Of a DNA stretch of 64,000 nt, positions 1-64,000 are shown piece after piece; position 1 is the stretch's first letter; each line of letters starts with the position of its first letter. The position numbers and the translations under genes are program-made. Below the pieces are notes generated by a model. That model was not told the DNA's origin. It did no database searches and saw only the letters and a program-made list of their open reading frames with translations. This stretch comes from Dissulfuribacter thermophilus (GTDB taxonomy: Bacteria; Desulfobacterota; Dissulfuribacteria; Dissulfuribacterales; Dissulfuribacteraceae), in NCBI RefSeq assembly GCF_001687335.1, contig NZ_MAGO01000001.1, positions 62,001-126,000 of the forward strand, in the 5' to 3' direction.

Positions 1-1
1 G

Positions 2-2323
2 AATAATACTAAAAACAACCAAGACATAGAAACCAAATTATTAGAGGCTGAACTTTATGCCAATCAAGGCCTTATAGAGGATGCAAAGAGCATCTACGAT
101 GCCATCTTAGCCGAGGCTGGAGACGATATACCAGAATCCCTAAAAGAAGACATAGAGACCAAGATACATGAACTTTCTAGCTCAAATAAATCTGATGAAA
201 CTACTTTAGGTGAAGTTATCGAAGATGAATTTGAGAAATCGTACTTAAACTGCCTGGGACTCTTTGAAGCTGGATTTTATAAAGAGGCAATTGAGGAACT
301 AAACTCTCTACTAAATACAGGAAAAAAGACTGACCTCATCCATGGCATGATAGGAGAGGCCTATCTCCGACTAGATATGCCATTTGATGCAATAGAACAC
401 CTTGAGAAGGCCATAGCGTCGAATGATCTCACACAGGAAAAAAGACTTGAATACCTTTATCTCCTGAGCCTCACATATGAAAAAACAGGATCTGTGGCAA
501 TGGCCATTGAGTGCTTAGAAGAAATCATGCGTATTGACCCAAATTTTAGAAATGCCTCACAGCGCCTTGAGGACCTTACTCAGACAGCTAGAAAATTTGG
601 CCGATTCTACTACTTGATTAAAGAGGGCATTTTAACAGAAGAACAACTGGAAAAAGCAAAGGAAATAGCACGTTCTTCTAAGAAATCTATTGAAGACGTA
701 CTATTGAATCAATTTGGCATAGACAAGGCAGAGCTTGGAAAATCTCTTTCCGAATATTTTCGGACTGATTTTGTAGAATTCAATGAACTGGAAGTAGGTA
801 CTGCTCCATCGTGCATAAAAGGAATAAAAGAACAGTTCTTTAGGAGCAACTCCTGTATCCCAATAAAAGAAGAACGGGGATTACTTATTGTAGCAGTTGA
901 CAACCCCCACGATCTTGTAAAGCTTGACAACATAAGACGGGCAATACAGGCAACGGATTTTAAATTTGTCGTAGCCCTAAAAGAGGATATCGACAAATTC
1001 ATTGACTATTTCTTTGGTAAATACTCTCTAGCAGGCCTTGAAGAAGACGTCTTTGATCAGTTGGAGATCATAGAAGAGGACTTTGAAACTATTGAGGAAG
1101 AAGAGGAGCCGATTATAGACGATGCAGACAGCGTCGTAGTACAACTTGCCAACAAAATCATAGAAGATGCCTATGCTAGAAATGCCTCTGACATACACAT
1201 AGAAAGCCTCACAGGGAAAAGGGGTGCCTTGATACGCCTCAGGATCGATGGAGACCTGGTCAGATATCAAAATATTCCATACAATTATAAACGGGCCCTA
1301 GTCTCTCGTATAAAAATAATGGCAAATTTGGATATTGCTGAAAAAAGGCTTCCTCAAGACGGGAAAATAAAATTTAAGTCCCGATCTGGTAAAACTATTG
1401 AGCTTCGCGTAGCTACACTTCCCACCACCGAAAACAACGAAGATATCGTACTGAGAATACTTGCCTCCACAGAGGCCATGCCTCTGGACAAGATTGGCCT
1501 GTCTGAAGAAAACCTCGAGAATCTCAAAAAGATGATTGAAATGCCCTACGGATTAATACTAGTAGTTGGCCCCACTGGCTCTGGTAAGACCACCACCCTT
1601 CATGCTGCCTTGGGATATATCAATAGGCCAGAAAAAAAGATATGGACTGCAGAAGACCCTGTGGAAATTGTACAAGAAGGATTGAGACAGGTCCAGGTTC
1701 ATCCAGCTATTGGACTTACCTTTGCAAGGGTGTTAAGGGCATTCTTGAGGGCTGATCCAGACATTATAATGGTTGGGGAGACAAGGGATGAAGAAACGGC
1801 AACCACCGTTATAGAGGCCTCTCTTACAGGTCATTTGGTATTCTCTACACTGCATACCAATTCTGCCCCAGAGACGGTTACGAGGCTTCTTGGTATGGGA
1901 ATGGATCCTTTTAATTTTGCTGATGCCCTACTGTGCGTACTCGCTCAAAGGCTTGTCAAAAGACTTTGTCCCAGATGTAAAGAGCCATATGAGGCCAAGG
2001 AAGAAGACATCAAAGAGCTCATGTTTGAATACGGATTCCATCCCACGAAACCACTAGTGATAGAAAAGAAGGGCCTTTTACTATACAGGGCCAAAGGATG
2101 CGGCTATTGCCATAACACCGGCTACAAAGGCCGCCTTGCCATACACGAACTACTCTTATCTACAGACGAACTAAAAAAGCTCATTCAAGACAAAAGGCCT
2201 GTCTTTGAAATACAGGAAGAGGCCATGAAGTCTGGCATGCTGACCCTTAAACAAGACGGCATTCTTAAGGTCATTGATGGAATTACAGATCTAAAACAGG
2301 TAAGAGCAGCCTGTATTAGATAA
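2..2323 (+). CDS. TPR-containing PilB/GspE-family secretion ATPase (5' end outside window)
   Basis: This is the motor ATPase family that powers type IV pilus extension (PilB) or type II secretion (GspE) at the inner membrane. The frame is open from base 2, so the true start lies upstream and 773 residues are visible. Residues 1 to about 200 are acidic, TPR-like helical repeats. They are followed by a GspE/MshEN-like N-terminal domain (about 200-340) and the ATPase domain. The Walker A motif GPTGSGKTTT starts at about residue 523. Two C-x2-C pairs (CPRC near 656, CGYC near 700) match the zinc site of PilB/GspE. The TPR extension is not part of the standard family layout. The gene ends 8 bp inside the convergent gene that follows. 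Family is certain; the pilus versus T2SS choice cannot be made without the upstream genes. Confidence 0.93.
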   Translation, partial: NNTKNNQDIETKLLEAELYANQGLIEDAKSIYDAILAEAGDDIPESLKEDIETKIHELSSSNKSDETTLGEVIEDEFEKSYLNCLGLFEAGFYKEAIEELNSLLNTGKKTDLIHGMIGEAYLRLDMPFDAIEHLEKAIASNDLTQEKRLEYLYLLSLTYEKTGSVAMAIECLEEIMRIDPNFRNASQRLEDLTQTARKFGRFYYLIKEGILTEEQLEKAKEIARSSKKSIEDVLLNQFGIDKAELGKSLSEYFRTDFVEFNELEVGTAPSCIKGIKEQFFRSNSCIPIKEERGLLIVAVDNPHDLVKLDNIRRAIQATDFKFVVALKEDIDKFIDYFFGKYSLAGLEEDVFDQLEIIEEDFETIEEEEEPIIDDADSVVVQLANKIIEDAYARNASDIHIESLTGKRGALIRLRIDGDLVRYQNIPYNYKRALVSRIKIMANLDIAEKRLPQDGKIKFKSRSGKTIELRVATLPTTENNEDIVLRILASTEAMPLDKIGLSEENLENLKKMIEMPYGLILVVGPTGSGKTTTLHAALGYINRPEKKIWTAEDPVEIVQEGLRQVQVHPAIGLTFARVLRAFLRADPDIIMVGETRDEETATTVIEASLTGHLVFSTLHTNSAPETVTRLLGMGMDPFNFADALLCVLAQRLVKRLCPRCKEPYEAKEEDIKELMFEYGFHPTKPLVIEKKGLLLYRAKGCGYCHNTGYKGRLAIHELLLSTDELKKLIQDKRPVFEIQEEAMKSGMLTLKQDGILKVIDGITDLKQVRAACIR

Positions 2324-2966
2324 GGCCACTAAGTCCCCAACACCCAAGGCCAAGACTCCGAAGCCCAATAATCAATTGCTCTAAGTCTCTAGGGGCGGTA
2401 TTTTCAGGGATCAAAATAAAATCTCCTGGAAGCACTTTCTCCAAGACATTATCTACTGGGTCCTTAAGTCTTTGGCCTCCTTTTAATCTGAGCCTCGGGA
2501 GTATAACTGTAAGGCCTAAGCTTGCAGCCTCCTTTAAAAGAGTGATGTCCTTAAGACCCCTGGGAGGCATTAAAAACCTTGGTTGCCTTCCAGCAAGATC
2601 GTGGGCAGTGGCCATTGCTCCCCTAAGTCTCTTTCTGATCTCGAATCTAGATTTGAAAATAAGAGGGCTATTATCCATCCCATGCACACCAAGCTCGAAT
2701 AATTTCATGAGCCTCAAAGTCTCTGGATAATCTCGCGCCCTGAGCTCTTCTATAAACATCGTCCCTGGAACATTCTGATCCAACAGGACCTCAACATGGA
2801 ATATGGTATTTTTATTGGGACATCTTTCAAATAAAAGGCCTACTGCATCAACTTCTCTGGGAGCATGGGTCTTTACCCTGCCAAAAAAAGTAGATCTGGG
2901 ACAAAAAAATTCATACGCCCAAAAACTCAAAAATCCTGCAGCCCCAAATACTAATCCCCTTCTCAT
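2316..2966 (-). CDS. degenerate polysaccharide-deacetylase (NodB-fold) protein
   Basis: This 216-residue protein has an N-terminal hydrophobic stretch (about residues 5-21) that could be a membrane anchor or signal. The rest follows the order of NodB-type deacetylase motifs, but with key residues changed. The usual TFDDGP motif reads LFERCP, the HxxxH motif reads HGMDN so the second His is lost, and RPPxG reads MPPRG. Metal binding and classical deacetylase activity are therefore doubtful. It may be a binding or structural relative. The start codon overlaps the ispB stop by 4 bp, so the two are translationally coupled. Its 3' end overlaps the convergent ATPase gene by 8 bp. The fold assignment is an inference from motif order; function is unknown. 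Confidence 0.7.
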   Translation of the reverse strand: MRRGLVFGAAGFLSFWAYEFFCPRSTFFGRVKTHAPREVDAVGLLFERCPNKNTIFHVEVLLDQNVPGTMFIEELRARDYPETLRLMKLFELGVHGMDNSPLIFKSRFEIRKRLRGAMATAHDLAGRQPRFLMPPRGLKDITLLKEAASLGLTVILPRLRLKGGQRLKDPVDNVLEKVLPGDFILIPENTAPRDLEQLIIGLRSLGLGCWGLSGLI

Positions 2967-3934
2967 CGCCTCCTCTCAAGAATATATCTAGAAAGGTTTA
3001 CGAGATGCCCAACAGTCTCACTCTCTGGCATCTTGTTTAGCTCTTTAATGGCATTGTCTATATGGCCTTTGGCCTCATTGAAGGAGGCTTCTAGCGCTCC
3101 AGTAGACAAAATTACTGATCTCACCCAATTGACTTCATCATCGGAAATGTTTTCCTGACTAAGGATCTTTTTTATCTTTTCCCTTACTTGGGGATCGGAC
3201 ATTTTAAATGCATAAATTAGAGGGACAGTTACCTTACCTTCCTTTAAATCTGTGCCAATGCCCTTTCCAAGCTCATTCTCATCTCCCGTGTAATCCAGGA
3301 GGTCATCTACAATTTGAAAGGCCTTTCCAATTAGATCCCCAAATACATACAGACTCTTACAAAGGGCCTTTGGGGCCCCTGCAAACAGCCCTCCTATCAT
3401 GGCTGATGCGGCAATCAGGGCCCCCGTCTTTCTCTCTATTATGGAATAGTAAACCTCAAGAGTGAGTTCAGGATCTTTTGATTGAACAAGTTGAATAATC
3501 TCACCTTCTGACATTTTTTGGACGGTCTTTGCAATTACAGCATCGATTTCTGCATTCCCAAATGAACTTGCTATCTCAATGGCCCTAGCATAGAGATAAT
3601 CCCCTGAAAGAATAGTTATGCGGTTTCCCCAGACCTTATATGCTGGTAGCTTTCCCCGTCTAAGCTCTCCCTCGTCTACAACATCGTCGTGTAATAGACT
3701 TGCTGCGTGAAGATACTCAGGGACCACAGACAATCTATAACAGTCATCATTTTCTATACCAAAGAGTCTTGCGCAGGCCACTGTAAGTACGGGCCTTATA
3801 CGCTTTCCCCCTGAAAATACTATATACCTAGAGACTTCCTGGACTAGTGGATGTTCACATCCCAGACAGTTTTCAAGATGACGCTCAATTTCTACAAGAT
3901 CTTTCTTAAATGGCTCTAGTGGACTTTTCTTCAT
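2963..3934 (-). CDS. ispB: polyprenyl diphosphate synthase (octaprenyl-type)
   Basis: The gene encodes a long-chain trans-prenyltransferase that condenses isopentenyl diphosphate onto farnesyl diphosphate to make the side chain of menaquinone or ubiquinone. The 323-residue length is typical. Both aspartate-rich motifs are present: DDVVD at 83-87 and DDLLD at 210-214, with the GGKRIRP substrate motif at 42-48. Chain length cannot be read from sequence alone, so octaprenyl is a family-based guess. The gene leads a two-gene minus-strand unit with the NodB-fold gene (4-bp overlap). Its start lies head-to-head with mutS, so the two divergent promoters must share a very short region. Confidence 0.9.
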   Translation of the reverse strand: MKKSPLEPFKKDLVEIERHLENCLGCEHPLVQEVSRYIVFSGGKRIRPVLTVACARLFGIENDDCYRLSVVPEYLHAASLLHDDVVDEGELRRGKLPAYKVWGNRITILSGDYLYARAIEIASSFGNAEIDAVIAKTVQKMSEGEIIQLVQSKDPELTLEVYYSIIERKTGALIAASAMIGGLFAGAPKALCKSLYVFGDLIGKAFQIVDDLLDYTGDENELGKGIGTDLKEGKVTVPLIYAFKMSDPQVREKIKKILSQENISDDEVNWVRSVILSTGALEASFNEAKGHIDNAIKELNKMPESETVGHLVNLSRYILERRR

Positions 3935-4016
3935 GGGGCAAAATTACACTATCAGAGAAAAATTCCAACTGGAAATTGGTCTTGAAATCATAGGCATTTT
4001 ATCTCATGTTTCTTAT

Positions 4017-6647
4017 ATGACTCCAATGTTCAAACAATATATGGCAATTAAAGAGGAATACCCCGACGCCATCTTACTCTTCAGAATGGGGGACTTCTAT
4101 GAAATGTTTTTTGAAGATGCAGAGGAGGCATCTCGTATCCTTGACATCACCCTTACCAGTAGAAACAGAGAAAAAGATCAGAAAGTGCCCATGTGTGGGG
4201 TACCAGCCCATTCTGCAGATCCATATATATCTAAATTAGTAAAAGCAGGCAAAAAGGTCGCCATTTGCGAGCAAGTAGAAGATCCCAAAAAGGCAAAGGG
4301 GCTTGTCAAAAGGGAAGTCATCAGGGTCCTTACTCCAGGACTCATCACAGAAGAAGAAGGGCTCACCCCCAATGCAAATAATTACCTTCTCGCCATAAAC
4401 CCCGGGAAAAAGAGGACTGAACCATGGGGTCTATCATATATGGATCTTTCAACAGGAGAATTTAGATTAACCGATCTAAAAGACAAAGAAGAATGCCTGG
4501 AGGAAATATTCAGGCTAGAACCAGCAGAACTACTACTTCCTGAAGAAATTGAAGCTGAACCAATATTTGAGCCATTTCTTAATGACCTACACCGAATATT
4601 CCCCAAACTTTTCACCACTCGACGCCCTTTTCAACTATTTAAAAAAGAACGGGCTGAAAGGACACTTGTAGAACACTTCAAGGTAAAAGGTCTTGAAGGA
4701 TTTGGTATAAATACACTCAATAAGGCTATTGGTGCAGCAGGGGCCCTCCTACTATATGCCAAGGAGACTCAAAAGGCTGGACTCAGCCACATTGAACCCC
4801 CAAGAGCCTACCACCTCCATGAGTTTCTCATCATTGACGAAGCAAGCAAAAGGAACCTAGAACTAGTCTCAAACAACATAGATGGTGGTAGAACTAATAC
4901 CCTGCTCTCGATATTAGACCAGACACTGACCCCTATGGGAGGAAGGCTCCTTAAAAGGTGGATACTTTATCCCCTAATCGACCCCCTAAAAATAAACCGT
5001 CGATTGGATGCTGTTGAATTTCTTTGCACCGAGCATAAAGTCTTTGACCTCATTCGCTCCTCATTAAAAAGGGTACATGATTTAGAAAGGCTGCTTTCAC
5101 GTGCAGTTATTGGGACTATTAACCCAAGGGAACTACTGGCACTTAGGGAATCCCTTAGCGCCATTCCCGAGATCAAGGAAGTGCTCTCAAACCTGAAGGA
5201 CCCAAAGGCCCATACCCTAGTAGCTATTGAAAAAGGACTCAACTCCTTAAAGTCATTAAGAGATCTACTCTCTAATGCCATAAGAGAGGATGCGCCACAA
5301 CTTATCAGGGATGGACGTATAATTAAGAAAGGATTCAACCAAGAATTAGATGAAATCATAGAGCTTCAAGAGAATGCAAAGGGCTTCATAGCTGAAATCG
5401 AGGCTAGGGAACGGGAAAGGACCCAAATTCCTAATCTCAAAATAGGCTTCAACAAGGTCTTTGGCTATTACCTAGAGGTCACCAAGACTCATAAGGACAA
5501 GGTGCCCCAGGACTACATTCGAAAACAGACCCTGGTCAATGCCGAACGCTATATAACTCAGGAACTAAAGGAACTAGAAGAAAAAATTCTCTCTGCCCAA
5601 GAACGACGTATCACACTAGAACAAAAACTCTTTGATGAAATCAAACAAAGCGTCGTAGACCAGAGAGAAAAATTGCAGGAGAACGCAAGACTCTTAGCAA
5701 AACTTGATTGTCTCCAGTCCTTATCTGCTGTTGCCCAAAAACATTCATATAAAAGGCCCATTGTCTCTGATGGCGATGAAATAACCTTGAAAAAAATGCG
5801 GCACCCGGTGATCGAAAATGTAATAGGAAAAGACACCTTTGTGCCAAATGACATCCACCTAGATGACGACAAAGAACAATTCATAATTATCACTGGGCCA
5901 AACATGGCAGGAAAATCCACTGTCCTTAGATCCACTGCGCTAAATGTTCTAATGGCGCAAATGGGGAGCTTCGTGCCCTGTGAATACGCAGCAATAGGGA
6001 TTGTAGACAGGATATTTACGAGAGTTGGAGCAACGGATTACCTCTCCAGAGGACAGAGCACATTTATGGTGGAGATGAGCGAAACCGCAAATATCCTCCA
6101 CAATGCCACGCCTAAGAGCCTAGTGATCCTTGATGAAATAGGTAGAGGAACCAGCACCTATGATGGACTTGCCATTGCATGGGCTGTTTCAGAAGAACTA
6201 TTGAAGATCGGTGGAAAGGGAGTTAAGACCCTTTTTGCAACTCACTATCATGAACTTACCCGTCTGGAAAATGATTTCGATAGGGTAAAAAACCTGTCTG
6301 TGGCAGTTAAGGAATGGGGGGAGGAAATCATCTTTCTTTATACACTAAAAAAGGGGCCTGCCAATAAGAGTTATGGAATACATGTGGCGGCTCTTGCTGG
6401 AATCCCGGGATCAGTGGTTGAAAGAGCACAGGAATTCCTTGAAAAAATTGAAAATTCTAATTCAGCAGAAATAAAATCAAAAAAGAAAAGACCCATACAA
6501 ATGAGCTTGCCTTTTGAATGCCCCGAAAGGTGTCTTAAGCTCAAAAAGGTTGGAGAACGTATTCAAACCATAGACATCAATAATACAACTCCCCTTGAGG
6601 CCTTGAACTTTCTTGCTATGTTGAAGGGGGAACTGAAGTCAGAATGA
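4017..6647 (+). CDS. mutS: DNA mismatch repair protein MutS
   Basis: MutS recognises mispaired bases and small loops and starts methyl-independent or MutL-dependent repair in the cytoplasm. The N-terminal mismatch-binding domain carries the F-x-E type motif in RMGDFYEMFFEDA. The C-terminal ABC-type ATPase has Walker A GPNMAGKST at about 627-635, and the motifs DEIGRGTST and FATHYHEL follow. I chose the ATG at 4017 because homologues begin at the TPMFKQY-like segment. The longer reading frame from 3933 would overlap the divergent ispB start and adds residues with no family counterpart. The product is 876 residues. The stop overlaps the next gene's start in an ATGA junction. Confidence 0.95.
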   Translation: MTPMFKQYMAIKEEYPDAILLFRMGDFYEMFFEDAEEASRILDITLTSRNREKDQKVPMCGVPAHSADPYISKLVKAGKKVAICEQVEDPKKAKGLVKREVIRVLTPGLITEEEGLTPNANNYLLAINPGKKRTEPWGLSYMDLSTGEFRLTDLKDKEECLEEIFRLEPAELLLPEEIEAEPIFEPFLNDLHRIFPKLFTTRRPFQLFKKERAERTLVEHFKVKGLEGFGINTLNKAIGAAGALLLYAKETQKAGLSHIEPPRAYHLHEFLIIDEASKRNLELVSNNIDGGRTNTLLSILDQTLTPMGGRLLKRWILYPLIDPLKINRRLDAVEFLCTEHKVFDLIRSSLKRVHDLERLLSRAVIGTINPRELLALRESLSAIPEIKEVLSNLKDPKAHTLVAIEKGLNSLKSLRDLLSNAIREDAPQLIRDGRIIKKGFNQELDEIIELQENAKGFIAEIEARERERTQIPNLKIGFNKVFGYYLEVTKTHKDKVPQDYIRKQTLVNAERYITQELKELEEKILSAQERRITLEQKLFDEIKQSVVDQREKLQENARLLAKLDCLQSLSAVAQKHSYKRPIVSDGDEITLKKMRHPVIENVIGKDTFVPNDIHLDDDKEQFIIITGPNMAGKSTVLRSTALNVLMAQMGSFVPCEYAAIGIVDRIFTRVGATDYLSRGQSTFMVEMSETANILHNATPKSLVILDEIGRGTSTYDGLAIAWAVSEELLKIGGKGVKTLFATHYHELTRLENDFDRVKNLSVAVKEWGEEIIFLYTLKKGPANKSYGIHVAALAGIPGSVVERAQEFLEKIENSNSAEIKSKKKRPIQMSLPFECPERCLKLKKVGERIQTIDINNTTPLEALNFLAMLKGELKSE

Positions 6648-8440
6648 TGTTTAAATTAAACCCAAATCCTGCATGGCGAATGCGAGAAACTGAATCTGGA
6701 CTACGCATTCACCCCCTCCACATTAACTCAATGTCACACCTACAATTTGCGGGATTCAGGTTCCGACTATTGTGCATCATATCGCTGATCATATTTGCAT
6801 CGTTATCCTTCAATTCCAATGAAATTTTTGCTAAATCCACCAGCCCAAGGCCCCAATATTCCGCTGCATGGAAGGCATACAAGCGACTAACTAAAAGCCC
6901 CAGACTCAGAAAAGACAGAAGGGCCTGGCTCAAAGTTATAAGAGCCTTTAGAAAAGTATATCTAAGCTGGCCTGAAAACGAGGTATATGCGCCCAAAAGC
7001 CTCTACATGATGGCAAGACTCTATAAAGAGCTCTATGGCTACTCTGGAAGGAAAAAAGACCTAAGAGAGGCCATAGAACGATATGAGGTCCTCTTTGAAA
7101 GGTTTCCTCAAAGCCCCTATGCAGACGATGCCCTATACCATGCAGGGGTTTTATATTTGCGCATGGGGCAAAAAGAGAAGGCATTAAGCTATTGGAAGAG
7201 GATTATCTTAGACTACGAAGGATCCGACTATTACAGGAAGGCCGCAAGACGTCTTGGCAAAAAAAAGGTATCTAAACTGAAGGCTCAGAAGAGAACCTAT
7301 GGTACTCGGACTTCAGGAGATGTCCTGGCAAATCCCTATGCTGTTGTGAAAGATATTAGACACTGGTCAGAAAAAGACTATACACGAGTAGTCATAGATG
7401 TCTCCAAAAATACCCACTACCATGCAGGCTTTCTCTCCGAAAACAGAAAAAAAGGCCTTCCCAAAAGACTCTATATAGACATTACCCCTGCAAGGGTCGC
7501 AAAGGACCTGGAAAAAAAGATCGTTATTAGTGGCGGGCTATTAAAAAGGGTTAGGATTGCCCAATACGATCGGGATACTGCAAGGGTGGTATTTGACCTG
7601 GGCAAGACCTCAAAGACTAAGGTCTTTAATCTCGAAGATCCCTTCAGGATCGTGGTAGATGCCTTTGGAGAAAAGTATCCCCAAAGACCTCTTTGTCTCC
7701 CCCCCAAGGGAAAACTAACCCTTGCACAACAACTAGGACTATGTGTAAGAAGGATAGTAGTGGATGCTGGCCACGGAGGAAAGGATCCTGGCGCCATAGG
7801 ACCTACAGGCCTTAGAGAAAAGGATGTAACCCTTAAAATCGCTCATTTTTTAAAAAAAGAACTGGAAAAACGCCTTAATGCAGAGGTTATTCTCACCCGT
7901 TCTACTGACAAATATTTGCCATTAGAACAGAGAACAGCTATTGCAAATGCAAAAAAGGCTGATCTATTCATTTCCATACATTGTAATGCAGCACCCAATA
8001 GGAGACTCAAGGGAGTAGAGACCTATTTTCTAAACTTTGCCCTTGACGAAGAGGCCATGAGGGTAGCCGCACTCGAAAATGCCACAAGCAGAAGGCGCAT
8101 TGGAGATATTAAAGGAATTCTAACCAAAATCATGAAAAATTCTAAAGTAGAGGAGTCAAAACGTCTCAGCAAGTTTATACAAAATGGTCTGGTAACCACC
8201 TTGAAAAAGAGATATTCAGGAATAAGTGATCTGGGAGTAAAACAGGCCCCATTTTTTGTACTGATTGGAGCCAGAATGCCTGCTGTCCTTACAGAAGTAT
8301 CGTTTATCTCTAATAAAAGAGAGGAAAGGAGACTAAGAAGCCCAAAATACCTTGAGGCAATTGCAAAGGGTATTGCAGCTGGCATTGAAGAATATGTAAA
8401 GAATACTGAACTCATAGCAAATTTGGGGATGGGAAATTAA
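6644..8440 (+). CDS. N-acetylmuramoyl-L-alanine amidase with TPR and AMIN domains
   Basis: This is a periplasmic amidase that cleaves the amide bond between MurNAc and the stem peptide, usually during cell separation. A signal peptide is visible, with a hydrophobic core near residues 41-58 and a likely cut near FA-KS. A TPR region (about 90-200, YbgF-like) is followed by an AMIN domain (about 220-330) and an Amidase_3 domain (about 368-588). The zinc motif AGHGGKDPGA starts near residue 374. The start at 6644 overlaps the mutS stop by 4 bp. An alternative start at 6731 gives a more typical signal peptide. The segment between these starts contains a 16/18 match to the MITE end found at 49318, so the first 29 codons may not be native coding sequence. 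Confidence 0.9.
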   Translation: MMFKLNPNPAWRMRETESGLRIHPLHINSMSHLQFAGFRFRLLCIISLIIFASLSFNSNEIFAKSTSPRPQYSAAWKAYKRLTKSPRLRKDRRAWLKVIRAFRKVYLSWPENEVYAPKSLYMMARLYKELYGYSGRKKDLREAIERYEVLFERFPQSPYADDALYHAGVLYLRMGQKEKALSYWKRIILDYEGSDYYRKAARRLGKKKVSKLKAQKRTYGTRTSGDVLANPYAVVKDIRHWSEKDYTRVVIDVSKNTHYHAGFLSENRKKGLPKRLYIDITPARVAKDLEKKIVISGGLLKRVRIAQYDRDTARVVFDLGKTSKTKVFNLEDPFRIVVDAFGEKYPQRPLCLPPKGKLTLAQQLGLCVRRIVVDAGHGGKDPGAIGPTGLREKDVTLKIAHFLKKELEKRLNAEVILTRSTDKYLPLEQRTAIANAKKADLFISIHCNAAPNRRLKGVETYFLNFALDEEAMRVAALENATSRRRIGDIKGILTKIMKNSKVEESKRLSKFIQNGLVTTLKKRYSGISDLGVKQAPFFVLIGARMPAVLTEVSFISNKREERRLRSPKYLEAIAKGIAAGIEEYVKNTELIANLGMGN

Positions 8441-8541
8441 AAAGACATGTAAGTATTCAACCGTTGAAAACTAACATCTTTTATTTAAAAAAATAGTTCA
8501 TTATTAATTTTACAATCATATCGGGATGGAGGCATTTTTTT

Positions 8542-9963
8542 ATGAATTTTGCAAAAAAAACAATTGATATTCAACCAGTAATACTTGCAGGAGGAGTGGG
8601 GTCAAGGCTTTGGCCCTTATCAAGGGCTCTTTACCCAAAGCAGATAATGAATTTGACTGGTGATAAGAGTCTTTTTCAGCTCACCTGGGAAAGGTGCGTT
8701 GACACCTCTGACGGAATTTCTCCCTGGATTATAACAGGAATGGAACATAGATTCCTCATAAAAGAACAACTAGAAGGGACAATCAGTGAAGATCCTACTA
8801 TAATCGTCGAACCATGTGGGAAAAACACTGCCCCTGCAGTAGCTGCAGCTGCCTTTTATGCCCAAAAACTTGGAAGAGACCCAGTACTCCTCGTATGTCC
8901 CTCTGATCACGTCATAAAAAGACCTTCTGTCTTTAAACAAATCGTACAAAACAAGGCCTTGGAGCTTGCTCAAGATGGGCTTTTAGTAACCATAGGCATA
9001 AAACCAACATCCCCTGAAACAGGCTATGGCTATATAAAAAAGGGAAGAGATTTTAAGGCAATAGAATTTATTGAAAAGCCAGACACCATAAACGCAGAAA
9101 AAATGGTATCTTCTGGAGACTACTTCTGGAACGCTGGAATTTTCGTCATGAAGGTCTCAACATTTTTAGACGAGCTTAAGCGACTTTCACCTCAAGTCTT
9201 CAAAGAAGTTGGCCAGTCTGTGGAAAGGGCAAAAAAGGACGGGGCTTTCCTATATCTAGATGAAGAAACCTTCACACGCTCTCCAGAAGATTCGATCGAT
9301 TATGCTGTCATGGAAAAGACCGACAAAGTGGCTGTTGTGCCAGGAGATATGGGCTGGAGTGATGTAGGATCATGGAAGGCACTTTGGGAGATAGGCGAAA
9401 AGGATGAACATGGAAATGTAATCTTTGGTGACGTGATGGAAAATGGGTGCAAGGACTGTTATATTCTCTCTACTGGTAGGCTGATTTCAGCCATTGGACT
9501 CGAGGATATAATTATAGTTGAAACCAAAGATGCTGTATTGGTCGCCCCCAAAAAGAGGGCTCAGGACGTAAAGGCCATCGTAAGAGACCTAAAGGACAAT
9601 GGCCGAAATGAAGCGATTATTCACAAAAAGGTCCATAGGCCATGGGGGACCTATGAGACAGTAGACATTGCGCCAAGATTTCAGGTTAAGAGGATTACTG
9701 TTAAGCCTGGGGCATCATTATCACTACAGATGCACCACCACAGGGCAGAACACTGGATTGTAGTCAAGGGAACTGCCAAAATTCAAAGGGGAAATGAAGT
9801 AATCCTACTCACAGAAAATCAGTCAACATACATACCAATTGGTGAAAAACACAGATTGGAAAATCCAGGCATTATCCCCCTAGAACTTGTTGAGGTCCAA
9901 TCTGGTAGTTATTTAGGAGAAGACGACATTGTGCGATTTGATGACGACTATGGACGGACATAA
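8542..9963 (+). CDS. manC: bifunctional mannose-1-phosphate guanylyltransferase / mannose-6-phosphate isomerase
   Basis: The enzyme makes GDP-mannose from GTP and mannose-1-phosphate. In the two-domain (AlgA/ManC) form it also interconverts fructose-6-phosphate and mannose-6-phosphate. The nucleotidyltransferase domain begins with GGVGSRLWPLSR at about 17-28 and runs to about 290. A type II phosphomannose isomerase cupin occupies about 340-470, with the metal-binding histidine run LQMHHHRAEHW. The 473-residue length fits. A GGAGG-like Shine-Dalgarno lies about 10 bases before the ATG. GDP-mannose feeds cell-surface polysaccharide or LPS synthesis, in line with the polysaccharide genes at 46288-49322. 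The 3' end overlaps the rlmI-like gene. Confidence 0.92.
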   Translation: MNFAKKTIDIQPVILAGGVGSRLWPLSRALYPKQIMNLTGDKSLFQLTWERCVDTSDGISPWIITGMEHRFLIKEQLEGTISEDPTIIVEPCGKNTAPAVAAAAFYAQKLGRDPVLLVCPSDHVIKRPSVFKQIVQNKALELAQDGLLVTIGIKPTSPETGYGYIKKGRDFKAIEFIEKPDTINAEKMVSSGDYFWNAGIFVMKVSTFLDELKRLSPQVFKEVGQSVERAKKDGAFLYLDEETFTRSPEDSIDYAVMEKTDKVAVVPGDMGWSDVGSWKALWEIGEKDEHGNVIFGDVMENGCKDCYILSTGRLISAIGLEDIIIVETKDAVLVAPKKRAQDVKAIVRDLKDNGRNEAIIHKKVHRPWGTYETVDIAPRFQVKRITVKPGASLSLQMHHHRAEHWIVVKGTAKIQRGNEVILLTENQSTYIPIGEKHRLENPGIIPLELVEVQSGSYLGEDDIVRFDDDYGRT

Positions 9964-11140
9964 ACTCATACTAAAAAAAGGACGTGAGCGTTCTGTCAAA
10001 AAAAGACATCCATGGATCTTTTCCGGGGCAATTAAAGACCTAGAAGGTGGCCCTGGACTTGGTGATACCGTAAATGTGTTTGACTCATATGGAAACTTTT
10101 TGGCAAAGGCATTCTATTCCCCCAAGAGCGAAATAAGGGCGAGAATATGGACCTTTAAAGATGAACCAATTGATGAGCTTTTCTTCCAAAGGCGACTTGA
10201 ATGCGCAATAAAAAGAAGAAAGGGCTTAATTGAGTCAACCAATGCTGTTAGACTTATCTACTCTGAATCTGATGGTCTGCCTGGCCTTATAGTTGACCAG
10301 TTTAATGATGTACTGGTCTGTCAATTTTTGAGTGCAGGCGTAGAGAAGTGGAAAGGGGAAATAGTTAAGGCATTAGTGGAGCTTGTCCATCCAAAATCCA
10401 TTTTTGAACGCTCTGATGCAGGCCCACGCAAAAAGGAAGGCCTCCAGCTAAAAAAAGGATTACTCTATGGCGAGACTCCTCCAGACCTGATAGAAATCCA
10501 CGAAAATGGCGCACGCTTCTTTGTAGATGTCAAACAAGGGCAAAAGACTGGATTTTACCTGGATCAAAGGGATAATAGATGGCTATTGTCAAAATTCTCC
10601 TTTGAGAAGGATGTCCTAAATTGTTTTTCTTACACGGGTGGTTTTTCTGTATTCTCACTTATAGGCGGGGCAAATTCGATTACAGATATTGAGATATCCA
10701 GAAACTCCTTGGATCTACTAAAAAAGAATCTTCAATTAAATGCCACTAATGTACCACTTCCTCCTCATGAAGCCATTAAAGGAGATGCGTTTAAGATCCT
10801 TAGGACATTCAGGGATAGTGCTAGGACATTTGATTGTATCGTCCTTGATCCCCCAAAATTCGCTGAATCCAAGGAAAATGTAAAGAGGGCATGCCGAGGT
10901 TACAAAGATATAAACCTTCTTGCCATGAAACTCTTAAGGCCCGGAGGAATACTTTTTACCTTCTCATGTTCTGGTCTTATAGATCATGATCTTTTTCAAA
11001 AGGTTATTGCCGGGGCTGCCATAGATTCAGGTAGAGATGTAAGGATAATCAAACGGCTTCAGCAGGGACCTGATCATCCAGTGCTCATGACTTTCCCTGA
11101 GGCATCTTACTTAAAGGGATTTGTTCTCAAGGTTGAATAA
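9950..11140 (+). CDS. rlmI: class I rRNA large-subunit methyltransferase (RlmI-like)
   Basis: This SAM-dependent methyltransferase resembles RlmI, which forms m5C1962 in 23S rRNA. An N-terminal PUA domain (about 1-80, RHPWIFSGAI) is followed by an EEHEE-type linker domain and a Rossmann methyltransferase. The SAM motif NCFSYTGGFSVF lies near residue 222 and the catalytic loop VLDPPKFA near 299. A conserved cysteine (FTFSCSG) follows, as in RlmI. I prefer the ATG at 9950 because family members start just before the LKKGRERS segment. ATG 9941 and TTG 9929 (with an AGGAGA 8 bases upstream) are alternatives. All of these starts overlap manC, so translation is probably coupled. The exact target base is inferred from the family. 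Confidence 0.88.
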   Translation: MDGHKLILKKGRERSVKKRHPWIFSGAIKDLEGGPGLGDTVNVFDSYGNFLAKAFYSPKSEIRARIWTFKDEPIDELFFQRRLECAIKRRKGLIESTNAVRLIYSESDGLPGLIVDQFNDVLVCQFLSAGVEKWKGEIVKALVELVHPKSIFERSDAGPRKKEGLQLKKGLLYGETPPDLIEIHENGARFFVDVKQGQKTGFYLDQRDNRWLLSKFSFEKDVLNCFSYTGGFSVFSLIGGANSITDIEISRNSLDLLKKNLQLNATNVPLPPHEAIKGDAFKILRTFRDSARTFDCIVLDPPKFAESKENVKRACRGYKDINLLAMKLLRPGGILFTFSCSGLIDHDLFQKVIAGAAIDSGRDVRIIKRLQQGPDHPVLMTFPEASYLKGFVLKVE

Positions 11141-11143
11141 CAA

Positions 11144-12406
11144 ATGAATGGGATATTCCTATTCCTTATTGTCTCGTCAACCATCTTTGCGGCGTGGACG
11201 GGGAAGATGGAGGCCTTGACTCACGCCTCCTTTGAGGCAGCAAAGGGAGCAGTAGAACTTGCCATAGGCCTTGTTGGCGTCATGGCCTTGTGGCTTGGAC
11301 TCATTAAGGTAGCAGAAGAGGCTGGACTCTTACATTCCATTTCGAGAAGGCTCTATCCAATTCTCAAAAGACTCTTTCCTGATGTCCCCAAGGACCATCC
11401 TGCCATGAGTGCCATGGTCATGAATATTGCGGCAAATATGCTGGGCCTTGGAAATGCAGCCACCCCTCTTGGAATTAAGGCCATGCAGGAACTCGAAAAA
11501 CTCAATCCCCAAAAAGGGGTAGCAACTGATGCAATGTGCCTTTTTTTGGCTATAAATACCTCAAACGTTACACTCCTCCCATTGGGAATCATAGCAATAA
11601 GGGCCTCTGCAGGGGCCACAGATCCAGCAGGCGTTATCCTTCCAACGCTGTTTGCAACTAGTATTTCCACTCTTACCGCCATAACTGTTGCCAGTTTCAT
11701 GAGAAAATTAAAGAGAAACGTTGTCAACACCGATTTTTCATCAAACAATTCAAAATCCCTTCTCTTGCCTGAAGCGGATCCGCTCCCCCCTATATCTTCT
11801 GGCCACAAGTTGATTGTATTCAGTGTTGTTACTGTCTTATTAGCATTAATAGTCCACAGGGTAATACAGGGACCAGTATTGCCGGCCCTAAAAGAGATAT
11901 CGAGCTTCTGGCTAATACCTCTTCTAATGACAGGTATTTTGCTATTGGGATTTTCCCGTGGGATAAAAGTCTATGAGACCGCATGTGAAGGGGCAAAAGA
12001 AGGATTTAATGTGGCAATCAAGATCATCCCATTTCTAGTAATGATCCTGGTTGCCGTATCTATGTTCAGGAGTTCAGGGGCATTTGATGTCTTCGTAGCA
12101 ACCATATCTCCACTAACAGACCTAATAGGATTTCCTCCTGAGGTACTCCCTGTTGCTCTTATAAGGCCGCTTTCTGGCTCAGGGGCCTTTGGACTCGCAA
12201 GCGAAATCATCGCCTCTTCCCCTAATAGCTTTGCGTCTTACCTCGCTTCAACTCTTCAGGGTTCAACAGAGACCACCTTTTATGTGCTCGCAGTCTATTT
12301 TGGCTCTGTGGGGATAAGAAAATATAGATATGCCCTGATACCGGCCCTGGCAGCAGACGTTGCTGGTGCCCTTGCCGCATTATTTATTTGCAAATTAACC
12401 TACTAG
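11144..12406 (+). CDS. SpmA-SpmB fusion, nucleoside-recognition (Gate) domain membrane protein
   Basis: The product joins the two spore-maturation proteins SpmA (about residues 1-200) and SpmB (about 230-420) of Bacillus. Both are Gate-domain membrane proteins. The SpmA half has the motifs NIAANMLGLGNAATPLGIKAM and NTSNVTLLP. The SpmB half has RPLSGSGAFGL and QGSTETTFYV. About eight to ten membrane segments are visible. In spore formers these proteins affect core dehydration. In non-sporulating bacteria the fused form is common and its substrate is unknown, so I do not assign one. It follows the rlmI-like gene by 3 bp, suggesting one transcript from manC onward. Its 3' end faces moaA with no evident terminator hairpin in the 65-bp gap. 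Confidence 0.85.
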   Translation: MNGIFLFLIVSSTIFAAWTGKMEALTHASFEAAKGAVELAIGLVGVMALWLGLIKVAEEAGLLHSISRRLYPILKRLFPDVPKDHPAMSAMVMNIAANMLGLGNAATPLGIKAMQELEKLNPQKGVATDAMCLFLAINTSNVTLLPLGIIAIRASAGATDPAGVILPTLFATSISTLTAITVASFMRKLKRNVVNTDFSSNNSKSLLLPEADPLPPISSGHKLIVFSVVTVLLALIVHRVIQGPVLPALKEISSFWLIPLLMTGILLLGFSRGIKVYETACEGAKEGFNVAIKIIPFLVMILVAVSMFRSSGAFDVFVATISPLTDLIGFPPEVLPVALIRPLSGSGAFGLASEIIASSPNSFASYLASTLQGSTETTFYVLAVYFGSVGIRKYRYALIPALAADVAGALAALFICKLTY

Positions 12407-12471
12407 CCCCAATTATGAACTTCGCAATTCTACCGAATGGGCACATGAACATTTGGGATTAGAACATGCCA

Positions 12472-13455
12472 TTAGCCACCGATTGCCCTCATAGCTCGCT
12501 CACAACCTGGTTCTTTATTTTGAGCAACAGGACCGAGTGGCTTATCGTAGACCACCTCTTTAAGAAATTTCGAAAGGGCCTCGATACTCATCCCCTCTCT
12601 GATCTTGGTCTTTAGGTCAACCTCATTGTCTGAAAAAAGGCACAATCTCAGCTTTCCGTCAGGAGTGAGACGAAGTCTATTGCAGGTATCACAGAAATGA
12701 TGGCTCATAGGGCTAATAAAACCAATCAGCCCCTTTGCCCCCTTTATTCTAAAAAGCTTGGCAGGCCCATGCCATTTACCATTGGGAAACACCTCTTCTA
12801 AAGGGCCAAACTGTTCTTCAAGTCGCTTCTTTGCCGTATCAGTGGTTATAACCTCTCCTTCTTGCCATGAACACTTTGACCCAATAGGCATATACTCAAT
12901 AAATCTCCACTCTAACACGTTTTCCATGGTGAGGCGGGCAAAATCAAACAGTTCATGGTCATTTATTCCCTTAATCAGGACGGTATTAATCTTTATGGGG
13001 AAAAAACCAAGTTCAATCACCCGTTCAATCCCGGCCAACACCCTGTGGAGCGCATCCTTACCAGAGACCTCTTTGAACCGTTCAGGCCGTAGGGTATCAA
13101 GGCTTATGTTTATATGGCGTACCCCTACATCATATAGACTATCGGCGTAATCAAGAAGTAGGACTCCGTTTGTAGTAATACACACTTCTTCAATACCTTG
13201 AATGCTATAGAGCTTTTTCGCGAGATCCACTATCCCTTTTCTCAAAAGGGGTTCTCCACCTGTAAGTCTAATCTTTTTCAACCCTAATCTAGAAAAGGCC
13301 CTGGCAACAAATTCAATCTCTTCCAAGGTCAAAAGCTCATTTGATGGGATCCATGAAAAATTTCTCTCTGGATTACAATATGTGCAAGCAAGATTACACC
13401 TGTCAGTAACGGAAATCCTTAAATACCTTATCTCTCTACCGTATCTGTCTTTCAT
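12472..13455 (-). CDS. moaA: GTP 3',8-cyclase MoaA
   Basis: MoaA is the radical-SAM enzyme that, with MoaC, turns GTP into cyclic pyranopterin monophosphate, the first step of molybdenum cofactor synthesis. The radical-SAM cluster cysteines are C20, C24 and C27 (CNLACTYC). The second cluster uses C254, C257 and C271. The protein ends in the catalytically needed Gly-Gly. The 327-residue length is normal. The start overlaps the murA stop by 4 bp, an unusual partner for a cofactor gene. The matching moaC is in this window at 44058, in a different operon. Molybdenum or tungsten enzymes must be encoded elsewhere. Confidence 0.95.
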   Translation of the reverse strand: MKDRYGREIRYLRISVTDRCNLACTYCNPERNFSWIPSNELLTLEEIEFVARAFSRLGLKKIRLTGGEPLLRKGIVDLAKKLYSIQGIEEVCITTNGVLLLDYADSLYDVGVRHINISLDTLRPERFKEVSGKDALHRVLAGIERVIELGFFPIKINTVLIKGINDHELFDFARLTMENVLEWRFIEYMPIGSKCSWQEGEVITTDTAKKRLEEQFGPLEEVFPNGKWHGPAKLFRIKGAKGLIGFISPMSHHFCDTCNRLRLTPDGKLRLCLFSDNEVDLKTKIREGMSIEALSKFLKEVVYDKPLGPVAQNKEPGCERAMRAIGG

Positions 13456-14735
13456 ATCCGTTTTATTTCAGCCCCCACTGACCTTAATTTTTCATCGAGT
13501 CCTTCATATCCCCTGTCCAGATGATGGATATCAAATACTGTTGTAGTTCCCTTTGCACCTAAGCCGGCGATCACAAGCGAGGCACTGGCCCTAAGATCAG
13601 TTGCAGTCAACGGGGCACCTGTAAGCTCATCTTTTCCTCGAATTATAGCACTCCTTTGTTCAACCCTTATATCCGCACCAAGTCGCCTCAGCTCATCTAC
13701 GTGCCTAAATCTATTCTCAAATATTTGTTCTGTAATCACACTCAGTCCGCTAGAAAAGGCCATCATGGCTGTCATCTGTGCCTGAAGGTCAGTTGGGAAT
13801 CCAGGATAGGGCATTGTGGTGACATCAACACTCTTGATACGTGTCCTTCTTCTCACCTCAATTGCATCCTTCTTCTGGTGTATTTCCAGCCCCGAGGCCG
13901 CCAGTTTTGATATTACGGCATCTAGGTGCGCAGGATTTGCATTTTTTAACTCAAGTCTTCCCCCTGCAATCCCTACTGCCATCATAAAGGTGCCAGCCTC
14001 TATCCGGTCAGGGATGATAGTCCAGGGTACAGGCCTAAGACTTTTAACTCCTTCCACCACTATAGTAGATGTGCCGAGGCCCTCTATTTTTGCCCCCATA
14101 TTTTTTAGCATGGAGCCTAGGTCTACTACCTCTGGCTCCATGGCAGCGTTTTCGATAATTGTTTTCCCATGAGCCAGAGTGGCTGCCATGAGGATATTTT
14201 CAGTACCAGTAACAGAGGGAAAGTCTAAAAGTATTCGCGCACCCTTGAGCTTATGTACACTAACATCCACAAAACCTGATTCAATCTTCCATTGAGCCCC
14301 CAAGGCCTCAAGGCCAGCAAGGTGAAAGTTTACAGGACGAGCTCCGATCTCACAGCCTCCAGGAAGCGGCACCTTTGCCCTACCAAAACGAGCAAGAAGT
14401 GGTCCAAGGACCAAAAAAGAAGCGCGCATCTTTTGGACTAATTCAAAAGGGGCCTCAAATGAATTGATATGTGACGTATCGATATTTAGAGGTGGTGGTG
14501 GCTCAAGGACGCTTCCGTCAGTATCCCACTCCCATCTTGCCCCAAGGCTTTTTAGGAGTTCCAGCAATGTGAACACATCAGTAAGCCTTGGGCAATTACT
14601 GACTTCAAATTTTCCACTAGACAAAATGGTGGCACAAAGTACTGGAAGAGCGGCATTTTTGGCGCCACTTATCCTCAGACTTCCTTCTAGAGGATTTCCT
14701 CCTCTTATTTTTAGCCCGGAATATTCATTTTCCAT
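13452..14735 (-). CDS. murA: UDP-N-acetylglucosamine 1-carboxyvinyltransferase MurA
   Basis: MurA transfers enolpyruvate from PEP to UDP-GlcNAc, the first committed step of peptidoglycan synthesis, in the cytosol. Counting from the ATG at 14735, the product has 427 residues. The loop motif PLPGGCEIGARP has its catalytic cysteine at residue 128, the fosfomycin-sensitive form, and the K-N pair lies in GAKNAAL near 26-27. The frame is open to an ATG at 14780, but those 15 extra residues have no family counterpart, so I chose the shorter form. It is translated with moaA (4-bp overlap). The upstream region 14736-15561 is a repeat-rich non-coding stretch that must hold its promoter. Confidence 0.95.
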   Translation of the reverse strand: MENEYSGLKIRGGNPLEGSLRISGAKNAALPVLCATILSSGKFEVSNCPRLTDVFTLLELLKSLGARWEWDTDGSVLEPPPPLNIDTSHINSFEAPFELVQKMRASFLVLGPLLARFGRAKVPLPGGCEIGARPVNFHLAGLEALGAQWKIESGFVDVSVHKLKGARILLDFPSVTGTENILMAATLAHGKTIIENAAMEPEVVDLGSMLKNMGAKIEGLGTSTIVVEGVKSLRPVPWTIIPDRIEAGTFMMAVGIAGGRLELKNANPAHLDAVISKLAASGLEIHQKKDAIEVRRRTRIKSVDVTTMPYPGFPTDLQAQMTAMMAFSSGLSVITEQIFENRFRHVDELRRLGADIRVEQRSAIIRGKDELTGAPLTATDLRASASLVIAGLGAKGTTTVFDIHHLDRGYEGLDEKLRSVGAEIKRI

Positions 14736-14840
14736 CAAATTTACCGTGAAAATACCCCTTGGGATAATTCGCCTTAGCATTATGTACCAGGTGAATTATC
14801 CCACAAAGAATAACGCCCAGATGCGGGTAGCACCTCTTCT

Positions 14841-15021
14841 GTGAGACATGGTCTCACTTTTCGGACATGCTCCGCTTGGCCGACCTAGTCGGCATCCATG
14901 CCGACAAGGTCGGGGCATGCGTCCATACATGCCCCCTCACTCCCTGCGGGAGTTCGGGCCTTTTTCGCTCTGCATGTCCTGTTCGACCAAACCGTCCTAC
15001 ACAGGGAGGCGCTGCCCGCCT
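14841..15021. repeat. chain of consecutive perfect hairpins
   Basis: At least five stem-loops follow one another. They are: 14841-14857, a 7-bp stem with a 3-base loop; 14880-14913, two stacked 7-bp stems separated by a 2x2 internal loop; 14912-14935, GGGGCATG paired with CATGCCCC; 14940-14952, CTCCC with GGGAG; and 15007-15021, AGGCG with CGCCT. Each stem is perfect, which is unlikely by chance at this density. It could be a structured RNA, a decayed mobile element or a terminator and attenuator zone. No homology to a named RNA family is recognised. Confidence 0.6.
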
Positions 15022-15090
15022 GGCTGGACACTACTCTCTGCTTTTTAAGCACTGCTTTTCATTATTTCGCTCCCTGTAAACACTCAACCC

Positions 15091-15357
15091 AAACTGTCAT
15101 GACGAATGGCGAATAGCCATACTACAAGACACCACATTCTGCCAATTTATGATATAGTTTTAAGGAAGAAAGTAGAAGCCTGGCATTGCTGATACTGTTG
15201 CCTGCAGGCCTACGGGTAGAGCCTGGCATCAGGTCTACCCAACTAACCAGGAAACGGCAAATGCCGGCGCTCTACCGGCCAGATGGACTAAAGCGTTGCT
15301 ACTGCATGGCTTCTCCCTTCTTCCTTCTACCTGTTACACCATTCGCCATGACAGTTT
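15091..15357. repeat. 267-bp inverted-repeat (MITE-like) element
   Basis: The ends match in inverted orientation over 18 of 19 bases (left 15091-15109, AAACTGTCATGACGAATGG; right 15339-15357). A second inverted pair lies inside (15164-15180 with 15308-15324, 15 of 17 matching). A hairpin with 7- and 4-bp stems lies at 15214-15240. The element has no coding capacity. No clear target-site duplication is visible. The left end, extended outward by five bases, recurs at 51139-51159. Confidence 0.55.
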
Positions 15358-15471
15358 AAGTTTAAAATATAAAGTTTCAAGTTCCGGGTTCAACATCCTC
15401 GATCCCCGGAAGAGGCTTTTTCGTTTTCTCATTCCCAAGCAGGAGCTTGAGAGCGAATTGAGCTTTAAAAC

Positions 15472-15527
15472 TTTTAAAAAGGTTTCCTTCAACTCAAAAC
15501 TCAACACTCAACCCTCAAAACTTTTAA
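15472..15527. repeat. heptamer (AACTCAA) repeat tract, copy 1
   Basis: Tandem, slightly varied 7-base units (AACTCAA, AACTCAA, CACTCAA and variants) sit inside a block of about 56 bases. The block is shared with 51051-51119, including the TTTCCTTC lead-in and the AAAACTT tail. It lies between the inverted-repeat element and the secDF stop codon. Confidence 0.7.
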
Positions 15528-15540
15528 ACAGGCATGGAAG

Positions 15541-15560
15541 TTGCCATACAGGATTTAGTT
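15541..15560. repeat. relic of the MITE terminal repeat beside the secDF stop
   Basis: On the minus strand this reads CTAAATCCTGTATGGCAA, which matches 16 of 18 bases of the terminal repeat of the intact element at 49318-49464. It lies directly after the secDF stop codon. The opposite end is not found, so it may be a solo relic or a shared motif. Confidence 0.5.
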
Positions 15561-15561
15561 T

Positions 15562-18135
15562 CTATCTGGGTGCCTTACCCTTATGCCAAATGTACACAAT
15601 AGGACTTGCTACAAACACAGAAGAATAGGTTCCCACAATCACACCGAGTAACAAGGCCAGGGCGAAGTCGTGGATTACTACCCCGCCAAAGAAGTATAGA
15701 GTACAGACTACAAGCAATGTGGTAATAGAAGTTATTATTGTTCGGGCCAACATCTCATTGACACTCTTATTTATTATTTGGGCAAAGTTAGCCTTACCCA
15801 TTCGTTTTAAATTCTCTCTAATCCTATCAAACACTACTACTGTATCGGTGAGAGAGTAACCGGCAATGGTTAGGAGTGCTGTTACAATGAGAAGGGTAAT
15901 CTCTTTGTCTAATATGTAGAATATACCAAGGACCGCCAGTACATCGTGAAATGTAGCCACAGCCGCTGCCACGCCAAAACTAACATTAAATCTAAATGCC
16001 AGATATCCTATGATACCAGCCAAAGATATGGCAATTGCAATTAGTGCCTTGCGCCTCAACTCATGGCTAACCTGCGATCCAATCTCTGTCTTGGATTCCA
16101 TCTGAAAATGAATCTCTGGCATGGCCTTATTTAGGGCCTCAGTAACCCTTGTCTCAATATCGCCAACAGTGGAAACTGATCTCTTTACCCTAACAATCAA
16201 GATATTCTCCTTGGGGACTTCCTGAAGTGTGTATCCTTCAATGCCCGATTGCCCCAAGGCCTGCCTGATCTTATCCAGAGAAAAAGGTGCATCAGATCTA
16301 TATTGGATCATACTTCCACCTGAGAAATCCACACCAAGATTGGCCATCCCCCTATTGATCTGAACAAAGGCAATGATACCAGCCAACACCAATACACCAG
16401 AAATGACAAATGCAATATTCCTTCTCTCTATAAAACGAATAGATGTGTCCTTCACAATCTGGAGGAATGTGAGATCCTTTAAAGCACCCTTTGCAAGCAT
16501 CCAGTCATAGACAATACGAGTACCAAATATGGCGGTGAAAAGGTTTATTATAATACCTGCAGAAAGGGTTACGGCGAAACCCTTGATCGGGCCTGTACCG
16601 AATAAAAACAGGGCAAGGGCCGTAATAAGTGTTGTTACGTGGGCGTCCACTATTGTCCAAAAGGCCTTATCATACCCCCCGTCAATAAAGGCCTTTAAAG
16701 GCTTTCCAAGCGCCTTTTCCTCCCGCATTCTCTCAAATATAAGGACATTTGAGTCAACACCCATTCCTATAGTCAGGATGATACCTGCTATACCAGGAAG
16801 TGTGAGAGTGGCATGGAAAAGACTCAAGACAGCGAGGAGGAACAAAATGTTTAGGACCACTGCCACATCGGCTATGAACCCAGAGAGCCTATAGTAAATT
16901 ATCATGAATATGAGGACTAGTGCGCCTCCTATAAGGCCTGCCATTAGGCCTTTTTGAATGGAATCGCGCCCAAGAGACGGCCCTACTGTGATATTTTGGA
17001 TGATCTCAACAGGTGCGGGAAGCGCTCCTGCCCTCAACACTATGGCGAGATCTGCCGCCTCCTCATGGGTAAACGAGCCTGTTATCTGAGCATGTCCTCC
17101 AGCTATCTTCTCTCGAATGACTGGTGCTGACCGCACCACACCGTCAAGCACTATGGCAAGGCGTTTGCCCACATTTTCGCTAGTAATCTTTTCAAAAATC
17201 CTCGCCCCCCTGTCTGTCAACTCAAGGGCTACATAGGGTTCATTAAATGTGCCTCCAATCCTCACATGAGCTGTCTTAACAGCATCACCGCTCATGAGAG
17301 TCTTGTCCTTGAGGAGGATCGGCGCAGTCTTAGTGCGTCCGGTCCTGGAATCATATTCCTTCTTTATATATATCCTGTCCCCCCTGGGTATCAGACCCTT
17401 AAGGGCCTGATTAAGTGCCTTTGCATCATAATCTGCCTTCAACCTACCGTCTTCTATGGCACGCTTAATGAGGGTACCAAGGTCGACAGCAGCATCTTCG
17501 TCAACTAACTTAAATTCGAGCTGCGCGGTCTGTCCAATGAGTTTTATCGCCCTCTTGGGGTCCTTGATCCCTGGTAGCTGAACAACTATCTCCTGGGCCC
17601 CCTGTCTAACTATTACTGGTTCAGCAACTCCGAACTGATCGATCCTGTTTCTTATGATCTCGAGAGACTGTTCTACTGCGTGTTCCCTTATAAAGTCGGC
17701 CTCATCTTTGCGGAGTCTTATTTTTACTAAAGGAAATCTTTGAGTGGTATCTGTAGAGACGACTTCAAGATTTGGAAATTCTTCCTCAACAATGGACTTA
17801 ATCTTTTCCAACGCGCTTTTATTTGGAACAGCAAAGACTACCTGATCTGGGTCTTTGCTCTCACGCTGAACAAGATTTATATGGCGCCTTTGTAGGGATT
17901 CCTTGAGGTCTCTGGCAGATATATTAAGGGCATTTCTCACTGCCTGGTCTACATCCACCCTTAAAACTAGATGCATACCCCCCTGGAGATCCAGTCCTAG
18001 CTTAAGACCCTGGGCATAGATATATTTTTTGAACCAATCAGGTGTATCTTTATAAAAAGACGGTATTACTAAAATCAAAGACAAGGCAAAGAGTGCTATC
18101 ATGAGGACGAATTTCCAACGCAGGCTCTTTGGCAT
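15562..18135 (-). CDS. secDF: protein translocase subunit SecDF (SecD-SecF fusion)
   Basis: SecD and SecF use the proton gradient to pull exported proteins through SecYEG on the periplasmic side. Here both are in one 857-residue chain. The SecD half (about 1-540) starts with one membrane helix, then the LKLGLDLQGGMHLVLRVD motif at about 44-61, a large periplasmic domain and five helices. The SecF half (about 560-857) has the motif LGVDFSGGSMIQY and six helices. Most proteobacteria keep secD and secF apart, so the fusion is mildly unusual. No yajC is adjacent. The Shine-Dalgarno AAGGAG lies just before the ATG. The start faces the 132-bp gap before the MFS gene. Confidence 0.95.
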   Translation of the reverse strand: MPKSLRWKFVLMIALFALSLILVIPSFYKDTPDWFKKYIYAQGLKLGLDLQGGMHLVLRVDVDQAVRNALNISARDLKESLQRRHINLVQRESKDPDQVVFAVPNKSALEKIKSIVEEEFPNLEVVSTDTTQRFPLVKIRLRKDEADFIREHAVEQSLEIIRNRIDQFGVAEPVIVRQGAQEIVVQLPGIKDPKRAIKLIGQTAQLEFKLVDEDAAVDLGTLIKRAIEDGRLKADYDAKALNQALKGLIPRGDRIYIKKEYDSRTGRTKTAPILLKDKTLMSGDAVKTAHVRIGGTFNEPYVALELTDRGARIFEKITSENVGKRLAIVLDGVVRSAPVIREKIAGGHAQITGSFTHEEAADLAIVLRAGALPAPVEIIQNITVGPSLGRDSIQKGLMAGLIGGALVLIFMIIYYRLSGFIADVAVVLNILFLLAVLSLFHATLTLPGIAGIILTIGMGVDSNVLIFERMREEKALGKPLKAFIDGGYDKAFWTIVDAHVTTLITALALFLFGTGPIKGFAVTLSAGIIINLFTAIFGTRIVYDWMLAKGALKDLTFLQIVKDTSIRFIERRNIAFVISGVLVLAGIIAFVQINRGMANLGVDFSGGSMIQYRSDAPFSLDKIRQALGQSGIEGYTLQEVPKENILIVRVKRSVSTVGDIETRVTEALNKAMPEIHFQMESKTEIGSQVSHELRRKALIAIAISLAGIIGYLAFRFNVSFGVAAAVATFHDVLAVLGIFYILDKEITLLIVTALLTIAGYSLTDTVVVFDRIRENLKRMGKANFAQIINKSVNEMLARTIITSITTLLVVCTLYFFGGVVIHDFALALLLGVIVGTYSSVFVASPIVYIWHKGKAPR

Positions 18136-18267
18136 AAGCTCCTATCTCCTTTCCAAATCATGCCTTAGGGCATATTCTTGTGAATAGGCATTTTTAGTAG
18201 ATAATCTAAAATGATGCAAGGAAATTCCAATAATTATATCAAAGTAACCTAGCAAAACAAATTGTAT

Positions 18268-19491
18268 TTATATTTTTAATGTTGAGGAGAGTAAAAGTCC
18301 AGAAAGCGCGATACCCGACGCCAGGAAAAAGGCAGTGGAAAAGCTATTTGTAAAGTCTGAAAGTGCCCCGCCCACTGCAGGTCCAATTACCTGTCCAACT
18401 GCCATTATTAGTGTAACTATGGCAAAAAGACGGGCAGTATATGCTGGACCTGCAAAATCAGCTACAATGGCAGTCATAATACCTGGTATGCCCCATGCCG
18501 CAATACCATAACACAACACCGAAGCCCAAGGTAATATACCATGCCCATAGGGAAGTCCAGCGAATAAATATGCAAGCGACTGCATGCCAAACACAACAAG
18601 TAGAGCAATCTTTCTTCCAGCCCAATCTGCAATCCATCCAGGTATTGGGCCAGAAAACAGGCTCACTCCCCCTATCAAGGCCCACAAGCCTCCGGCAAAG
18701 GCCTCTGAGAGACCTCGTTCTCCAGTAAAGGACACCACAATAAAAGTGACATATATTGTATAACTTGCGCCAAAGCAAAAATATATGCTTGAAAGATGGA
18801 TTATCGTCCTAAGGGATACCCCACCACTAAAGCCTGTTTTTGCCCTCCCCTCCTTTTCAGGATTTCCTGGACCATGGCCGCTACCTTCTGGGGTAAGTCC
18901 CATATCCTCAGGCCCATTTCTAATAATCAAAAAACATACTATTGAACTCAATATTACGATGCCGCTTAGTATGAGCCAAGAAATCCGCCAACCATCAATT
19001 AGATACTTTTGATTTAAGATTGGGACCATAAAACCAGACAACAATATACCAAATCCGCTCCCCATAACGATAAATCCTGCGGCCCGTCCTCTTAAGTTTG
19101 GCCTAAACCAATTGGATACCAGGGCCATAGTGGGAATATTTGCAAGCCCACTTCCGATACCTGTCAAAAAATAAAAAAAAGAGGCACTCTTATAACCATT
19201 TATAAATGACATGAGCCCCATAGATAAACCAGAGGCAAGCAGGGCTAGACTAATAGTATGTCTAGCACTAAGTACTTGACCCCAAACCAGACATATTAAT
19301 ACAGCAAAAAGGTATCCGGCAAAATTGGAGGTACTTATAAACCCCATCTCCGATGCAGAGAGTTTAAGGACTGTCCCCATAGAGGGAAGGATCATTCCAA
19401 GAGCAAATCTACCTAGACCAAGGGCGGCAAAGATGCAAAGGGTGCCAGCAGCTACAATATACCAACCATAATAAATTTCCCTTACTTTCAA
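18268..19491 (-). CDS. MFS transporter (YbfB/MFS_4-like)
   Basis: This 407-residue protein is a 12-helix major facilitator permease. The N-terminal helix GWYIVAAGTLCIFAALGLGRF and the GRF motif resemble the YbfB/oxalate-formate-like branch. A cytoplasmic loop near residues 185-215 separates the two six-helix halves. The substrate cannot be read from the sequence. Translation appears to start at TTG, 7 bases after an AGAGG Shine-Dalgarno; no better ATG is near. It lies 61 bp downstream of the IPT-domain gene on the same strand. No hairpin terminator separates them, so it could be the last gene of the long operon. Confidence 0.85.
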   Translation of the reverse strand: MKVREIYYGWYIVAAGTLCIFAALGLGRFALGMILPSMGTVLKLSASEMGFISTSNFAGYLFAVLICLVWGQVLSARHTISLALLASGLSMGLMSFINGYKSASFFYFLTGIGSGLANIPTMALVSNWFRPNLRGRAAGFIVMGSGFGILLSGFMVPILNQKYLIDGWRISWLILSGIVILSSIVCFLIIRNGPEDMGLTPEGSGHGPGNPEKEGRAKTGFSGGVSLRTIIHLSSIYFCFGASYTIYVTFIVVSFTGERGLSEAFAGGLWALIGGVSLFSGPIPGWIADWAGRKIALLVVFGMQSLAYLFAGLPYGHGILPWASVLCYGIAAWGIPGIMTAIVADFAGPAYTARLFAIVTLIMAVGQVIGPAVGGALSDFTNSFSTAFFLASGIALSGLLLSSTLKI

Positions 19492-19552
19492 GTGTAGCCT
19501 CTATCTTTTTCATTAAAACATGGCGTTAGAGATTATTTAACCTAATCGATTA

Positions 19553-21250
19553 TTAATTAACAAGGAGCTTTAGAGCATTACTAATTAGTTGTCTCCCAGA
19601 AATGCTCCTATTAATGAGGACATCATAGGTTCCAGGCGTAATCCCCCTTGGAAGAGAAAAGGAAAGCGAAGTGTAACTGACAACGCTGGGATTTGCAGGA
19701 ATCGAAGTCCCATCTCTTTTTAGCTGAAGCGTCAATCCCTTTACAAATCCGACACCTGTAACAGTAATCTTTGTCCTCGTATCTGTAGCATTTATTTCTG
19801 CAGGGACAATAGATCTCAAAAGTGGAGCTGGTATGACTATGACAAACGGGCCACCTTCACTCTCCATTCCATTTACAACCACCTTGATCTCACCTGAAAC
19901 CCCTCCCAATGGTATTCTTGCCTTAATGGAATGGGGTATAGCTGATTGAATAGTAAGCATCTCACCGCCAATAGTGACAGCATTTTTTTGCTCTACATCA
20001 TCAAAATTTCTTCCCTGAATTAAAATCTCATCTCCGGCCACTACTTCAATAGGGTCAACTGAATCTATCTCTGGAGGATAGGTAAAGGAAATATCTCCTG
20101 AGGCAACAGCACCGCTCGTATATACCCTTACAGTACCTGTCTCAGCCTCTGGCACCTTTACAATAAGCTGACTGGTCGATGCCTCCAATATGGTTGCAGC
20201 AAATGCATCACTGCTATCGGCATTGAATAAGACATAATTATTAGTGATAGTTGGACTAAAATTCCTTCCAAATATGGTAACTACATCGCCAGCACTTCCC
20301 CGTGGGGGATCTATAGATTCGATCACTGGAGTTATAGTGACTTCCACTGGAGAACTAGTCATATCATTTGCTGTGACTGTAAGGGGGCCTGTGTTGCCTT
20401 CTGGAACCAATACAGAAAGCTGAGTCTCTTTAGCTGATGTCACAGTTCCCCTCACTCCATTAAATACAACTATGTTTTTATTTTTATCAGGGTCAAAATT
20501 AAAACCCTTTATAGTGAGACTATCTCCTGGAGACAGGATTGTTGACGAAAGAGATTCTATATATGGCCCAACCTGGAAAGGAACCTGATTTGAAGCAATT
20601 CCGTCAACTGTCACCTGCACTACACCTGTTGTTGCCCCATACGGAACCCAGGTCTTAATACTGGAATCAGTTATTTCTATTATGGTGGCCTCTCTACCAC
20701 CAATAAATACCTTTACTAGATCTTGGTCAGTTCCAAAGCCCTGTCCTGATATAAAAACCACATCGCCTGTAATCCCTTTAGAAGGAGACACATGATCCAC
20801 ATATGGCGCGTCTACGAGGGTAAAACTTGACTCGCTCTTATCAATCAGTACCTTTGACTGGGCATCATATATAAAGGTCCTAATAACATAAACACCAGGT
20901 ATGAAGTTAAGATCAGGGGGTAACATTATAGACCACGATCCAGAGTCTATCTTCACAGAGGAAAAGGGCCAATTCTCTACAATAAACAGAGGATTATTCT
21001 TTGAAAACTGGGCGTCTGGACCGAGATAGGCAAGTGTCCCATCTGGAAATTCAAGGCTAATTGACACATCTACTGGGTAACCGTTTTCAAGCCCAGTTAG
21101 ATCAAGGAGCAGGTAAATCGGTTCAGGATTTACATAAACTGCCTTTTCCGGGGTTATACTGACTATATTTCCACAATTCCCATTGGGTACTATGGTCAAT
21201 AACGATGTCAGGGCCGTAAAAAAAATTGAAGCTATGATCTTTTTTACCAT
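19553..21250 (-). CDS. secreted protein with five IPT/TIG domains
   Basis: The product (565 residues) starts with a signal peptide (MVKKIIASIF, cleavage near residue 27). A beta-rich N-terminal domain (about 30-145) is followed by five IPT/TIG immunoglobulin-like domains at about 148-225, 226-305, 306-390, 391-470 and 471-565. Each IPT domain shows the family pattern: P-x-I-x-S-(I/V)-x-P at the start and G-x-x-(V/I)-x-I-x-G-x-x-F in the middle. IPT domains act as spacers or binding modules on cell surfaces. I chose ATG 21250 because GAGGGAG lies 6 bases upstream; ATG 21268 lacks one and overlaps the previous gene. The N-terminal domain resembles that of the next upstream gene. Partner and ligand are unknown. 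Confidence 0.82.
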   Translation of the reverse strand: MVKKIIASIFFTALTSLLTIVPNGNCGNIVSITPEKAVYVNPEPIYLLLDLTGLENGYPVDVSISLEFPDGTLAYLGPDAQFSKNNPLFIVENWPFSSVKIDSGSWSIMLPPDLNFIPGVYVIRTFIYDAQSKVLIDKSESSFTLVDAPYVDHVSPSKGITGDVVFISGQGFGTDQDLVKVFIGGREATIIEITDSSIKTWVPYGATTGVVQVTVDGIASNQVPFQVGPYIESLSSTILSPGDSLTIKGFNFDPDKNKNIVVFNGVRGTVTSAKETQLSVLVPEGNTGPLTVTANDMTSSPVEVTITPVIESIDPPRGSAGDVVTIFGRNFSPTITNNYVLFNADSSDAFAATILEASTSQLIVKVPEAETGTVRVYTSGAVASGDISFTYPPEIDSVDPIEVVAGDEILIQGRNFDDVEQKNAVTIGGEMLTIQSAIPHSIKARIPLGGVSGEIKVVVNGMESEGGPFVIVIPAPLLRSIVPAEINATDTRTKITVTGVGFVKGLTLQLKRDGTSIPANPSVVSYTSLSFSLPRGITPGTYDVLINRSISGRQLISNALKLLVN

Positions 21251-21261
21251 ATTAGGCTCCC

Positions 21262-22638
21262 TCACCATGAAGGCACTATTTCCACCTTTTGTCTAGCAAC
21301 AACCTTGATCCCTGCAATATCAACTATAAGGTCATAAAGACCATGAACTAGCCCCCTAGGAGTCTTTACTGTCAATCTGGTGTTAGTTGCATCAATAATT
21401 GTAAGGGGTATCTGTCCTAAAGACACTGATATTGACCTATTAGAATCACCAAATCCTGCACCTAAGACAACAATATTTTCTCCTGGGACAATCTTTCTGG
21501 GGAAAAAACCGTAGATCTGGGGTCGATTATATCCTATTAGATATCCTTCGCTCTCAACTCCATAACTAATGACCTTTACCTCAATGGCCGTTGCCCCGCC
21601 TATATTCAGGGGAGGCACCCCTACTGTCAAGGTAGTGTTTGTAGCATCCAAAATGGTGCCAGGAACCCCTGAAAATAGCACACTGTTAAGGTTCTTTTCA
21701 GGAGCAAAATTTTTGCCTGTAATATCAATAGAATCTCCGGATCTAAAATCTAACGGAGAAATGCTTGAGATTGTAGGTGCTATAAAAAATGGAAAGGCAT
21801 TACTAATTACCTCTACAACTTTAGGAATCCGACTATGATCTATAATCGATTGATTTTCTGCCCAATATGGAAGTATCAGGTGTTCTACTAGATCTCCTGT
21901 AATGGCTGTGGAAAGTAGACGAAACTTTAGTATGGTACCATTTGATGCCAGGTAAGTCACTGGTTGTTCCTCACCACCAACAGTAATCCTGACGTTCATC
22001 AGATCAATCAATTGGGGATCTACAAGAGCTGGATCTCCTCGAAGATTTCGCCCTTTTACTGAAATGATCTCTCCTGGCTTTCCAAAAGGTGGGGCCACCT
22101 CCTCTATTATCGGCCTAGAGGCATTGGCAATGTTAGGAAGGATTTCTTCGCTCACCAACCAAAAGTAACTCATGGAGGTGTCCTTAAATCCAGGACCTGT
22201 GATCTTGGCTGAAAGGGTATATCGCCCTGCTGGCAGGTCTCCAATCGCTGTGTCATTTCCCCCTGTAGGTGAACGTTTGAAAACCTTTGTCCCGTCTAAG
22301 GTAAACAAATCTGAGATAGGGATATCTACAAATGGAAATTTTTCCAGGACCAACGTGGCATTTGGATGAAATTCAATCCTCGGATCGAGATACGTAACAT
22401 TTCCTCCAGGTAACTCTAGGGAGATGCTGATGTCTACTGGGGTCCCAGGCTTAATACCACGAAGATACCCCAAGACTTTTATAGGATTGCTTAGAGGATA
22501 CGGATAAACATACTTTTCTGTGGTCACATAAATATATTGATCTGCTGAGGCCTCAGGGGGTACAAAAATACTCTCCCCCAAAAGCAAGATCCACAACAAA
22601 TAAATAACGAGATACGCAATTCCTCTATTTTCCATCAT
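21262..22638 (-). CDS. secreted protein with three IPT/TIG domains
   Basis: This is a 458-residue exported protein. The signal peptide spans about residues 1-32 (IAYLVIYLLWILLL core). Residues 35-170 form a beta-rich domain containing the motif VDISISLELPGG and a PAGRYTLSAKI strand. IPT/TIG domains follow at about 178-280, 288-370 and 375-458. The first domain of this protein, of the IPT protein downstream and perhaps the C-terminus of the 1424-residue protein look like one domain type. The start overlaps the stop of the upstream cohesin-dockerin gene in an ATGA junction, so the two are translationally coupled. Function is unknown; a surface or extracellular structural role is inferred. Confidence 0.82.
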   Translation of the reverse strand: MMENRGIAYLVIYLLWILLLGESIFVPPEASADQYIYVTTEKYVYPYPLSNPIKVLGYLRGIKPGTPVDISISLELPGGNVTYLDPRIEFHPNATLVLEKFPFVDIPISDLFTLDGTKVFKRSPTGGNDTAIGDLPAGRYTLSAKITGPGFKDTSMSYFWLVSEEILPNIANASRPIIEEVAPPFGKPGEIISVKGRNLRGDPALVDPQLIDLMNVRITVGGEEQPVTYLASNGTILKFRLLSTAITGDLVEHLILPYWAENQSIIDHSRIPKVVEVISNAFPFFIAPTISSISPLDFRSGDSIDITGKNFAPEKNLNSVLFSGVPGTILDATNTTLTVGVPPLNIGGATAIEVKVISYGVESEGYLIGYNRPQIYGFFPRKIVPGENIVVLGAGFGDSNRSISVSLGQIPLTIIDATNTRLTVKTPRGLVHGLYDLIVDIAGIKVVARQKVEIVPSW

Positions 22639-25600
22639 CTAAGATACCTATCCAATATCATGACGGCATCTTCAGGGGATATCTGCCCATCACCATCTAC
22701 ATCGCCCACTGCCTTTTGATCTTCTCTAAGGTCCAACACCCCTAAAAATCCCAAAAAGGAATTAAGGGCGTCTTGAGGCGTCACACACAAGTCACCGTCA
22801 ATGTCACCTGGCAATACGATTTTTACCTTGCCTCCATGCATCTCCACTCCCTGAAGGTCTCCCATTAACTGAGAGGGGTTAAGGGGGTTTACATTTATAT
22901 TGGCTGAAATCTCCTGTTGTAGACACGTTCCTGTCCCGTAGCCACCTACATCCTTTACAGAAAAGACCAGATTACAAAGTTGGGCAGATACACCTTGAGC
23001 AATGGGTAAATGGCCATTGGAGAGCCCCCCTATTCTCAAGGTCCCCCTGGATTCATCTTCCACAGCTATACTCCATCCAAGAGTATCGTCAGTACTCTCA
23101 GCCCTCAAAAAATCCAAATAAGTCGAATCATATTGAATCTCCATACCCCATGCATCAATAGAATTTCCAACTCCGCTTACTTTGACTGGAACCTTCACAG
23201 TTGAATTAGGGGTGGCTATCCTCTCATCAATGGTCAATCCAGCGTATTCCACAGTACATGTCCTAGTGGAAACACCCCTGTTACCATCTGAATCAGTCAC
23301 TTCGAGCTTGATCTCGTATGATCCAGGCCCTTGCGGAGCTGTCCAAGACCATATGCCTGTGCCCTCATCTTTGATGTCAACTGGACTCCAGTTGTATGTA
23401 TATGGTGTATACCCACCACTTACCACTGGAGTAATAAAAACCGTTTCTCCTGGTGAGGCTGGGCAGGAATCAAGGCTCAATGAAACCTGAATCTGCTGTA
23501 CTCCTGTTAGAACTGTGGAGAATTTTCCTAGAAGTCCTAGTGGGCCTGTTCCATTTTGCCCTGCACCTACGATCCCTATGAGCGAATATGGTCCAGTTTT
23601 GACAGCACCAATGGAAATTGGATAAAAGATAGGACTCGTTGGATCTACGGCCAGTCTGCTACCCATGAGTATATTTGAAGGATCTGTGACGTTTAGAGTA
23701 AATAAAAGACGCCTGGAATCAGACTGAGAACTCTGACTCTGTGATGCGCAAAGACAGTAGTATTTTTCGTTTTCACTATCTTCTATAAGGTAAATGTCCT
23801 GAATATACCCGGGATCCTCTGTATTATTTGCCGGATATATACCAAGAAAGGAAAGAGAAGAAGGGTTGGTAACGTCCAAGGAATAAAGCCTTCCGTCATT
23901 ACCAACTACATAGGCGTAGTAACGACTCCCCTGTTTCATTACCTTGACCTTTGTGGCTATAGCCCCACCCATAGCCTCTGAAGAAAGAGAGCCAACGAGC
24001 TCTGGATTCGTCAAAAAATCCTGGGAACCCGAGATGCCAGGCGTGATCTTGAATACGTAAAGTCCAAGGGCTCCATAGGCCACATAAGCATAGTCCTCGC
24101 CTCCCTGGTCATGTATTAGAAATACATCCCTAGCACTGCCGCCGAGAACAACTGTGCTCTTGACCTCAAATGTAGCTGTAGAGGGATCAAACCCCAAAAA
24201 CTTCACTCCCTGACTCCCCAAAGCTATAGATAGGGTGAAGTCTCCTGAAGTGTTTTGAAACCCGTGTATTCCAAGGGCTTCCCCAACTACATCAAAATGA
24301 GAAAAGTCATCAAACCGGAAGTTAGGGGTACCTATACCCTTTAATGCCCTATAGCTTATTCCACCCTGTCCAAGGGAAATAAAAGAATGAATAGTGGTAT
24401 CATTAGATGAATCTATAGCGGAGAAAAGGTCCATTGGTTGGCCTGAGGACTGAGAAGAATCCAAGATGACTGCCCCACTCGTGCTGTTTGAGTCACTTTC
24501 ACGGATCAACCTCGGAATACTTGCATCTATGTCATAAAGTCTGAGGCCGCCCTCTAAATCCATTATGAGGGCATAGTGACTACCACCAATCTTGTATGCA
24601 TCTATGCGTAATGGAGTGGCACCTGGATCCCATTCGTGGAGCAATCTGAGAGAAGCCTGTCCTGGACTATCCAGATTCTCTCCTGTGATTACCTTTAGAC
24701 CGCCTCCTGCTTCAGCCACATAAATTCTCGGTATCTTACTCGCATTTACAGTCCCTCCAGTGCCGACAACCTCAAGTGCCTGAGAGGTGGTACCAAATGT
24801 AGTCACATATTGGATATAAAATGAATCTGATAGGCTAGTCCCAGGATTCGCATCTCCAGATGTCTTAAAAAGGACAGTGCCCCTGGAGCCTGCTGCTACT
24901 ATAAGAAAACCGTCTCTCATGGATTCATAGCCAGCGCTCTCTGCATGTATGTCCCTAACGTCAATGTCAATATCAAGCCATCCTGTTAGGTCTCCCTTAT
25001 CCTCAAAGACCTCCTTGAATGGATTCGAACCATTGTCATCCAACTCAAAGAGATGAATCCCCTTTTCTGTTCCAACAAATATCAAGGCCTCTGACGATGT
25101 ATCATTACTGTCTACTTGTTCTGACTGAAAAACGTGTATAACCCTTGGAGTTCCATCTACAAATCCAGTTAATCCCAGATCAACAAAACCGTTTGTAACA
25201 TTTGCATCCCCTATTTTATCCCTTTTTACCTCATAAACGTCTACTTCCCCTCCTTGCCAGCCTACAACCAGATAATCCTTACTGGTCCCTGTGGCATTCA
25301 GATCATCTATAAAGGAAATGGCTGTAGGAGAAACAGTTGATGTAAGGGTGTCGTTATTCGTGAATGAAGCATTCCACCCAAACACTCCCTGTTCAAGGGC
25401 CACGAATACCACCTTTGGTGCTGTGGCAGTGACCTTTCTACTACAGGTAAGATCCAATGGACTAGAAGGCAGCGAAATGAAATTTTCAGGACTGAGCCCC
25501 GTCCCATTGGATGAAAATTCATAGATATAGTAAGAGGGAGTGGCATTGCCGTCTGTGGCAGTTAAAAAAAGGGTATCTATATAGGATGAACCAGTGGAAT

Positions 25601-25982
25601 TAGCTCCACGCACCTCAAGGGCATATATGGGCTTGTTGCCATAGGAGTACTCTCGGTCAATAATTCTATTATCTCCATAAGAAGGACTATAACGAAGGGC
25701 AACTAGTCCTCCTCCGTAGGTACTTATGAATGCCGTTGCATTGCCAGGGTCATCATCAATGTTCAATACTCCAGAAATCACCTCTCCAGGGGCCCTAAAC
25801 TCATCGGAAAAAGGGTCAGATACCTGATCCACCGGAGTTTCGTGTCCACTAAGGCCGCTTAAAAGTGCTGCACTATGGACCGTGGTCACATCTGCCATTA
25901 AAAGGGTTGTCACCCACAAGGCAGTCGCCCAAAAATAAGCTCTCAAGCCCATTTGCCTAGGCATGGTCCTCATTGCGCCCAC
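22635..25982 (-). CDS. secreted beta-propeller protein with cohesin and C-terminal dockerin
   Basis: The 1115-residue product has a signal peptide, then a long run of LVIVD-type propeller repeats (about 50-820) with the recurring pattern V-x-G-x-x-G-(I/V)-x-x-F. An Ig/PKD-like domain follows (about 830-925), with a YTYNWSP motif. Next comes a cohesin domain (about 927-1050), with the strand KVSGVGNSIDAWGMEIQYD. A type I dockerin ends the chain (about 1058-1115). It has two EF-like calcium loops, DIDGDLCVTPQDA and DVDGDGQISPEDA. Cohesin and dockerin modules bind each other, so one chain carrying both could join or chain with its paralogue. The start is GTG at 25982; ATG 25973 and 25964 are alternatives. 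It is a close paralogue of the gene at 25995. Confidence 0.85.
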   Translation of the reverse strand: MGAMRTMPRQMGLRAYFWATALWVTTLLMADVTTVHSAALLSGLSGHETPVDQVSDPFSDEFRAPGEVISGVLNIDDDPGNATAFISTYGGGLVALRYSPSYGDNRIIDREYSYGNKPIYALEVRGANSTGSSYIDTLFLTATDGNATPSYYIYEFSSNGTGLSPENFISLPSSPLDLTCSRKVTATAPKVVFVALEQGVFGWNASFTNNDTLTSTVSPTAISFIDDLNATGTSKDYLVVGWQGGEVDVYEVKRDKIGDANVTNGFVDLGLTGFVDGTPRVIHVFQSEQVDSNDTSSEALIFVGTEKGIHLFELDDNGSNPFKEVFEDKGDLTGWLDIDIDVRDIHAESAGYESMRDGFLIVAAGSRGTVLFKTSGDANPGTSLSDSFYIQYVTTFGTTSQALEVVGTGGTVNASKIPRIYVAEAGGGLKVITGENLDSPGQASLRLLHEWDPGATPLRIDAYKIGGSHYALIMDLEGGLRLYDIDASIPRLIRESDSNSTSGAVILDSSQSSGQPMDLFSAIDSSNDTTIHSFISLGQGGISYRALKGIGTPNFRFDDFSHFDVVGEALGIHGFQNTSGDFTLSIALGSQGVKFLGFDPSTATFEVKSTVVLGGSARDVFLIHDQGGEDYAYVAYGALGLYVFKITPGISGSQDFLTNPELVGSLSSEAMGGAIATKVKVMKQGSRYYAYVVGNDGRLYSLDVTNPSSLSFLGIYPANNTEDPGYIQDIYLIEDSENEKYYCLCASQSQSSQSDSRRLLFTLNVTDPSNILMGSRLAVDPTSPIFYPISIGAVKTGPYSLIGIVGAGQNGTGPLGLLGKFSTVLTGVQQIQVSLSLDSCPASPGETVFITPVVSGGYTPYTYNWSPVDIKDEGTGIWSWTAPQGPGSYEIKLEVTDSDGNRGVSTRTCTVEYAGLTIDERIATPNSTVKVPVKVSGVGNSIDAWGMEIQYDSTYLDFLRAESTDDTLGWSIAVEDESRGTLRIGGLSNGHLPIAQGVSAQLCNLVFSVKDVGGYGTGTCLQQEISANINVNPLNPSQLMGDLQGVEMHGGKVKIVLPGDIDGDLCVTPQDALNSFLGFLGVLDLREDQKAVGDVDGDGQISPEDAVMILDRYLR

Positions 25983-25994
25983 ACTAAATTTATC

Positions 25995-28900
25995 CTATGA
26001 GCCAGAAACATAGGTATCGAGGATCAAAATTGCATCGTTCGGGGTCACCATTCCATCATTGTCCACATCTGCCACTTTGGCCTCGTCATCCCTGAGATCA
26101 GTAAGCCCCAAGTAGTACAAAAATGCACTGAGGGCATCTTGAGGGCTAAGTGAACAACTACCGTCAAGATCCCCTGGAACCACTATGTTTACAGTCCCTG
26201 GAGTTAAGTTAACCCCTGCAATGTCATCCACTCCATTACTCAGAGATATTGTCACTGAAGTACACGTTGAGGCAATTGGAGAGGCCGTAAAAATGAGATA
26301 GGCAAGGTCTGCAGATGCCCCGCTCGATATTGCCGAATTTCCATTTGCCTGGCCACCAATCTTCAGGGTCCCTGCCGGATTCTCATTTACTGAAAAGGTC
26401 CATCCTGCTGTATCTGATGTCCCTTCAATGCCATAATATGAGAAATTGGTGGTGTCATAAGTGGCGACAATACCAAAGGCATCTATGTCTGCTGCAACTC
26501 CAGTGACGTGTATTGGGACCCTTACAAACCCTCCAGGTTTTACTATTCGGTCGCTTATGGAGAGCCCAAGGGGCTGAACCTGAATGGTTGCAGTACCAAT
26601 ACCTGTATTCCCATCTCTGTCAGTAACCCTTACAGAGACATTGTATATTCCAGCCACATCAGGGGCTGTCCATGTAGGTGAAGCGCTTGTTGCATTATCA
26701 ATAGAACCAGCGGTACTTCCAGATTTGTCAGTCACGCTCCATTGATAAAAGTACGGCTGACTTCCCCCTCCTGGAGTCGCAGTAAGCAAACTTGTCCCCT
26801 GGGGCTCAACAGTACGAGGTGAAGCACTGACATTTACAGTGATGTTCGACGCCTGGGAGATCTGAACTAGCATCCTCCCCAAAAGCCCCCTATAGCCCGT
26901 ATCTGACAGTTGCCCACCAAGTTCTCCTACGATTATAATATTATCAGTCCCGGATTCAGTAACGGCTACAGACCTAGCTTCATACGTTACAGCAAGTGCG
27001 TTGCTATAGAGCATCTCAGAGGGATTGGTAATATTAATGGTAAACACCTGGGAGGCACCTACTGAGCCTGTCTTCTTTTCCGTGCTCGCTACCACTAAAT
27101 AATAGCGATTGTTTCCAGATATAGCTGTAAAATCCACAATCCCTGCTGGACTTGGATTAAGGGAATTGTTCCCAGGATAAGAGACAGAGTTCGTGCCATC
27201 GGTTACAACTGCTGCTGCAGAGGGATTTGTTATATCTACAGGTACTATCTTTCTAACAGACGGGTCATTCGGATCAAAGACAAGGCAGTAGGCCATGTAT
27301 TTAGTTGATCCATTTATAGTCTGCTGAACCACCTCGACCTTTGATACGCTCCCCCCAAGGTCAACTGTTGTAACAAGCTCAGGATTTGAAAGATAATCGG
27401 CATTATTGCCAGAATCACTGGTAATCTTCAGGATCACAAGTCCGGCTGTACCATATGCAACTACTGCATAAGAATCTGAACCAATATTCTGTAAAAGGTA
27501 AATGTCCTGGGCCGTACCATTTATGTGAACTTTACTCTTTTTAGCAAATTCATTTTTACTAGAATCATAGGTGAGAAACATGACCCCTGCGTCACCATCA
27601 GCCACCCCCAGGACAAACCCGGATGTGGTCTTATATCCGTCGATCCCCAGGGCTTCTCCGTCTGTTTTAAAGGCAGTTCCGTTAACTGGGTAATCGATAG
27701 TGGCACTTGTGGCATTCACGCTACCTAATTTGAGATATTTTATCCCTCCACTACCTGCGGCAACGAATACGTTGGCATCTGTCTCGTTTCCATCTACGTA
27801 TAATGCCCTTGGTTCACCGGCAAGATTGGATCCTGTCCCAAACTTAGTTCTTCTGCTAGTCCAACCAAGATCAATTCCCAGCATGCCCCCGTCACTCTTC
27901 TTTTCCACCATAGGAACTGGGGCATTGTTAGAATCTCCTATTGTGTATGCGGAGATGCCGCCTGACTGATCAAGTACCACCACGTAGTCTTTGACAGCTT
28001 TTACATCTATAGGGGCAACAGATTCATCCCACTGGTAAATGAGATCAAGACTTCGACTGGTGTCGTCATTAAGATTGGAACCTTTTAGTACCTTTATCCC
28101 CCCACCGCCATCGGCAACAAAAATTTTGGGAATATCAGTTGAATTAGCCCCCTTAACCCCCATGATTTCATAGGCCTCACCTGAAGTATCCAGGTTTGCA
28201 ATGTATTGTAAGGCCAGTGTGTCAGTCTTTAAGGTAGCATTTCCCGATGTCTTGAATATGTATATCCCCTTTTCGCCACAGGCTGCCAAAAGCCAATCAT
28301 CTCGAAAATCTGCTGTCACATTTGCAGCATAAATACCCTTTACGTTCAATGTACCTATGTCAGAGGAAATATTCCCAAATTCCCTTAAATCAAGAGTACT
28401 GTTGTCTTCACTATCGAGCTCAAAGGCATATATTCCTGAGTCTGTCCCAACAAAAATGAGGGTCTCATTGGCGTCAGGATTTGGATAGTCATGGATAGCT
28501 GAGTTGGTATAGGTAGAGATACTTTGTCCTGTTGCGCTAAAGCTTTTCCCCAATGAATAGGATATGGCATCTTGACTGTCGTCACCACCAATATTCGAAG
28601 GGGCTAAGGTAAAAACATCTAGTATATTCGGACCAGTAACTGCCAGGTAATCTGTCTGAGATGAACCCTTTATTTTTGCACTAAAGTGCTCTATGGAATA
28701 TGCAGGATAGGCCAACTGGAACACGTCAAAGTCTGGTTCTCCTCCGTAACGTGCCCATTGGCCTGAGGATTCATCAAATTTTATGGCAAAAAGGATTCCC
28801 CCTGTACCTGAAAGTTGTCGTGCTCCAATTATGACGTAATCGTCAGAACCGGACGAAAAGGCCTCTATAGACTGGCCTTCGTAGGTAACGGACTGGTTAT

Positions 28901-29423
28901 TTGGGTCTTTCAACACCACCCTGTCTTTGAAGGTTATGGCACCAGTTGTCCCATCTACGGAAAAGGCTAGGCAGTATGGGCCACTTATTGCAAATAGATA
29001 CTCAAGATGCCCATCGCCATCTTGATCCACTCCACTTACCCCAACCGGACTTATTGGGATCTCCTCGCCAATCCACTCTATGGAAATGGTTCTATCTGCC
29101 CATCCATATGGTTTAGACGTAGAATTTGTATCATAGTTCAATACCGCAACTCCACCATCTCCAAGGGCAACATATACCTGATCCCCTGAAAGCCCTGAAG
29201 GATCATTTAAAATTCCTCCAAATACAAACGACTGATTCTTGTAGGAAGGTGCTGTGGGATCCGAAGTCCTATCCTTTGGAGATTCCAAGAGATTAGAAAT
29301 ATTTGCAGCAGAATAAACTTGCTTGGGATTAAAGACTAAGGCCCATAAGATTGTTAGAATCGCAAATACTTTTAATAGTCTTACCTTTTTATAGATAGAT
29401 TTCATCTTTTCTTTTTGCATCAT
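25995..29423 (-). CDS. secreted beta-propeller protein with cohesin and C-terminal dockerin (paralogue)
   Basis: This 1142-residue protein has the same module order as the gene at 22635. A signal peptide (about 1-38, ending VYSA) is followed by LVIVD-type propeller repeats (about 50-850; for example VALGDGGVAVL and VAAGSGGIKYL). An Ig/PKD-like domain (about 855-955) precedes a cohesin domain (about 957-1080, VHVTGVAADIDAFGIVATYD). A dockerin (about 1083-1142) has the calcium loops DLDGSCSLSPQDA and DVDNDGMVTPNDA. A good AGGAGG Shine-Dalgarno precedes the ATG. The gap to the next gene in the direction of transcription is 12 bp. There is no catalytic domain, so this is not a classical cellulosome enzyme. 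A surface scaffold or adhesin is the likely role, inferred from the modules only. Confidence 0.86.
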   Translation of the reverse strand: MMQKEKMKSIYKKVRLLKVFAILTILWALVFNPKQVYSAANISNLLESPKDRTSDPTAPSYKNQSFVFGGILNDPSGLSGDQVYVALGDGGVAVLNYDTNSTSKPYGWADRTISIEWIGEEIPISPVGVSGVDQDGDGHLEYLFAISGPYCLAFSVDGTTGAITFKDRVVLKDPNNQSVTYEGQSIEAFSSGSDDYVIIGARQLSGTGGILFAIKFDESSGQWARYGGEPDFDVFQLAYPAYSIEHFSAKIKGSSQTDYLAVTGPNILDVFTLAPSNIGGDDSQDAISYSLGKSFSATGQSISTYTNSAIHDYPNPDANETLIFVGTDSGIYAFELDSEDNSTLDLREFGNISSDIGTLNVKGIYAANVTADFRDDWLLAACGEKGIYIFKTSGNATLKTDTLALQYIANLDTSGEAYEIMGVKGANSTDIPKIFVADGGGGIKVLKGSNLNDDTSRSLDLIYQWDESVAPIDVKAVKDYVVVLDQSGGISAYTIGDSNNAPVPMVEKKSDGGMLGIDLGWTSRRTKFGTGSNLAGEPRALYVDGNETDANVFVAAGSGGIKYLKLGSVNATSATIDYPVNGTAFKTDGEALGIDGYKTTSGFVLGVADGDAGVMFLTYDSSKNEFAKKSKVHINGTAQDIYLLQNIGSDSYAVVAYGTAGLVILKITSDSGNNADYLSNPELVTTVDLGGSVSKVEVVQQTINGSTKYMAYCLVFDPNDPSVRKIVPVDITNPSAAAVVTDGTNSVSYPGNNSLNPSPAGIVDFTAISGNNRYYLVVASTEKKTGSVGASQVFTINITNPSEMLYSNALAVTYEARSVAVTESGTDNIIIVGELGGQLSDTGYRGLLGRMLVQISQASNITVNVSASPRTVEPQGTSLLTATPGGGSQPYFYQWSVTDKSGSTAGSIDNATSASPTWTAPDVAGIYNVSVRVTDRDGNTGIGTATIQVQPLGLSISDRIVKPGGFVRVPIHVTGVAADIDAFGIVATYDTTNFSYYGIEGTSDTAGWTFSVNENPAGTLKIGGQANGNSAISSGASADLAYLIFTASPIASTCTSVTISLSNGVDDIAGVNLTPGTVNIVVPGDLDGSCSLSPQDALSAFLYYLGLTDLRDDEAKVADVDNDGMVTPNDAILILDTYVSGS

Positions 29424-29446
29424 GACAGTATCCTCCTATGCTGGGC

Positions 29447-30202
29447 CTACAGTTTTTTACTGACCTGTACAACTACGGCCTGTTTCATCTGACCTTGCCC
29501 ATAATCCCATTTGGCCTCAATTGGATATTGTCCACTAGGAAGGTCTATGCCAGGGAGAATAAAAAAGAGCATATCCTTTAATGGATCGTAAAAATACGAG
29601 CCAGCTCCAACCAGAGCACCTGTTATGTCGATTCCTTCATATAAAATTGAAGCTGTTTTGAGCTTGGAGACTTTGGGGACGACCATAAATAGGTTTGCAA
29701 CATCTGCTGGCATACTCCATAAGCTCACATCATCTGGCATGTCAGGACAAAATCCCCTAACTGGAGAAACAATTGCCCCTCGTATATCTCCTTCGAGAGA
29801 ATCCTCTTTTATGGTAATAGGAATACATCTTTGACCTTGATGGGCCTCTATTATAAATCGAGGTGATAGCTCTACTCTCTCTATTCCTTTTGCATTGACA
29901 TACCCAATTCTTAAGATACACCCGTTGACACTGGCATTAACGATATCCCCTTCCAGTCTATCAACCCCAAGAAATCTAAGTTTATCAGGAGGATATACCA
30001 ATTCTAACCCCACAGACTGAATCTTTTTACCCGGATCAGCTACAAGAACGATCTTTGAAACCAGTTGCCCCTTCTCTTCTTTTAGCTCTAGACCCACTGT
30101 TGGGGCACATAAAGCCTCTTTGTTCAAGATCAGAAATGCTATTAACGCAGACAAAACTGCCAATGTATTCTTCCATTTTGGGTAAAAACTCTTTTCATTC
30201 AT
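29447..30202 (-). CDS. secreted cohesin-domain protein
   Basis: This 251-residue protein has a signal peptide (about 1-32, ending ALCA). A single cohesin-like beta-sandwich follows (about 34-145), with the strands KIVLVADPGKKIQSVGLELVY and LRFLGVDRLEGDIVNASV. A C-terminal beta-rich domain (about 165-251) ends in a region with FILPGIDLPSGQYPIEAKW. It has no dockerin, so it could be the receptor for the dockerins encoded by the two genes that follow it. A very strong Shine-Dalgarno (GGGAGGAG) precedes the ATG. It is spaced 43 bp from the upstream gene and 23 bp from the downstream one. The cohesin call is weaker than for the two long proteins. Confidence 0.7.
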   Translation of the reverse strand: MNEKSFYPKWKNTLAVLSALIAFLILNKEALCAPTVGLELKEEKGQLVSKIVLVADPGKKIQSVGLELVYPPDKLRFLGVDRLEGDIVNASVNGCILRIGYVNAKGIERVELSPRFIIEAHQGQRCIPITIKEDSLEGDIRGAIVSPVRGFCPDMPDDVSLWSMPADVANLFMVVPKVSKLKTASILYEGIDITGALVGAGSYFYDPLKDMLFFILPGIDLPSGQYPIEAKWDYGQGQMKQAVVVQVSKKL

Positions 30203-30245
30203 GGCACTCTCCTCCCATGGTCCCTACACTGCCAATTATTTAGAT

Positions 30246-33200
30246 TTAATTTATCCTAAAATCTAAGATATCCTCTCCAATAACCGCCTCTGGCGTTTTC
30301 TCGGGATCGGCTCCAGGCCTCGTCAACAAAAATTTCAGTTTGCCCGAAAGGGCAGAAACATCTTCAGGTATATGTGAAAGAAATGTTTGAGCAGTGACGT
30401 TTCTGTCAAAAAATATGCTTCTTATTACTGGCTCTGGAGACGATGGAAAAGGACCATCACCGTAGGGCTTTGCTTCAAGAGATCCATCTTTTCCCACTAT
30501 CCAGTAATACGTTGATGTTGAATCCCCTGCAGTGATTTCAGTAAGTAGGTACAAGTCCACCAACTTTGGTTCACTTGGCCGAATTGTTATCAGTATCCCC
30601 ATGTCATCGCCTGGATGAAAGACCCTCTGGATGGCTCCAGGATAAAGGGTAGTCTCAATATCCACAGGAATTAAACTTGAAAAATCAACAGATTGGGCTC
30701 CAAATGAGCTAATCCCCGTCCTCGCCTTGGCACGACCATCAGAGTCGACAAAATAGACGTCATAGGAACCGGGATCTGGAGAAAAAGATAATGAAGTGGC
30801 ATTGTATGTGGCACCAAGCTTCAACAGATATCCCTTATTCGTAAAGACGAAGGAATTCCCTAGGCTAGAATTATCTATGCCATGGATGTCCAAACGGCTC
30901 TCTGTACCTAGATAGGTGGGGACAGGAATTGCCCCAATACCTTCAGGAGACAGGTAATAGACCGCACCCTCATATCGGTCTTGACCAATTGAGTAATGAA
31001 CCCATAACTTTCCTGTAAAAATGTCCTTTGCTCCGGTGACCGGATACCTTCTTAGGAGCCAGGGATTGAGATCTGTCAATTCAAGGATATCAATCCATGA
31101 ATCCTCTATCAGCACAGCAAATGCCATGTGTTTTCCTTTATAATTGGCCAATGGATGATCTATGGTAAAGACCAGGGCCTTTTTAAAGCGGTTAAAGTCG
31201 TAGGCCCTTCCATTTAAAAAGAGCCCCCTTTGTACCCCCTCTTTTATTGGAAGTATTTTCCCTGATGCATCACAGAATATTCCGAAGCCTCCACTGAGGG
31301 CCCCATGAATAGGTCTTATTTCGAGACTCCATGAATCCCTCAAAACTGGTACATATGGATTAATTGTCTCCACAAAAGTGCATTTGCCCGATTGATCCAC
31401 AGAGACAATCCCATTGTCATGGGAAAAAAGGAGCTTTGGCCTTATTGTCGAAATATTCCATATAAGCGGAAGAGAAGTACTTTGGCCTTGACCATCAAAG
31501 GCCTCGAGACTCAAAATTCCTCTTTCAGTTCCAATGAAAAGATTTGGATATCTAAAAACCGAATCAGTAGGATGAAAAGGAAGATATATTTTGTCTGAGG
31601 CCAGGGAAATACCTTCAAAACCGCGATCAAGCCTAAAGACCTCGAGAGTATTATTTGAAAATGCAAGGAGTTCATATTGGCCATTTCCCTTATTTCCTGG
31701 ACCAAAGATGAAATCAGTCTCGTCCACCTTCTTTGACAAGCCAAAGGATCCTATGTGGCGTAGAGACTGCGAAACAGGATCAAGCGAAACGACATCTAGG
31801 TAATATCCACCATTTAAAACCAGTTTTTCTTCTTCTGGGAAATAAAGCGCTGAATCTGCCCCAGATTCTACACCAGATGTCTTAAACTTTTTGATTAGGC
31901 CCTGTGGCACTAGGAAAATAGGATGGAAAATAGGCTTGGTACCGATTAGTTGAAAAGGACCAAGGACTTGGGACTCAAAACCTGATGCCGACACCTCTAA
32001 CCAAAATAATGCATCATTGTCTATTCCATCTACCTCAAAGTTACCAGCTCCGTCAGTAGATATATCAAAGAGTACTGAACCGTCCTTTGTGTTCAGTCCC
32101 CTGACCTTTGCCCCCTGTATTGGATGAGGGCTAAAATCTATAATGGATGACAAAACCGTCCCAAAAAATGTTGGATTTGGTTCTGATTCAGTAACCTCAG
32201 ATAGTTTTCCAGTGGTTTGAGGAAAAAGTTTTAAAGCCCCAGTGTACTCAGTCCCTGGTGGGACATACAACTCCTCTAAAACCTCCTGATATCCATTTGC
32301 TTTTAGTTCGAGTATGTACGTACCTGGGGTTATGTCACGCTTTTCAAAACGACCTGAGGCATCGGTCCGCGCTGTGAACACCTCGGTTCCATCTTTTAGG
32401 GTAAAAATGAGCTGGGCATTCCATATTGGGGAAAGATCAGTTTTTGCCAGAACAATCCCGGAAATACTACTTTTACCTATAGCTTCTATGTTATCTACTG
32501 TTGTTATGGGCTGTTGGTCTTTAAACATATGAACCACTATTCCACTTTTTTGTTCTGACGATACTTGAATTCTGTATCCCTCAAGAGGTTGGTATCCTGG
32601 AGGATTAACCCAAAGGGTATAGTTTCCACTTAGAAGCTCTGATGTCTCATAGTGGTCCTTCACAAAATAGAAATTCAATTTTTTATTATTAAAATCAATT
32701 AGATATAGAGTTTGAGTTGAAAGGCTAATAGGAGTGAAGCTGGTCCCGTCAACTACCTGTAATAGGATCTTTCCGCCATTCAGGCTAGAGGCACTCAGTT
32801 TTCCCGGGTCAAACTTATGAAGGTACAGATTATAAACATTGCTACCCTTTTCAACAGAAACTGTCTGTTTTACTAAATGGGTCTTTCCCGAATCGGTTAA
32901 TGTCGCACTTAACACATAGGAATTACCTGGTTCCAGGCCGTGGAAAGTCACGACACCAGTTGTGGTTGTTGGTCCCTCAACCTTTATGGTCCTACCTATC
33001 CGATCGTCATAAAGGCTGACCTGGACGCCTTTAACCCCAACTAGTGAAATCGGATCTATGACCCTTACTTCTAAAGTTGTTTTGAGGGCTTTTTTAACAA
33101 AGAGATTTATTGGATCTGTTTCAGAGATGGACTGAGGACTTGTGACCAGAGAATATGCCCCCTCTCCCTCTGCGAGCCACATATATTTGAAGTCGTCACC

Positions 33201-34520
33201 CTTTCTAAGCCAGTCTATCTCACAACAGCCATCTTCTCTTGTAATGCAAGAATATAGGCCAGTTACATCCCTTATCCTCAATCCCTGGGCTGGAATCCGT
33301 GAATCTTCAAAAAAAGCGCAGAACTTACCATTGATGTAGGAATAAACATCACCTGTAGGCCGCCCCAGGGGCAGAAGTTCAATGATTACGTTTTTTATAG
33401 TAGAATTGTCATCTTTGAGAGTAACAGTAACTGAGCCCTCCTGATATCCCTCCCTATGGACAAGGAGAGTGTAAGTTCCAGCCCCAATACCATCTATCAG
33501 AAATTCGCCACCGCCTCCTGTAACCACAGAGACTAGACGACGCAAATCACTGCCTTCTCCTTCATAGGCAACAACTTCAGCAGCAGCAATTGGGTCCAAC
33601 GTGGTTGAGCTTCTGACAATTCCCTCTATTGAACCGAAAAATTCTACAACTACGTCTTCACCAATTCCAAACACTGTAAAGGCAGACGCCCCGTTAAATC
33701 TGTCATCCATGCCCACAAGATAAAGGGCCTGCAATCCTGGTGAAGAACTGGTGAAATCAATTTTAACATTACTGCCTGTCTTGATAATAAAATCACTACC
33801 TAATGGATAATGAATCTTAAAGGGATCTACCCAGTAATAAATTGATAAAGGATTCCCGTACTCATCAGTTCCACTTCCTGATGCTGTTATGTTGGCATCC
33901 TCGTATCTTGCCTCAAAGGCTGGTTCAGAGATTGAGACCTTCGGCTCCTTTTCACCGACTGCCTTGAACAGAAGTAGCCCTCCACCCTGCCTATAGGTCT
34001 TAAAATCGTTTACTGTGCCACTTGGAACAATGGGGATTGTCAGGTATTTTTCTGGCGGTATTTGAAAATCATCAACTAGTTTTAGTTTGAATGTCGCCAA
34101 AGCCATTATCCCATGCTTCACCTGACCGTCGTTCCAGGTAGACGAAACAGGGTTAAGGGCTGAACCACCAATTATAAGCTCCTTTAAATATGGCCTATTT
34201 TCATCAAAGACCTGGTTTTCGACGAGATTTGCACCTAGAAAATCAAAATTTTCCGTCAGTCCGGTCCTAGACAGACTATTCGGCACATAAGTGACATATC
34301 TTGTGTCCAACAACACTGAAAAACCAAAGGCCCTCAATTTTTCTGCCTTGACATAAACAGTGAATGTGACCTCAGCTCCCGGCACTGCTTCTACGGTTTG
34401 AGGGCCGATAAAAAACAGGTTTGTCCTGGCCTGGCCATTTCCAGCAAGTATTAACAGAAGCCAGAAAAAGGCCAGGCAAACCACTTTGATTCTTTCATTC
34501 AAACCAATGGACCACTTCAA
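30246..34520 (-). CDS. large secreted multidomain protein: cohesin-like, carboxypeptidase-regulatory repeats, propeller
   Basis: At 1424 residues this is the largest protein here. After a signal peptide (about 1-31) comes a cohesin-like domain (about 36-180, TVYVKAEKLRAFGFSVLLD). An Ig-like region (about 195-295) leads into several carboxypeptidase-regulatory-like beta-sandwich repeats between about 298 and 870. These carry the pattern D-x-x-G-x-F-x-x-x-x-I-x-x-G-x-Y-x-L. A beta-propeller-like region (about 880-1250) and a C-terminal beta domain follow. No catalytic motif is seen. It starts 19 bp after flgE with no terminator between them. The start codon is TTG at 34520, 9 bases after AGGGG. 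The module calls are by pattern; the function is inferred to be extracellular and structural. Confidence 0.8.
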   Translation of the reverse strand: MKWSIGLNERIKVVCLAFFWLLLILAGNGQARTNLFFIGPQTVEAVPGAEVTFTVYVKAEKLRAFGFSVLLDTRYVTYVPNSLSRTGLTENFDFLGANLVENQVFDENRPYLKELIIGGSALNPVSSTWNDGQVKHGIMALATFKLKLVDDFQIPPEKYLTIPIVPSGTVNDFKTYRQGGGLLLFKAVGEKEPKVSISEPAFEARYEDANITASGSGTDEYGNPLSIYYWVDPFKIHYPLGSDFIIKTGSNVKIDFTSSSPGLQALYLVGMDDRFNGASAFTVFGIGEDVVVEFFGSIEGIVRSSTTLDPIAAAEVVAYEGEGSDLRRLVSVVTGGGGEFLIDGIGAGTYTLLVHREGYQEGSVTVTLKDDNSTIKNVIIELLPLGRPTGDVYSYINGKFCAFFEDSRIPAQGLRIRDVTGLYSCITREDGCCEIDWLRKGDDFKYMWLAEGEGAYSLVTSPQSISETDPINLFVKKALKTTLEVRVIDPISLVGVKGVQVSLYDDRIGRTIKVEGPTTTTGVVTFHGLEPGNSYVLSATLTDSGKTHLVKQTVSVEKGSNVYNLYLHKFDPGKLSASSLNGGKILLQVVDGTSFTPISLSTQTLYLIDFNNKKLNFYFVKDHYETSELLSGNYTLWVNPPGYQPLEGYRIQVSSEQKSGIVVHMFKDQQPITTVDNIEAIGKSSISGIVLAKTDLSPIWNAQLIFTLKDGTEVFTARTDASGRFEKRDITPGTYILELKANGYQEVLEELYVPPGTEYTGALKLFPQTTGKLSEVTESEPNPTFFGTVLSSIIDFSPHPIQGAKVRGLNTKDGSVLFDISTDGAGNFEVDGIDNDALFWLEVSASGFESQVLGPFQLIGTKPIFHPIFLVPQGLIKKFKTSGVESGADSALYFPEEEKLVLNGGYYLDVVSLDPVSQSLRHIGSFGLSKKVDETDFIFGPGNKGNGQYELLAFSNNTLEVFRLDRGFEGISLASDKIYLPFHPTDSVFRYPNLFIGTERGILSLEAFDGQGQSTSLPLIWNISTIRPKLLFSHDNGIVSVDQSGKCTFVETINPYVPVLRDSWSLEIRPIHGALSGGFGIFCDASGKILPIKEGVQRGLFLNGRAYDFNRFKKALVFTIDHPLANYKGKHMAFAVLIEDSWIDILELTDLNPWLLRRYPVTGAKDIFTGKLWVHYSIGQDRYEGAVYYLSPEGIGAIPVPTYLGTESRLDIHGIDNSSLGNSFVFTNKGYLLKLGATYNATSLSFSPDPGSYDVYFVDSDGRAKARTGISSFGAQSVDFSSLIPVDIETTLYPGAIQRVFHPGDDMGILITIRPSEPKLVDLYLLTEITAGDSTSTYYWIVGKDGSLEAKPYGDGPFPSSPEPVIRSIFFDRNVTAQTFLSHIPEDVSALSGKLKFLLTRPGADPEKTPEAVIGEDILDFRIN

Positions 34521-34539
34521 TTGGTTTAGCCCCTATTTT

Positions 34540-36039
34540 TTACCTCTTCATATTGAGGAGCTCGCTCATCATGTCGTCTGTAGTAGTTATAAGCCTAGAG
34601 TTCGCCTGAAAGGCCCTTTGGGTAGTTATCAACTTTACGAATTCAGTTCCAAGATCCACTGTAGACTGCTCTAGGGCATTAGATGCTATGGATCCTAATC
34701 CATTAGTCCTGGGTTGACCTGTAATTGCCGGCCCTGAGGCAGTAGTTTGACGAAAGAGATTACCGCCTTCTTTGCCAAGGGCCTGAGGTGCGTTAAAACG
34801 TGCCAACGCCACCTGTGCTAGTGCTACAATCCGACCGTTTGAATAATGGCCAGATATAACCCCCTCTGAATCTACGTTAATGCTTTCGAGAAAACCTGGC
34901 CCAAATCCATCCTGGTCATAGAAGATAGTACTTGAACGATTGGCATACTGGGTTGAACTGATGGCATCTGTATTCCACTTTAAAACCGTAGGTGGAGATG
35001 TGGTACGATCTAGAGTTGCCTGTGCGCCAAAATTGAATTCTATAATCTGTGCAGACTGATCCTGACCCGTTGATGGATTTACAGTTCCTGTTGGCGGTAT
35101 AAAAAATGCCACTAGTTGCGGATAATTATGATCTCCATAGGTTACTGGCTCCCAGGTACCACCATTAAAACGTTCAATGGGACTGGTTGGATCTCCGGCC
35201 TGTCCGTAGATCGCCTCAATTTGTCCCTGAGGAGTGAATTTGATGTGTCCCCTCATTAACATCCCAGCCTGTGGTGTACCAGCAGCAGCGCTCTTATCCT
35301 CATTGGGATTCATAGTCACTAAAAACTCCCACTCCCTCTCATTTGCAGTCCTGTCGAAATAGATCGTAAGGTCATGGGTATTTCCAAGGCTATCATATAT
35401 ATTTAGGGAGGTCCTATATTCATAATGAACATTTGCAGTAAGGGTCCCTGCATCTTTACCATCTGTGGAAACCCAGTCATCCCAAAGAGTAGCTGGGCTC
35501 ACAGGTCCAGGAGTCCTGCTGTCCAGATTGACAGTTAATGTTGTTTGAGTTGTTGCTACTGGTGGTGAAGAATTTGATATTTGAATGCTCTGTATCCCAC
35601 CAATTATTTCAGCGGAACCATCTGGTTGAGTCTCCATCTTCCAACCCTGCACCCTTAACCCGGCAGGATTCACCAAGTATCCAAATTGATCCAAGTGGAA
35701 TTGACCATCACGGGTGTAATACAAGCTGTTTTCCACCTTTGGATCAGTGACGATAAAAAATCCATTTCCCGCAATGGCAAGGTCTGTAGGAGATGATGTG
35801 CTCTCAAAAGATCCTTGAATAAATAATGGAGAAACGTCTGCCATAGATGAACCGCGTCCTATCTGAGATGTGCCACTGGCGGTGTTAATGTTTAGGGCCA
35901 TAATATCTTGGAATGTAGCCCTTGCCCCTTTAAAGGCTGTAGTATTGATATTTGAAATATTGTCGCCGATGACCTGCATGGCCGTCCCCATGTTTGAGAG
36001 CCCACTAACTCCTGAGTAAAGCGAACTTGTTAGACCCAT
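34540..36039 (-). CDS. flgE: flagellar hook protein FlgE
   Basis: FlgE polymerises into the hook, the flexible joint between the flagellar rod and filament. The 499-residue product has the conserved N-terminal D0 segment (SLYSGVSGLSNMGTAMQVIG, with NISNINTTAFKG) and the conserved C-terminal helix (STVDLGTEFVKLITTQRAFQ). Both helices form the inner core of the hook. The middle domains are of moderate size. It lies 2 bp after flgD and belongs to the fliK-flgD-flgE cluster. The next gene downstream starts only 19 bp beyond its stop. Confidence 0.96.
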   Translation of the reverse strand: MGLTSSLYSGVSGLSNMGTAMQVIGDNISNINTTAFKGARATFQDIMALNINTASGTSQIGRGSSMADVSPLFIQGSFESTSSPTDLAIAGNGFFIVTDPKVENSLYYTRDGQFHLDQFGYLVNPAGLRVQGWKMETQPDGSAEIIGGIQSIQISNSSPPVATTQTTLTVNLDSRTPGPVSPATLWDDWVSTDGKDAGTLTANVHYEYRTSLNIYDSLGNTHDLTIYFDRTANEREWEFLVTMNPNEDKSAAAGTPQAGMLMRGHIKFTPQGQIEAIYGQAGDPTSPIERFNGGTWEPVTYGDHNYPQLVAFFIPPTGTVNPSTGQDQSAQIIEFNFGAQATLDRTTSPPTVLKWNTDAISSTQYANRSSTIFYDQDGFGPGFLESINVDSEGVISGHYSNGRIVALAQVALARFNAPQALGKEGGNLFRQTTASGPAITGQPRTNGLGSIASNALEQSTVDLGTEFVKLITTQRAFQANSRLITTTDDMMSELLNMKR

Positions 36040-36041
36040 AT

Positions 36042-36731
36042 TTACCTCCCTAGGTTTTGTTTTACGCTTTGAATATCTTTAAGATTTGTTGTCTCTCCAG
36101 TATCTAAAGACAGTGCTATATTTCCATTTACCTCTGTCTTTAGGCCAACCACTGTGCCTTGAGTCCACAAGGTGGTATCCAGATTGTTGCCCTCTTGATC
36201 AAGAGCTGTAACTGTCATGAAATATGTACCAGGATTCACTGTCTCTCCTGCATCATCTTTCCCGTCCCAGACAAATTCGGTTTTTTCACCCTGAATCCCT
36301 CCAATATCTATATTTCTTACTATTCTTCCCTGTTCATCGGTTATAGTGACAAGGGTTGAGGCAGACGGTTTGTCCAGTTGAATCTTTACTGGGTCAGCTC
36401 CACCTTCTGTTAACCTTACGGCACTCCCTTTGTAGGTAACATCCTTTCCTAAAAAGCTTACGGATTCCGTCAAACTACTGGCTTCAGTAGCATCTACGAG
36501 CTTTGTAATTGCCTCATTGTTTTTATACATGAGATCAACCATATTGAACTGGGCCACCTGCGTAGCCATCTCAGCACTTTGCATTGGATTCATGGGATCT
36601 TGATACTGAAGTTGCGTAACAAAAAGTTTCATAAAATCTTCCCGGTCTAGCTGGGCTCTCTGATTATTGGAGGCCGCTTTTAGTTCTTCTATTCCGTTAT
36701 TGCTCACAGTATTTATTGTTGGTACTGCCAT
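36042..36731 (-). CDS. flgD: flagellar hook assembly scaffold FlgD
   Basis: FlgD forms the temporary cap at the tip of the growing hook and is lost once FlgE assembly ends. The 229-residue product begins with the conserved motif DREDFMKLFVTQLQYQDPMNP (shown from about residue 29). It continues with a FlgD Ig-like domain and a Tudor-like domain; FVWDGKDDAGETVNPGTYF is the FLGD-Ig hallmark. It lies 15 bp after fliK and 2 bp before flgE, so all three are on one transcript. Confidence 0.95.
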   Translation of the reverse strand: MAVPTINTVSNNGIEELKAASNNQRAQLDREDFMKLFVTQLQYQDPMNPMQSAEMATQVAQFNMVDLMYKNNEAITKLVDATEASSLTESVSFLGKDVTYKGSAVRLTEGGADPVKIQLDKPSASTLVTITDEQGRIVRNIDIGGIQGEKTEFVWDGKDDAGETVNPGTYFMTVTALDQEGNNLDTTLWTQGTVVGLKTEVNGNIALSLDTGETTNLKDIQSVKQNLGR

Positions 36732-36746
36732 TTCTTCTCTGCCTCC

Positions 36747-38687
36747 TTAAACCCTAATGCTAAGTGCTTGCCCTTGTGTCCAAGAGATAAAATGAGATCT
36801 GTTAATTTGATCCTCAGTTATATTTTTTGATTTAGCTGTTTTCCAAGACAGTCCTTTGGTGCTACCATCAGAGTTTCCCCTGTAACGATCGTGAAAACTC
36901 CACTGTGTTTGTGCATTTGATCCTGATTCATGACCTGATACATCCACACTAAATTCTTGGAGATGAAAACCACTATGTGCCAATGTCTCTTTCAAAATAT
37001 TGTGGTGTTGAAGGAGTAGGCCCTTAACGTCTTTAACTTCTGTTACAAAAGCCGCCTTTACAGTGTTATCTGTCTGGTCTACCTTCAAATCCACCTTTAT
37101 TCGCCCAAGTTCAGGGGGATGAAGCCTTAGATACAATCGATTCTCTCCCCTTTTTATGGATTGAACTATGCCCTTACCAATTGTATTAACGAGCTCAACG
37201 GCCTCTTGATCCAACACATGCGGTTTTACCGTATCTGTTGCCTGAGCATAGGACGTATTTCCAAGACCGGGTTTAACAGAATGATCTTGAATAGAGCCAG
37301 TTACATGCCCTATTTCTTTAAAATTGCTATTTTTTGCATTATTTTTCGCCAAATTAGGCTCATCAATATTATTACGATTAGCTTTTTCTTGTTTAAAAGG
37401 ACTAATCTCTCTCAAGTCTTCGATTGCTTTGCCATCAGCCAAGACTTTACCATTACTCTCTTTTAACTCTCCTTGGTCATAGAGAGATATATTCTGATTG
37501 TTTTCATCTTTTAAAATAATTTTATTTGGCGATATGTTTTTCTTTGAATTTCCCTTTTCTTGATTTTTATAAAACTTATCAAGCTCCAAGCTTTCATTTC
37601 CAAACTTAGCTATTTTGACTGATTCTTGCTGTAACACAGGAGAATCATGTACTTTTCCTCGTATTACATTGAAACCATCTTGAAAAAAATCTCCTTTGGA
37701 TGGACCAAAGGAGGGCTCCTCTTGATTTTCAAAACTATCCAGAATCTTGGAGTGATCTTTCTCTACAGTTATATTCGCAATCCCACGATATTTAGCGCCA
37801 GAGGCTAGATCTTCCGAGACTGCGGAATAAGGCATACCTTTTACATCCTTACCCCCTGCTGTTGACTGTGATTCAACCATAGGGGCTTTATTAGAAACAT
37901 CTATTTGACGAAGAGTCTGTTGAACTATTTCCTTTGTTTGAAACTCCTCAAACTCGCTTGGACTAGACTTCAGAAAATCAATTATCCTTTTTAAGCTCTC
38001 GGTAAGCTCAGATATTTTTTTATTGTGAGGTGAAAGATCAGATTGCAAAAAGTGATTCTCAGATGGGATCTTTTTTCCATCTTCTTTAAAGAATTCTAGT
38101 TTTATTTGATCATCAGCATTAATTTCCTTATTAAGGCCAATAGGACCTGTTTTAATGTAATATTCATTAGGTTTTAATTGTGATTCTTTTAAAAAAACTA
38201 CTTTATTCAGAGGATCAGTGAAATTTTTTTCTATAAGATCAATAATCCCAAATAAAAATCCTTGCCCATCCTCCCTTCCTTTAGATTCCGCCGTATTATC
38301 TTTAATTTTTGCCTCTTTTTCTAGACTTTGTAACGAATCCATCTGAGGTTCAGGGCTACTGCCTTCAACAGGCTCATCTAAAGGATTCGAAAAACTATTA
38401 AGGGCCTTAAAAAGTTCATTTAAATAGCCTTCTAAAGTCAAATCTCCATTAGACTGCTCCTTGGAAAGGTTCGTTAAAAATTCCTTAAGCTCTCCTAAGA
38501 CCTGAGTCTTCAACCCCTGAACGCCATTTTCTCCAGCATCTTTGCACAATCCAGCCAAGGCCTCGTTGAACATTTCCACAAATTGATGATCTTCTGCAAA
38601 GACTTCTCCTGCGACAAAACCTTCCGTGGATCCTTTGATCAAAGATCCTGGAGTCATCAATCCCAATATTTCACTTAACAGGATCAT
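36747..38687 (-). CDS. fliK: flagellar hook-length control protein FliK
   Basis: FliK measures hook length and switches the flagellar export gate from hook to filament substrates. The 646-residue product has a long, poorly conserved, polar N-terminal part. Its conserved Flg_hook domain (about 520-605) carries the motif LRLHPPELGRIKVDLKV. It is the first gene of the unit and follows a sigma-54-type promoter at 38735-38752. The 38-nt leader between the predicted start point and the ATG is short. The family call rests on the C-terminal domain and gene position. Confidence 0.92.
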   Translation of the reverse strand: MILLSEILGLMTPGSLIKGSTEGFVAGEVFAEDHQFVEMFNEALAGLCKDAGENGVQGLKTQVLGELKEFLTNLSKEQSNGDLTLEGYLNELFKALNSFSNPLDEPVEGSSPEPQMDSLQSLEKEAKIKDNTAESKGREDGQGFLFGIIDLIEKNFTDPLNKVVFLKESQLKPNEYYIKTGPIGLNKEINADDQIKLEFFKEDGKKIPSENHFLQSDLSPHNKKISELTESLKRIIDFLKSSPSEFEEFQTKEIVQQTLRQIDVSNKAPMVESQSTAGGKDVKGMPYSAVSEDLASGAKYRGIANITVEKDHSKILDSFENQEEPSFGPSKGDFFQDGFNVIRGKVHDSPVLQQESVKIAKFGNESLELDKFYKNQEKGNSKKNISPNKIILKDENNQNISLYDQGELKESNGKVLADGKAIEDLREISPFKQEKANRNNIDEPNLAKNNAKNSNFKEIGHVTGSIQDHSVKPGLGNTSYAQATDTVKPHVLDQEAVELVNTIGKGIVQSIKRGENRLYLRLHPPELGRIKVDLKVDQTDNTVKAAFVTEVKDVKGLLLQHHNILKETLAHSGFHLQEFSVDVSGHESGSNAQTQWSFHDRYRGNSDGSTKGLSWKTAKSKNITEDQINRSHFISWTQGQALSIRV

Positions 38688-38734
38688 CTAATAGTCTTCC
38701 TCTGCAAAGCATGCGTATGGTCTTGAAACATGAA

Positions 38735-38752
38735 TTGCAAAAGACGTGCCTG
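38735..38752 (-). promoter_or_regulatory. sigma-54 (RpoN) promoter upstream of fliK
   Basis: Read on the minus strand the site is AGGCACGTCTTTTGCA. The invariant GG and GC pairs are separated by exactly 10 bases, and it fits the TGGCACG-N4-TTGCA consensus except at the first base. The predicted transcription start is near 38725, about 38 bases before the fliK ATG. Sigma-54 control of hook genes is well known in flagellated proteobacteria. The activator (an FlrC/FleQ-type protein) is not in the window. Confidence 0.75.
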
Positions 38753-38868
38753 GTATGAGATAGCTCTAAACTCTTTTTAAGATAGCTTTAAAAAGTTACT
38801 TTTTATTATGGGATTGAAAAAAGCTGTGGGGATATTTGAAAATTCTCAAGAATTGATTGAGGAACATT

Positions 38869-39822
38869 TTACCCATCATACTGGGCACTTGCTTCCATGG
38901 CGCTTTTGTGTACGATCACACGATCACCCCCAAGCTCTTTTGCTTTATACATGGCCTCGTCTGCCTGATGGATGAGCGTGTATAGGTCATCTCTCAACTT
39001 TCTATTAGTCCTTTTAAATCTTGAAATCCCTATACTAAGGGTTGTTCCCTTGCGGTCTGTCTCAAGGTAATTTTGTCTAATGCGTTCAGCAATGATCTGG
39101 ACTTGTCTTAAATTTGCCTGTGGAATGATCAAGGTAAATTCATCTCCACCAAATCGAAACGCTGAATCAACATATTTTCTAGTGGAATTTATAAGGATTT
39201 TTGCAAGATTTCTGAGTATCTTGTCACCTTCTTGGTGTCCGTAGGTATCATTTACAGGTTTAAATTTGTCTAAATCTACTAAGATCAAAAAAAGGGGATA
39301 GCCCTGTCTATAGGCCCGCTCTGCCTCTTCCTCTAGCTTTTGTTCAAAGTATCTTCTATTGAATAAGTCCGTTAATCCATCTCTAATAGACAGTCTCTTT
39401 AATGTGGCCCTGAGGTTACGTTCTCTAATGACGCGCCTCAATTTTGCCTCGAGTTCATTAAAATTAAATGGCTTTTGAATAAAATCACTTGCTCCAGCAC
39501 TAATTACATCAGTATAACTGAAGTCTTTCCCATAGCCCGTCATTACTATTATATCTGTATCTGGCCATCTTTTTTTTATTTCGCGGATGAGACGCATTCC
39601 ATCCATCCTGGGCATTAAAAGATCAGTAATTACTATCGTCGCATGCTCTTGTTCCATTAACTCCAGGGCTTCAACCCCATCTTTTGCTATTTTAAAGGGA
39701 ATGTTTATAGAGTCTATAAAATGACCTACGATCCCTAAAATTGCGGGATCATCATCAACTACTATAATGGATTGCTTTTCTTCATAGGCAAAACGTTCTG
39801 AGTCCTCTCGGAGGTCAACCAA
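38869..39822 (-). CDS. response regulator with GGDEF diguanylate cyclase domain
   Basis: This 317-residue protein makes cyclic di-GMP from two GTP under phosphorylation control. The receiver domain (about 16-130) has the acidic pocket DDD near 23-25, the acceptor D67 and the conserved lysine in QKPF near 117. The GGDEF domain (about 140-310) has an intact GGDEF at 225-229. The product-inhibition site should read RxxD five residues earlier but reads KYVD here, so feedback inhibition may be weak. Translation seems to start at TTG 39822, just after TAGGAAAA. It lies upstream of the fliK promoter on the same strand. A role in motile-sessile switching is inferred from position. Confidence 0.9.
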   Translation of the reverse strand: MVDLREDSERFAYEEKQSIIVVDDDPAILGIVGHFIDSINIPFKIAKDGVEALELMEQEHATIVITDLLMPRMDGMRLIREIKKRWPDTDIIVMTGYGKDFSYTDVISAGASDFIQKPFNFNELEAKLRRVIRERNLRATLKRLSIRDGLTDLFNRRYFEQKLEEEAERAYRQGYPLFLILVDLDKFKPVNDTYGHQEGDKILRNLAKILINSTRKYVDSAFRFGGDEFTLIIPQANLRQVQIIAERIRQNYLETDRKGTTLSIGISRFKRTNRKLRDDLYTLIHQADEAMYKAKELGGDRVIVHKSAMEASAQYDG

Positions 39823-39926
39823 TTTTCCTAACCCACTCTCCCACGAAAAATGTCACTGGTAATCTATTGAATATGGTTAAAGACAAGTTGTCCTTCTATC
39901 TTGCATTTTTTAAAAAAGCTCTTAAA

Positions 39927-40286
39927 TTATTTTATATGTCTCTTGACTGAATCCTTGAGTTCATCCAAATTAAAGGATTTAACTATATAATCGTCTGAGG
40001 CCCACGACGCAAGATCTTGTTTGTACTCAGGATAAGCACTACTCAATATCACTGGCACATCAGGTCTCTTTTGTTTCATCTGCCTCAAAACTTCGATGCC
40101 ATCCATACCAGGCATGTTTATATCCAGAATTACAAGATCTGGGCAAATCTCATCAAAGAGAGCTAAAGCCTCTTCTCCGTCCATGGCAGAAATCACTTCA
40201 TATCCTTCATCCTCGAGTTCTTCTCTATAAAGAAGGTGTATACTTTCTTCGTCATCTACCACTAAAATCTTCTTTTTTGATCCCAT
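39927..40286 (-). CDS. single-domain response regulator (CheY-like receiver)
   Basis: This 119-residue protein is only a receiver domain. It has the acidic pair D11-D12, acceptor D55 in LVILDINMPGMDG, the T/S switch residue in VILSSA, and a lysine in IVKSFN near 106. There is no output domain, so it must act by protein contact, as CheY or Spo0F-type proteins do. It is about 100 bp upstream of the REC-GGDEF gene on the same strand, and a phosphorelay between the two is possible but not shown. An exact palindrome at 40329-40345 lies upstream of its start. Confidence 0.9.
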   Translation of the reverse strand: MGSKKKILVVDDEESIHLLYREELEDEGYEVISAMDGEEALALFDEICPDLVILDINMPGMDGIEVLRQMKQKRPDVPVILSSAYPEYKQDLASWASDDYIVKSFNLDELKDSVKRHIK

Positions 40287-40328
40287 TATAAATATCCTCC
40301 TTTTTGGATTAGGCCTCAGTGGAGGTAC

Positions 40329-40345
40329 AGCAATAAGTTATTGCT
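40329..40345. promoter_or_regulatory. 17-bp palindrome upstream of the CheY-like gene
   Basis: AGCAATAA and TTATTGCT flank a single central G, giving a perfect 8+8 inverted repeat. It lies 43-59 bases before the receiver gene's ATG, the usual place for an operator. It may instead be a hairpin in the leader. No regulator is assigned. Confidence 0.35.
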
Positions 40346-40486
40346 GCAAATTCCTAGTCTGTAAGCCCTCACTTGGTTCAATAGATTCGAAACAGCGTAG
40401 TGTTTAATGAACCTACTTCCCATAAATCAATGGTTCCTCAACAACGGACAGTGGACACCTTATGAGCACTTATCATTTATCAATAC

Positions 40487-41506
40487 TTAGGTCTTTTTAA
40501 ACTCTTTCCTAATATCTATCTCCCTGAGAAAGCGCGCAGCCTCTTCAGGAGGTGTAGGATTAATATAGAAACCTGTACCCCATTCAAATCCTGCCACCAT
40601 AGTTAATTTGGGCATTATTTCAATGTGCCAATGATAGTGTTCAAGAGAGCCATTTCTTAGAGGTGCACTATGAAGCATATAATTATATGGGACTCGGGGT
40701 AGGGCCTTATTTAACCTTCTCATTACTTCACTAAAGAGATTAGTAAGGCCTAAAAGCTGATCTTCGTCCATATCAGTATATGAAGATTGATGCCTTTTGG
40801 GCATAATCCATATTTCAAAAGGTGACCGTGGAGCAAAAGGGCAAACTGCCACAAATTCCCTGTTTTCCGCTACAATTCTTATATTCTGAGAACGTTCTTG
40901 CCTTATAATGTCACAAAAGACGCATCTATCCTTATAATCAAAATATCTTAGGCATCCCTTAATTTCTTCTTCAATCCTGTGTGGCACAATAGGTAAGGCA
41001 ATGAGTTGAGAATGAGAATGCTCAAGAGACGCCCCGGCTGCCCTCCCAAAATTTTTAAATATTATAATATACTTAAATCGTGAATCTTTTTTCAGATCTA
41101 GGATCCTATCTCTATATGCTCTAAATATCTGGATGAGCTGCTCTCTTGGCATATCAGAGATTGTCTCATTGTGATTAGGGGTCTCTATAATGACCTCATG
41201 TGCCCCTATTCCATTCATTTTGTCATAAATGCCCTCGCCTCTCTTATCTAAATCGCCTTCAATCACGAGGGCCGGGAACTTATTGGGAACTACCCTAAGT
41301 GTCCATCCAGGGGTATTGGGGGCAAAAACAGGTCTGCCATATGCAAGCACTTCAGGAGGAGTAGTATTTTCATTGCCTGGACAAAGGGGACAAAAGCCTC
41401 CTTTTGTCCGCTCTTCTTCAATTATAAAATCAGAGGGACGCTTTCCCCTTTCCTTTGAAATTATTACCCAACGACCAATAATTGGATCACGTCTTAACTC
41501 AGGCAT
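40487..41506 (-). CDS. galT: galactose-1-phosphate uridylyltransferase (HIT family)
   Basis: GalT swaps UMP between UDP-glucose and galactose-1-phosphate in the Leloir pathway. In many anaerobes and thermophiles relatives act on other hexose-1-phosphates. The 339-residue product has a zinc-type C-P-L-C motif near residue 40 and the catalytic loop EHSHSQL with the nucleophilic His near 165. A second HIT-like half carries EHYHWHIEIMP. It is the last gene of the rpoZ-dnaJ-moaC unit, 10 bp after the GH57 gene. The pairing with an alpha-glucan enzyme suggests glycogen or sugar-phosphate turnover; that is an inference from context. Confidence 0.9.
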   Translation of the reverse strand: MPELRRDPIIGRWVIISKERGKRPSDFIIEEERTKGGFCPLCPGNENTTPPEVLAYGRPVFAPNTPGWTLRVVPNKFPALVIEGDLDKRGEGIYDKMNGIGAHEVIIETPNHNETISDMPREQLIQIFRAYRDRILDLKKDSRFKYIIIFKNFGRAAGASLEHSHSQLIALPIVPHRIEEEIKGCLRYFDYKDRCVFCDIIRQERSQNIRIVAENREFVAVCPFAPRSPFEIWIMPKRHQSSYTDMDEDQLLGLTNLFSEVMRRLNKALPRVPYNYMLHSAPLRNGSLEHYHWHIEIMPKLTMVAGFEWGTGFYINPTPPEEAARFLREIDIRKEFKKT

Positions 41507-41516
41507 GCTCTTTATC

Positions 41517-43678
41517 TCAAATTAGCCAAAGTCGATTCTCAAAATCCTTATCTGGGACCCTTACCCCAACAGCACCCACTTCAGGCCAACGCTCTACAGC
41601 GACCCCATCTCTAAATACCTCCACAAAAAAATCTAACTCCTCTCCTTCTCCCCTTCCCAATAGAGCAAACGGTAAACCGAGCTCGAGAATATCGTGGAAT
41701 CCATACCTAACACCTACATCCTCGCAGTTCTTTTTTTGTCCGTCAACAAAAATCTCGTAACGCTGATGTGGTTCTCCCTCTTTTGCTGAAAACTTTAGGG
41801 CAAATTTGACTACCCTCTCGCCTCGAATGTTTACAACTATCTTTAGGGATTCCCTATGCCAACGGTCCGGATTTTCATAGGGGCTGACCTTTAAAAATAG
41901 AGAGTTTAAATTAAATCCGTAAAGGACTTCCTTGATATAATAAACAGGTTTATACATGCTAGTGAGAGTACTTGCCTCAAGGGAACCAGCTCCAGACCAT
42001 TCCCAGTAAAAGCTTAGCCTTCCATCTATCTCTGGATCTATAAATCCCATGGGTTCTTTAACAAGACTTACAGCCTTTTCCCTCTTTATGGGTGTATCCA
42101 ATGAAGAGGGCCATGGTTGTCCTATAGTCTCATAGACCCTCTTGAGATATGACCTAAAAAGAGAATCAAATAATAAGGCAAAATCAGAATGAAACTGGTC
42201 TCCGTACCACCAAAACCAGTCACTCCCTTCTGCAGCATATATCCACTCTCTTGCCTCTGCCAAAATACTCGGGTCTTTTGTGTGTGTCCCTTCTTCATTT
42301 GAAAGGGCCGATCTTGCAGAAAGGAGTTCCTCCCAAGCAGTATTTTCCTCTTTGCCTCCTATCCAAATAGAAAAATCACTGTTTATCCATGAACCAGTGT
42401 AAAGCTGCTTTATAGTTTTTGTCGGTGGATATTCTTCCAGATACTCTGTTATTGTTACAAACTGAATCTCTGGATCCTTTGAAATCTCATTATAAATTCC
42501 TGTTAGAAGATGTTGACCTCCGTCCTGATAATACTCCCATGGATTTTCGCCATCTAAAATGATGGCACATAATGGTGGACGTGAATGTCTTTTGCAATGT
42601 TCCAATATTTCCTTTAGCCTACTATGAAAGTCCCTAATGGCAATTTCTGTATCTGTTTTATGGTAAACAAAGCCAATGAGGTCACTGAGTTCATGGTGTC
42701 TAAAGACAATTGGTATAGAATAGTCCTTGTATTCAGCATAGTATGGCTCAAAAAGATTGGGATCTGAGACATGGCCAATGCTTCTCTTGAGAATCCCTTC
42801 GTCCGTTGCCATCCATTTAAAACCGGCCTCTCTGACCAATGGAATGAGTTCAGGGCATACTGAACCCTCTGAAGGCCAAAGCCCATTAGGTGACTTTCCG
42901 AAAAGCCTTTTCATATATTCTACAGACTTAGACAACTGGGCCAAGGCACCTCAGGATATGAAAAACAAGATGGAAGCATTGCATCTGGCATGGCCCTCCG
43001 GGCACTATCTGAATTAATCAATAATGGTAATATTGGATGATAAAAGGGAGTTGTAGTAATATCTATTTTCCCGCTTTTCCAAAGCTCTCTATATCTACTT
43101 ATTAATGCCTCAAGGACCGATAAATGAAAGTCCAGAAGCCCATTTTTTTCATCTTCGGTAAATAGTCTCCCCTTTTTAAGCAGTCCCTGGATAAAAGGAT
43201 CTTTCCTATGAGAAAATCCAACCCATGTAAGGTTGAACCAGACCTGTAGATCTCTTATGTCGTCGTCAGAGAACCTCCTCGATATTTCTTCTAAATTCAG
43301 TTTATTAATTTCTCTTCCGCGACACTCAAGTAATTGCCTGTATCTTTCATAAGGCTCCACCATTGTGGGCCAATGACAAGAAAAAAAATGTCTTAAAATA
43401 AAGACCCTTTCCTGGAAATTTAGATCTTGAGGTAGACGTCGGCTTAACTCAAGAAACCTGTCTTTTTTTTTAGAATACTGTTCTAATTGATATAGAAGGG
43501 AGGGCACCAGATTGAAGGTAACTCTTACATGGTCGTCAGCCCCTTCAAGGGCACTTATCATATCGCTATAGGCCTTTACTCCATGCAGTCTTACCCATGG
43601 CATCAAAAACTCTTGATTTTCAGGATCTATGTATAAGGGCTGATGCATGTGCCATAGGAAGGCAACATTTAAAGTCAT
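41517..43678 (-). pseudogene. glycoside hydrolase family 57 protein, interrupted by a one-base frameshift
   Basis: Two overlapping frames (43678 to 42920, and 42944 to 41517) together give a complete GH57 protein of about 720 residues. The first has the N-terminal motif WHMHQPLY and ends soon after FSYPE. The second resumes with LSKSVEYMKRLFGK, the motif WPSEGS and the catalytic-Asp motif ILDGENPWEYY, and continues through a C-terminal beta domain. In related proteins SYPE is followed by D-A; inserting one A between 42948 and 42949 restores exactly that. So a base is missing, either as a real mutation or as a sequencing error. Intact, it would be an alpha-amylase or glucanotransferase-type enzyme in the cytoplasm. 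Family call is firm; substrate is not. Confidence 0.85.
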
Positions 43679-43679
43679 C

Positions 43680-44042
43680 TCATAAGCCCCTTAATTTTTC
43701 CTCCTTTTCTTGACGCGCCTTACATTCAATACATAAGGTTGCAACAGGTCGTGCCTCTAGGCGTTTTACCCCTATTTCTTCACCACATTCCTCACATATC
43801 CCGTAAGTACCGTCTTCGATCCTTTCTAGGGCCTTTTTTATCTTCTTAATAAGCTTACGTTCTCTGTCTCGAATCCTTAACTCAAAACTCCTATCGGATT
43901 CCACTGTAGCCCTATCAGTAATATCGGGATAATGACCATTCATGTCTGTCATTTCTTCTAGAGTCTGCTCTGCCTCTCCAAGAAGCTCATTAAGCTTGTC
44001 CTCGAGAATCTTTTTAAAGTGGTCAAGCTGTTTCTGATCCAT
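43680..44042 (-). CDS. DksA/TraR-family zinc-finger protein
   Basis: This 120-residue protein has a coiled-coil N-terminal half and a C4 zinc finger with cysteines at 83, 86, 104 and 107 (CEEC, CIEC). DksA-type proteins bind RNA polymerase through its secondary channel and help ppGpp control rRNA and amino-acid genes. The coiled-coil tip contains an acidic DITD-like segment, but the family also includes short relatives such as TraR and YbiI, so true DksA function is uncertain. It lies in an operon with rpoZ, which encodes the polymerase omega subunit that also forms a ppGpp site, and is 1 bp upstream of the GH57 gene. Confidence 0.87.
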   Translation of the reverse strand: MDQKQLDHFKKILEDKLNELLGEAEQTLEEMTDMNGHYPDITDRATVESDRSFELRIRDRERKLIKKIKKALERIEDGTYGICEECGEEIGVKRLEARPVATLCIECKARQEKEEKLRGL

Positions 44043-44057
44043 GAAATCCTCCGTAAG

Positions 44058-44540
44058 CTATGCTTCTTTTTTCCAGGTACCACTTTTTCCCCCGGATTTA
44101 TATTCAAGTTGAATATTGGTTATTACAATACCTTTTTCCAATGCCTTTAACATATCATAGACAGTGAGGGCTGCGACTGTTGCAGCAGTCATGGCCTCCA
44201 TCTCCACCCCGGTTTTAGCTGTAGTACGAGCTGTTGCCGTAATTTTTACGGCCCTTTCTTCAGGGATCAAATCAAAATCAATCCCCACAAAATTAAGAGG
44301 CAGAGGATGACATAAGGGAACAAGCTCGTCAACCCTTTTAGCAGCAAGAATCCCTGCAATTCTAGCCGTGGAAAAGACATCCCCCTTTGGAACCGACTTA
44401 TCCAACAAGGCAGAGAAGGCATCTTCTCCCATCTTAACTACACAGGATGCGATAGCCTCGCGAGACGTCTGGACTTTTCCCGAGACATCCACCATCCTTG
44501 CCTTGCCCTGATCATCTAAATGGGAAAGTACCTTTACCAT
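44058..44540 (-). CDS. moaC: cyclic pyranopterin monophosphate synthase MoaC
   Basis: MoaC acts after MoaA to form cyclic pyranopterin monophosphate in molybdenum cofactor synthesis. The 160-residue product has the hallmark motifs LVPLCHPLPL and KTGVEMEAMTA. I chose ATG 44540 because the longer frame begins at a TTG with no better Shine-Dalgarno site. It sits 15 bp after dnaJ and 15 bp before the DksA-like gene. Its partner moaA is at 12472, 31 kb away, so the two are not co-transcribed. Confidence 0.95.
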   Translation of the reverse strand: MVKVLSHLDDQGKARMVDVSGKVQTSREAIASCVVKMGEDAFSALLDKSVPKGDVFSTARIAGILAAKRVDELVPLCHPLPLNFVGIDFDLIPEERAVKITATARTTAKTGVEMEAMTAATVAALTVYDMLKALEKGIVITNIQLEYKSGGKSGTWKKEA

Positions 44541-44555
44541 TTTCAAGAACCTTTT

Positions 44556-45689
44556 TTAACCTTCTTTCTCAAAAAAATCGAACTTTTTTAGGAATTTCTT
44601 TAAAAATCCCCCTTCTTTTTGGAGAGTCTCCTCTTTAGTAGATTCTATCTTCTGAAATTCCTCTAGTAATTCCTTCTGGCGTTCTGTGAGGTTTTGAGGT
44701 GTTTTCACAAAAAATTGAATAACAAAATCTCCTGAACCGAGACCCCGTAAATCAGGTATACCTTCTCCCTTGAGGCGAATGCTCTCCCCTGTTTGAAGTC
44801 CAGGAGGAATCTCTATTTCTTTAGTTCCATCCAGAGTTGGAACCTCTACCTTGGCCCCAAGGGCTGCCTGTGAAATAGAGATAGGCATGGTAAAATATAC
44901 ATCATTGCCCCTACGTTCAAAAAATTCATGGGGCTCTACGTGCAATACTATGTATAAATCTCCTCTTGGCCCACCTCTTAAGCCCGCTTCACCTTCTTCA
45001 CGCAATCTCAGCCTAGAACCTGTATCCACTCCAGCAGGTATACGTATTGTAACTTTTTGACGTTGAGGCCTTCGACCCTTTCCACCACATGAAGGACAGG
45101 GATTTTCTATAACTTGCCCAGAGCCATTACAATTTGGACATGTTGTAGCAATTCTAAAGAAACCCTCAGCCCTCACTACCTGGCCTCGACCACCGCACAT
45201 CCTACATATTGAAGGATGGGTTCCCTCTTTAAGACCTGTTCCACTACACGAACTACAGGTCTCAAGCCTCTCTATCTCGATCTCTTTTTCTACGCCTTTG
45301 ACTGCCTCAATAAAGGTAATACTGAGATCATACCTCAAATCCCTGCCGGGCTGAGGGCCTCTTCGACTATGCACGTCACGAGACGAAAAGCCAAAGAATT
45401 CACCAAAAATATCATTAAAGGCACCAAAAATGTCATCAAAACCAGAAAAACCTTGGAATCCTGATTGCTTAAGACCTTCATGGCCATATGCATCATACAA
45501 TCTCCTCTTTTCAGGATCCCTTAAAACTTCATAGGCCTCTGCTGCCTCTTTAAAGCGTTCTTCAGCCTCTTTGTCCCCGGGATTTCTGTCAGGATGATAT
45601 TTTAATGCTAGCTTCCTATAGGCCTTTTTTATCTCTTCTTGAGTAGAGGAACGAGAAATTCCTAGGATTTCGTAGTAGTCCCTTTTCAT
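44556..45689 (-). CDS. dnaJ: chaperone DnaJ
   Basis: DnaJ delivers unfolded clients to DnaK and stimulates its ATPase. The 377-residue product has the J domain with HPD at 32-34 and a Gly/Phe-rich linker (about 75-105). Four zinc-binding C-x-x-C-x-G-x-G repeats follow ([32 protein letters not shown]), then the C-terminal client-binding domains. It follows rpoZ by 3 bp. No dnaK or grpE is adjacent, so this copy is separate from any dnaK operon. A CIRCE element was not seen upstream. Confidence 0.95.
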
Positions 45690-45692
45690 AAT

Positions 45693-45959
45693 CTACTTTG
45701 CTATGACACCAGAAGCATCTTCTTCTAGGGCCTTAAAAATACGCTGTTCTTCTGCCTCTTTTCCTAACTCTTCAATATTATCAAAGGTCACCTTTCCTGC
45801 AGCAATTTCCCTCAAAGCAACAACGATTTCTTTGTTTTTACACTTAATTAAGGGTTGGGCCCCCTTTCTAAGCTGTTTCACCCTCTCTACAGCAAGATGT
45901 ACCAATTCAAACCTACTTCCAACTTTTTTCAGACAGTCTTCAACTGTTACTCGTGCCAT
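45693..45959 (-). CDS. rpoZ: DNA-directed RNA polymerase omega subunit
   Basis: This 88-residue protein is the omega subunit, which wraps the C-terminal tail of beta-prime and contributes to ppGpp binding. It has the family pattern M-A-R-x-T-V-E-D near the start and [15 protein letters not shown] (about 16-30). An A-L-R-E-I segment follows. A clear Shine-Dalgarno TGGAGGA lies just before the ATG. It is the first gene of a six-gene minus-strand unit ending in galT. Confidence 0.9.
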
Positions 45960-46287
45960 TTTTTCCTCCAGAATTACAATGGAATTCTAATACAGGACTT
46001 AAAGCTTGATTATTATAATGTTACAATCTTTCCATGCAACCAAAATCCTGCATGACCCATATTCATAGCATGCTTTTGACATTGGCTAAATTGGTAAATC
46101 TGTTGGGTGATCCTGGAACATACGTACAGGAAGCATCCTACCTCAATGGCAAACTTGCCAATTCGAAAATTAAGGTGCAATGTATTAAAGGTGAGAAAAA
46201 CAAAAAATTCATTATGAATCCCTTGCCTTTTAAAAGAAAAACGAATAAAAACACTGAAGTTCCCCTACGGTATGGAGGAGATTTTTA
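45960..46287. other. 328-bp divergent intergenic region
   Basis: The region lies between the divergent rpoZ and epimerase genes and should hold both promoters. It contains the candidate rpoZ promoter and a 12-of-14 match to the MITE terminal repeat at 46042-46055. A GGAGGA Shine-Dalgarno for the epimerase lies near 46276. An 84-codon frame at 46034-46288 shows no recognisable family or good Shine-Dalgarno, and I treat it as non-coding. Confidence 0.5.
46012..46039 (-). promoter_or_regulatory. candidate sigma-70 promoter for the rpoZ-dnaJ operon
   Basis: On the minus strand a perfect -10 box TATAAT (46012-46017) lies 16 bases after TTGCAT (46034-46039), a weak -35 match (3 of 6). It is about 55 bases upstream of the rpoZ start. 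A relic of the MITE end (46042-46055) touches its upstream side. Confidence 0.4.
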
Positions 46288-47256
46288 ATGAATATCTTGG
46301 TAACTGGAGGAGCGGGGTTCATCGGTTCCAACCTTACGGACCACCTCGTCTCCAGAGGTGACAATGTAACTGTAATTGATAATTTAAGCACAGGATCACT
46401 AGATAATATTGCGCACCTGCAAAGACTATCTAATTTCAAATATGTAAATGATACCATTTTGAATGAAGAGGTAATGGATGAACTCACCAAAGAGGCAGAC
46501 TGCGTAATACATCTCGCTGCTGCCGTTGGTGTAAAGTACGTACTAGAAAATCCCCTTACCTCTATTGAAACCAATATTAAGGGTACAGAAATAGTTTTGA
46601 ATTGTGCAAACCGTCACAAAAAAAGGGTGCTCATAGCCTCTACCTCAGAGGTCTATGGTAAGCACATGCATGCGCCGTTAAAAGAGGATGACAATCTCAT
46701 TTATGGCCCTCCCAGCACTATGCGTTGGAGTTATGCAGCGGCAAAACTCGTAGATGAATTCACTGCACTTGCCTATCATAGGACAAAGAAACTCGAAGTA
46801 ATTATCTTTAGATGTTTTAATACCATTGGTCCAAGACAAACCGGTCTCTACGGAATGGTGGTACCGAGATTTATAAAACAGGCCCTCAGAGATGAACCAA
46901 TTACAGTGTATGGAGATGGCACCCAAACCAGGACTTTCACCTATGTTGGAGATGTTGTTGAGTCTTTAACGCGACTCATGGAATGTGACGCAGCCATTGG
47001 AGAAATAATAAATATTGGCGGAAAAGAAGAAGTATCTATTAAAGAGTTGGCAGAAAGAATTAAAAAGCTTGCCAATAGCAACTCAGAAATAATATTGGTC
47101 CCATATAATCAAGCCTATGGAAAAGACTTTGAAGATATGATGAGAAGAGTCCCATCCCTTGAAAAACTTGAGGCCCTAATCGGTTATTCTCCAAACACTC
47201 CCCTTGATGAAATTCTCAAGAAGACTATTGAATACTTTAGGACAAAGGCAGATTAA
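46288..47256 (+). CDS. NAD-dependent sugar-nucleotide epimerase/dehydratase
   Basis: This 322-residue short-chain dehydrogenase acts on NDP-sugars (4-epimerase, dehydratase or decarboxylase type). The NAD-binding motif GGAGFIG lies at 7-13, the S-x-S-E-V-Y motif at 118-123, and the catalytic Tyr149 and Lys153 in YAAAK. The segment RWSYAAAKLVDE and RCFNTIGPRQ resemble UDP-glucuronate decarboxylase and GalE-like branches, but the exact substrate is not determined. It is followed by the GT4-fusion gene after 167 bp, and both are likely part of a cell-surface polysaccharide pathway. A strong Shine-Dalgarno GGAGGA precedes the ATG. Confidence 0.88.
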   Translation: MNILVTGGAGFIGSNLTDHLVSRGDNVTVIDNLSTGSLDNIAHLQRLSNFKYVNDTILNEEVMDELTKEADCVIHLAAAVGVKYVLENPLTSIETNIKGTEIVLNCANRHKKRVLIASTSEVYGKHMHAPLKEDDNLIYGPPSTMRWSYAAAKLVDEFTALAYHRTKKLEVIIFRCFNTIGPRQTGLYGMVVPRFIKQALRDEPITVYGDGTQTRTFTYVGDVVESLTRLMECDAAIGEIINIGGKEEVSIKELAERIKKLANSNSEIILVPYNQAYGKDFEDMMRRVPSLEKLEALIGYSPNTPLDEILKKTIEYFRTKAD

Positions 47257-47423
47257 GGCCATGTCATGGTAGGAGGTCTTAGAAGAGCCTTTACTGTACA
47301 TTATCCTATAACATCACAAATCATACACTTTTTGGTGTTTTGCAATACATTTGAGGTGTGTACGCTACTCTTAGCTCACCACCTTTTTAATGCCTCTAGC
47401 TACTGGCGGAGAAGTCTCATTTC

Positions 47424-49322
47424 ATGAAACAGATCTTTATGGACAGCGGCATATTATTTTTGATGGCCTTTAGTCTCTCTGCCCTTCTCACTCCTGGTAT
47501 AATATGGGCATCTCGAACTTTAAACCTGGTGGCTCAACCAAGAGAAGATAGGTGGCATAGCAAACCTACTGCACTATTTGGAGGAATTGGAATTTTTTTG
47601 GCCTTTACAGTCCCTTTTGCCTTCACTCAATTACACTCATGGCAAGAAATTTTATTTCTGATATGCGCTTCCTCAATGTTCCTAGTAGGCCTCATAGATG
47701 ATGTTGTAGAACTAACTCCCCAGGGCAAATTCTTGGCCCAAATCGCTATAAGTGCATTCATAGTGGCTGGTGGCTTCAGACTCAATATAGGTCTTCCTGC
47801 CATCTCCATTGTGATGAGCATATTTTGGGTCCTAGCTATAGTAAATGCCTTTAATCTTTTAGACAATATGGATGGGCTTGCAGCTGGCATAGCCGTTGTT
47901 TCATCTCTTTCATTTTTTGTTTTTGGTTATATTAGTCTAAAATGTCCCATTTTACTAAATGGTTCAGTACTGCTAGCTGGTGCTACTCTCGGATTTCTCA
48001 TTTACAATTTTCATCCTGCTCGCATATTCATGGGAGACTGTGGTAGTCTATTTATCGGCTCTGTCCTAGCAATGCTCTCTATCATTGGTACTTGGCACTG
48101 TAATAGTGAACTGCCCTCTTCTGGTATAGCAGGACTCACAAACCTCGTACTTGTCCTCACGGTCCCTGTAGCTATACTCATAGTACCTATATTTGATACA
48201 GCCCTAGTCTCCTTTACCAGAACACAAAACGGGCGATCCATATTCAAAGGGGGTAGGGATCACACTTCACACAGGCTTGTATTGTTAGGATTGTCTGAAA
48301 CTAAGACAGTACTCCTATTAATGCTCTGGGCCGCATGTGTTTCAGGACTTACTATTGTCCTGTCAAGACATAGTAAAGAAGGACTTTTTGTCGCCTTGGC
48401 TCTTATATCAATCATTGCCTTACTCTTTGGTATATTCCTTTCTCATCAAACAAGGTTTGTTTATCAGGAATCTTCGCCACAAAAAACTCTGACAGCAAAC
48501 CCTGTCTTCCGGGAAATTCTTAATAAAAAACAAATGCTTCAGGCCACTCTCGACACCGTACTCATATGTCTTGCCTATATTGCCTCGTATCTATTGAGAT
48601 TCGAGGGAAAGATTGATCCTGTAAATATGAAGTTAATCGAACAGACCCTTCCACTCATCGTCGCAATAAAAATCACATCGTTCTGGGCAGTTGGCCTATA
48701 CAGGGGACAATGGAGATTTGTGGGTATATGGGACCTGTTTCAACTAATTAAGGCCGTTTTTGCCAGTTCACTCATTTCTATGACAATTTTACTGTTTCTT
48801 TATAGATTCCAAGGTTTTTCTAGAATTGTCTTTGTAAACGATGCAATTTTGACATTTCTATTTATAGGTGGAGTCAGACTCCTTTTGCGACTCTTCAAGG
48901 AATATTTTGACATGGAAAGGGAACGCAAACACACGATCCCCATCCTCATAATAGGAGCTGGTGATGGAGGAGATCTCTTTTTAAGAGAGCTTAGGAAAAA
49001 TCCCTATCACGACTACCTACCTGTGGGCTTCATAGATGACGATCCTGCTAAAAAGGGACAAATAATCCACGGTGTAAAGGTTATTGGTGGGAGAAATGAC
49101 ATTCCCAGGCTGGTAAAACAATTTGGAATAAAAAAGATCTTTGTGGCAATAATGTCTATTTCCCCTAAGGTCTTAGATGAATTTTACTGTATCGCTCAAA
49201 AAGTAGGGGTTCCCTGCATAAAAGTTCCCAGTCTTATCCCACCAAAACCAGTTACCCATGAAGCGTATGGCCCAAAAGGGAAAAAGATTGTAAGTATTCG
49301 TAATAGAAAAATTAGGACCTAA
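47424..49322 (+). CDS. fusion of GT4 (WecA/MraY-type) sugar-phosphate transferase with CapD/PglF-like N-terminal half
   Basis: Residues about 1-340 form a polytopic transferase that moves a HexNAc-1-phosphate from a UDP-sugar to undecaprenyl phosphate. The motifs LIDDVVELTPQGK, LLDNMDGLAAG, FMGDCGSLFIG and the HTSHR loop are all present. Residues about 365-632 match the N-terminal half of CapD/WbpM/PglF-type dehydratases: four more membrane helices, then a Rossmann CoA-binding-like domain (IIGAGDGGDLFLREL). The catalytic dehydratase domain of that family is absent. Such a fusion is unusual. The stop codon lies inside the left end of the MITE; without the insert the frame would have ended only two residues later. 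Polysaccharide or O-antigen chain initiation is the likely job. Confidence 0.85.
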   Translation: MKQIFMDSGILFLMAFSLSALLTPGIIWASRTLNLVAQPREDRWHSKPTALFGGIGIFLAFTVPFAFTQLHSWQEILFLICASSMFLVGLIDDVVELTPQGKFLAQIAISAFIVAGGFRLNIGLPAISIVMSIFWVLAIVNAFNLLDNMDGLAAGIAVVSSLSFFVFGYISLKCPILLNGSVLLAGATLGFLIYNFHPARIFMGDCGSLFIGSVLAMLSIIGTWHCNSELPSSGIAGLTNLVLVLTVPVAILIVPIFDTALVSFTRTQNGRSIFKGGRDHTSHRLVLLGLSETKTVLLLMLWAACVSGLTIVLSRHSKEGLFVALALISIIALLFGIFLSHQTRFVYQESSPQKTLTANPVFREILNKKQMLQATLDTVLICLAYIASYLLRFEGKIDPVNMKLIEQTLPLIVAIKITSFWAVGLYRGQWRFVGIWDLFQLIKAVFASSLISMTILLFLYRFQGFSRIVFVNDAILTFLFIGGVRLLLRLFKEYFDMERERKHTIPILIIGAGDGGDLFLRELRKNPYHDYLPVGFIDDDPAKKGQIIHGVKVIGGRNDIPRLVKQFGIKKIFVAIMSISPKVLDEFYCIAQKVGVPCIKVPSLIPPKPVTHEAYGPKGKKIVSIRNRKIRT

Positions 49323-49469
49323 ATCCTGCACGGCAAAAGGGGGCAAAAATGAATTATTTACGATTTTATAGAGTATTAGCTAACATCTGGCTTCTCACTA
49401 AATTCACTTTTTGGGTGAATCCATATTTAGTGTTTTTTTACCCCCTTGCCGTGCAGGATTTAGGTAGGA
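49313..49469. mobile_element. 147-bp MITE with terminal inverted repeats and 5-bp target duplication
   Basis: The element itself is 49318-49464. Its ends are inverted copies: CCTAAATCCTGCACGGCAA at the left and its complement at the right, a 19-base perfect match, then further G/C runs after a 2-base offset. The 5-bp direct repeat TAGGA flanks it (49313-49317 and 49465-49469), the mark of transposition. It has no coding capacity. The insertion supplied the stop of the GT4-fusion gene and pushed the aminopeptidase gene from about 11 to 169 bases downstream. Confidence 0.85.
49396..49439 (+). terminator. terminator-like hairpin inside the MITE
   Basis: CACTAAAT (49396-49403) pairs with ATTTAGTG (49425-49432), and TCAC with GTGA adds a second stem. 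Seven Ts follow directly (49433-49439). This has the shape of a Rho-independent terminator for plus-strand transcription. It would lie between the GT4-fusion gene and the aminopeptidase gene. Termination activity is inferred. Confidence 0.6.
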
Positions 49470-49491
49470 CTAGAAGCTAAAGGAGGGACAA

Positions 49492-50886
49492 GTGGCACAA
49501 AAAAAATTAACCAAAAAAGATATTGAGAAACTGACTAAAGACTTAACCTTGATAAAAAGACATGGATGGTTCTCTTTAAAGGGAACAGAGAAGAAAGAGT
49601 GCCTCTCTTACGCAGATGAATACAAACAATTCATCTCTACTGCCAAGACCGAACGCGAAGTTGCAAGCCATATCACAGACATTTTAAAAGAAAGGCCAGA
49701 AATAAAGTTTTGGACTTTCAGGAACAAGGCGGTCTGTGTTTACAAACCTGGAAAGAGACCTGCGGCCCAAGGACTTCGTATTATTGTCTCCCATATAGAT
49801 GCTCCGAGACTGGATCTCAAGTTGAATCCTCTCTATGAAGACCAGGAAATGGCCTATCTCAAAACACATTACTACGGTGGTATAAAGAAGTTCCACTGGG
49901 TCACAAGGCCCTTGGCCCTTCACGGCGTGGTATTTTTAAAAGATGGAAGATGTGTAAAAATTTCCATTGGTGAGGATAAGAATGACCCAGTACTGACCAT
50001 CAATGACCTGCTTCCACACCTTGCATCAAAGGTTCAAGGTGAAAAGAAGCTAAGAGAGGCCATTCCCGCAGAAAAGTTAAACGTGCTTCTAGGCGGATTT
50101 CCCATAGAGGGGCCAGATGATACAAAAGAGGCTGTAAAATTGAACTGCCTACATATTTTAAATACAACCTATGGAATTACAGAAAGGGATCTCATTAGTG
50201 CAGAATTAGAGATCGTGCCCCAGGGTGAAGCTCGGGATGTAGGTATAGATAGGGCATTTATAGGGGGTTATGGCCAAGATGATAGGGCATGTGCCTATGC
50301 AAGTCTCAAGGCAATAATGGATTCAAAGGATGTTGAATATGCAAATCTCGCCCTCTTTCTAGACAAGGAAGAAATAGGTAGTGATGGAAACACTGGAGCA
50401 AAATCAAAATGTCTTGAACTTGCGCTCTATGATATCTTCAGACTTGAAGGGACGGTTATTGAACCTGACACGATTTATAAGGCTCTCAATGCCTCAAAGG
50501 CCATTTCAGGTGATGTTACTGCAGGAGTTGATCCAGACTATATGGAGGTATATGAGAAGAGAAACGATGCCCTCATGGGCTATGGCATCAATCTCACCAA
50601 GTATACTGGATCAAGAGGAAAATACTCAGCAAATGATGCCCACGCCGAATTCGTAGACTGGGTTACGAGACTCTGGGATAAAGAGGGAATCATCTGGCAA
50701 GCAGGAGAGCTTGGAAGAGTCGATGAAGGAGGGGGAGGTACTGTTGCAAAATATATTGCCTCATTGGGAATCGATACAGTAGATGCAGGCCCTCCACTTC
50801 TCAGTATGCATTCTCCATTCGAAGTTGCGCATAAATTGGATTTATATATGACCTACAGGGCTTATAAGGCATTTTTTGAGGCATAG
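49492..50886 (+). CDS. M18-family aminopeptidase
   Basis: This is a cytosolic metallo-aminopeptidase of the M18 family (aspartyl aminopeptidase group), which removes N-terminal residues using two metal ions. The metal ligands are visible: His in VSHIDAPRLDLK (near residue 99), Asp in GQDDRACAY, and the Glu pair in LDKEEIGSDGNTGA. The 464-residue length is normal for the bacterial form. It starts at GTG with a near-ideal Shine-Dalgarno (AAGGAGG). Before the MITE inserted, it lay about 11 bp after the GT4-fusion gene and was probably co-transcribed with it. It ends convergently with the serine-hydrolase gene. Confidence 0.92.
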   Translation: MAQKKLTKKDIEKLTKDLTLIKRHGWFSLKGTEKKECLSYADEYKQFISTAKTEREVASHITDILKERPEIKFWTFRNKAVCVYKPGKRPAAQGLRIIVSHIDAPRLDLKLNPLYEDQEMAYLKTHYYGGIKKFHWVTRPLALHGVVFLKDGRCVKISIGEDKNDPVLTINDLLPHLASKVQGEKKLREAIPAEKLNVLLGGFPIEGPDDTKEAVKLNCLHILNTTYGITERDLISAELEIVPQGEARDVGIDRAFIGGYGQDDRACAYASLKAIMDSKDVEYANLALFLDKEEIGSDGNTGAKSKCLELALYDIFRLEGTVIEPDTIYKALNASKAISGDVTAGVDPDYMEVYEKRNDALMGYGINLTKYTGSRGKYSANDAHAEFVDWVTRLWDKEGIIWQAGELGRVDEGGGGTVAKYIASLGIDTVDAGPPLLSMHSPFEVAHKLDLYMTYRAYKAFFEA

Positions 50887-51185
50887 AATGAGGCACCCAT
50901 GACTGGTTATTTTATAAGTGTTGAGTTTTGAGTTAAAAGAAGCAGCCTTTAATAGCCCTTTTGCTTCAACTCAAAACTCAACACTCAAGTCTCTGACTTG
51001 AGGTAACCATTTAAAATAAACCAAAATTATCCCCCAACACCAATGCTCGCAAAACTCAAAACTTCCATAGGTTTTCTTCCTTCAACTCAAAACTCAACAC
51101 TCAAAACTCAAAACTTCTATACGGGGGTGACGAATTCGTTCGTCATGAAAGTTTGGGTTAAAAAGTACTTATGACATTGACCTAA
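50887..51185. repeat. 299-bp convergent intergenic region with heptamer repeats and hairpins
   Basis: An 18-bp perfect inverted repeat (50917-50934 with 50968-50985) is built of the AGTGTTGAGTTTTGAGTT sequence. An overlapping hairpin with an 8-bp stem and 3-base loop follows at 50984-51002. A further heptamer tract lies at 51051-51119. A 21-base motif at 51139-51159 matches 15086-15106 in 20 of 21 positions. The paired hairpins could stop transcription from both sides, but neither is followed by a long T run. Confidence 0.65.
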
Positions 51186-52328
51186 TCAAATTGTCTCCAT
51201 GACCTTCATCACTGCATCATGTAGTCTTGGCCTAAGTTTTTTTAGGCCGTTACGACTCTCTAGTGAATCCAAGGGAAACGTCCTATTAGTAAGGAATACC
51301 ACTATTATCCCTCTATCTAGGTCTATCCAAAACGAAGTGCCTGTATAGCCAAGGTGGCCAACAGTCTTTTTTGAAAAATGTGTACCGGCCTGAGAACCTG
51401 ATTCTGAAGGAGTATCAAATCCAAGACAAAATGAGGGCTTGGTACCTGAGCTTGAAGAGTTTGAAGTAGATATCTTGGTCTCTAAAAATTTCCGGAGAAT
51501 AGCACCAGAAAGACCTTCAATAGCCAATTCGTCCTTATATAAAAGATAGAGCTCTGAAAGAAAGCGTATCAATTCCTTTGCACTACCAAAAAGACCGGCA
51601 TGCCCAGCACTCCTCCCAAGTGCCCAGGCATTGAGGTCATGGACTTCACCTCTTACCAATTTTTTTCTTCTATTACACTGGAGAGTGGGAGCAATTAATT
51701 CTGTTTGCACTTTGAATCCAAGTGCATCTCCGCAAAGCTTAAAGGGCCTTGCCACAAACTCATTAAAGGCTCTAGCCAAATCCATTTGGAGAGTGTCTTC
51801 GACTATAAATCCCAAAAGAATAAAGCCAAGGTCGCTATACAGTTCACGTCTGCCAGGTTTATCCACAAGCTCTATGGACAAGATTGCCCTTTTAAATCCT
51901 TCTTTTCCCCTTGCCTTCTCATAAAGTGGTGCCCATGCAGGCAGTCCTGACCTATGGCTTAAAAGGTCTCTAATTCGAATAGACTGTTTATTTTCTGGAC
52001 ATGGGCTTAAAAAGGCAAACTCTCTTAGGGTTGTATCAAGGCTTAGTCTTCCTGCATTTACGAGTCTTGTTACAAGTAGAGTGGTGGAGAGAGGCTTTGT
52101 AAGTGAGGCAAGATCAAATACTGTGTCTGGCCTGATCTCAGGGCTCTTTATTGAGTACGTCTCTCTTCCCCATGAAAAGACTATGGGTTCGTGTTCCCTC
52201 TTCCACACCGCAAGGGAGCAACCTGGGAATATTTTATCAGTTATGGCCCTTAGAATAAGTGGCTCAACAGCCCTTTTCAGGCTATGCCTTAAAGACTCCT
52301 CACCCCTTGCCTTCAACTCAAAACTCAA
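51186..52328 (-). CDS. serine hydrolase (class C beta-lactamase-like)
   Basis: The 380-residue product belongs to the beta-lactamase/DD-peptidase-like serine hydrolases. The catalytic S-x-x-K motif reads SLTK near residue 76. A Y-S-D motif near 165 takes the place of Y-x-N. The H-x-G motif appears as HLGYTGT near 328. The family includes esterases, DD-peptidases and lactamases, so I do not assign a substrate. No clear signal peptide is present, so it may be cytoplasmic. Translation appears to begin at TTG 52328 inside an AACTCAA heptamer tract, which is an unusual 5' end. It follows ssb by 19 bp. Confidence 0.8.
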   Translation of the reverse strand: MSFELKARGEESLRHSLKRAVEPLILRAITDKIFPGCSLAVWKREHEPIVFSWGRETYSIKSPEIRPDTVFDLASLTKPLSTTLLVTRLVNAGRLSLDTTLREFAFLSPCPENKQSIRIRDLLSHRSGLPAWAPLYEKARGKEGFKRAILSIELVDKPGRRELYSDLGFILLGFIVEDTLQMDLARAFNEFVARPFKLCGDALGFKVQTELIAPTLQCNRRKKLVRGEVHDLNAWALGRSAGHAGLFGSAKELIRFLSELYLLYKDELAIEGLSGAILRKFLETKISTSNSSSSGTKPSFCLGFDTPSESGSQAGTHFSKKTVGHLGYTGTSFWIDLDRGIIVVFLTNRTFPLDSLESRNGLKKLRPRLHDAVMKVMETI

Positions 52329-52350
52329 AAATCAAAACTCATAACTTCTA
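52315..52350. repeat. heptamer (AACTCAA) repeat tract overlapping the serine-hydrolase start
   Basis: Seven-base units related to AACTCAA run from the first codons of the serine hydrolase to the last codon of ssb. An upstream ATG (minus strand, near 52342) is out of frame with the gene by the current spacing. Removal of two heptamers would put it in frame. Confidence 0.55.
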
Positions 52351-52746
52351 AAAAGGCACATCATCTTCATCAATTGGAGGAGGCTCAAGCTCGCTTTCTT
52401 CCATTGATCCTGAGCCCTTGGATTCAAGCATCTGCATTTCTCTTGCGTGTACCTCAGTTGTCCATCGCCTATTACCATCCTGATCTTCCCAGGCCCTTGT
52501 ACGAAGCTGTCCCTCAATATAGACAAGCATCCCCTTTTTGAGATACTGGCTGCAGATCTCTGCAAGCTTGTCCCAAGCAACTATCCTATGCCATTCAGGC
52601 TCCTCTACCCATTCTTCCCCTCTCTTTACACGGTTGTTAGTTGCTATTCTAAAGCTTGCTACAGCCATTCCGGTCTGGGTATAACGTATCTCTGGATCTG
52701 CCCCAAGTCTACCTATAAGTATTACCTTATTTACACCCCTTGCCAT
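52348..52746 (-). CDS. ssb: single-stranded DNA-binding protein
   Basis: SSB covers single-stranded DNA in replication and repair. The 132-residue product has the OB fold (about 4-105). It starts [20 protein letters not shown] and has the [12 protein letters not shown] motif. The acidic tail ends in DEDDVPF, the conserved tip that binds partner proteins. It is short for an SSB because the linker (about 106-124) is brief. A hairpin at 52785-52800 and AT-rich DNA lie upstream of the gene. Confidence 0.93.
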
Positions 52747-53001
52747 GACCTCAGATCTCCTTTCAAATAACTTTCTACCCCTTAGCCCTCTAGGGCTTAG
52801 ATCAAATTATAATCAATAAAACTGAAGAATGATAATTTATTTATTTTAATCCTCTTATAATAAATTATTCATATTTTGTTTAATCAATATCATATAGCAT
52901 ATTTTAGGATTTTTATAGTCAGCAAGTAGTCTAGTTTCATACAAGACAGGATTGATTTTACCTGATTTGAAAGAGGAACTAATTCAATAGACATATAGAA
53001 A
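52747..53001. other. 255-bp AT-rich region upstream of ssb and downstream of kdsD
   Basis: The stretch must carry the ssb promoter and the end of the valS-carAB-purF-kdsD transcript. It is strongly AT-rich between 52800 and 52920. A short inverted repeat AGCCCT/AGGGCT sits near 52785-52800. Several TATAAT-like boxes occur, none with a convincing -35 partner. No gene or RNA is evident. Confidence 0.4.
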
Positions 53002-54024
53002 TTATACCAAAAACTTGAATTCACCCTTGCCGAGAAGATCATGGAGGTGCACTATGCCACAAAGCCTTCCAGTCTCTTCAATAACCGGAAGAACTGTAAT
53101 TAGGTGTTCTTCCATTATGGCAAGGGCATCTGCTGCAAGAACATCTGGAGAGATGAACTTTGGTTGCTGTGTCATAATGTCGTCAATTGGTATATTTCCT
53201 AAGTCATGGCTATCTTGGAAATTAGTGTGGGAAAGCCCTCGTCTCAAAAGAGTTCTTCTCACATCACCATCAGTAAATATTCCAATGAGCGCACCGTCTC
53301 CATCTACTACCAGGACTGTACCAAGTCCCTTTTTATCCATCTCAGCTACTGCCTTTTTCACTGGAGTCCCTGTTAACACAAGGGGGATTTTGTCTCCGGT
53401 TATCATCACCTCTCGAACTTGAATCTTTAATCTTTCCCCCAAGGTTCCAGAGGGATGATTTCTTCTAAAGTCTTGTTCACTAAAATTCCTTAGACTCAGG
53501 AGAACTACTGCCAGGGCGTCGCCCACAGCAAGTGTCGCTGTGGTACTCGCTGTTGGGGCAAGCCCAAGACTGCATGCCTCCTTTTCCACGCCAGTATCGA
53601 TAATGCAGTCGCTGAGTTTCGCGAGCCTCGATAAGGGATTGCCAGTAAAGGCAATTATTGGCACTCCACGTTCTTTTAAGACCGGAATAAGCCTTAAAAG
53701 TTCCTGTGTATTTCCACTGTTGGATATGGCAATAACTACATCACCTTTTTGTACTACCCCCAGATCACCATGAAGTGCTTCAACAGGGTGAAGAAATACA
53801 GAGGGAGTACCAGTACTTGAAAATGTTGCTGAGATCTTTCTGCCTATTAGACCACTTTTACCAATGCCGCATACAACGACTCTACCTTTAGAGTCAAGAA
53901 TAAGCTCTACCGCCCGCTTAAATCCCTGCCCTAGTTGGGCTCTAACGCGTTTAAGGCCTTCGATTTCAATATCAATTACCTCTTTTGCCCTATTCAGTAT
54001 ATCCACTTCTCGCAACACCACCAT
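53002..54024 (-). CDS. kdsD: arabinose-5-phosphate isomerase (KpsF/GutQ/KdsD)
   Basis: The enzyme turns ribulose-5-phosphate into arabinose-5-phosphate, the first step of KDO synthesis for lipopolysaccharide. The 340-residue protein has an SIS sugar-isomerase domain (about 35-180), with the CGIGKSGLIGRKISATFSST segment. Two CBS domains follow (about 205-335). It starts directly after the purF stop. This supports an outer membrane with KDO-containing LPS in this organism. Confidence 0.92.
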   Translation of the reverse strand: MVVLREVDILNRAKEVIDIEIEGLKRVRAQLGQGFKRAVELILDSKGRVVVCGIGKSGLIGRKISATFSSTGTPSVFLHPVEALHGDLGVVQKGDVVIAISNSGNTQELLRLIPVLKERGVPIIAFTGNPLSRLAKLSDCIIDTGVEKEACSLGLAPTASTTATLAVGDALAVVLLSLRNFSEQDFRRNHPSGTLGERLKIQVREVMITGDKIPLVLTGTPVKKAVAEMDKKGLGTVLVVDGDGALIGIFTDGDVRRTLLRRGLSHTNFQDSHDLGNIPIDDIMTQQPKFISPDVLAADALAIMEEHLITVLPVIEETGRLCGIVHLHDLLGKGEFKFLV

Positions 54025-55413
54025 TTATCTTTCAAGCTGAAACTTGCCTCTATAGCCAGTAACTTCCAAAGGATAATCTCCATTAAAACACGCAAGGCAA
54101 AAATCTTCTTTTCTCCTACCAGAGGCCTCTATCATTGACTCGATACTTAGATAATGCAATGCATCTAGACCAAGAAATTTTCGAATCTCCTCAACAGAAT
54201 TATTAGATGCAATTAACTCGCCCTTATTTGAGAAGTCTATCCCATAGAAACAAGGATACTTTATTGGAGGACAGCTTACTAACATCGTCACCTCTTTTGC
54301 CCCGGCCTCTCTAATCGCCTTTATCCTGGTCCTACTTGTAGTACCCCTTACAATTGAGTCCTCCACTATTACTACTCTTTTGCCTCGAATTATTTCTTTG
54401 ACAGGATTAAGTTTCACTCTGACCCCAAAATCTCGCATGGACTGGCTCGGCTGAATAAAAGTCCTACCCACATAGTGATTCCTTATTACGGCAAATTCAA
54501 AGGGTATATTAGAGGCTTGGGAGTAGCCAATAGCAGCATAGTTTCCTGAATCGGGAAAGGGCATTACAAAATCTGCTTCAATTGATACCTCTCGTGCAAG
54601 GGCCTCACCAAGATTTTTTCTAAAGGAGTAGACATTCTTTCCGAAGATATTGCTATCTGGACGAGCAAAATATATAAATTCAAAGATACAATTTGCCCGT
54701 CTCTTAGACTCAAGGGCCTTGAAACTTCTCAGCCCGTGTTTGTCAATTACAACGACCTCTCCCGGCTCAACATCTCTGATGTACTCTGCCTGAATAAGAT
54801 CAAGGGCACAGGTTTCTGAGCTAAGGATATATGCCCCATTCAACTTCCCTATACAAAGGGGCCTAAGGCCAAGAGGATCTCTAAAGCCAACTAGAGTATC
54901 CTCAGTTGCAAGTACAATTGAATAGGCCCCTTTTATTAGGCTCATCGTATGACGCACACTCTCTTCAAGCCCCTGAGCCTTGGATTTGGCAATAAGATGA
55001 ACCACTACCTCGCTGTCCATCGTTGTCTGAAATATTGAACCTTCTTCCTCAAGGCTCTTTCTTATATCGTTTGCATTGACGAGATTACCATTGTGTGCCA
55101 CAGCTATGGAACATCCTGCATGGCACACTCTAAAGGGCTGGGCATTTTGAAGTATAGATGATCCTGTAGTAGAATATCTCACATGGCCAACGGCCAGATG
55201 CCCTTTAAGGGTCTTTAATCTCTCTTCATTAAAGACCTCGCTCACCAGGCCCATGGCCTTGTATTCAGTTACATTTCTTCCATCAGAGGATACAATGCCG
55301 GCACTTTCCTGGCCTCTGTGCTGGAGTGCATAGAGACCAAAATATGTTAACTTCGATGCATCCTCATGCCCATATACACCAAACACCCCACATTCTTCTT
55401 TTGGACAAGCCAT
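54025..55413 (-). CDS. purF: amidophosphoribosyltransferase PurF
   Basis: PurF makes 5-phosphoribosylamine from PRPP and glutamine, the first step of purine synthesis. The 462-residue protein starts MACPKEE, a short propeptide, followed by the catalytic CGVFG, whose Cys becomes the N-terminal nucleophile. The PRPP loop VVIVEDSIVRGTTS lies near 349-362. Spaced cysteines (NCIFEF, SCPP, FCLACF) match the Fe-S cluster form of Bacillus-type PurF. It follows carB by 11 bp, so pyrimidine and purine pathway genes share a transcript here. Confidence 0.95.
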   Translation of the reverse strand: MACPKEECGVFGVYGHEDASKLTYFGLYALQHRGQESAGIVSSDGRNVTEYKAMGLVSEVFNEERLKTLKGHLAVGHVRYSTTGSSILQNAQPFRVCHAGCSIAVAHNGNLVNANDIRKSLEEEGSIFQTTMDSEVVVHLIAKSKAQGLEESVRHTMSLIKGAYSIVLATEDTLVGFRDPLGLRPLCIGKLNGAYILSSETCALDLIQAEYIRDVEPGEVVVIDKHGLRSFKALESKRRANCIFEFIYFARPDSNIFGKNVYSFRKNLGEALAREVSIEADFVMPFPDSGNYAAIGYSQASNIPFEFAVIRNHYVGRTFIQPSQSMRDFGVRVKLNPVKEIIRGKRVVIVEDSIVRGTTSRTRIKAIREAGAKEVTMLVSCPPIKYPCFYGIDFSNKGELIASNNSVEEIRKFLGLDALHYLSIESMIEASGRRKEDFCLACFNGDYPLEVTGYRGKFQLER

Positions 55414-55424
55414 CTTTTTTCACC

Positions 55425-58400
55425 TTATGAGCTTTTGTAATAATCCTGAAGTGGTTTTACCCCCATTTCACCCCCTATGAGTGCGCTTATGGCCTCTGCA
55501 GCTGCTCTCGCCCCAGCAACCGTTGTAAAATATGGAATTTCATATTCAAGCGCTGTCCGCCTGAGATAATATGCATCTGATCTCGTTTTTTTCCTTCCAC
55601 TGGGGGTATTTATAACTAAATCTATTTCTCCGTTCATCATAAGATCTACGATATTTGGCCTTCCCTCTGATACCTTAAATACGGGTCTAACCTCAATCCC
55701 CTTTTCTTTGAAGAACTGAGCCGTCCCTTCAGTGGCAAGGATCTTGAATCCTAGCTCAATGAGCCTTTTGGCTACAGGGAGAATTGCCTCTTTGTCTTTT
55801 GGTCTAATGCTGAAAAGGGCATTTCCCCCAGTAGGTAGCTCCATGCCTGCTGCAAGCTGGCTTTTATAAAACGCCACTCCAAAGGAGTGGTCTATCCCCA
55901 TTACTTCCCCTGTTGACTTCATCTCAGGGCCAAGCACAGGATCGACTCCTGGAAATCTCCTAAAGGGAAATACAGACTCTTTTACAGAGACGTGTTCAGG
56001 AAATACCTCTTTTGTAAAGCCGAGCTCTTTGAGTGAACGGCCTAGCATGACTTTGGTGGCAAGTTTTGCCAGCGGGACTCCTGTGGCCTTACTAACAAAA
56101 GGTACAGTACGTGATGCCCTGGGGTTCACCTCTAATACGTAAAGTTCATTATCCTTTATTGCATATTGAACATTCATGAGGCCAATAACCCCAAGCTCGG
56201 CACTCATGCTCTTTGTAGCAGCCATTATTTCTTGGATCATCTCTTTGGAGAGCGTCCTTGGCGGAAGTACGCAGGCAGAATCTCCAGAGTGTATTCCCGC
56301 CTCTTCAATATGTTCCATGATACCGCCTACTACAGTAATCTCTCCATCTGATATGGCATCAACGTCCACCTCAATGGCATCTTCAAGGAACTTATCTATG
56401 AGGACTGGGTGTCCTTCTGAGACCTCAACTGCCTCTTGCATAAAATCTCTGAGGTCATCTTCATCGAATACAATTCGCATTGCTCTTCCGCCAAGCACGT
56501 ACGATGGCCTCACCACCACGGGATATCCTATTTCGTTACATATACTCAAGGCCTCTTCAAGGGTAAATGCAGTACCATTTGCAGGCTGCTTTAACCCAAG
56601 CTTCTTTAACATCATCTGGAAGCTCTTTCTGTCCTCTGCCCTGTCTATACTCTCTGGCGGAGTGCCTAATATGGGTACTCCGGCCTTGGCAAGTTCTCCG
56701 GACAGATTGAGTGGGGTCTGCCCCCCAAACTGGAGTATCACTCCATCTGGCCTCTCTTTTTCCACTATATGCATAACATCTTCAAAGGTGAGAGGCTCAA
56801 AATAGAGCTTATCAGATGTATCGTAGTCAGTAGATACGGTCTCTGGATTGGAGTTTACCATTATGCTCTCTATTCCCTCTTCTCTAAGGGCAAAAGAGGC
56901 ATGGCAACAACAATAATCAAACTCTATACCCTGACCAATCCTGTTTGGACCACCACCAAGAATCATGACCTTCTTACCAGTGGTCTTTCTTGCCTCGTCT
57001 TCTACCTCATATGTCGAATAATAGTATGGAGTATAGGCCTCAAACTCTGCTGCACATGTATCTACGAGCTTGTAGACAGGTGTAATGCCATGGTCTTTTC
57101 GAATCTTTTTTACTTCATTGACGTCCTTTCCAGACAATCTTGCAATCTGTCGGTCTGAGAATCCATTTCTTTTTAACTCATATAATTCATCCTTTTTGAG
57201 GCATTCATCCTGTTTATCTCTTGCCTTTTTTCCAACATCCAAAATTTTCTTTATCTGATACAGAAACCATGGATCTATCTTGGTAAGGGAGTGTATCTCG
57301 TCAATTGAAAACCCAAGATCCATAGCTATTGGGATGTAGAAAATGCGCTTTGAATTGGGTGTCCTAAGCCTTCGTATAACCTCTTCCCTATCAAGGCCTG
57401 AGTCTTCTGAACCAAAATCTGGGGCCTTTCCATCAAAACACAGTCCATGTCGCCCTATCTCAAGAGACCTCAGTCCCTTTTGAAGGGCCTCTCTAAAGGT
57501 CCGCCCAATGGCCATAGTTTCACCCACACTCTTCATAGAGGTGGTCAAAAGATCTTCTGTCTCTGGGAATTTCTCAAACGTCCACCGTGGAATCTTGACC
57601 ACACAGTAGTCAATTGTTGGCTCAAAAGACGCCATTGTCTCCTTTGTTATGTCGTTAGGTATCTCGTCAAGCGTATATCCCACGGCGAGCTTAGCAGCTA
57701 TCTTTGCAATGGGGAAACCAGTTGCCTTTGATGCGAGAGCAGAGGAACGGGACACCCTTGGATTCATCTCAATTACAACCATGTCCCCGTTTTTAGGATT
57801 TATTGCAAATTGAACATTAGAACCTCCAGTATCTACACCGATCTCCCGCATGATAGCAATAGCTGCGTCTCGCATAGTTTGATATTCACGATCTGTAAGG
57901 GTCTGAGCAGGGGCAACTGTTATAGAATCTCCTGTATGTACCCCCATTGGATCAATATTCTCAATGCTACAGATGATAACGCAATTGTCTTTTGAATCTC
58001 GCATTACCTCGAGCTCAAATTCTTTCCAGCCTATCACAGACTCTTCTAACATCACCTCGTGAATTAGACTGAGCTCAAGGCCTTGGGAACAGATCTCCTC
58101 AAGTTCCTGAGAATTATAGGCAATTCCTCCTCCTGTACCACCAAGGGTAAAACTTGGACGGACAATTACCGGAAATCCAAGACGCTCCACTGCCTCTCTA
58201 GCCTCATCCATAGACCTTACAATAACACTGTCAGGGACCCTTAAGCCAATTCGTCTCATGGCCTCCCGAAACCGGTCCCTATCTTCTGCCTTGTGGATGA
58301 CATCAGGAGAGGCACCTATCATGGTTACACCAAATTGGGCAAGAACTCCCTGGTCTGCTAGCTGAATTGCAGTATTGAGTCCGGTCTGCCCTCCAAGAGT

Positions 58401-58664
58401 TGGGAGAATTGCAGAAGGCCGTTCCTTTTCTATGACCTTTGCCACCGCCTCTGGGGTAATGGGCTCCACATAGGTGCGGTCTGCAGTCTCAGGGTCTGTC
58501 ATTATAGTTGCAGGATTTGAGTTTACGAGTATAACCTTGTATCCCTCTTCTTTAAGAGCCTTACAGGCCTGGGTTCCAGAGTAGTCAAACTCACATGCCT
58601 GACCTATTACTATTGGTCCAGAGCCAATAATAAGTATGCTTTCAAGATCTGTTCTCTTCGGCAT
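55425..58664 (-). CDS. carB: carbamoyl-phosphate synthase large chain
   Basis: CarB makes carbamoyl phosphate from bicarbonate, ATP and ammonia supplied by CarA, for pyrimidine and arginine synthesis. The 1079-residue product has two ATP-grasp halves (about 1-550 and 551-940), each with a [13 protein letters not shown] or [13 protein letters not shown] type start. An MGS-type allosteric domain ends the chain (about 940-1079). It lies 3 bp after carA, and the operon continues to purF. Confidence 0.97.
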
Positions 58665-58667
58665 TGA

Positions 58668-59804
58668 TTACTCCCAAAATGTGCGGATCTTTTGAAGAAA
58701 TCTGTCAAATAAATATTCTGAATCATGAGGACCTGGGGCGTTTTCAGGGTGATACTGTACAGAAAATGCACAAAGGTCCTTGGCCTCGATACCTTCCACT
58801 GTGTTGTCATTTAAGTTGACATGGGTCACCTTTACTCCATCTTGGAGAGTTCTTTCGTCGACTGCAAAGCCGTGATTCTGGCTTGTAATCTCAATCTTTC
58901 CAGTCTCAAGGTCTTTCACTGGTTGATTGGCCCCATGGTGTCCGAATTTTAGTTTATATGTATTTGCTCCAAGGGCCTGGCCTAGAATCTGGTGGCCCAG
59001 ACAAATTCCAAATATGGGAACCTTTCCCAAAAGAGACCTCACAGTATCCACTATATATTGCAATGCTGCTGGATCTCCTGGCCCATTCGATACAAAACAA
59101 CCATGAGGCGATATAGAGAGAATCTCTTCTGGTGAAGCAGTGCATGGAAAGACTATTGGTTCCACTCCCCTTTTCACAAACAATCTCAATTGGTTGAATT
59201 TCAATCCACAGTCAATACAAGCTATTCTCCATTTGTTATTGATGCTCTGATTAGGAGAAGAAGGTTTAGTTGGAAGAATTATTTCAACAGGTCTGTCTTC
59301 TATCCAGCTGTAGTGATTTTTCGTGGTCACTTCCTTCACAAGATCCCTACCCTCGAGACCTGGTGCCTCTTTGGCTCTCCTTACGAGTTCTTCTGGATCG
59401 CTGATCTCAGTGGAAATGACAGCCTTCATGGCTCCCTTTAGCCTTATATGGCGTGTAATAGCCCTTGTATCCACCTGATGGATTCCAAGCTTTCCATTTT
59501 CAATGAGATAATCTTTTAGAGACTTTTCAGCTCGCCAGTTGCTGTATTCAGCCTCATATTCCCTCATCACAAAGGCCTCAAGGTGTATACCTGAGGACTC
59601 AATGTCCTGGCTATTTACCCCATAATTACCAATGAGTGGATAGGTCATGGTAACTATCTGGCCCTTATATGATGGATCCGTAAGGACCTCCTGATAACCT
59701 GTCATGGCAGTGTTGAAGACCACCTCCCCCACTGCCTCTCCAGGGCCAGTAAAAGATTTTCCCTCAAAGACTTTTCCATCTTCAAATGCAATCAGGGCCT
59801 TCAT
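58668..59804 (-). CDS. carA: carbamoyl-phosphate synthase small chain
   Basis: CarA is the glutaminase subunit that feeds ammonia to CarB. The 378-residue product has the N-terminal CPSase small domain (about 1-135). The class I glutamine amidotransferase domain follows, with the nucleophile in FGICLGHQILG (near residue 270) and the His-Glu pair in QYHPENAPGP. It is 5 bp downstream of valS. The valS-carA-carB-purF order is not the common arrangement but shows tight spacing. Confidence 0.96.
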   Translation of the reverse strand: MKALIAFEDGKVFEGKSFTGPGEAVGEVVFNTAMTGYQEVLTDPSYKGQIVTMTYPLIGNYGVNSQDIESSGIHLEAFVMREYEAEYSNWRAEKSLKDYLIENGKLGIHQVDTRAITRHIRLKGAMKAVISTEISDPEELVRRAKEAPGLEGRDLVKEVTTKNHYSWIEDRPVEIILPTKPSSPNQSINNKWRIACIDCGLKFNQLRLFVKRGVEPIVFPCTASPEEILSISPHGCFVSNGPGDPAALQYIVDTVRSLLGKVPIFGICLGHQILGQALGANTYKLKFGHHGANQPVKDLETGKIEITSQNHGFAVDERTLQDGVKVTHVNLNDNTVEGIEAKDLCAFSVQYHPENAPGPHDSEYLFDRFLQKIRTFWE

Positions 59805-59809
59805 ATTTT

Positions 59810-62530
59810 TTATGACTCCTTCTTACAAAGCTCCTCGAGAGTACGCTTGTGGTGCTCGATCTTTTCCAGGCGTTTTAAAAACTGCTCCACCTTTTCTTTT
59901 TCTTTTGCCACCACATCTTCTGGAGCTTTGTTAACAAAATTTGGATTTTCTAGTTTCTTTTTAGACCTTTCAAGGTCATTTCTTAGCTTTTTCTCCTGCT
60001 TGCTTAGCTTATTCAGCTCTTCTTCCACATCAAGTAATCCAGAAAGACTGATGAATATTTCTACATTATCAAGGATTATTGTTGCAGATCCTTTTGGCCT
60101 CTCATCATCAGCACTTAAAAATTCAATTTTTTCTACTCGAGCCAACTGTTTAATATATATTGAGCTGTCTTGGATCAAATTTTTGATTTTTTCCGTATGA
60201 GGCAATACTTTAATGCTCAATTGCGCCCCTGGATGGATACCGAGCTCTGCCCTCGAATTTCTAATTCCTCCTATAATGGACATGAGAATTTGAATTGCAT
60301 CCTCTGCCTCACGATCTAGGACAGTGGAATCCACCTTTGGGAAGGGCGCAGTCATAATATATGAATCACTCTTACCAGGAAGATAATGCCAGAGTTCCTC
60401 GGTGACAAATGGAATAAATGGGTGTAACAGCCTTAGGCTTGAATCAAGAACAAATAGGGATACCGCTATAGATCGGTTTCGCTCAGCCTCACTTTCTGAG
60501 TTGAGATGAGGCTTAGCCATTTCAAGGTACCAATCACAGAATTCATGCCAGAAAAAGCTGTAAAGTGCCCTTGCTGCCACATCAAAATCAAAGGCATCTA
60601 GGGCAGTTCTCACATTCTCAGTAGTGTGCATGAGTCGGGATAGAATCCACTTTTCCGGGAGGTTTGGTTTGAGATCTTTTAGTTCCTCTATATCTTGAGT
60701 TATAACCAAGCCTCCTTGATCCTTCTCATCCAAATTCATGAGGATTAAACGGCTTGCATTCCAAATCTTATTTATAAAATGTTTATATCCTTCTATCCTC
60801 TCCTCTGAGAGCTTTATGTCTCTGCCCTGAGCGGCAAAAGCGGCCAGAGTAAATCTAACTGCATCTGTTCCATACTTTTCCATAATGACCAGGGGATCTA
60901 TCACATTCCCCTTAGACTTACTCATCTTTTTGCCATCTTTATCTCTAACAAGTGCGTGCAGGTACACATACTTAAACGGGACATCACCCATAAAATGGAG
61001 CCCCATCATCATCATTCGCGCTACCCAGAAAAATAGTATGTCAAAACTAGTTATAAGTACACTTGTGGGATAAAAACGCCTTAAGTCCTCTGTCTCATCT
61101 GGCCAACCCAGAGTAGAAAAGGGCCAAAGTGCTGAGCTGAACCATGTGTCTAAGACATCCTGTTCCCTTTTTAGACTTGTTGATCCACACTTCGGACACG
61201 ATACAGGATCATCTCTCTTTACAATTAACTCGCCACAATTCTCACACTCCCAGGCAGGAATCCTATGACCCCACCAAATCTGACGAGAGATGCACCAGTC
61301 CCGAATATTAGTCATCCACTCTTCATATGTCCTGAACCAGGATTCTGGAACTATATTTGTCCGACCCTCCTTTACAGCATTTAGTGCCACCTCTGCCAGG
61401 GGTTTTACCTTTACAAACCACTGCTTGGAGAGCCTTGGCTCGACTACGGTCTTACACCTGTAGCAATGCCCTACTGCATGTAAATGCTCATCTACCTTCT
61501 CGAGTAGCCCATTAGCCTCAAGATCCTCTATAATACGAGATCGCGCTTCATACCGGTCTAGCCCCTTATATGGCCCACCATTTTCATTAATACGGGCATT
61601 TTCATCGAATATATTAACGGATGGGAGTTTATGACGTAGCCCCATTTCAAAATCGTTAAAATCATGGGCAGGAGTGACCTTGACTGCACCTGTTCCAAAT
61701 TCAGGATCTACATGGTCATCAGCAATCACTGGAATCTTTCTATTAACGAGAGGCAGCTCGATCTCTTTTCCCACAAGGTCCTTATATCGATCATCTTCCG
61801 GATGTACTGCTACAGCCGTATCACCTAGCATTGTCTCTGGTCGTGTAGTGGCAACTATTATGTATGAACCTGTGGTGTTAGCGTCGGCATCAACTACTGG
61901 ATATTTTATGTGCCAGAGTTTCCCCTCTTTCTCTTCGTGTTCAACTTCAATATCTGCAAGGGCTGTATGACACCTTGGACACCAATTTATAATATAATCT
62001 CCTTTATATATTAGGCCTTCTTCAAACAGCCTTACAAAGACCTCACGAACAGCCCTACTTAGGCCTTCGTCCATAGTAAAACGTTCTCTTGACCAGTCAC
62101 AGGAACATCCAAGCCGCTTTAACTGTTCTATTATCCTTCCACCGCTCTTTTTCTTCCACTCCCAGACTCGATCTATAAATTTTTCTCTTCCAAGGTCGTG
62201 TCGTGTCAGACCCTCTTGTGCCAGCATCCTTTCCACCACGTTCTGGGTTGCAATTCCTGCATGGTCTGTACCTGGCACCCATAGGGTGGCGTAGCCATCC
62301 ATTCGTTTGTATCTCGCAAGTATGTCTTGCAGGGTGTTGTTCAGTGCATGGCCAATGTGGAGTACCCCTGTTACATTTGGTGGAGGAATTACCATTGAAA
62401 ATGCGGGTCTCGATGGATCCTCAATTGGCTTAAAAAGTCCTTTTTCTACCCACTCCCTGTACCATTTTTGCTCTACAGGGGCAAAATCGTAGGCCTTGGG
62501 TAGGCCCTGATTGGATCTGGCTTCTGACAT
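59810..62530 (-). CDS. valS: valyl-tRNA synthetase
   Basis: ValS charges tRNA-Val with valine and edits mischarged threonine. The 906-residue product has the HIGH signature in VLHIGHALNN (near residue 56). Editing-domain segments lie at about 190-340. A zinc-type CENCG...CPKCG pair sits near 430-455, and KMSKSKG near 540. It ends with an anticodon-binding domain and the C-terminal coiled coil typical of ValS. It heads the operon with carA, carB, purF and kdsD. The Shine-Dalgarno AGGAG is 10 bases before the ATG. Confidence 0.97.
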   Translation of the reverse strand: MSEARSNQGLPKAYDFAPVEQKWYREWVEKGLFKPIEDPSRPAFSMVIPPPNVTGVLHIGHALNNTLQDILARYKRMDGYATLWVPGTDHAGIATQNVVERMLAQEGLTRHDLGREKFIDRVWEWKKKSGGRIIEQLKRLGCSCDWSRERFTMDEGLSRAVREVFVRLFEEGLIYKGDYIINWCPRCHTALADIEVEHEEKEGKLWHIKYPVVDADANTTGSYIIVATTRPETMLGDTAVAVHPEDDRYKDLVGKEIELPLVNRKIPVIADDHVDPEFGTGAVKVTPAHDFNDFEMGLRHKLPSVNIFDENARINENGGPYKGLDRYEARSRIIEDLEANGLLEKVDEHLHAVGHCYRCKTVVEPRLSKQWFVKVKPLAEVALNAVKEGRTNIVPESWFRTYEEWMTNIRDWCISRQIWWGHRIPAWECENCGELIVKRDDPVSCPKCGSTSLKREQDVLDTWFSSALWPFSTLGWPDETEDLRRFYPTSVLITSFDILFFWVARMMMMGLHFMGDVPFKYVYLHALVRDKDGKKMSKSKGNVIDPLVIMEKYGTDAVRFTLAAFAAQGRDIKLSEERIEGYKHFINKIWNASRLILMNLDEKDQGGLVITQDIEELKDLKPNLPEKWILSRLMHTTENVRTALDAFDFDVAARALYSFFWHEFCDWYLEMAKPHLNSESEAERNRSIAVSLFVLDSSLRLLHPFIPFVTEELWHYLPGKSDSYIMTAPFPKVDSTVLDREAEDAIQILMSIIGGIRNSRAELGIHPGAQLSIKVLPHTEKIKNLIQDSSIYIKQLARVEKIEFLSADDERPKGSATIILDNVEIFISLSGLLDVEEELNKLSKQEKKLRNDLERSKKKLENPNFVNKAPEDVVAKEKEKVEQFLKRLEKIEHHKRTLEELCKKES

Positions 62531-63055
62531 CTCAAGTCCACTCCTGATTAATTTTCTATATATGAAGGCTTCATGTTTTTACCCTATTTGATGTAAAAAA
62601 CAAGTTTTATCATAAGAGTTCAGAATGTTCAGCAAATGCTTTTTGTCTCACTGGAATACTGGAAATACCCAAACATGGCCTCGGAAGTTCGTATTCGAAA
62701 TAGCGTTGGGATATGCCATTAAAATTTGTTTCATCTGCTCTAGGCTTATTTCCTTTTATGATTTTCTTTTGCCGCCCAGATAAATCGTTTATTATATATG
62801 AATTTCTTATCCCCAAAGCTTATACCCCAATAATCGATAATAATAAATCCCCTATCCAACACTAAAGCCCAGGTCCCAGACCTAATATTAAGATGTAGTT
62901 GAGTTGATCATTTCTCCACGAAAAAAGAGGGGCCTTTCCTGTGAAAACAATCAAAATATCTGGTTGCAATACGTTCAAACTTTTAGTTTCATTGTGATAG
63001 ATTCCTTCTGTCATTTCAGTGACCAATTTAAATTTTGATAAAAGGGGTGTCCATC
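62531..63055. other. 525-bp divergent intergenic region between valS and serS
   Basis: The region should carry the promoters of both synthetase genes. It is AT-rich with several short frames. The longest (minus strand, 62610-62816, 68 codons) begins at TTG without a good Shine-Dalgarno and matches no family I recognise. No tRNA, T-box-like leader or strong terminator hairpin was seen. Confidence 0.4.
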
Positions 63056-64000
63056 ATGCTAGACATAAAACTCATTAGATCCAACCCTGATATCGTTAGG
63101 GATGCATTAAGAAAAAGAAACTACGAGTTCGATCTCGATGGATTTCTTAGGCTCGATGAAGAATATAGGCGTCTACTGCATAGGGGAGAAGAACTTAGAA
63201 GCCAGCGTAATAGCATTAGTACGCAGATTGGCAAATTAAAAAAAGAAGGAAAATCAGCAGACGAATATCTGGAAAAAATGCAGGAGATAAATAGCGAGCT
63301 CAAGGATAATGAAAAGGCTCTTGGATCCTTAAAAGAAAAAATTCAGGCCCTTGTCTTGAGTATTCCCAACATACCGCACGACTCCGTACCTATTGGACAG
63401 GACGACTCAGAAAACGTAGTGGTAAAGAGATGGGGTGATATTGTTGAAAAGCCGTTTGATGCCCTACCCCATTGGGACCTTGGTACTAAATTAGGAATAT
63501 TGGACTTTGAAAGGGCGGCAAAGATTACTGGTTCAAGGTTTTGTGTATATGTTGGTCTTGGGGCCAGGCTTGAAAGGGCACTTATCAGCTTCATGTTGGA
63601 CCTACACACCAAGGAACACGGTTACACTGAAGTCTTGCCACCTTTTATCGTCAATTCCAGTTCGCTTAGGGGAACAGGACAACTTCCCAAATTTGAGGAG
63701 GATCTATTTAAATTAAACTTCAGAGACTATTATCTCATTCCAACTGCAGAAGTTCCTGTAACCAATTTATATAGAGATGAGATCCTTCAGGAGTCTGATC
63801 TTCCAAAATATTATTGTGCCTATACCCCTTGTTTTAGATCAGAGGCAGGTAGTCACGGAAAAGACGTTCGTGGCATAGTAAGACAACATCAATTTAACAA
63901 GGTAGAGTTAGTCAAATTTGTTCACCCTGACACCTCTTATGATGAATTGGAATCTCTCCTTTTGGATGCAGAAGAAGTACTTCAACACCTTAATCTACCG
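63056..64000 (+). CDS. serS: seryl-tRNA synthetase (3' end outside window)
   Basis: SerS charges tRNA-Ser and tRNA-Sec with serine. The first 315 residues are present and the frame runs off the window. It starts with [18 protein letters not shown] and has the N-terminal coiled-coil arm (about 27-105). The class II motif 2 region [14 protein letters not shown] appears near 260-273. AAGGGG lies 9 bases before the ATG. It is divergent from valS. Confidence 0.95.

Follow-up and report, generated by a model that had tools for sequence, protein, structure and literature searches.

Why should the genes of a flagellar hook run on into genes for large secreted proteins that carry cohesin and dockerin modules? 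The locus that raises this question belongs to Dissulfuribacter thermophilus S69T, a sulfur disproportionator of deep-sea vents (PMC5276818), whose genome comprises 2,524,199 bp in 27 contigs; we analysed a stretch of 64 kb, referred to below as the window. What cohesin and dockerin proteins do outside cellulosomes is, according to a review, not known (PMC5244752). The question becomes testable here, the gene set being compact, present in a cultured type strain, provided with a short list of partners and a predicted switch, and clearly linked in the genome to the building of flagella. The answer that we favour, with a confidence somewhat short of even, is that these genes encode an exported cohesin/dockerin surface complex of non-enzymatic beta modules, which would belong to one sigma-54 regulon with hook synthesis and would serve attachment or the formation of a matrix.

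All genes of the locus are located on the minus strand. The hook genes fliK (hook-length control, 36747..38687; Pfam Flg_hook, 3.4e-14), flgD (hook cap, 36042..36731; Pfam FlgD, 4.7e-17) and flgE (hook protein, 34540..36039; Pfam FlgE_D2, 2.9e-24) are followed by six genes for secreted proteins. These are BIG (30246..34520), with a cohesin-like N-terminus, CarboxypepD_reg/PEGA repeats (Pfam) and a beta-rich C-terminal half; the small cohesin-type protein COH (29447..30202); the propeller protein P4 (25995..29423), with propeller(s), PKD, cohesin and dockerin according to Pfam, profiles and a structure model; its paralogue P3 (22635..25982), 33% identical to P4; and the IPT/TIG proteins IPT2 (21262..22638, three TIG domains; Pfam TIG, 3.5e-21) and IPT1 (19553..21268, five TIG domains; Pfam TIG, 4.5e-42), the latter with a likely start at 21250. 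In the ORF map, the gap between flgE and BIG is 19 bp and the subsequent junctions measure 43, 23, 12 and -4 bp; IPT2 and IPT1 are 11 bp apart only if the inner ATG at 21250 is used, the longest ORF of IPT1 (from 21268) overlapping IPT2 by 7 bp. The ORFs and gaps given in the initial annotation of this DNA all stand, with the 11 bp value depending on that inner ATG, and its statement that no terminator hairpin separates the genes was borne out by hairpin scans of all junctions. Terminator-like hairpins were found at no junction between fliK and the end of IPT1, every match on the minus strand lying within an ORF, and between flgE and BIG this genome showed neither an intervening terminator nor a strong promoter-like site. 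As had been annotated, all six products start with an N-terminal hydrophobic, signal-peptide-like segment, and so do their homologues; none of the six has a later membrane span. The arrangement in which hook genes run on into six secreted genes of a cohesin/dockerin set is real and is conserved across genera.

The modules of these proteins were assessed with Pfam, with profiles and with structure models. A profile built from the C-termini of P3 and P4 plus relatives was searched against the PDB and matched solved cohesins (6kgc, 6e-8), and a separate stretch of it, positions 128-188, matched solved type I dockerins (2ccl, 6e-6; 1ohz, 2.8e-5). By sequence, the C-termini of P3 and P4, like those of their relatives, contain a genuine cohesin and, behind it, a genuine dockerin of type I, in which the Ca-binding loops are paired. 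The cohesin of P4 extends over 26181..26567 (profile against PDB cohesins, 6e-8) and its dockerin, with two Ca-binding loops, over 26004..26177 (profile against PDB dockerins, 6e-6); in P3 the cohesin lies at 22815..23237 (Pfam Cohesin, 1.2e-6, over the cut-off) and the dockerin at 22644..22811, the Pfam dockerin matches being weak in both proteins. The two dockerins of the initial annotation were thus recovered, and of its four cohesins those of P3 and P4 are genuine and that of COH is supported by profile-profile comparison (hhalign against the propeller cohesins, E 1.6e-7, probability 94%), but the N-terminal module of BIG (33951..34424) is only tentatively and weakly cohesin-like (hhalign E 1.7e-4, probability 49%). 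Neither the COH profile nor the BIG N-terminus gave a match in the PDB, the structure model of COH was poor (pLDDT 43), and at most one cohesin per protein was detected by Pfam, PDB profile or hhalign.

In the predicted model of P4 (pTM 0.47), a seven-bladed WD40-like propeller was seen at residues 462-855 (Z about 30), the region to which the VIA-align fold comparison applied. The stretch before residue 462 is modelled as all beta at lower confidence and possibly forms a second propeller; of the three propellers annotated earlier, one is thereby visible in the P4 model, and the total may exceed three. An integrin likeness of the whole P4 model in Foldseek (TM 0.16-0.24) was discarded as probably reflecting the propellers alone. 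Pfam gave 5+3 TIG/IPT domains, in agreement with the eight annotated, and assigned none of the six products to an enzyme family, consistent with the reported lack of a catalytic domain. In the relative G001, IPT2 (L030 3280-5940) is about doubled, to 886 aa, through near-identical internal repeats of IPT modules.

In the genomes that carry the set, all cohesins and dockerins that are above the Pfam cut-off or profile-supported fall within the six genes, the lone exception being a sub-threshold dockerin match elsewhere in this genome (G000:C10, E 0.009). Docking partners, if docking takes place between chains, are therefore most likely to be found inside the set. Docking might also occur within one chain, the cohesin of P3 or P4 binding its adjoining dockerin in a Ca-dependent manner and stabilising a secreted protein of a thermophile without any multi-protein assembly, which would be compatible with any other reading of the locus. 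In every complete P3/P4 homologue the two modules stand in direct tandem at the C-terminus, and the genomes hold few or no other partners, as such a clasp would have it, but COH and (weakly) BIG have cohesin-type modules without a dockerin of their own, suggesting partners on different chains, and we regard the clasp as a serious but minority possibility.

The distribution of the set was followed in 46 genomes of the order and in a wider sample of 297 genomes of the phylum, the relatives being 'Deltaproteobacteria' MAGs; G000 denotes this genome, and f1, f5, f6, f8, f9 and f11 are the family labels of the comparison. The BIG, propeller, IPT1 and IPT2 families were common to the same six of the 46 genomes, which represent three GTDB families (G000, G001 and G002 in f1; G007 and G015 in f6; G045 in f9), and a few other genomes of the order gave short partial matches only. 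COH was found in five of the six carriers, the exception being G015, a draft of 90% completeness whose propeller gene is truncated by the end of a contig. The full set had no match among the 297 phylum genomes sampled; G247 and G248 were rejected as such matches, their cohesin/dockerin part alone being similar. A BIG-type gene was found behind flgE in all six carriers (in G015 with 661 bp of intervening sequence that contains repeats and Ns), so that the adjacency of flgE and the first secreted gene, which the initial annotation had proposed to look for in relatives, extends over three GTDB families.

Gene order in G001 and G045 is that of the window (flgE, BIG, COH, propeller, IPT2, IPT1), the G045 set spanning two contigs with the break inside the propeller gene, and G002 shows the window's order, both propeller genes included, also on two contigs. 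In f6 the genes are dispersed, with BIG behind flgE, the COH-propeller pair of G007 elsewhere and the IPT genes elsewhere. In f8, in G006 (f5) and in G040 and G044 (f9), flgE is directly followed by secDF, an empty site seen at loci L037, L040, L044 and L085. In the window, secDF (15562..18135, SecD/SecF family export protein; Pfam SecD_SecF_C, 1.6e-82) comes after the cluster and a gene for an MFS transporter (18268..19491; Pfam MFS_1, 8.5e-33), which occupies the same place in G002, where secDF likewise follows; the block therefore sits in f1 at a definable place between flgE and secDF. FlgE is 84-92% identical in the f1 relatives, and at about 25-65% the identity of the cluster proteins is lower than that of FlgE in the same comparisons (76-92%), a faster divergence that suggests exposed surface proteins.

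Two observations concern the mobility of these genes. On either side of the COH-propeller pair of G007 (L034) lie repeated elements of one family, ~40-300 nt long (1853-2615, 7053-7719, 12109-13700), which suggests that the pair was moved. In the distant genomes G007 and G248, a secG-tRNA-Leu(GAG) site (L104 6780-6864, L100 6788-6874) is followed by a secreted-protein cluster, IPT2-IPT1 in one and a different cohesin-type cluster in the other, suggesting a shared landing site.

The FlgE proteins of the carriers group together, with a support of 0.83 for f1 plus f6 and of 0.56 once G045 is added. G040 and G044, which belong to the genus of G045, have a different FlgE and no cluster; G045 itself combines the cluster with a FlgE of the carrier type. 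That the G045 contigs had been misbinned was rejected: the transaldolase encoded next to IPT1 shares 91-92% identity with those of G040 and G044 and 81% or less with others, the neighbours are the same as in the genus-mates, and the tetranucleotide signatures fit G045 best. Judged from these sequences, fliK-flgD-flgE and the cluster would either have come in jointly or have stayed jointly while the genus-mates changed; the grouping of the carrier FlgEs, with its modest support values, may be explained by plain shared ancestry.

On a rival reading, the six proteins would be accessory parts of the flagellum, forming an external collar or sheath of the hook or a periplasmic motor scaffold and being co-expressed with the hook. 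BIG has kept its place beside flgE in genomes in which the rest of the set lies elsewhere, the carrier FlgEs group together with G045 having and its genus-mates lacking both FlgE type and cluster, and Sec-exported motor scaffolds are known elsewhere (PMC11870540). However, searches in Pfam and NCBIfam returned no match of the FlgP, FlgO, FlgT, MotY or PflA-D type and thus nothing that would connect the six products by sequence to known scaffold or ring proteins, no anchor for a membrane, the outer one included, was seen in them, their divergence is rapid relative to FlgE, most flagellated members of the order do without the set, and shared ancestry may be all that the FlgE grouping reflects. 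We consider such a flagellar role improbable.

The initial annotation had placed fliK-flgD-flgE behind a sigma-54 site, and this site, AGGCACGTCTTTTGCA (38736..38751, minus strand, 48 nt upstream of fliK, one mismatch), proved to be the best of the window, its score of 15.8 out of 18.8 being the highest on both strands ahead of a runner-up at 12.3. Relatives have corresponding fliK sites scoring 12.6 to 17.2 in f1, 18.0 and 15.9 in f6, 14.3 in f8, 15.1 in f5 and 15.9 in f11; at the same threshold none was found at fliK in several f9 genomes. Upstream of the cluster genes of the window no site scored above 9, so that expression of the cluster from sigma-54 would need readthrough. Where IPT genes are detached, which is the case in three genomes, three of the four units have a strong site of their own (G007, 17.2, immediately after a tRNA-Leu gene; G045, 17.0; G015, 15.1), suggesting that sigma-54 control is a conserved feature; IPT2 of G015, detached alone, has a site of only 11.6, the COH-P4 unit of G007 only 9.9 and P4 of G015 only 5.3. 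A score of at least 15 within 320 bp is expected by chance at a rate of about 0.003 (simulated sequence) to 0.008 (real loci), and when detached units of every kind are taken together, three out of six pass 15, with a binomial chance of about 1e-5 at the higher rate for a threshold that was set post hoc. Putative sigma-54 sites are a recurrent feature of the IPT genes as well as of the hook genes. A site before BIG in G015 (16.3) was discarded, as it sits in tandem repeats beside a run of Ns.

Genome-wide, the one-mismatch pattern scan gave 138 sigma-54 matches versus 27 for the reversed pattern, and the matches examined lay mostly inside ORFs. A type IV pilin-like ORF is preceded by a site scoring 15.3 (G000:C1:258138-258153, L123); a pilin is thus probably among the targets of sigma-54 in this genome, and a sigma-54 site does not prove flagellar timing. 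A perfect consensus (18.8) in non-coding sequence (G000:C7:172591-172606, L110), with no ORF of at least 80 aa starting within 300 bp, may precede a small gene or RNA, and a pattern match (G000:C4:34833-34848) just upstream of FlgE-family rod-type genes (matches from C4:34922) likely marks a second sigma-54 flagellar operon.

The pilin-like ORF lends some weight to an incidental neighbourhood, in which a block of surface-protein genes would have inserted behind flgE a single time, in an ancestor, and been inherited since then, its sigma-54 control being its own and having nothing to do with the flagellum. The narrow distribution, with carriers making up six of the 46 genomes of the order and the phylum sample lacking a full match, and the placement of genes at other sites in f6 point the same way, and beyond chance no upstream activator words were common to the fliK and cluster promoters. 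In G045, moreover, a 12-pair terminator follows the propeller gene (L082 6969-6939), with the strong sigma-54 site directly after it (6932-6917) and before IPT2, so that the block is not always one transcript. Against mere neighbourhood stand the gaps of at most 43 bp and the hairpin-free junctions of the window, together with the retention of BIG behind flgE in all carriers while the cluster proteins diverged to 25-65% identity. We therefore hold this explanation, too, to be rather unlikely, it and the flagellar accessory role each being about half as likely as the surface complex. Least probable in our view is that the set constitutes a new hook-linked appendage or collar, built by cohesin-dockerin contacts, exported by Sec, placed beside or around the hook of one lineage and inherited with its own FlgE type.

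The exported surface complex, our preferred explanation, would combine predicted propellers, IPT/TIG domains, PKD domains, transthyretin-like repeats, cohesins and dockerins. It probably serves attachment, a function that we prefer because cohesin/dockerin proteins have been proposed as adhesins in related sulfate reducers (PMC10553843). In this scheme sigma-54 would fire fliK-flgD-flgE and the message would run on into the secreted genes, a second sigma-54 promoter presumably firing the detached units in some relatives. The products would leave by Sec, and Ca-loaded dockerins would dock on cohesins within the set, so that the propeller proteins become linked to BIG and COH at the surface. An attachment or matrix layer would thus be deployed while the cell builds its flagellum.

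The modules are each known; their combination and genomic place are new, and the literature searched contained no paper on a cohesin system in a flagellar operon or on IPT/propeller proteins at flgE. The set resembles the clostridial cellulosome in having cohesins and type I dockerins that can be recognised from their sequence, but it has propellers and IPT domains instead of catalytic domains and a multi-cohesin scaffoldin, and the six proteins include neither dockerin-bearing carbohydrate-active enzymes nor a scaffoldin with several cohesins. As in other sigma-54-dependent hook operons, fliK-flgD-flgE lie behind a -24/-12 site; such operons usually carry ring proteins or flagellar parts exported via the flagellar type III route, whereas large Sec-type proteins follow here. 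The Sec-exported motor scaffolds FlgP and PflA-D (PMC11870540) are likewise additional exported proteins associated with the flagellar genes of a single lineage, but no sequence resemblance to them was found, and the domain make-up of the set is of a surface-adhesion type. The likeness to the putative cohesin/dockerin adhesins of syntrophic sulfate reducers and ANME archaea (PMC10553843, PMC5244752) is at the level of modules: those, too, are non-enzymatic secreted proteins with cohesins and dockerins, and they come from the same bacterial order (Seep-SRB2) among others. They are, however, discussed as adhesins of consortia, and the main text of PMC10553843 makes no mention of flagella, whereas the set described here belongs to a free-living relative and is joined to hook genes. 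The same study takes cohesin adhesins as a trait gained with syntrophy and states that they are absent from clades related to Seep-SRB2, an inference that is qualified by our results because Dissulfuribacter (22635-25982, 25995-29423) and several of its relatives carry cohesin/dockerin proteins.
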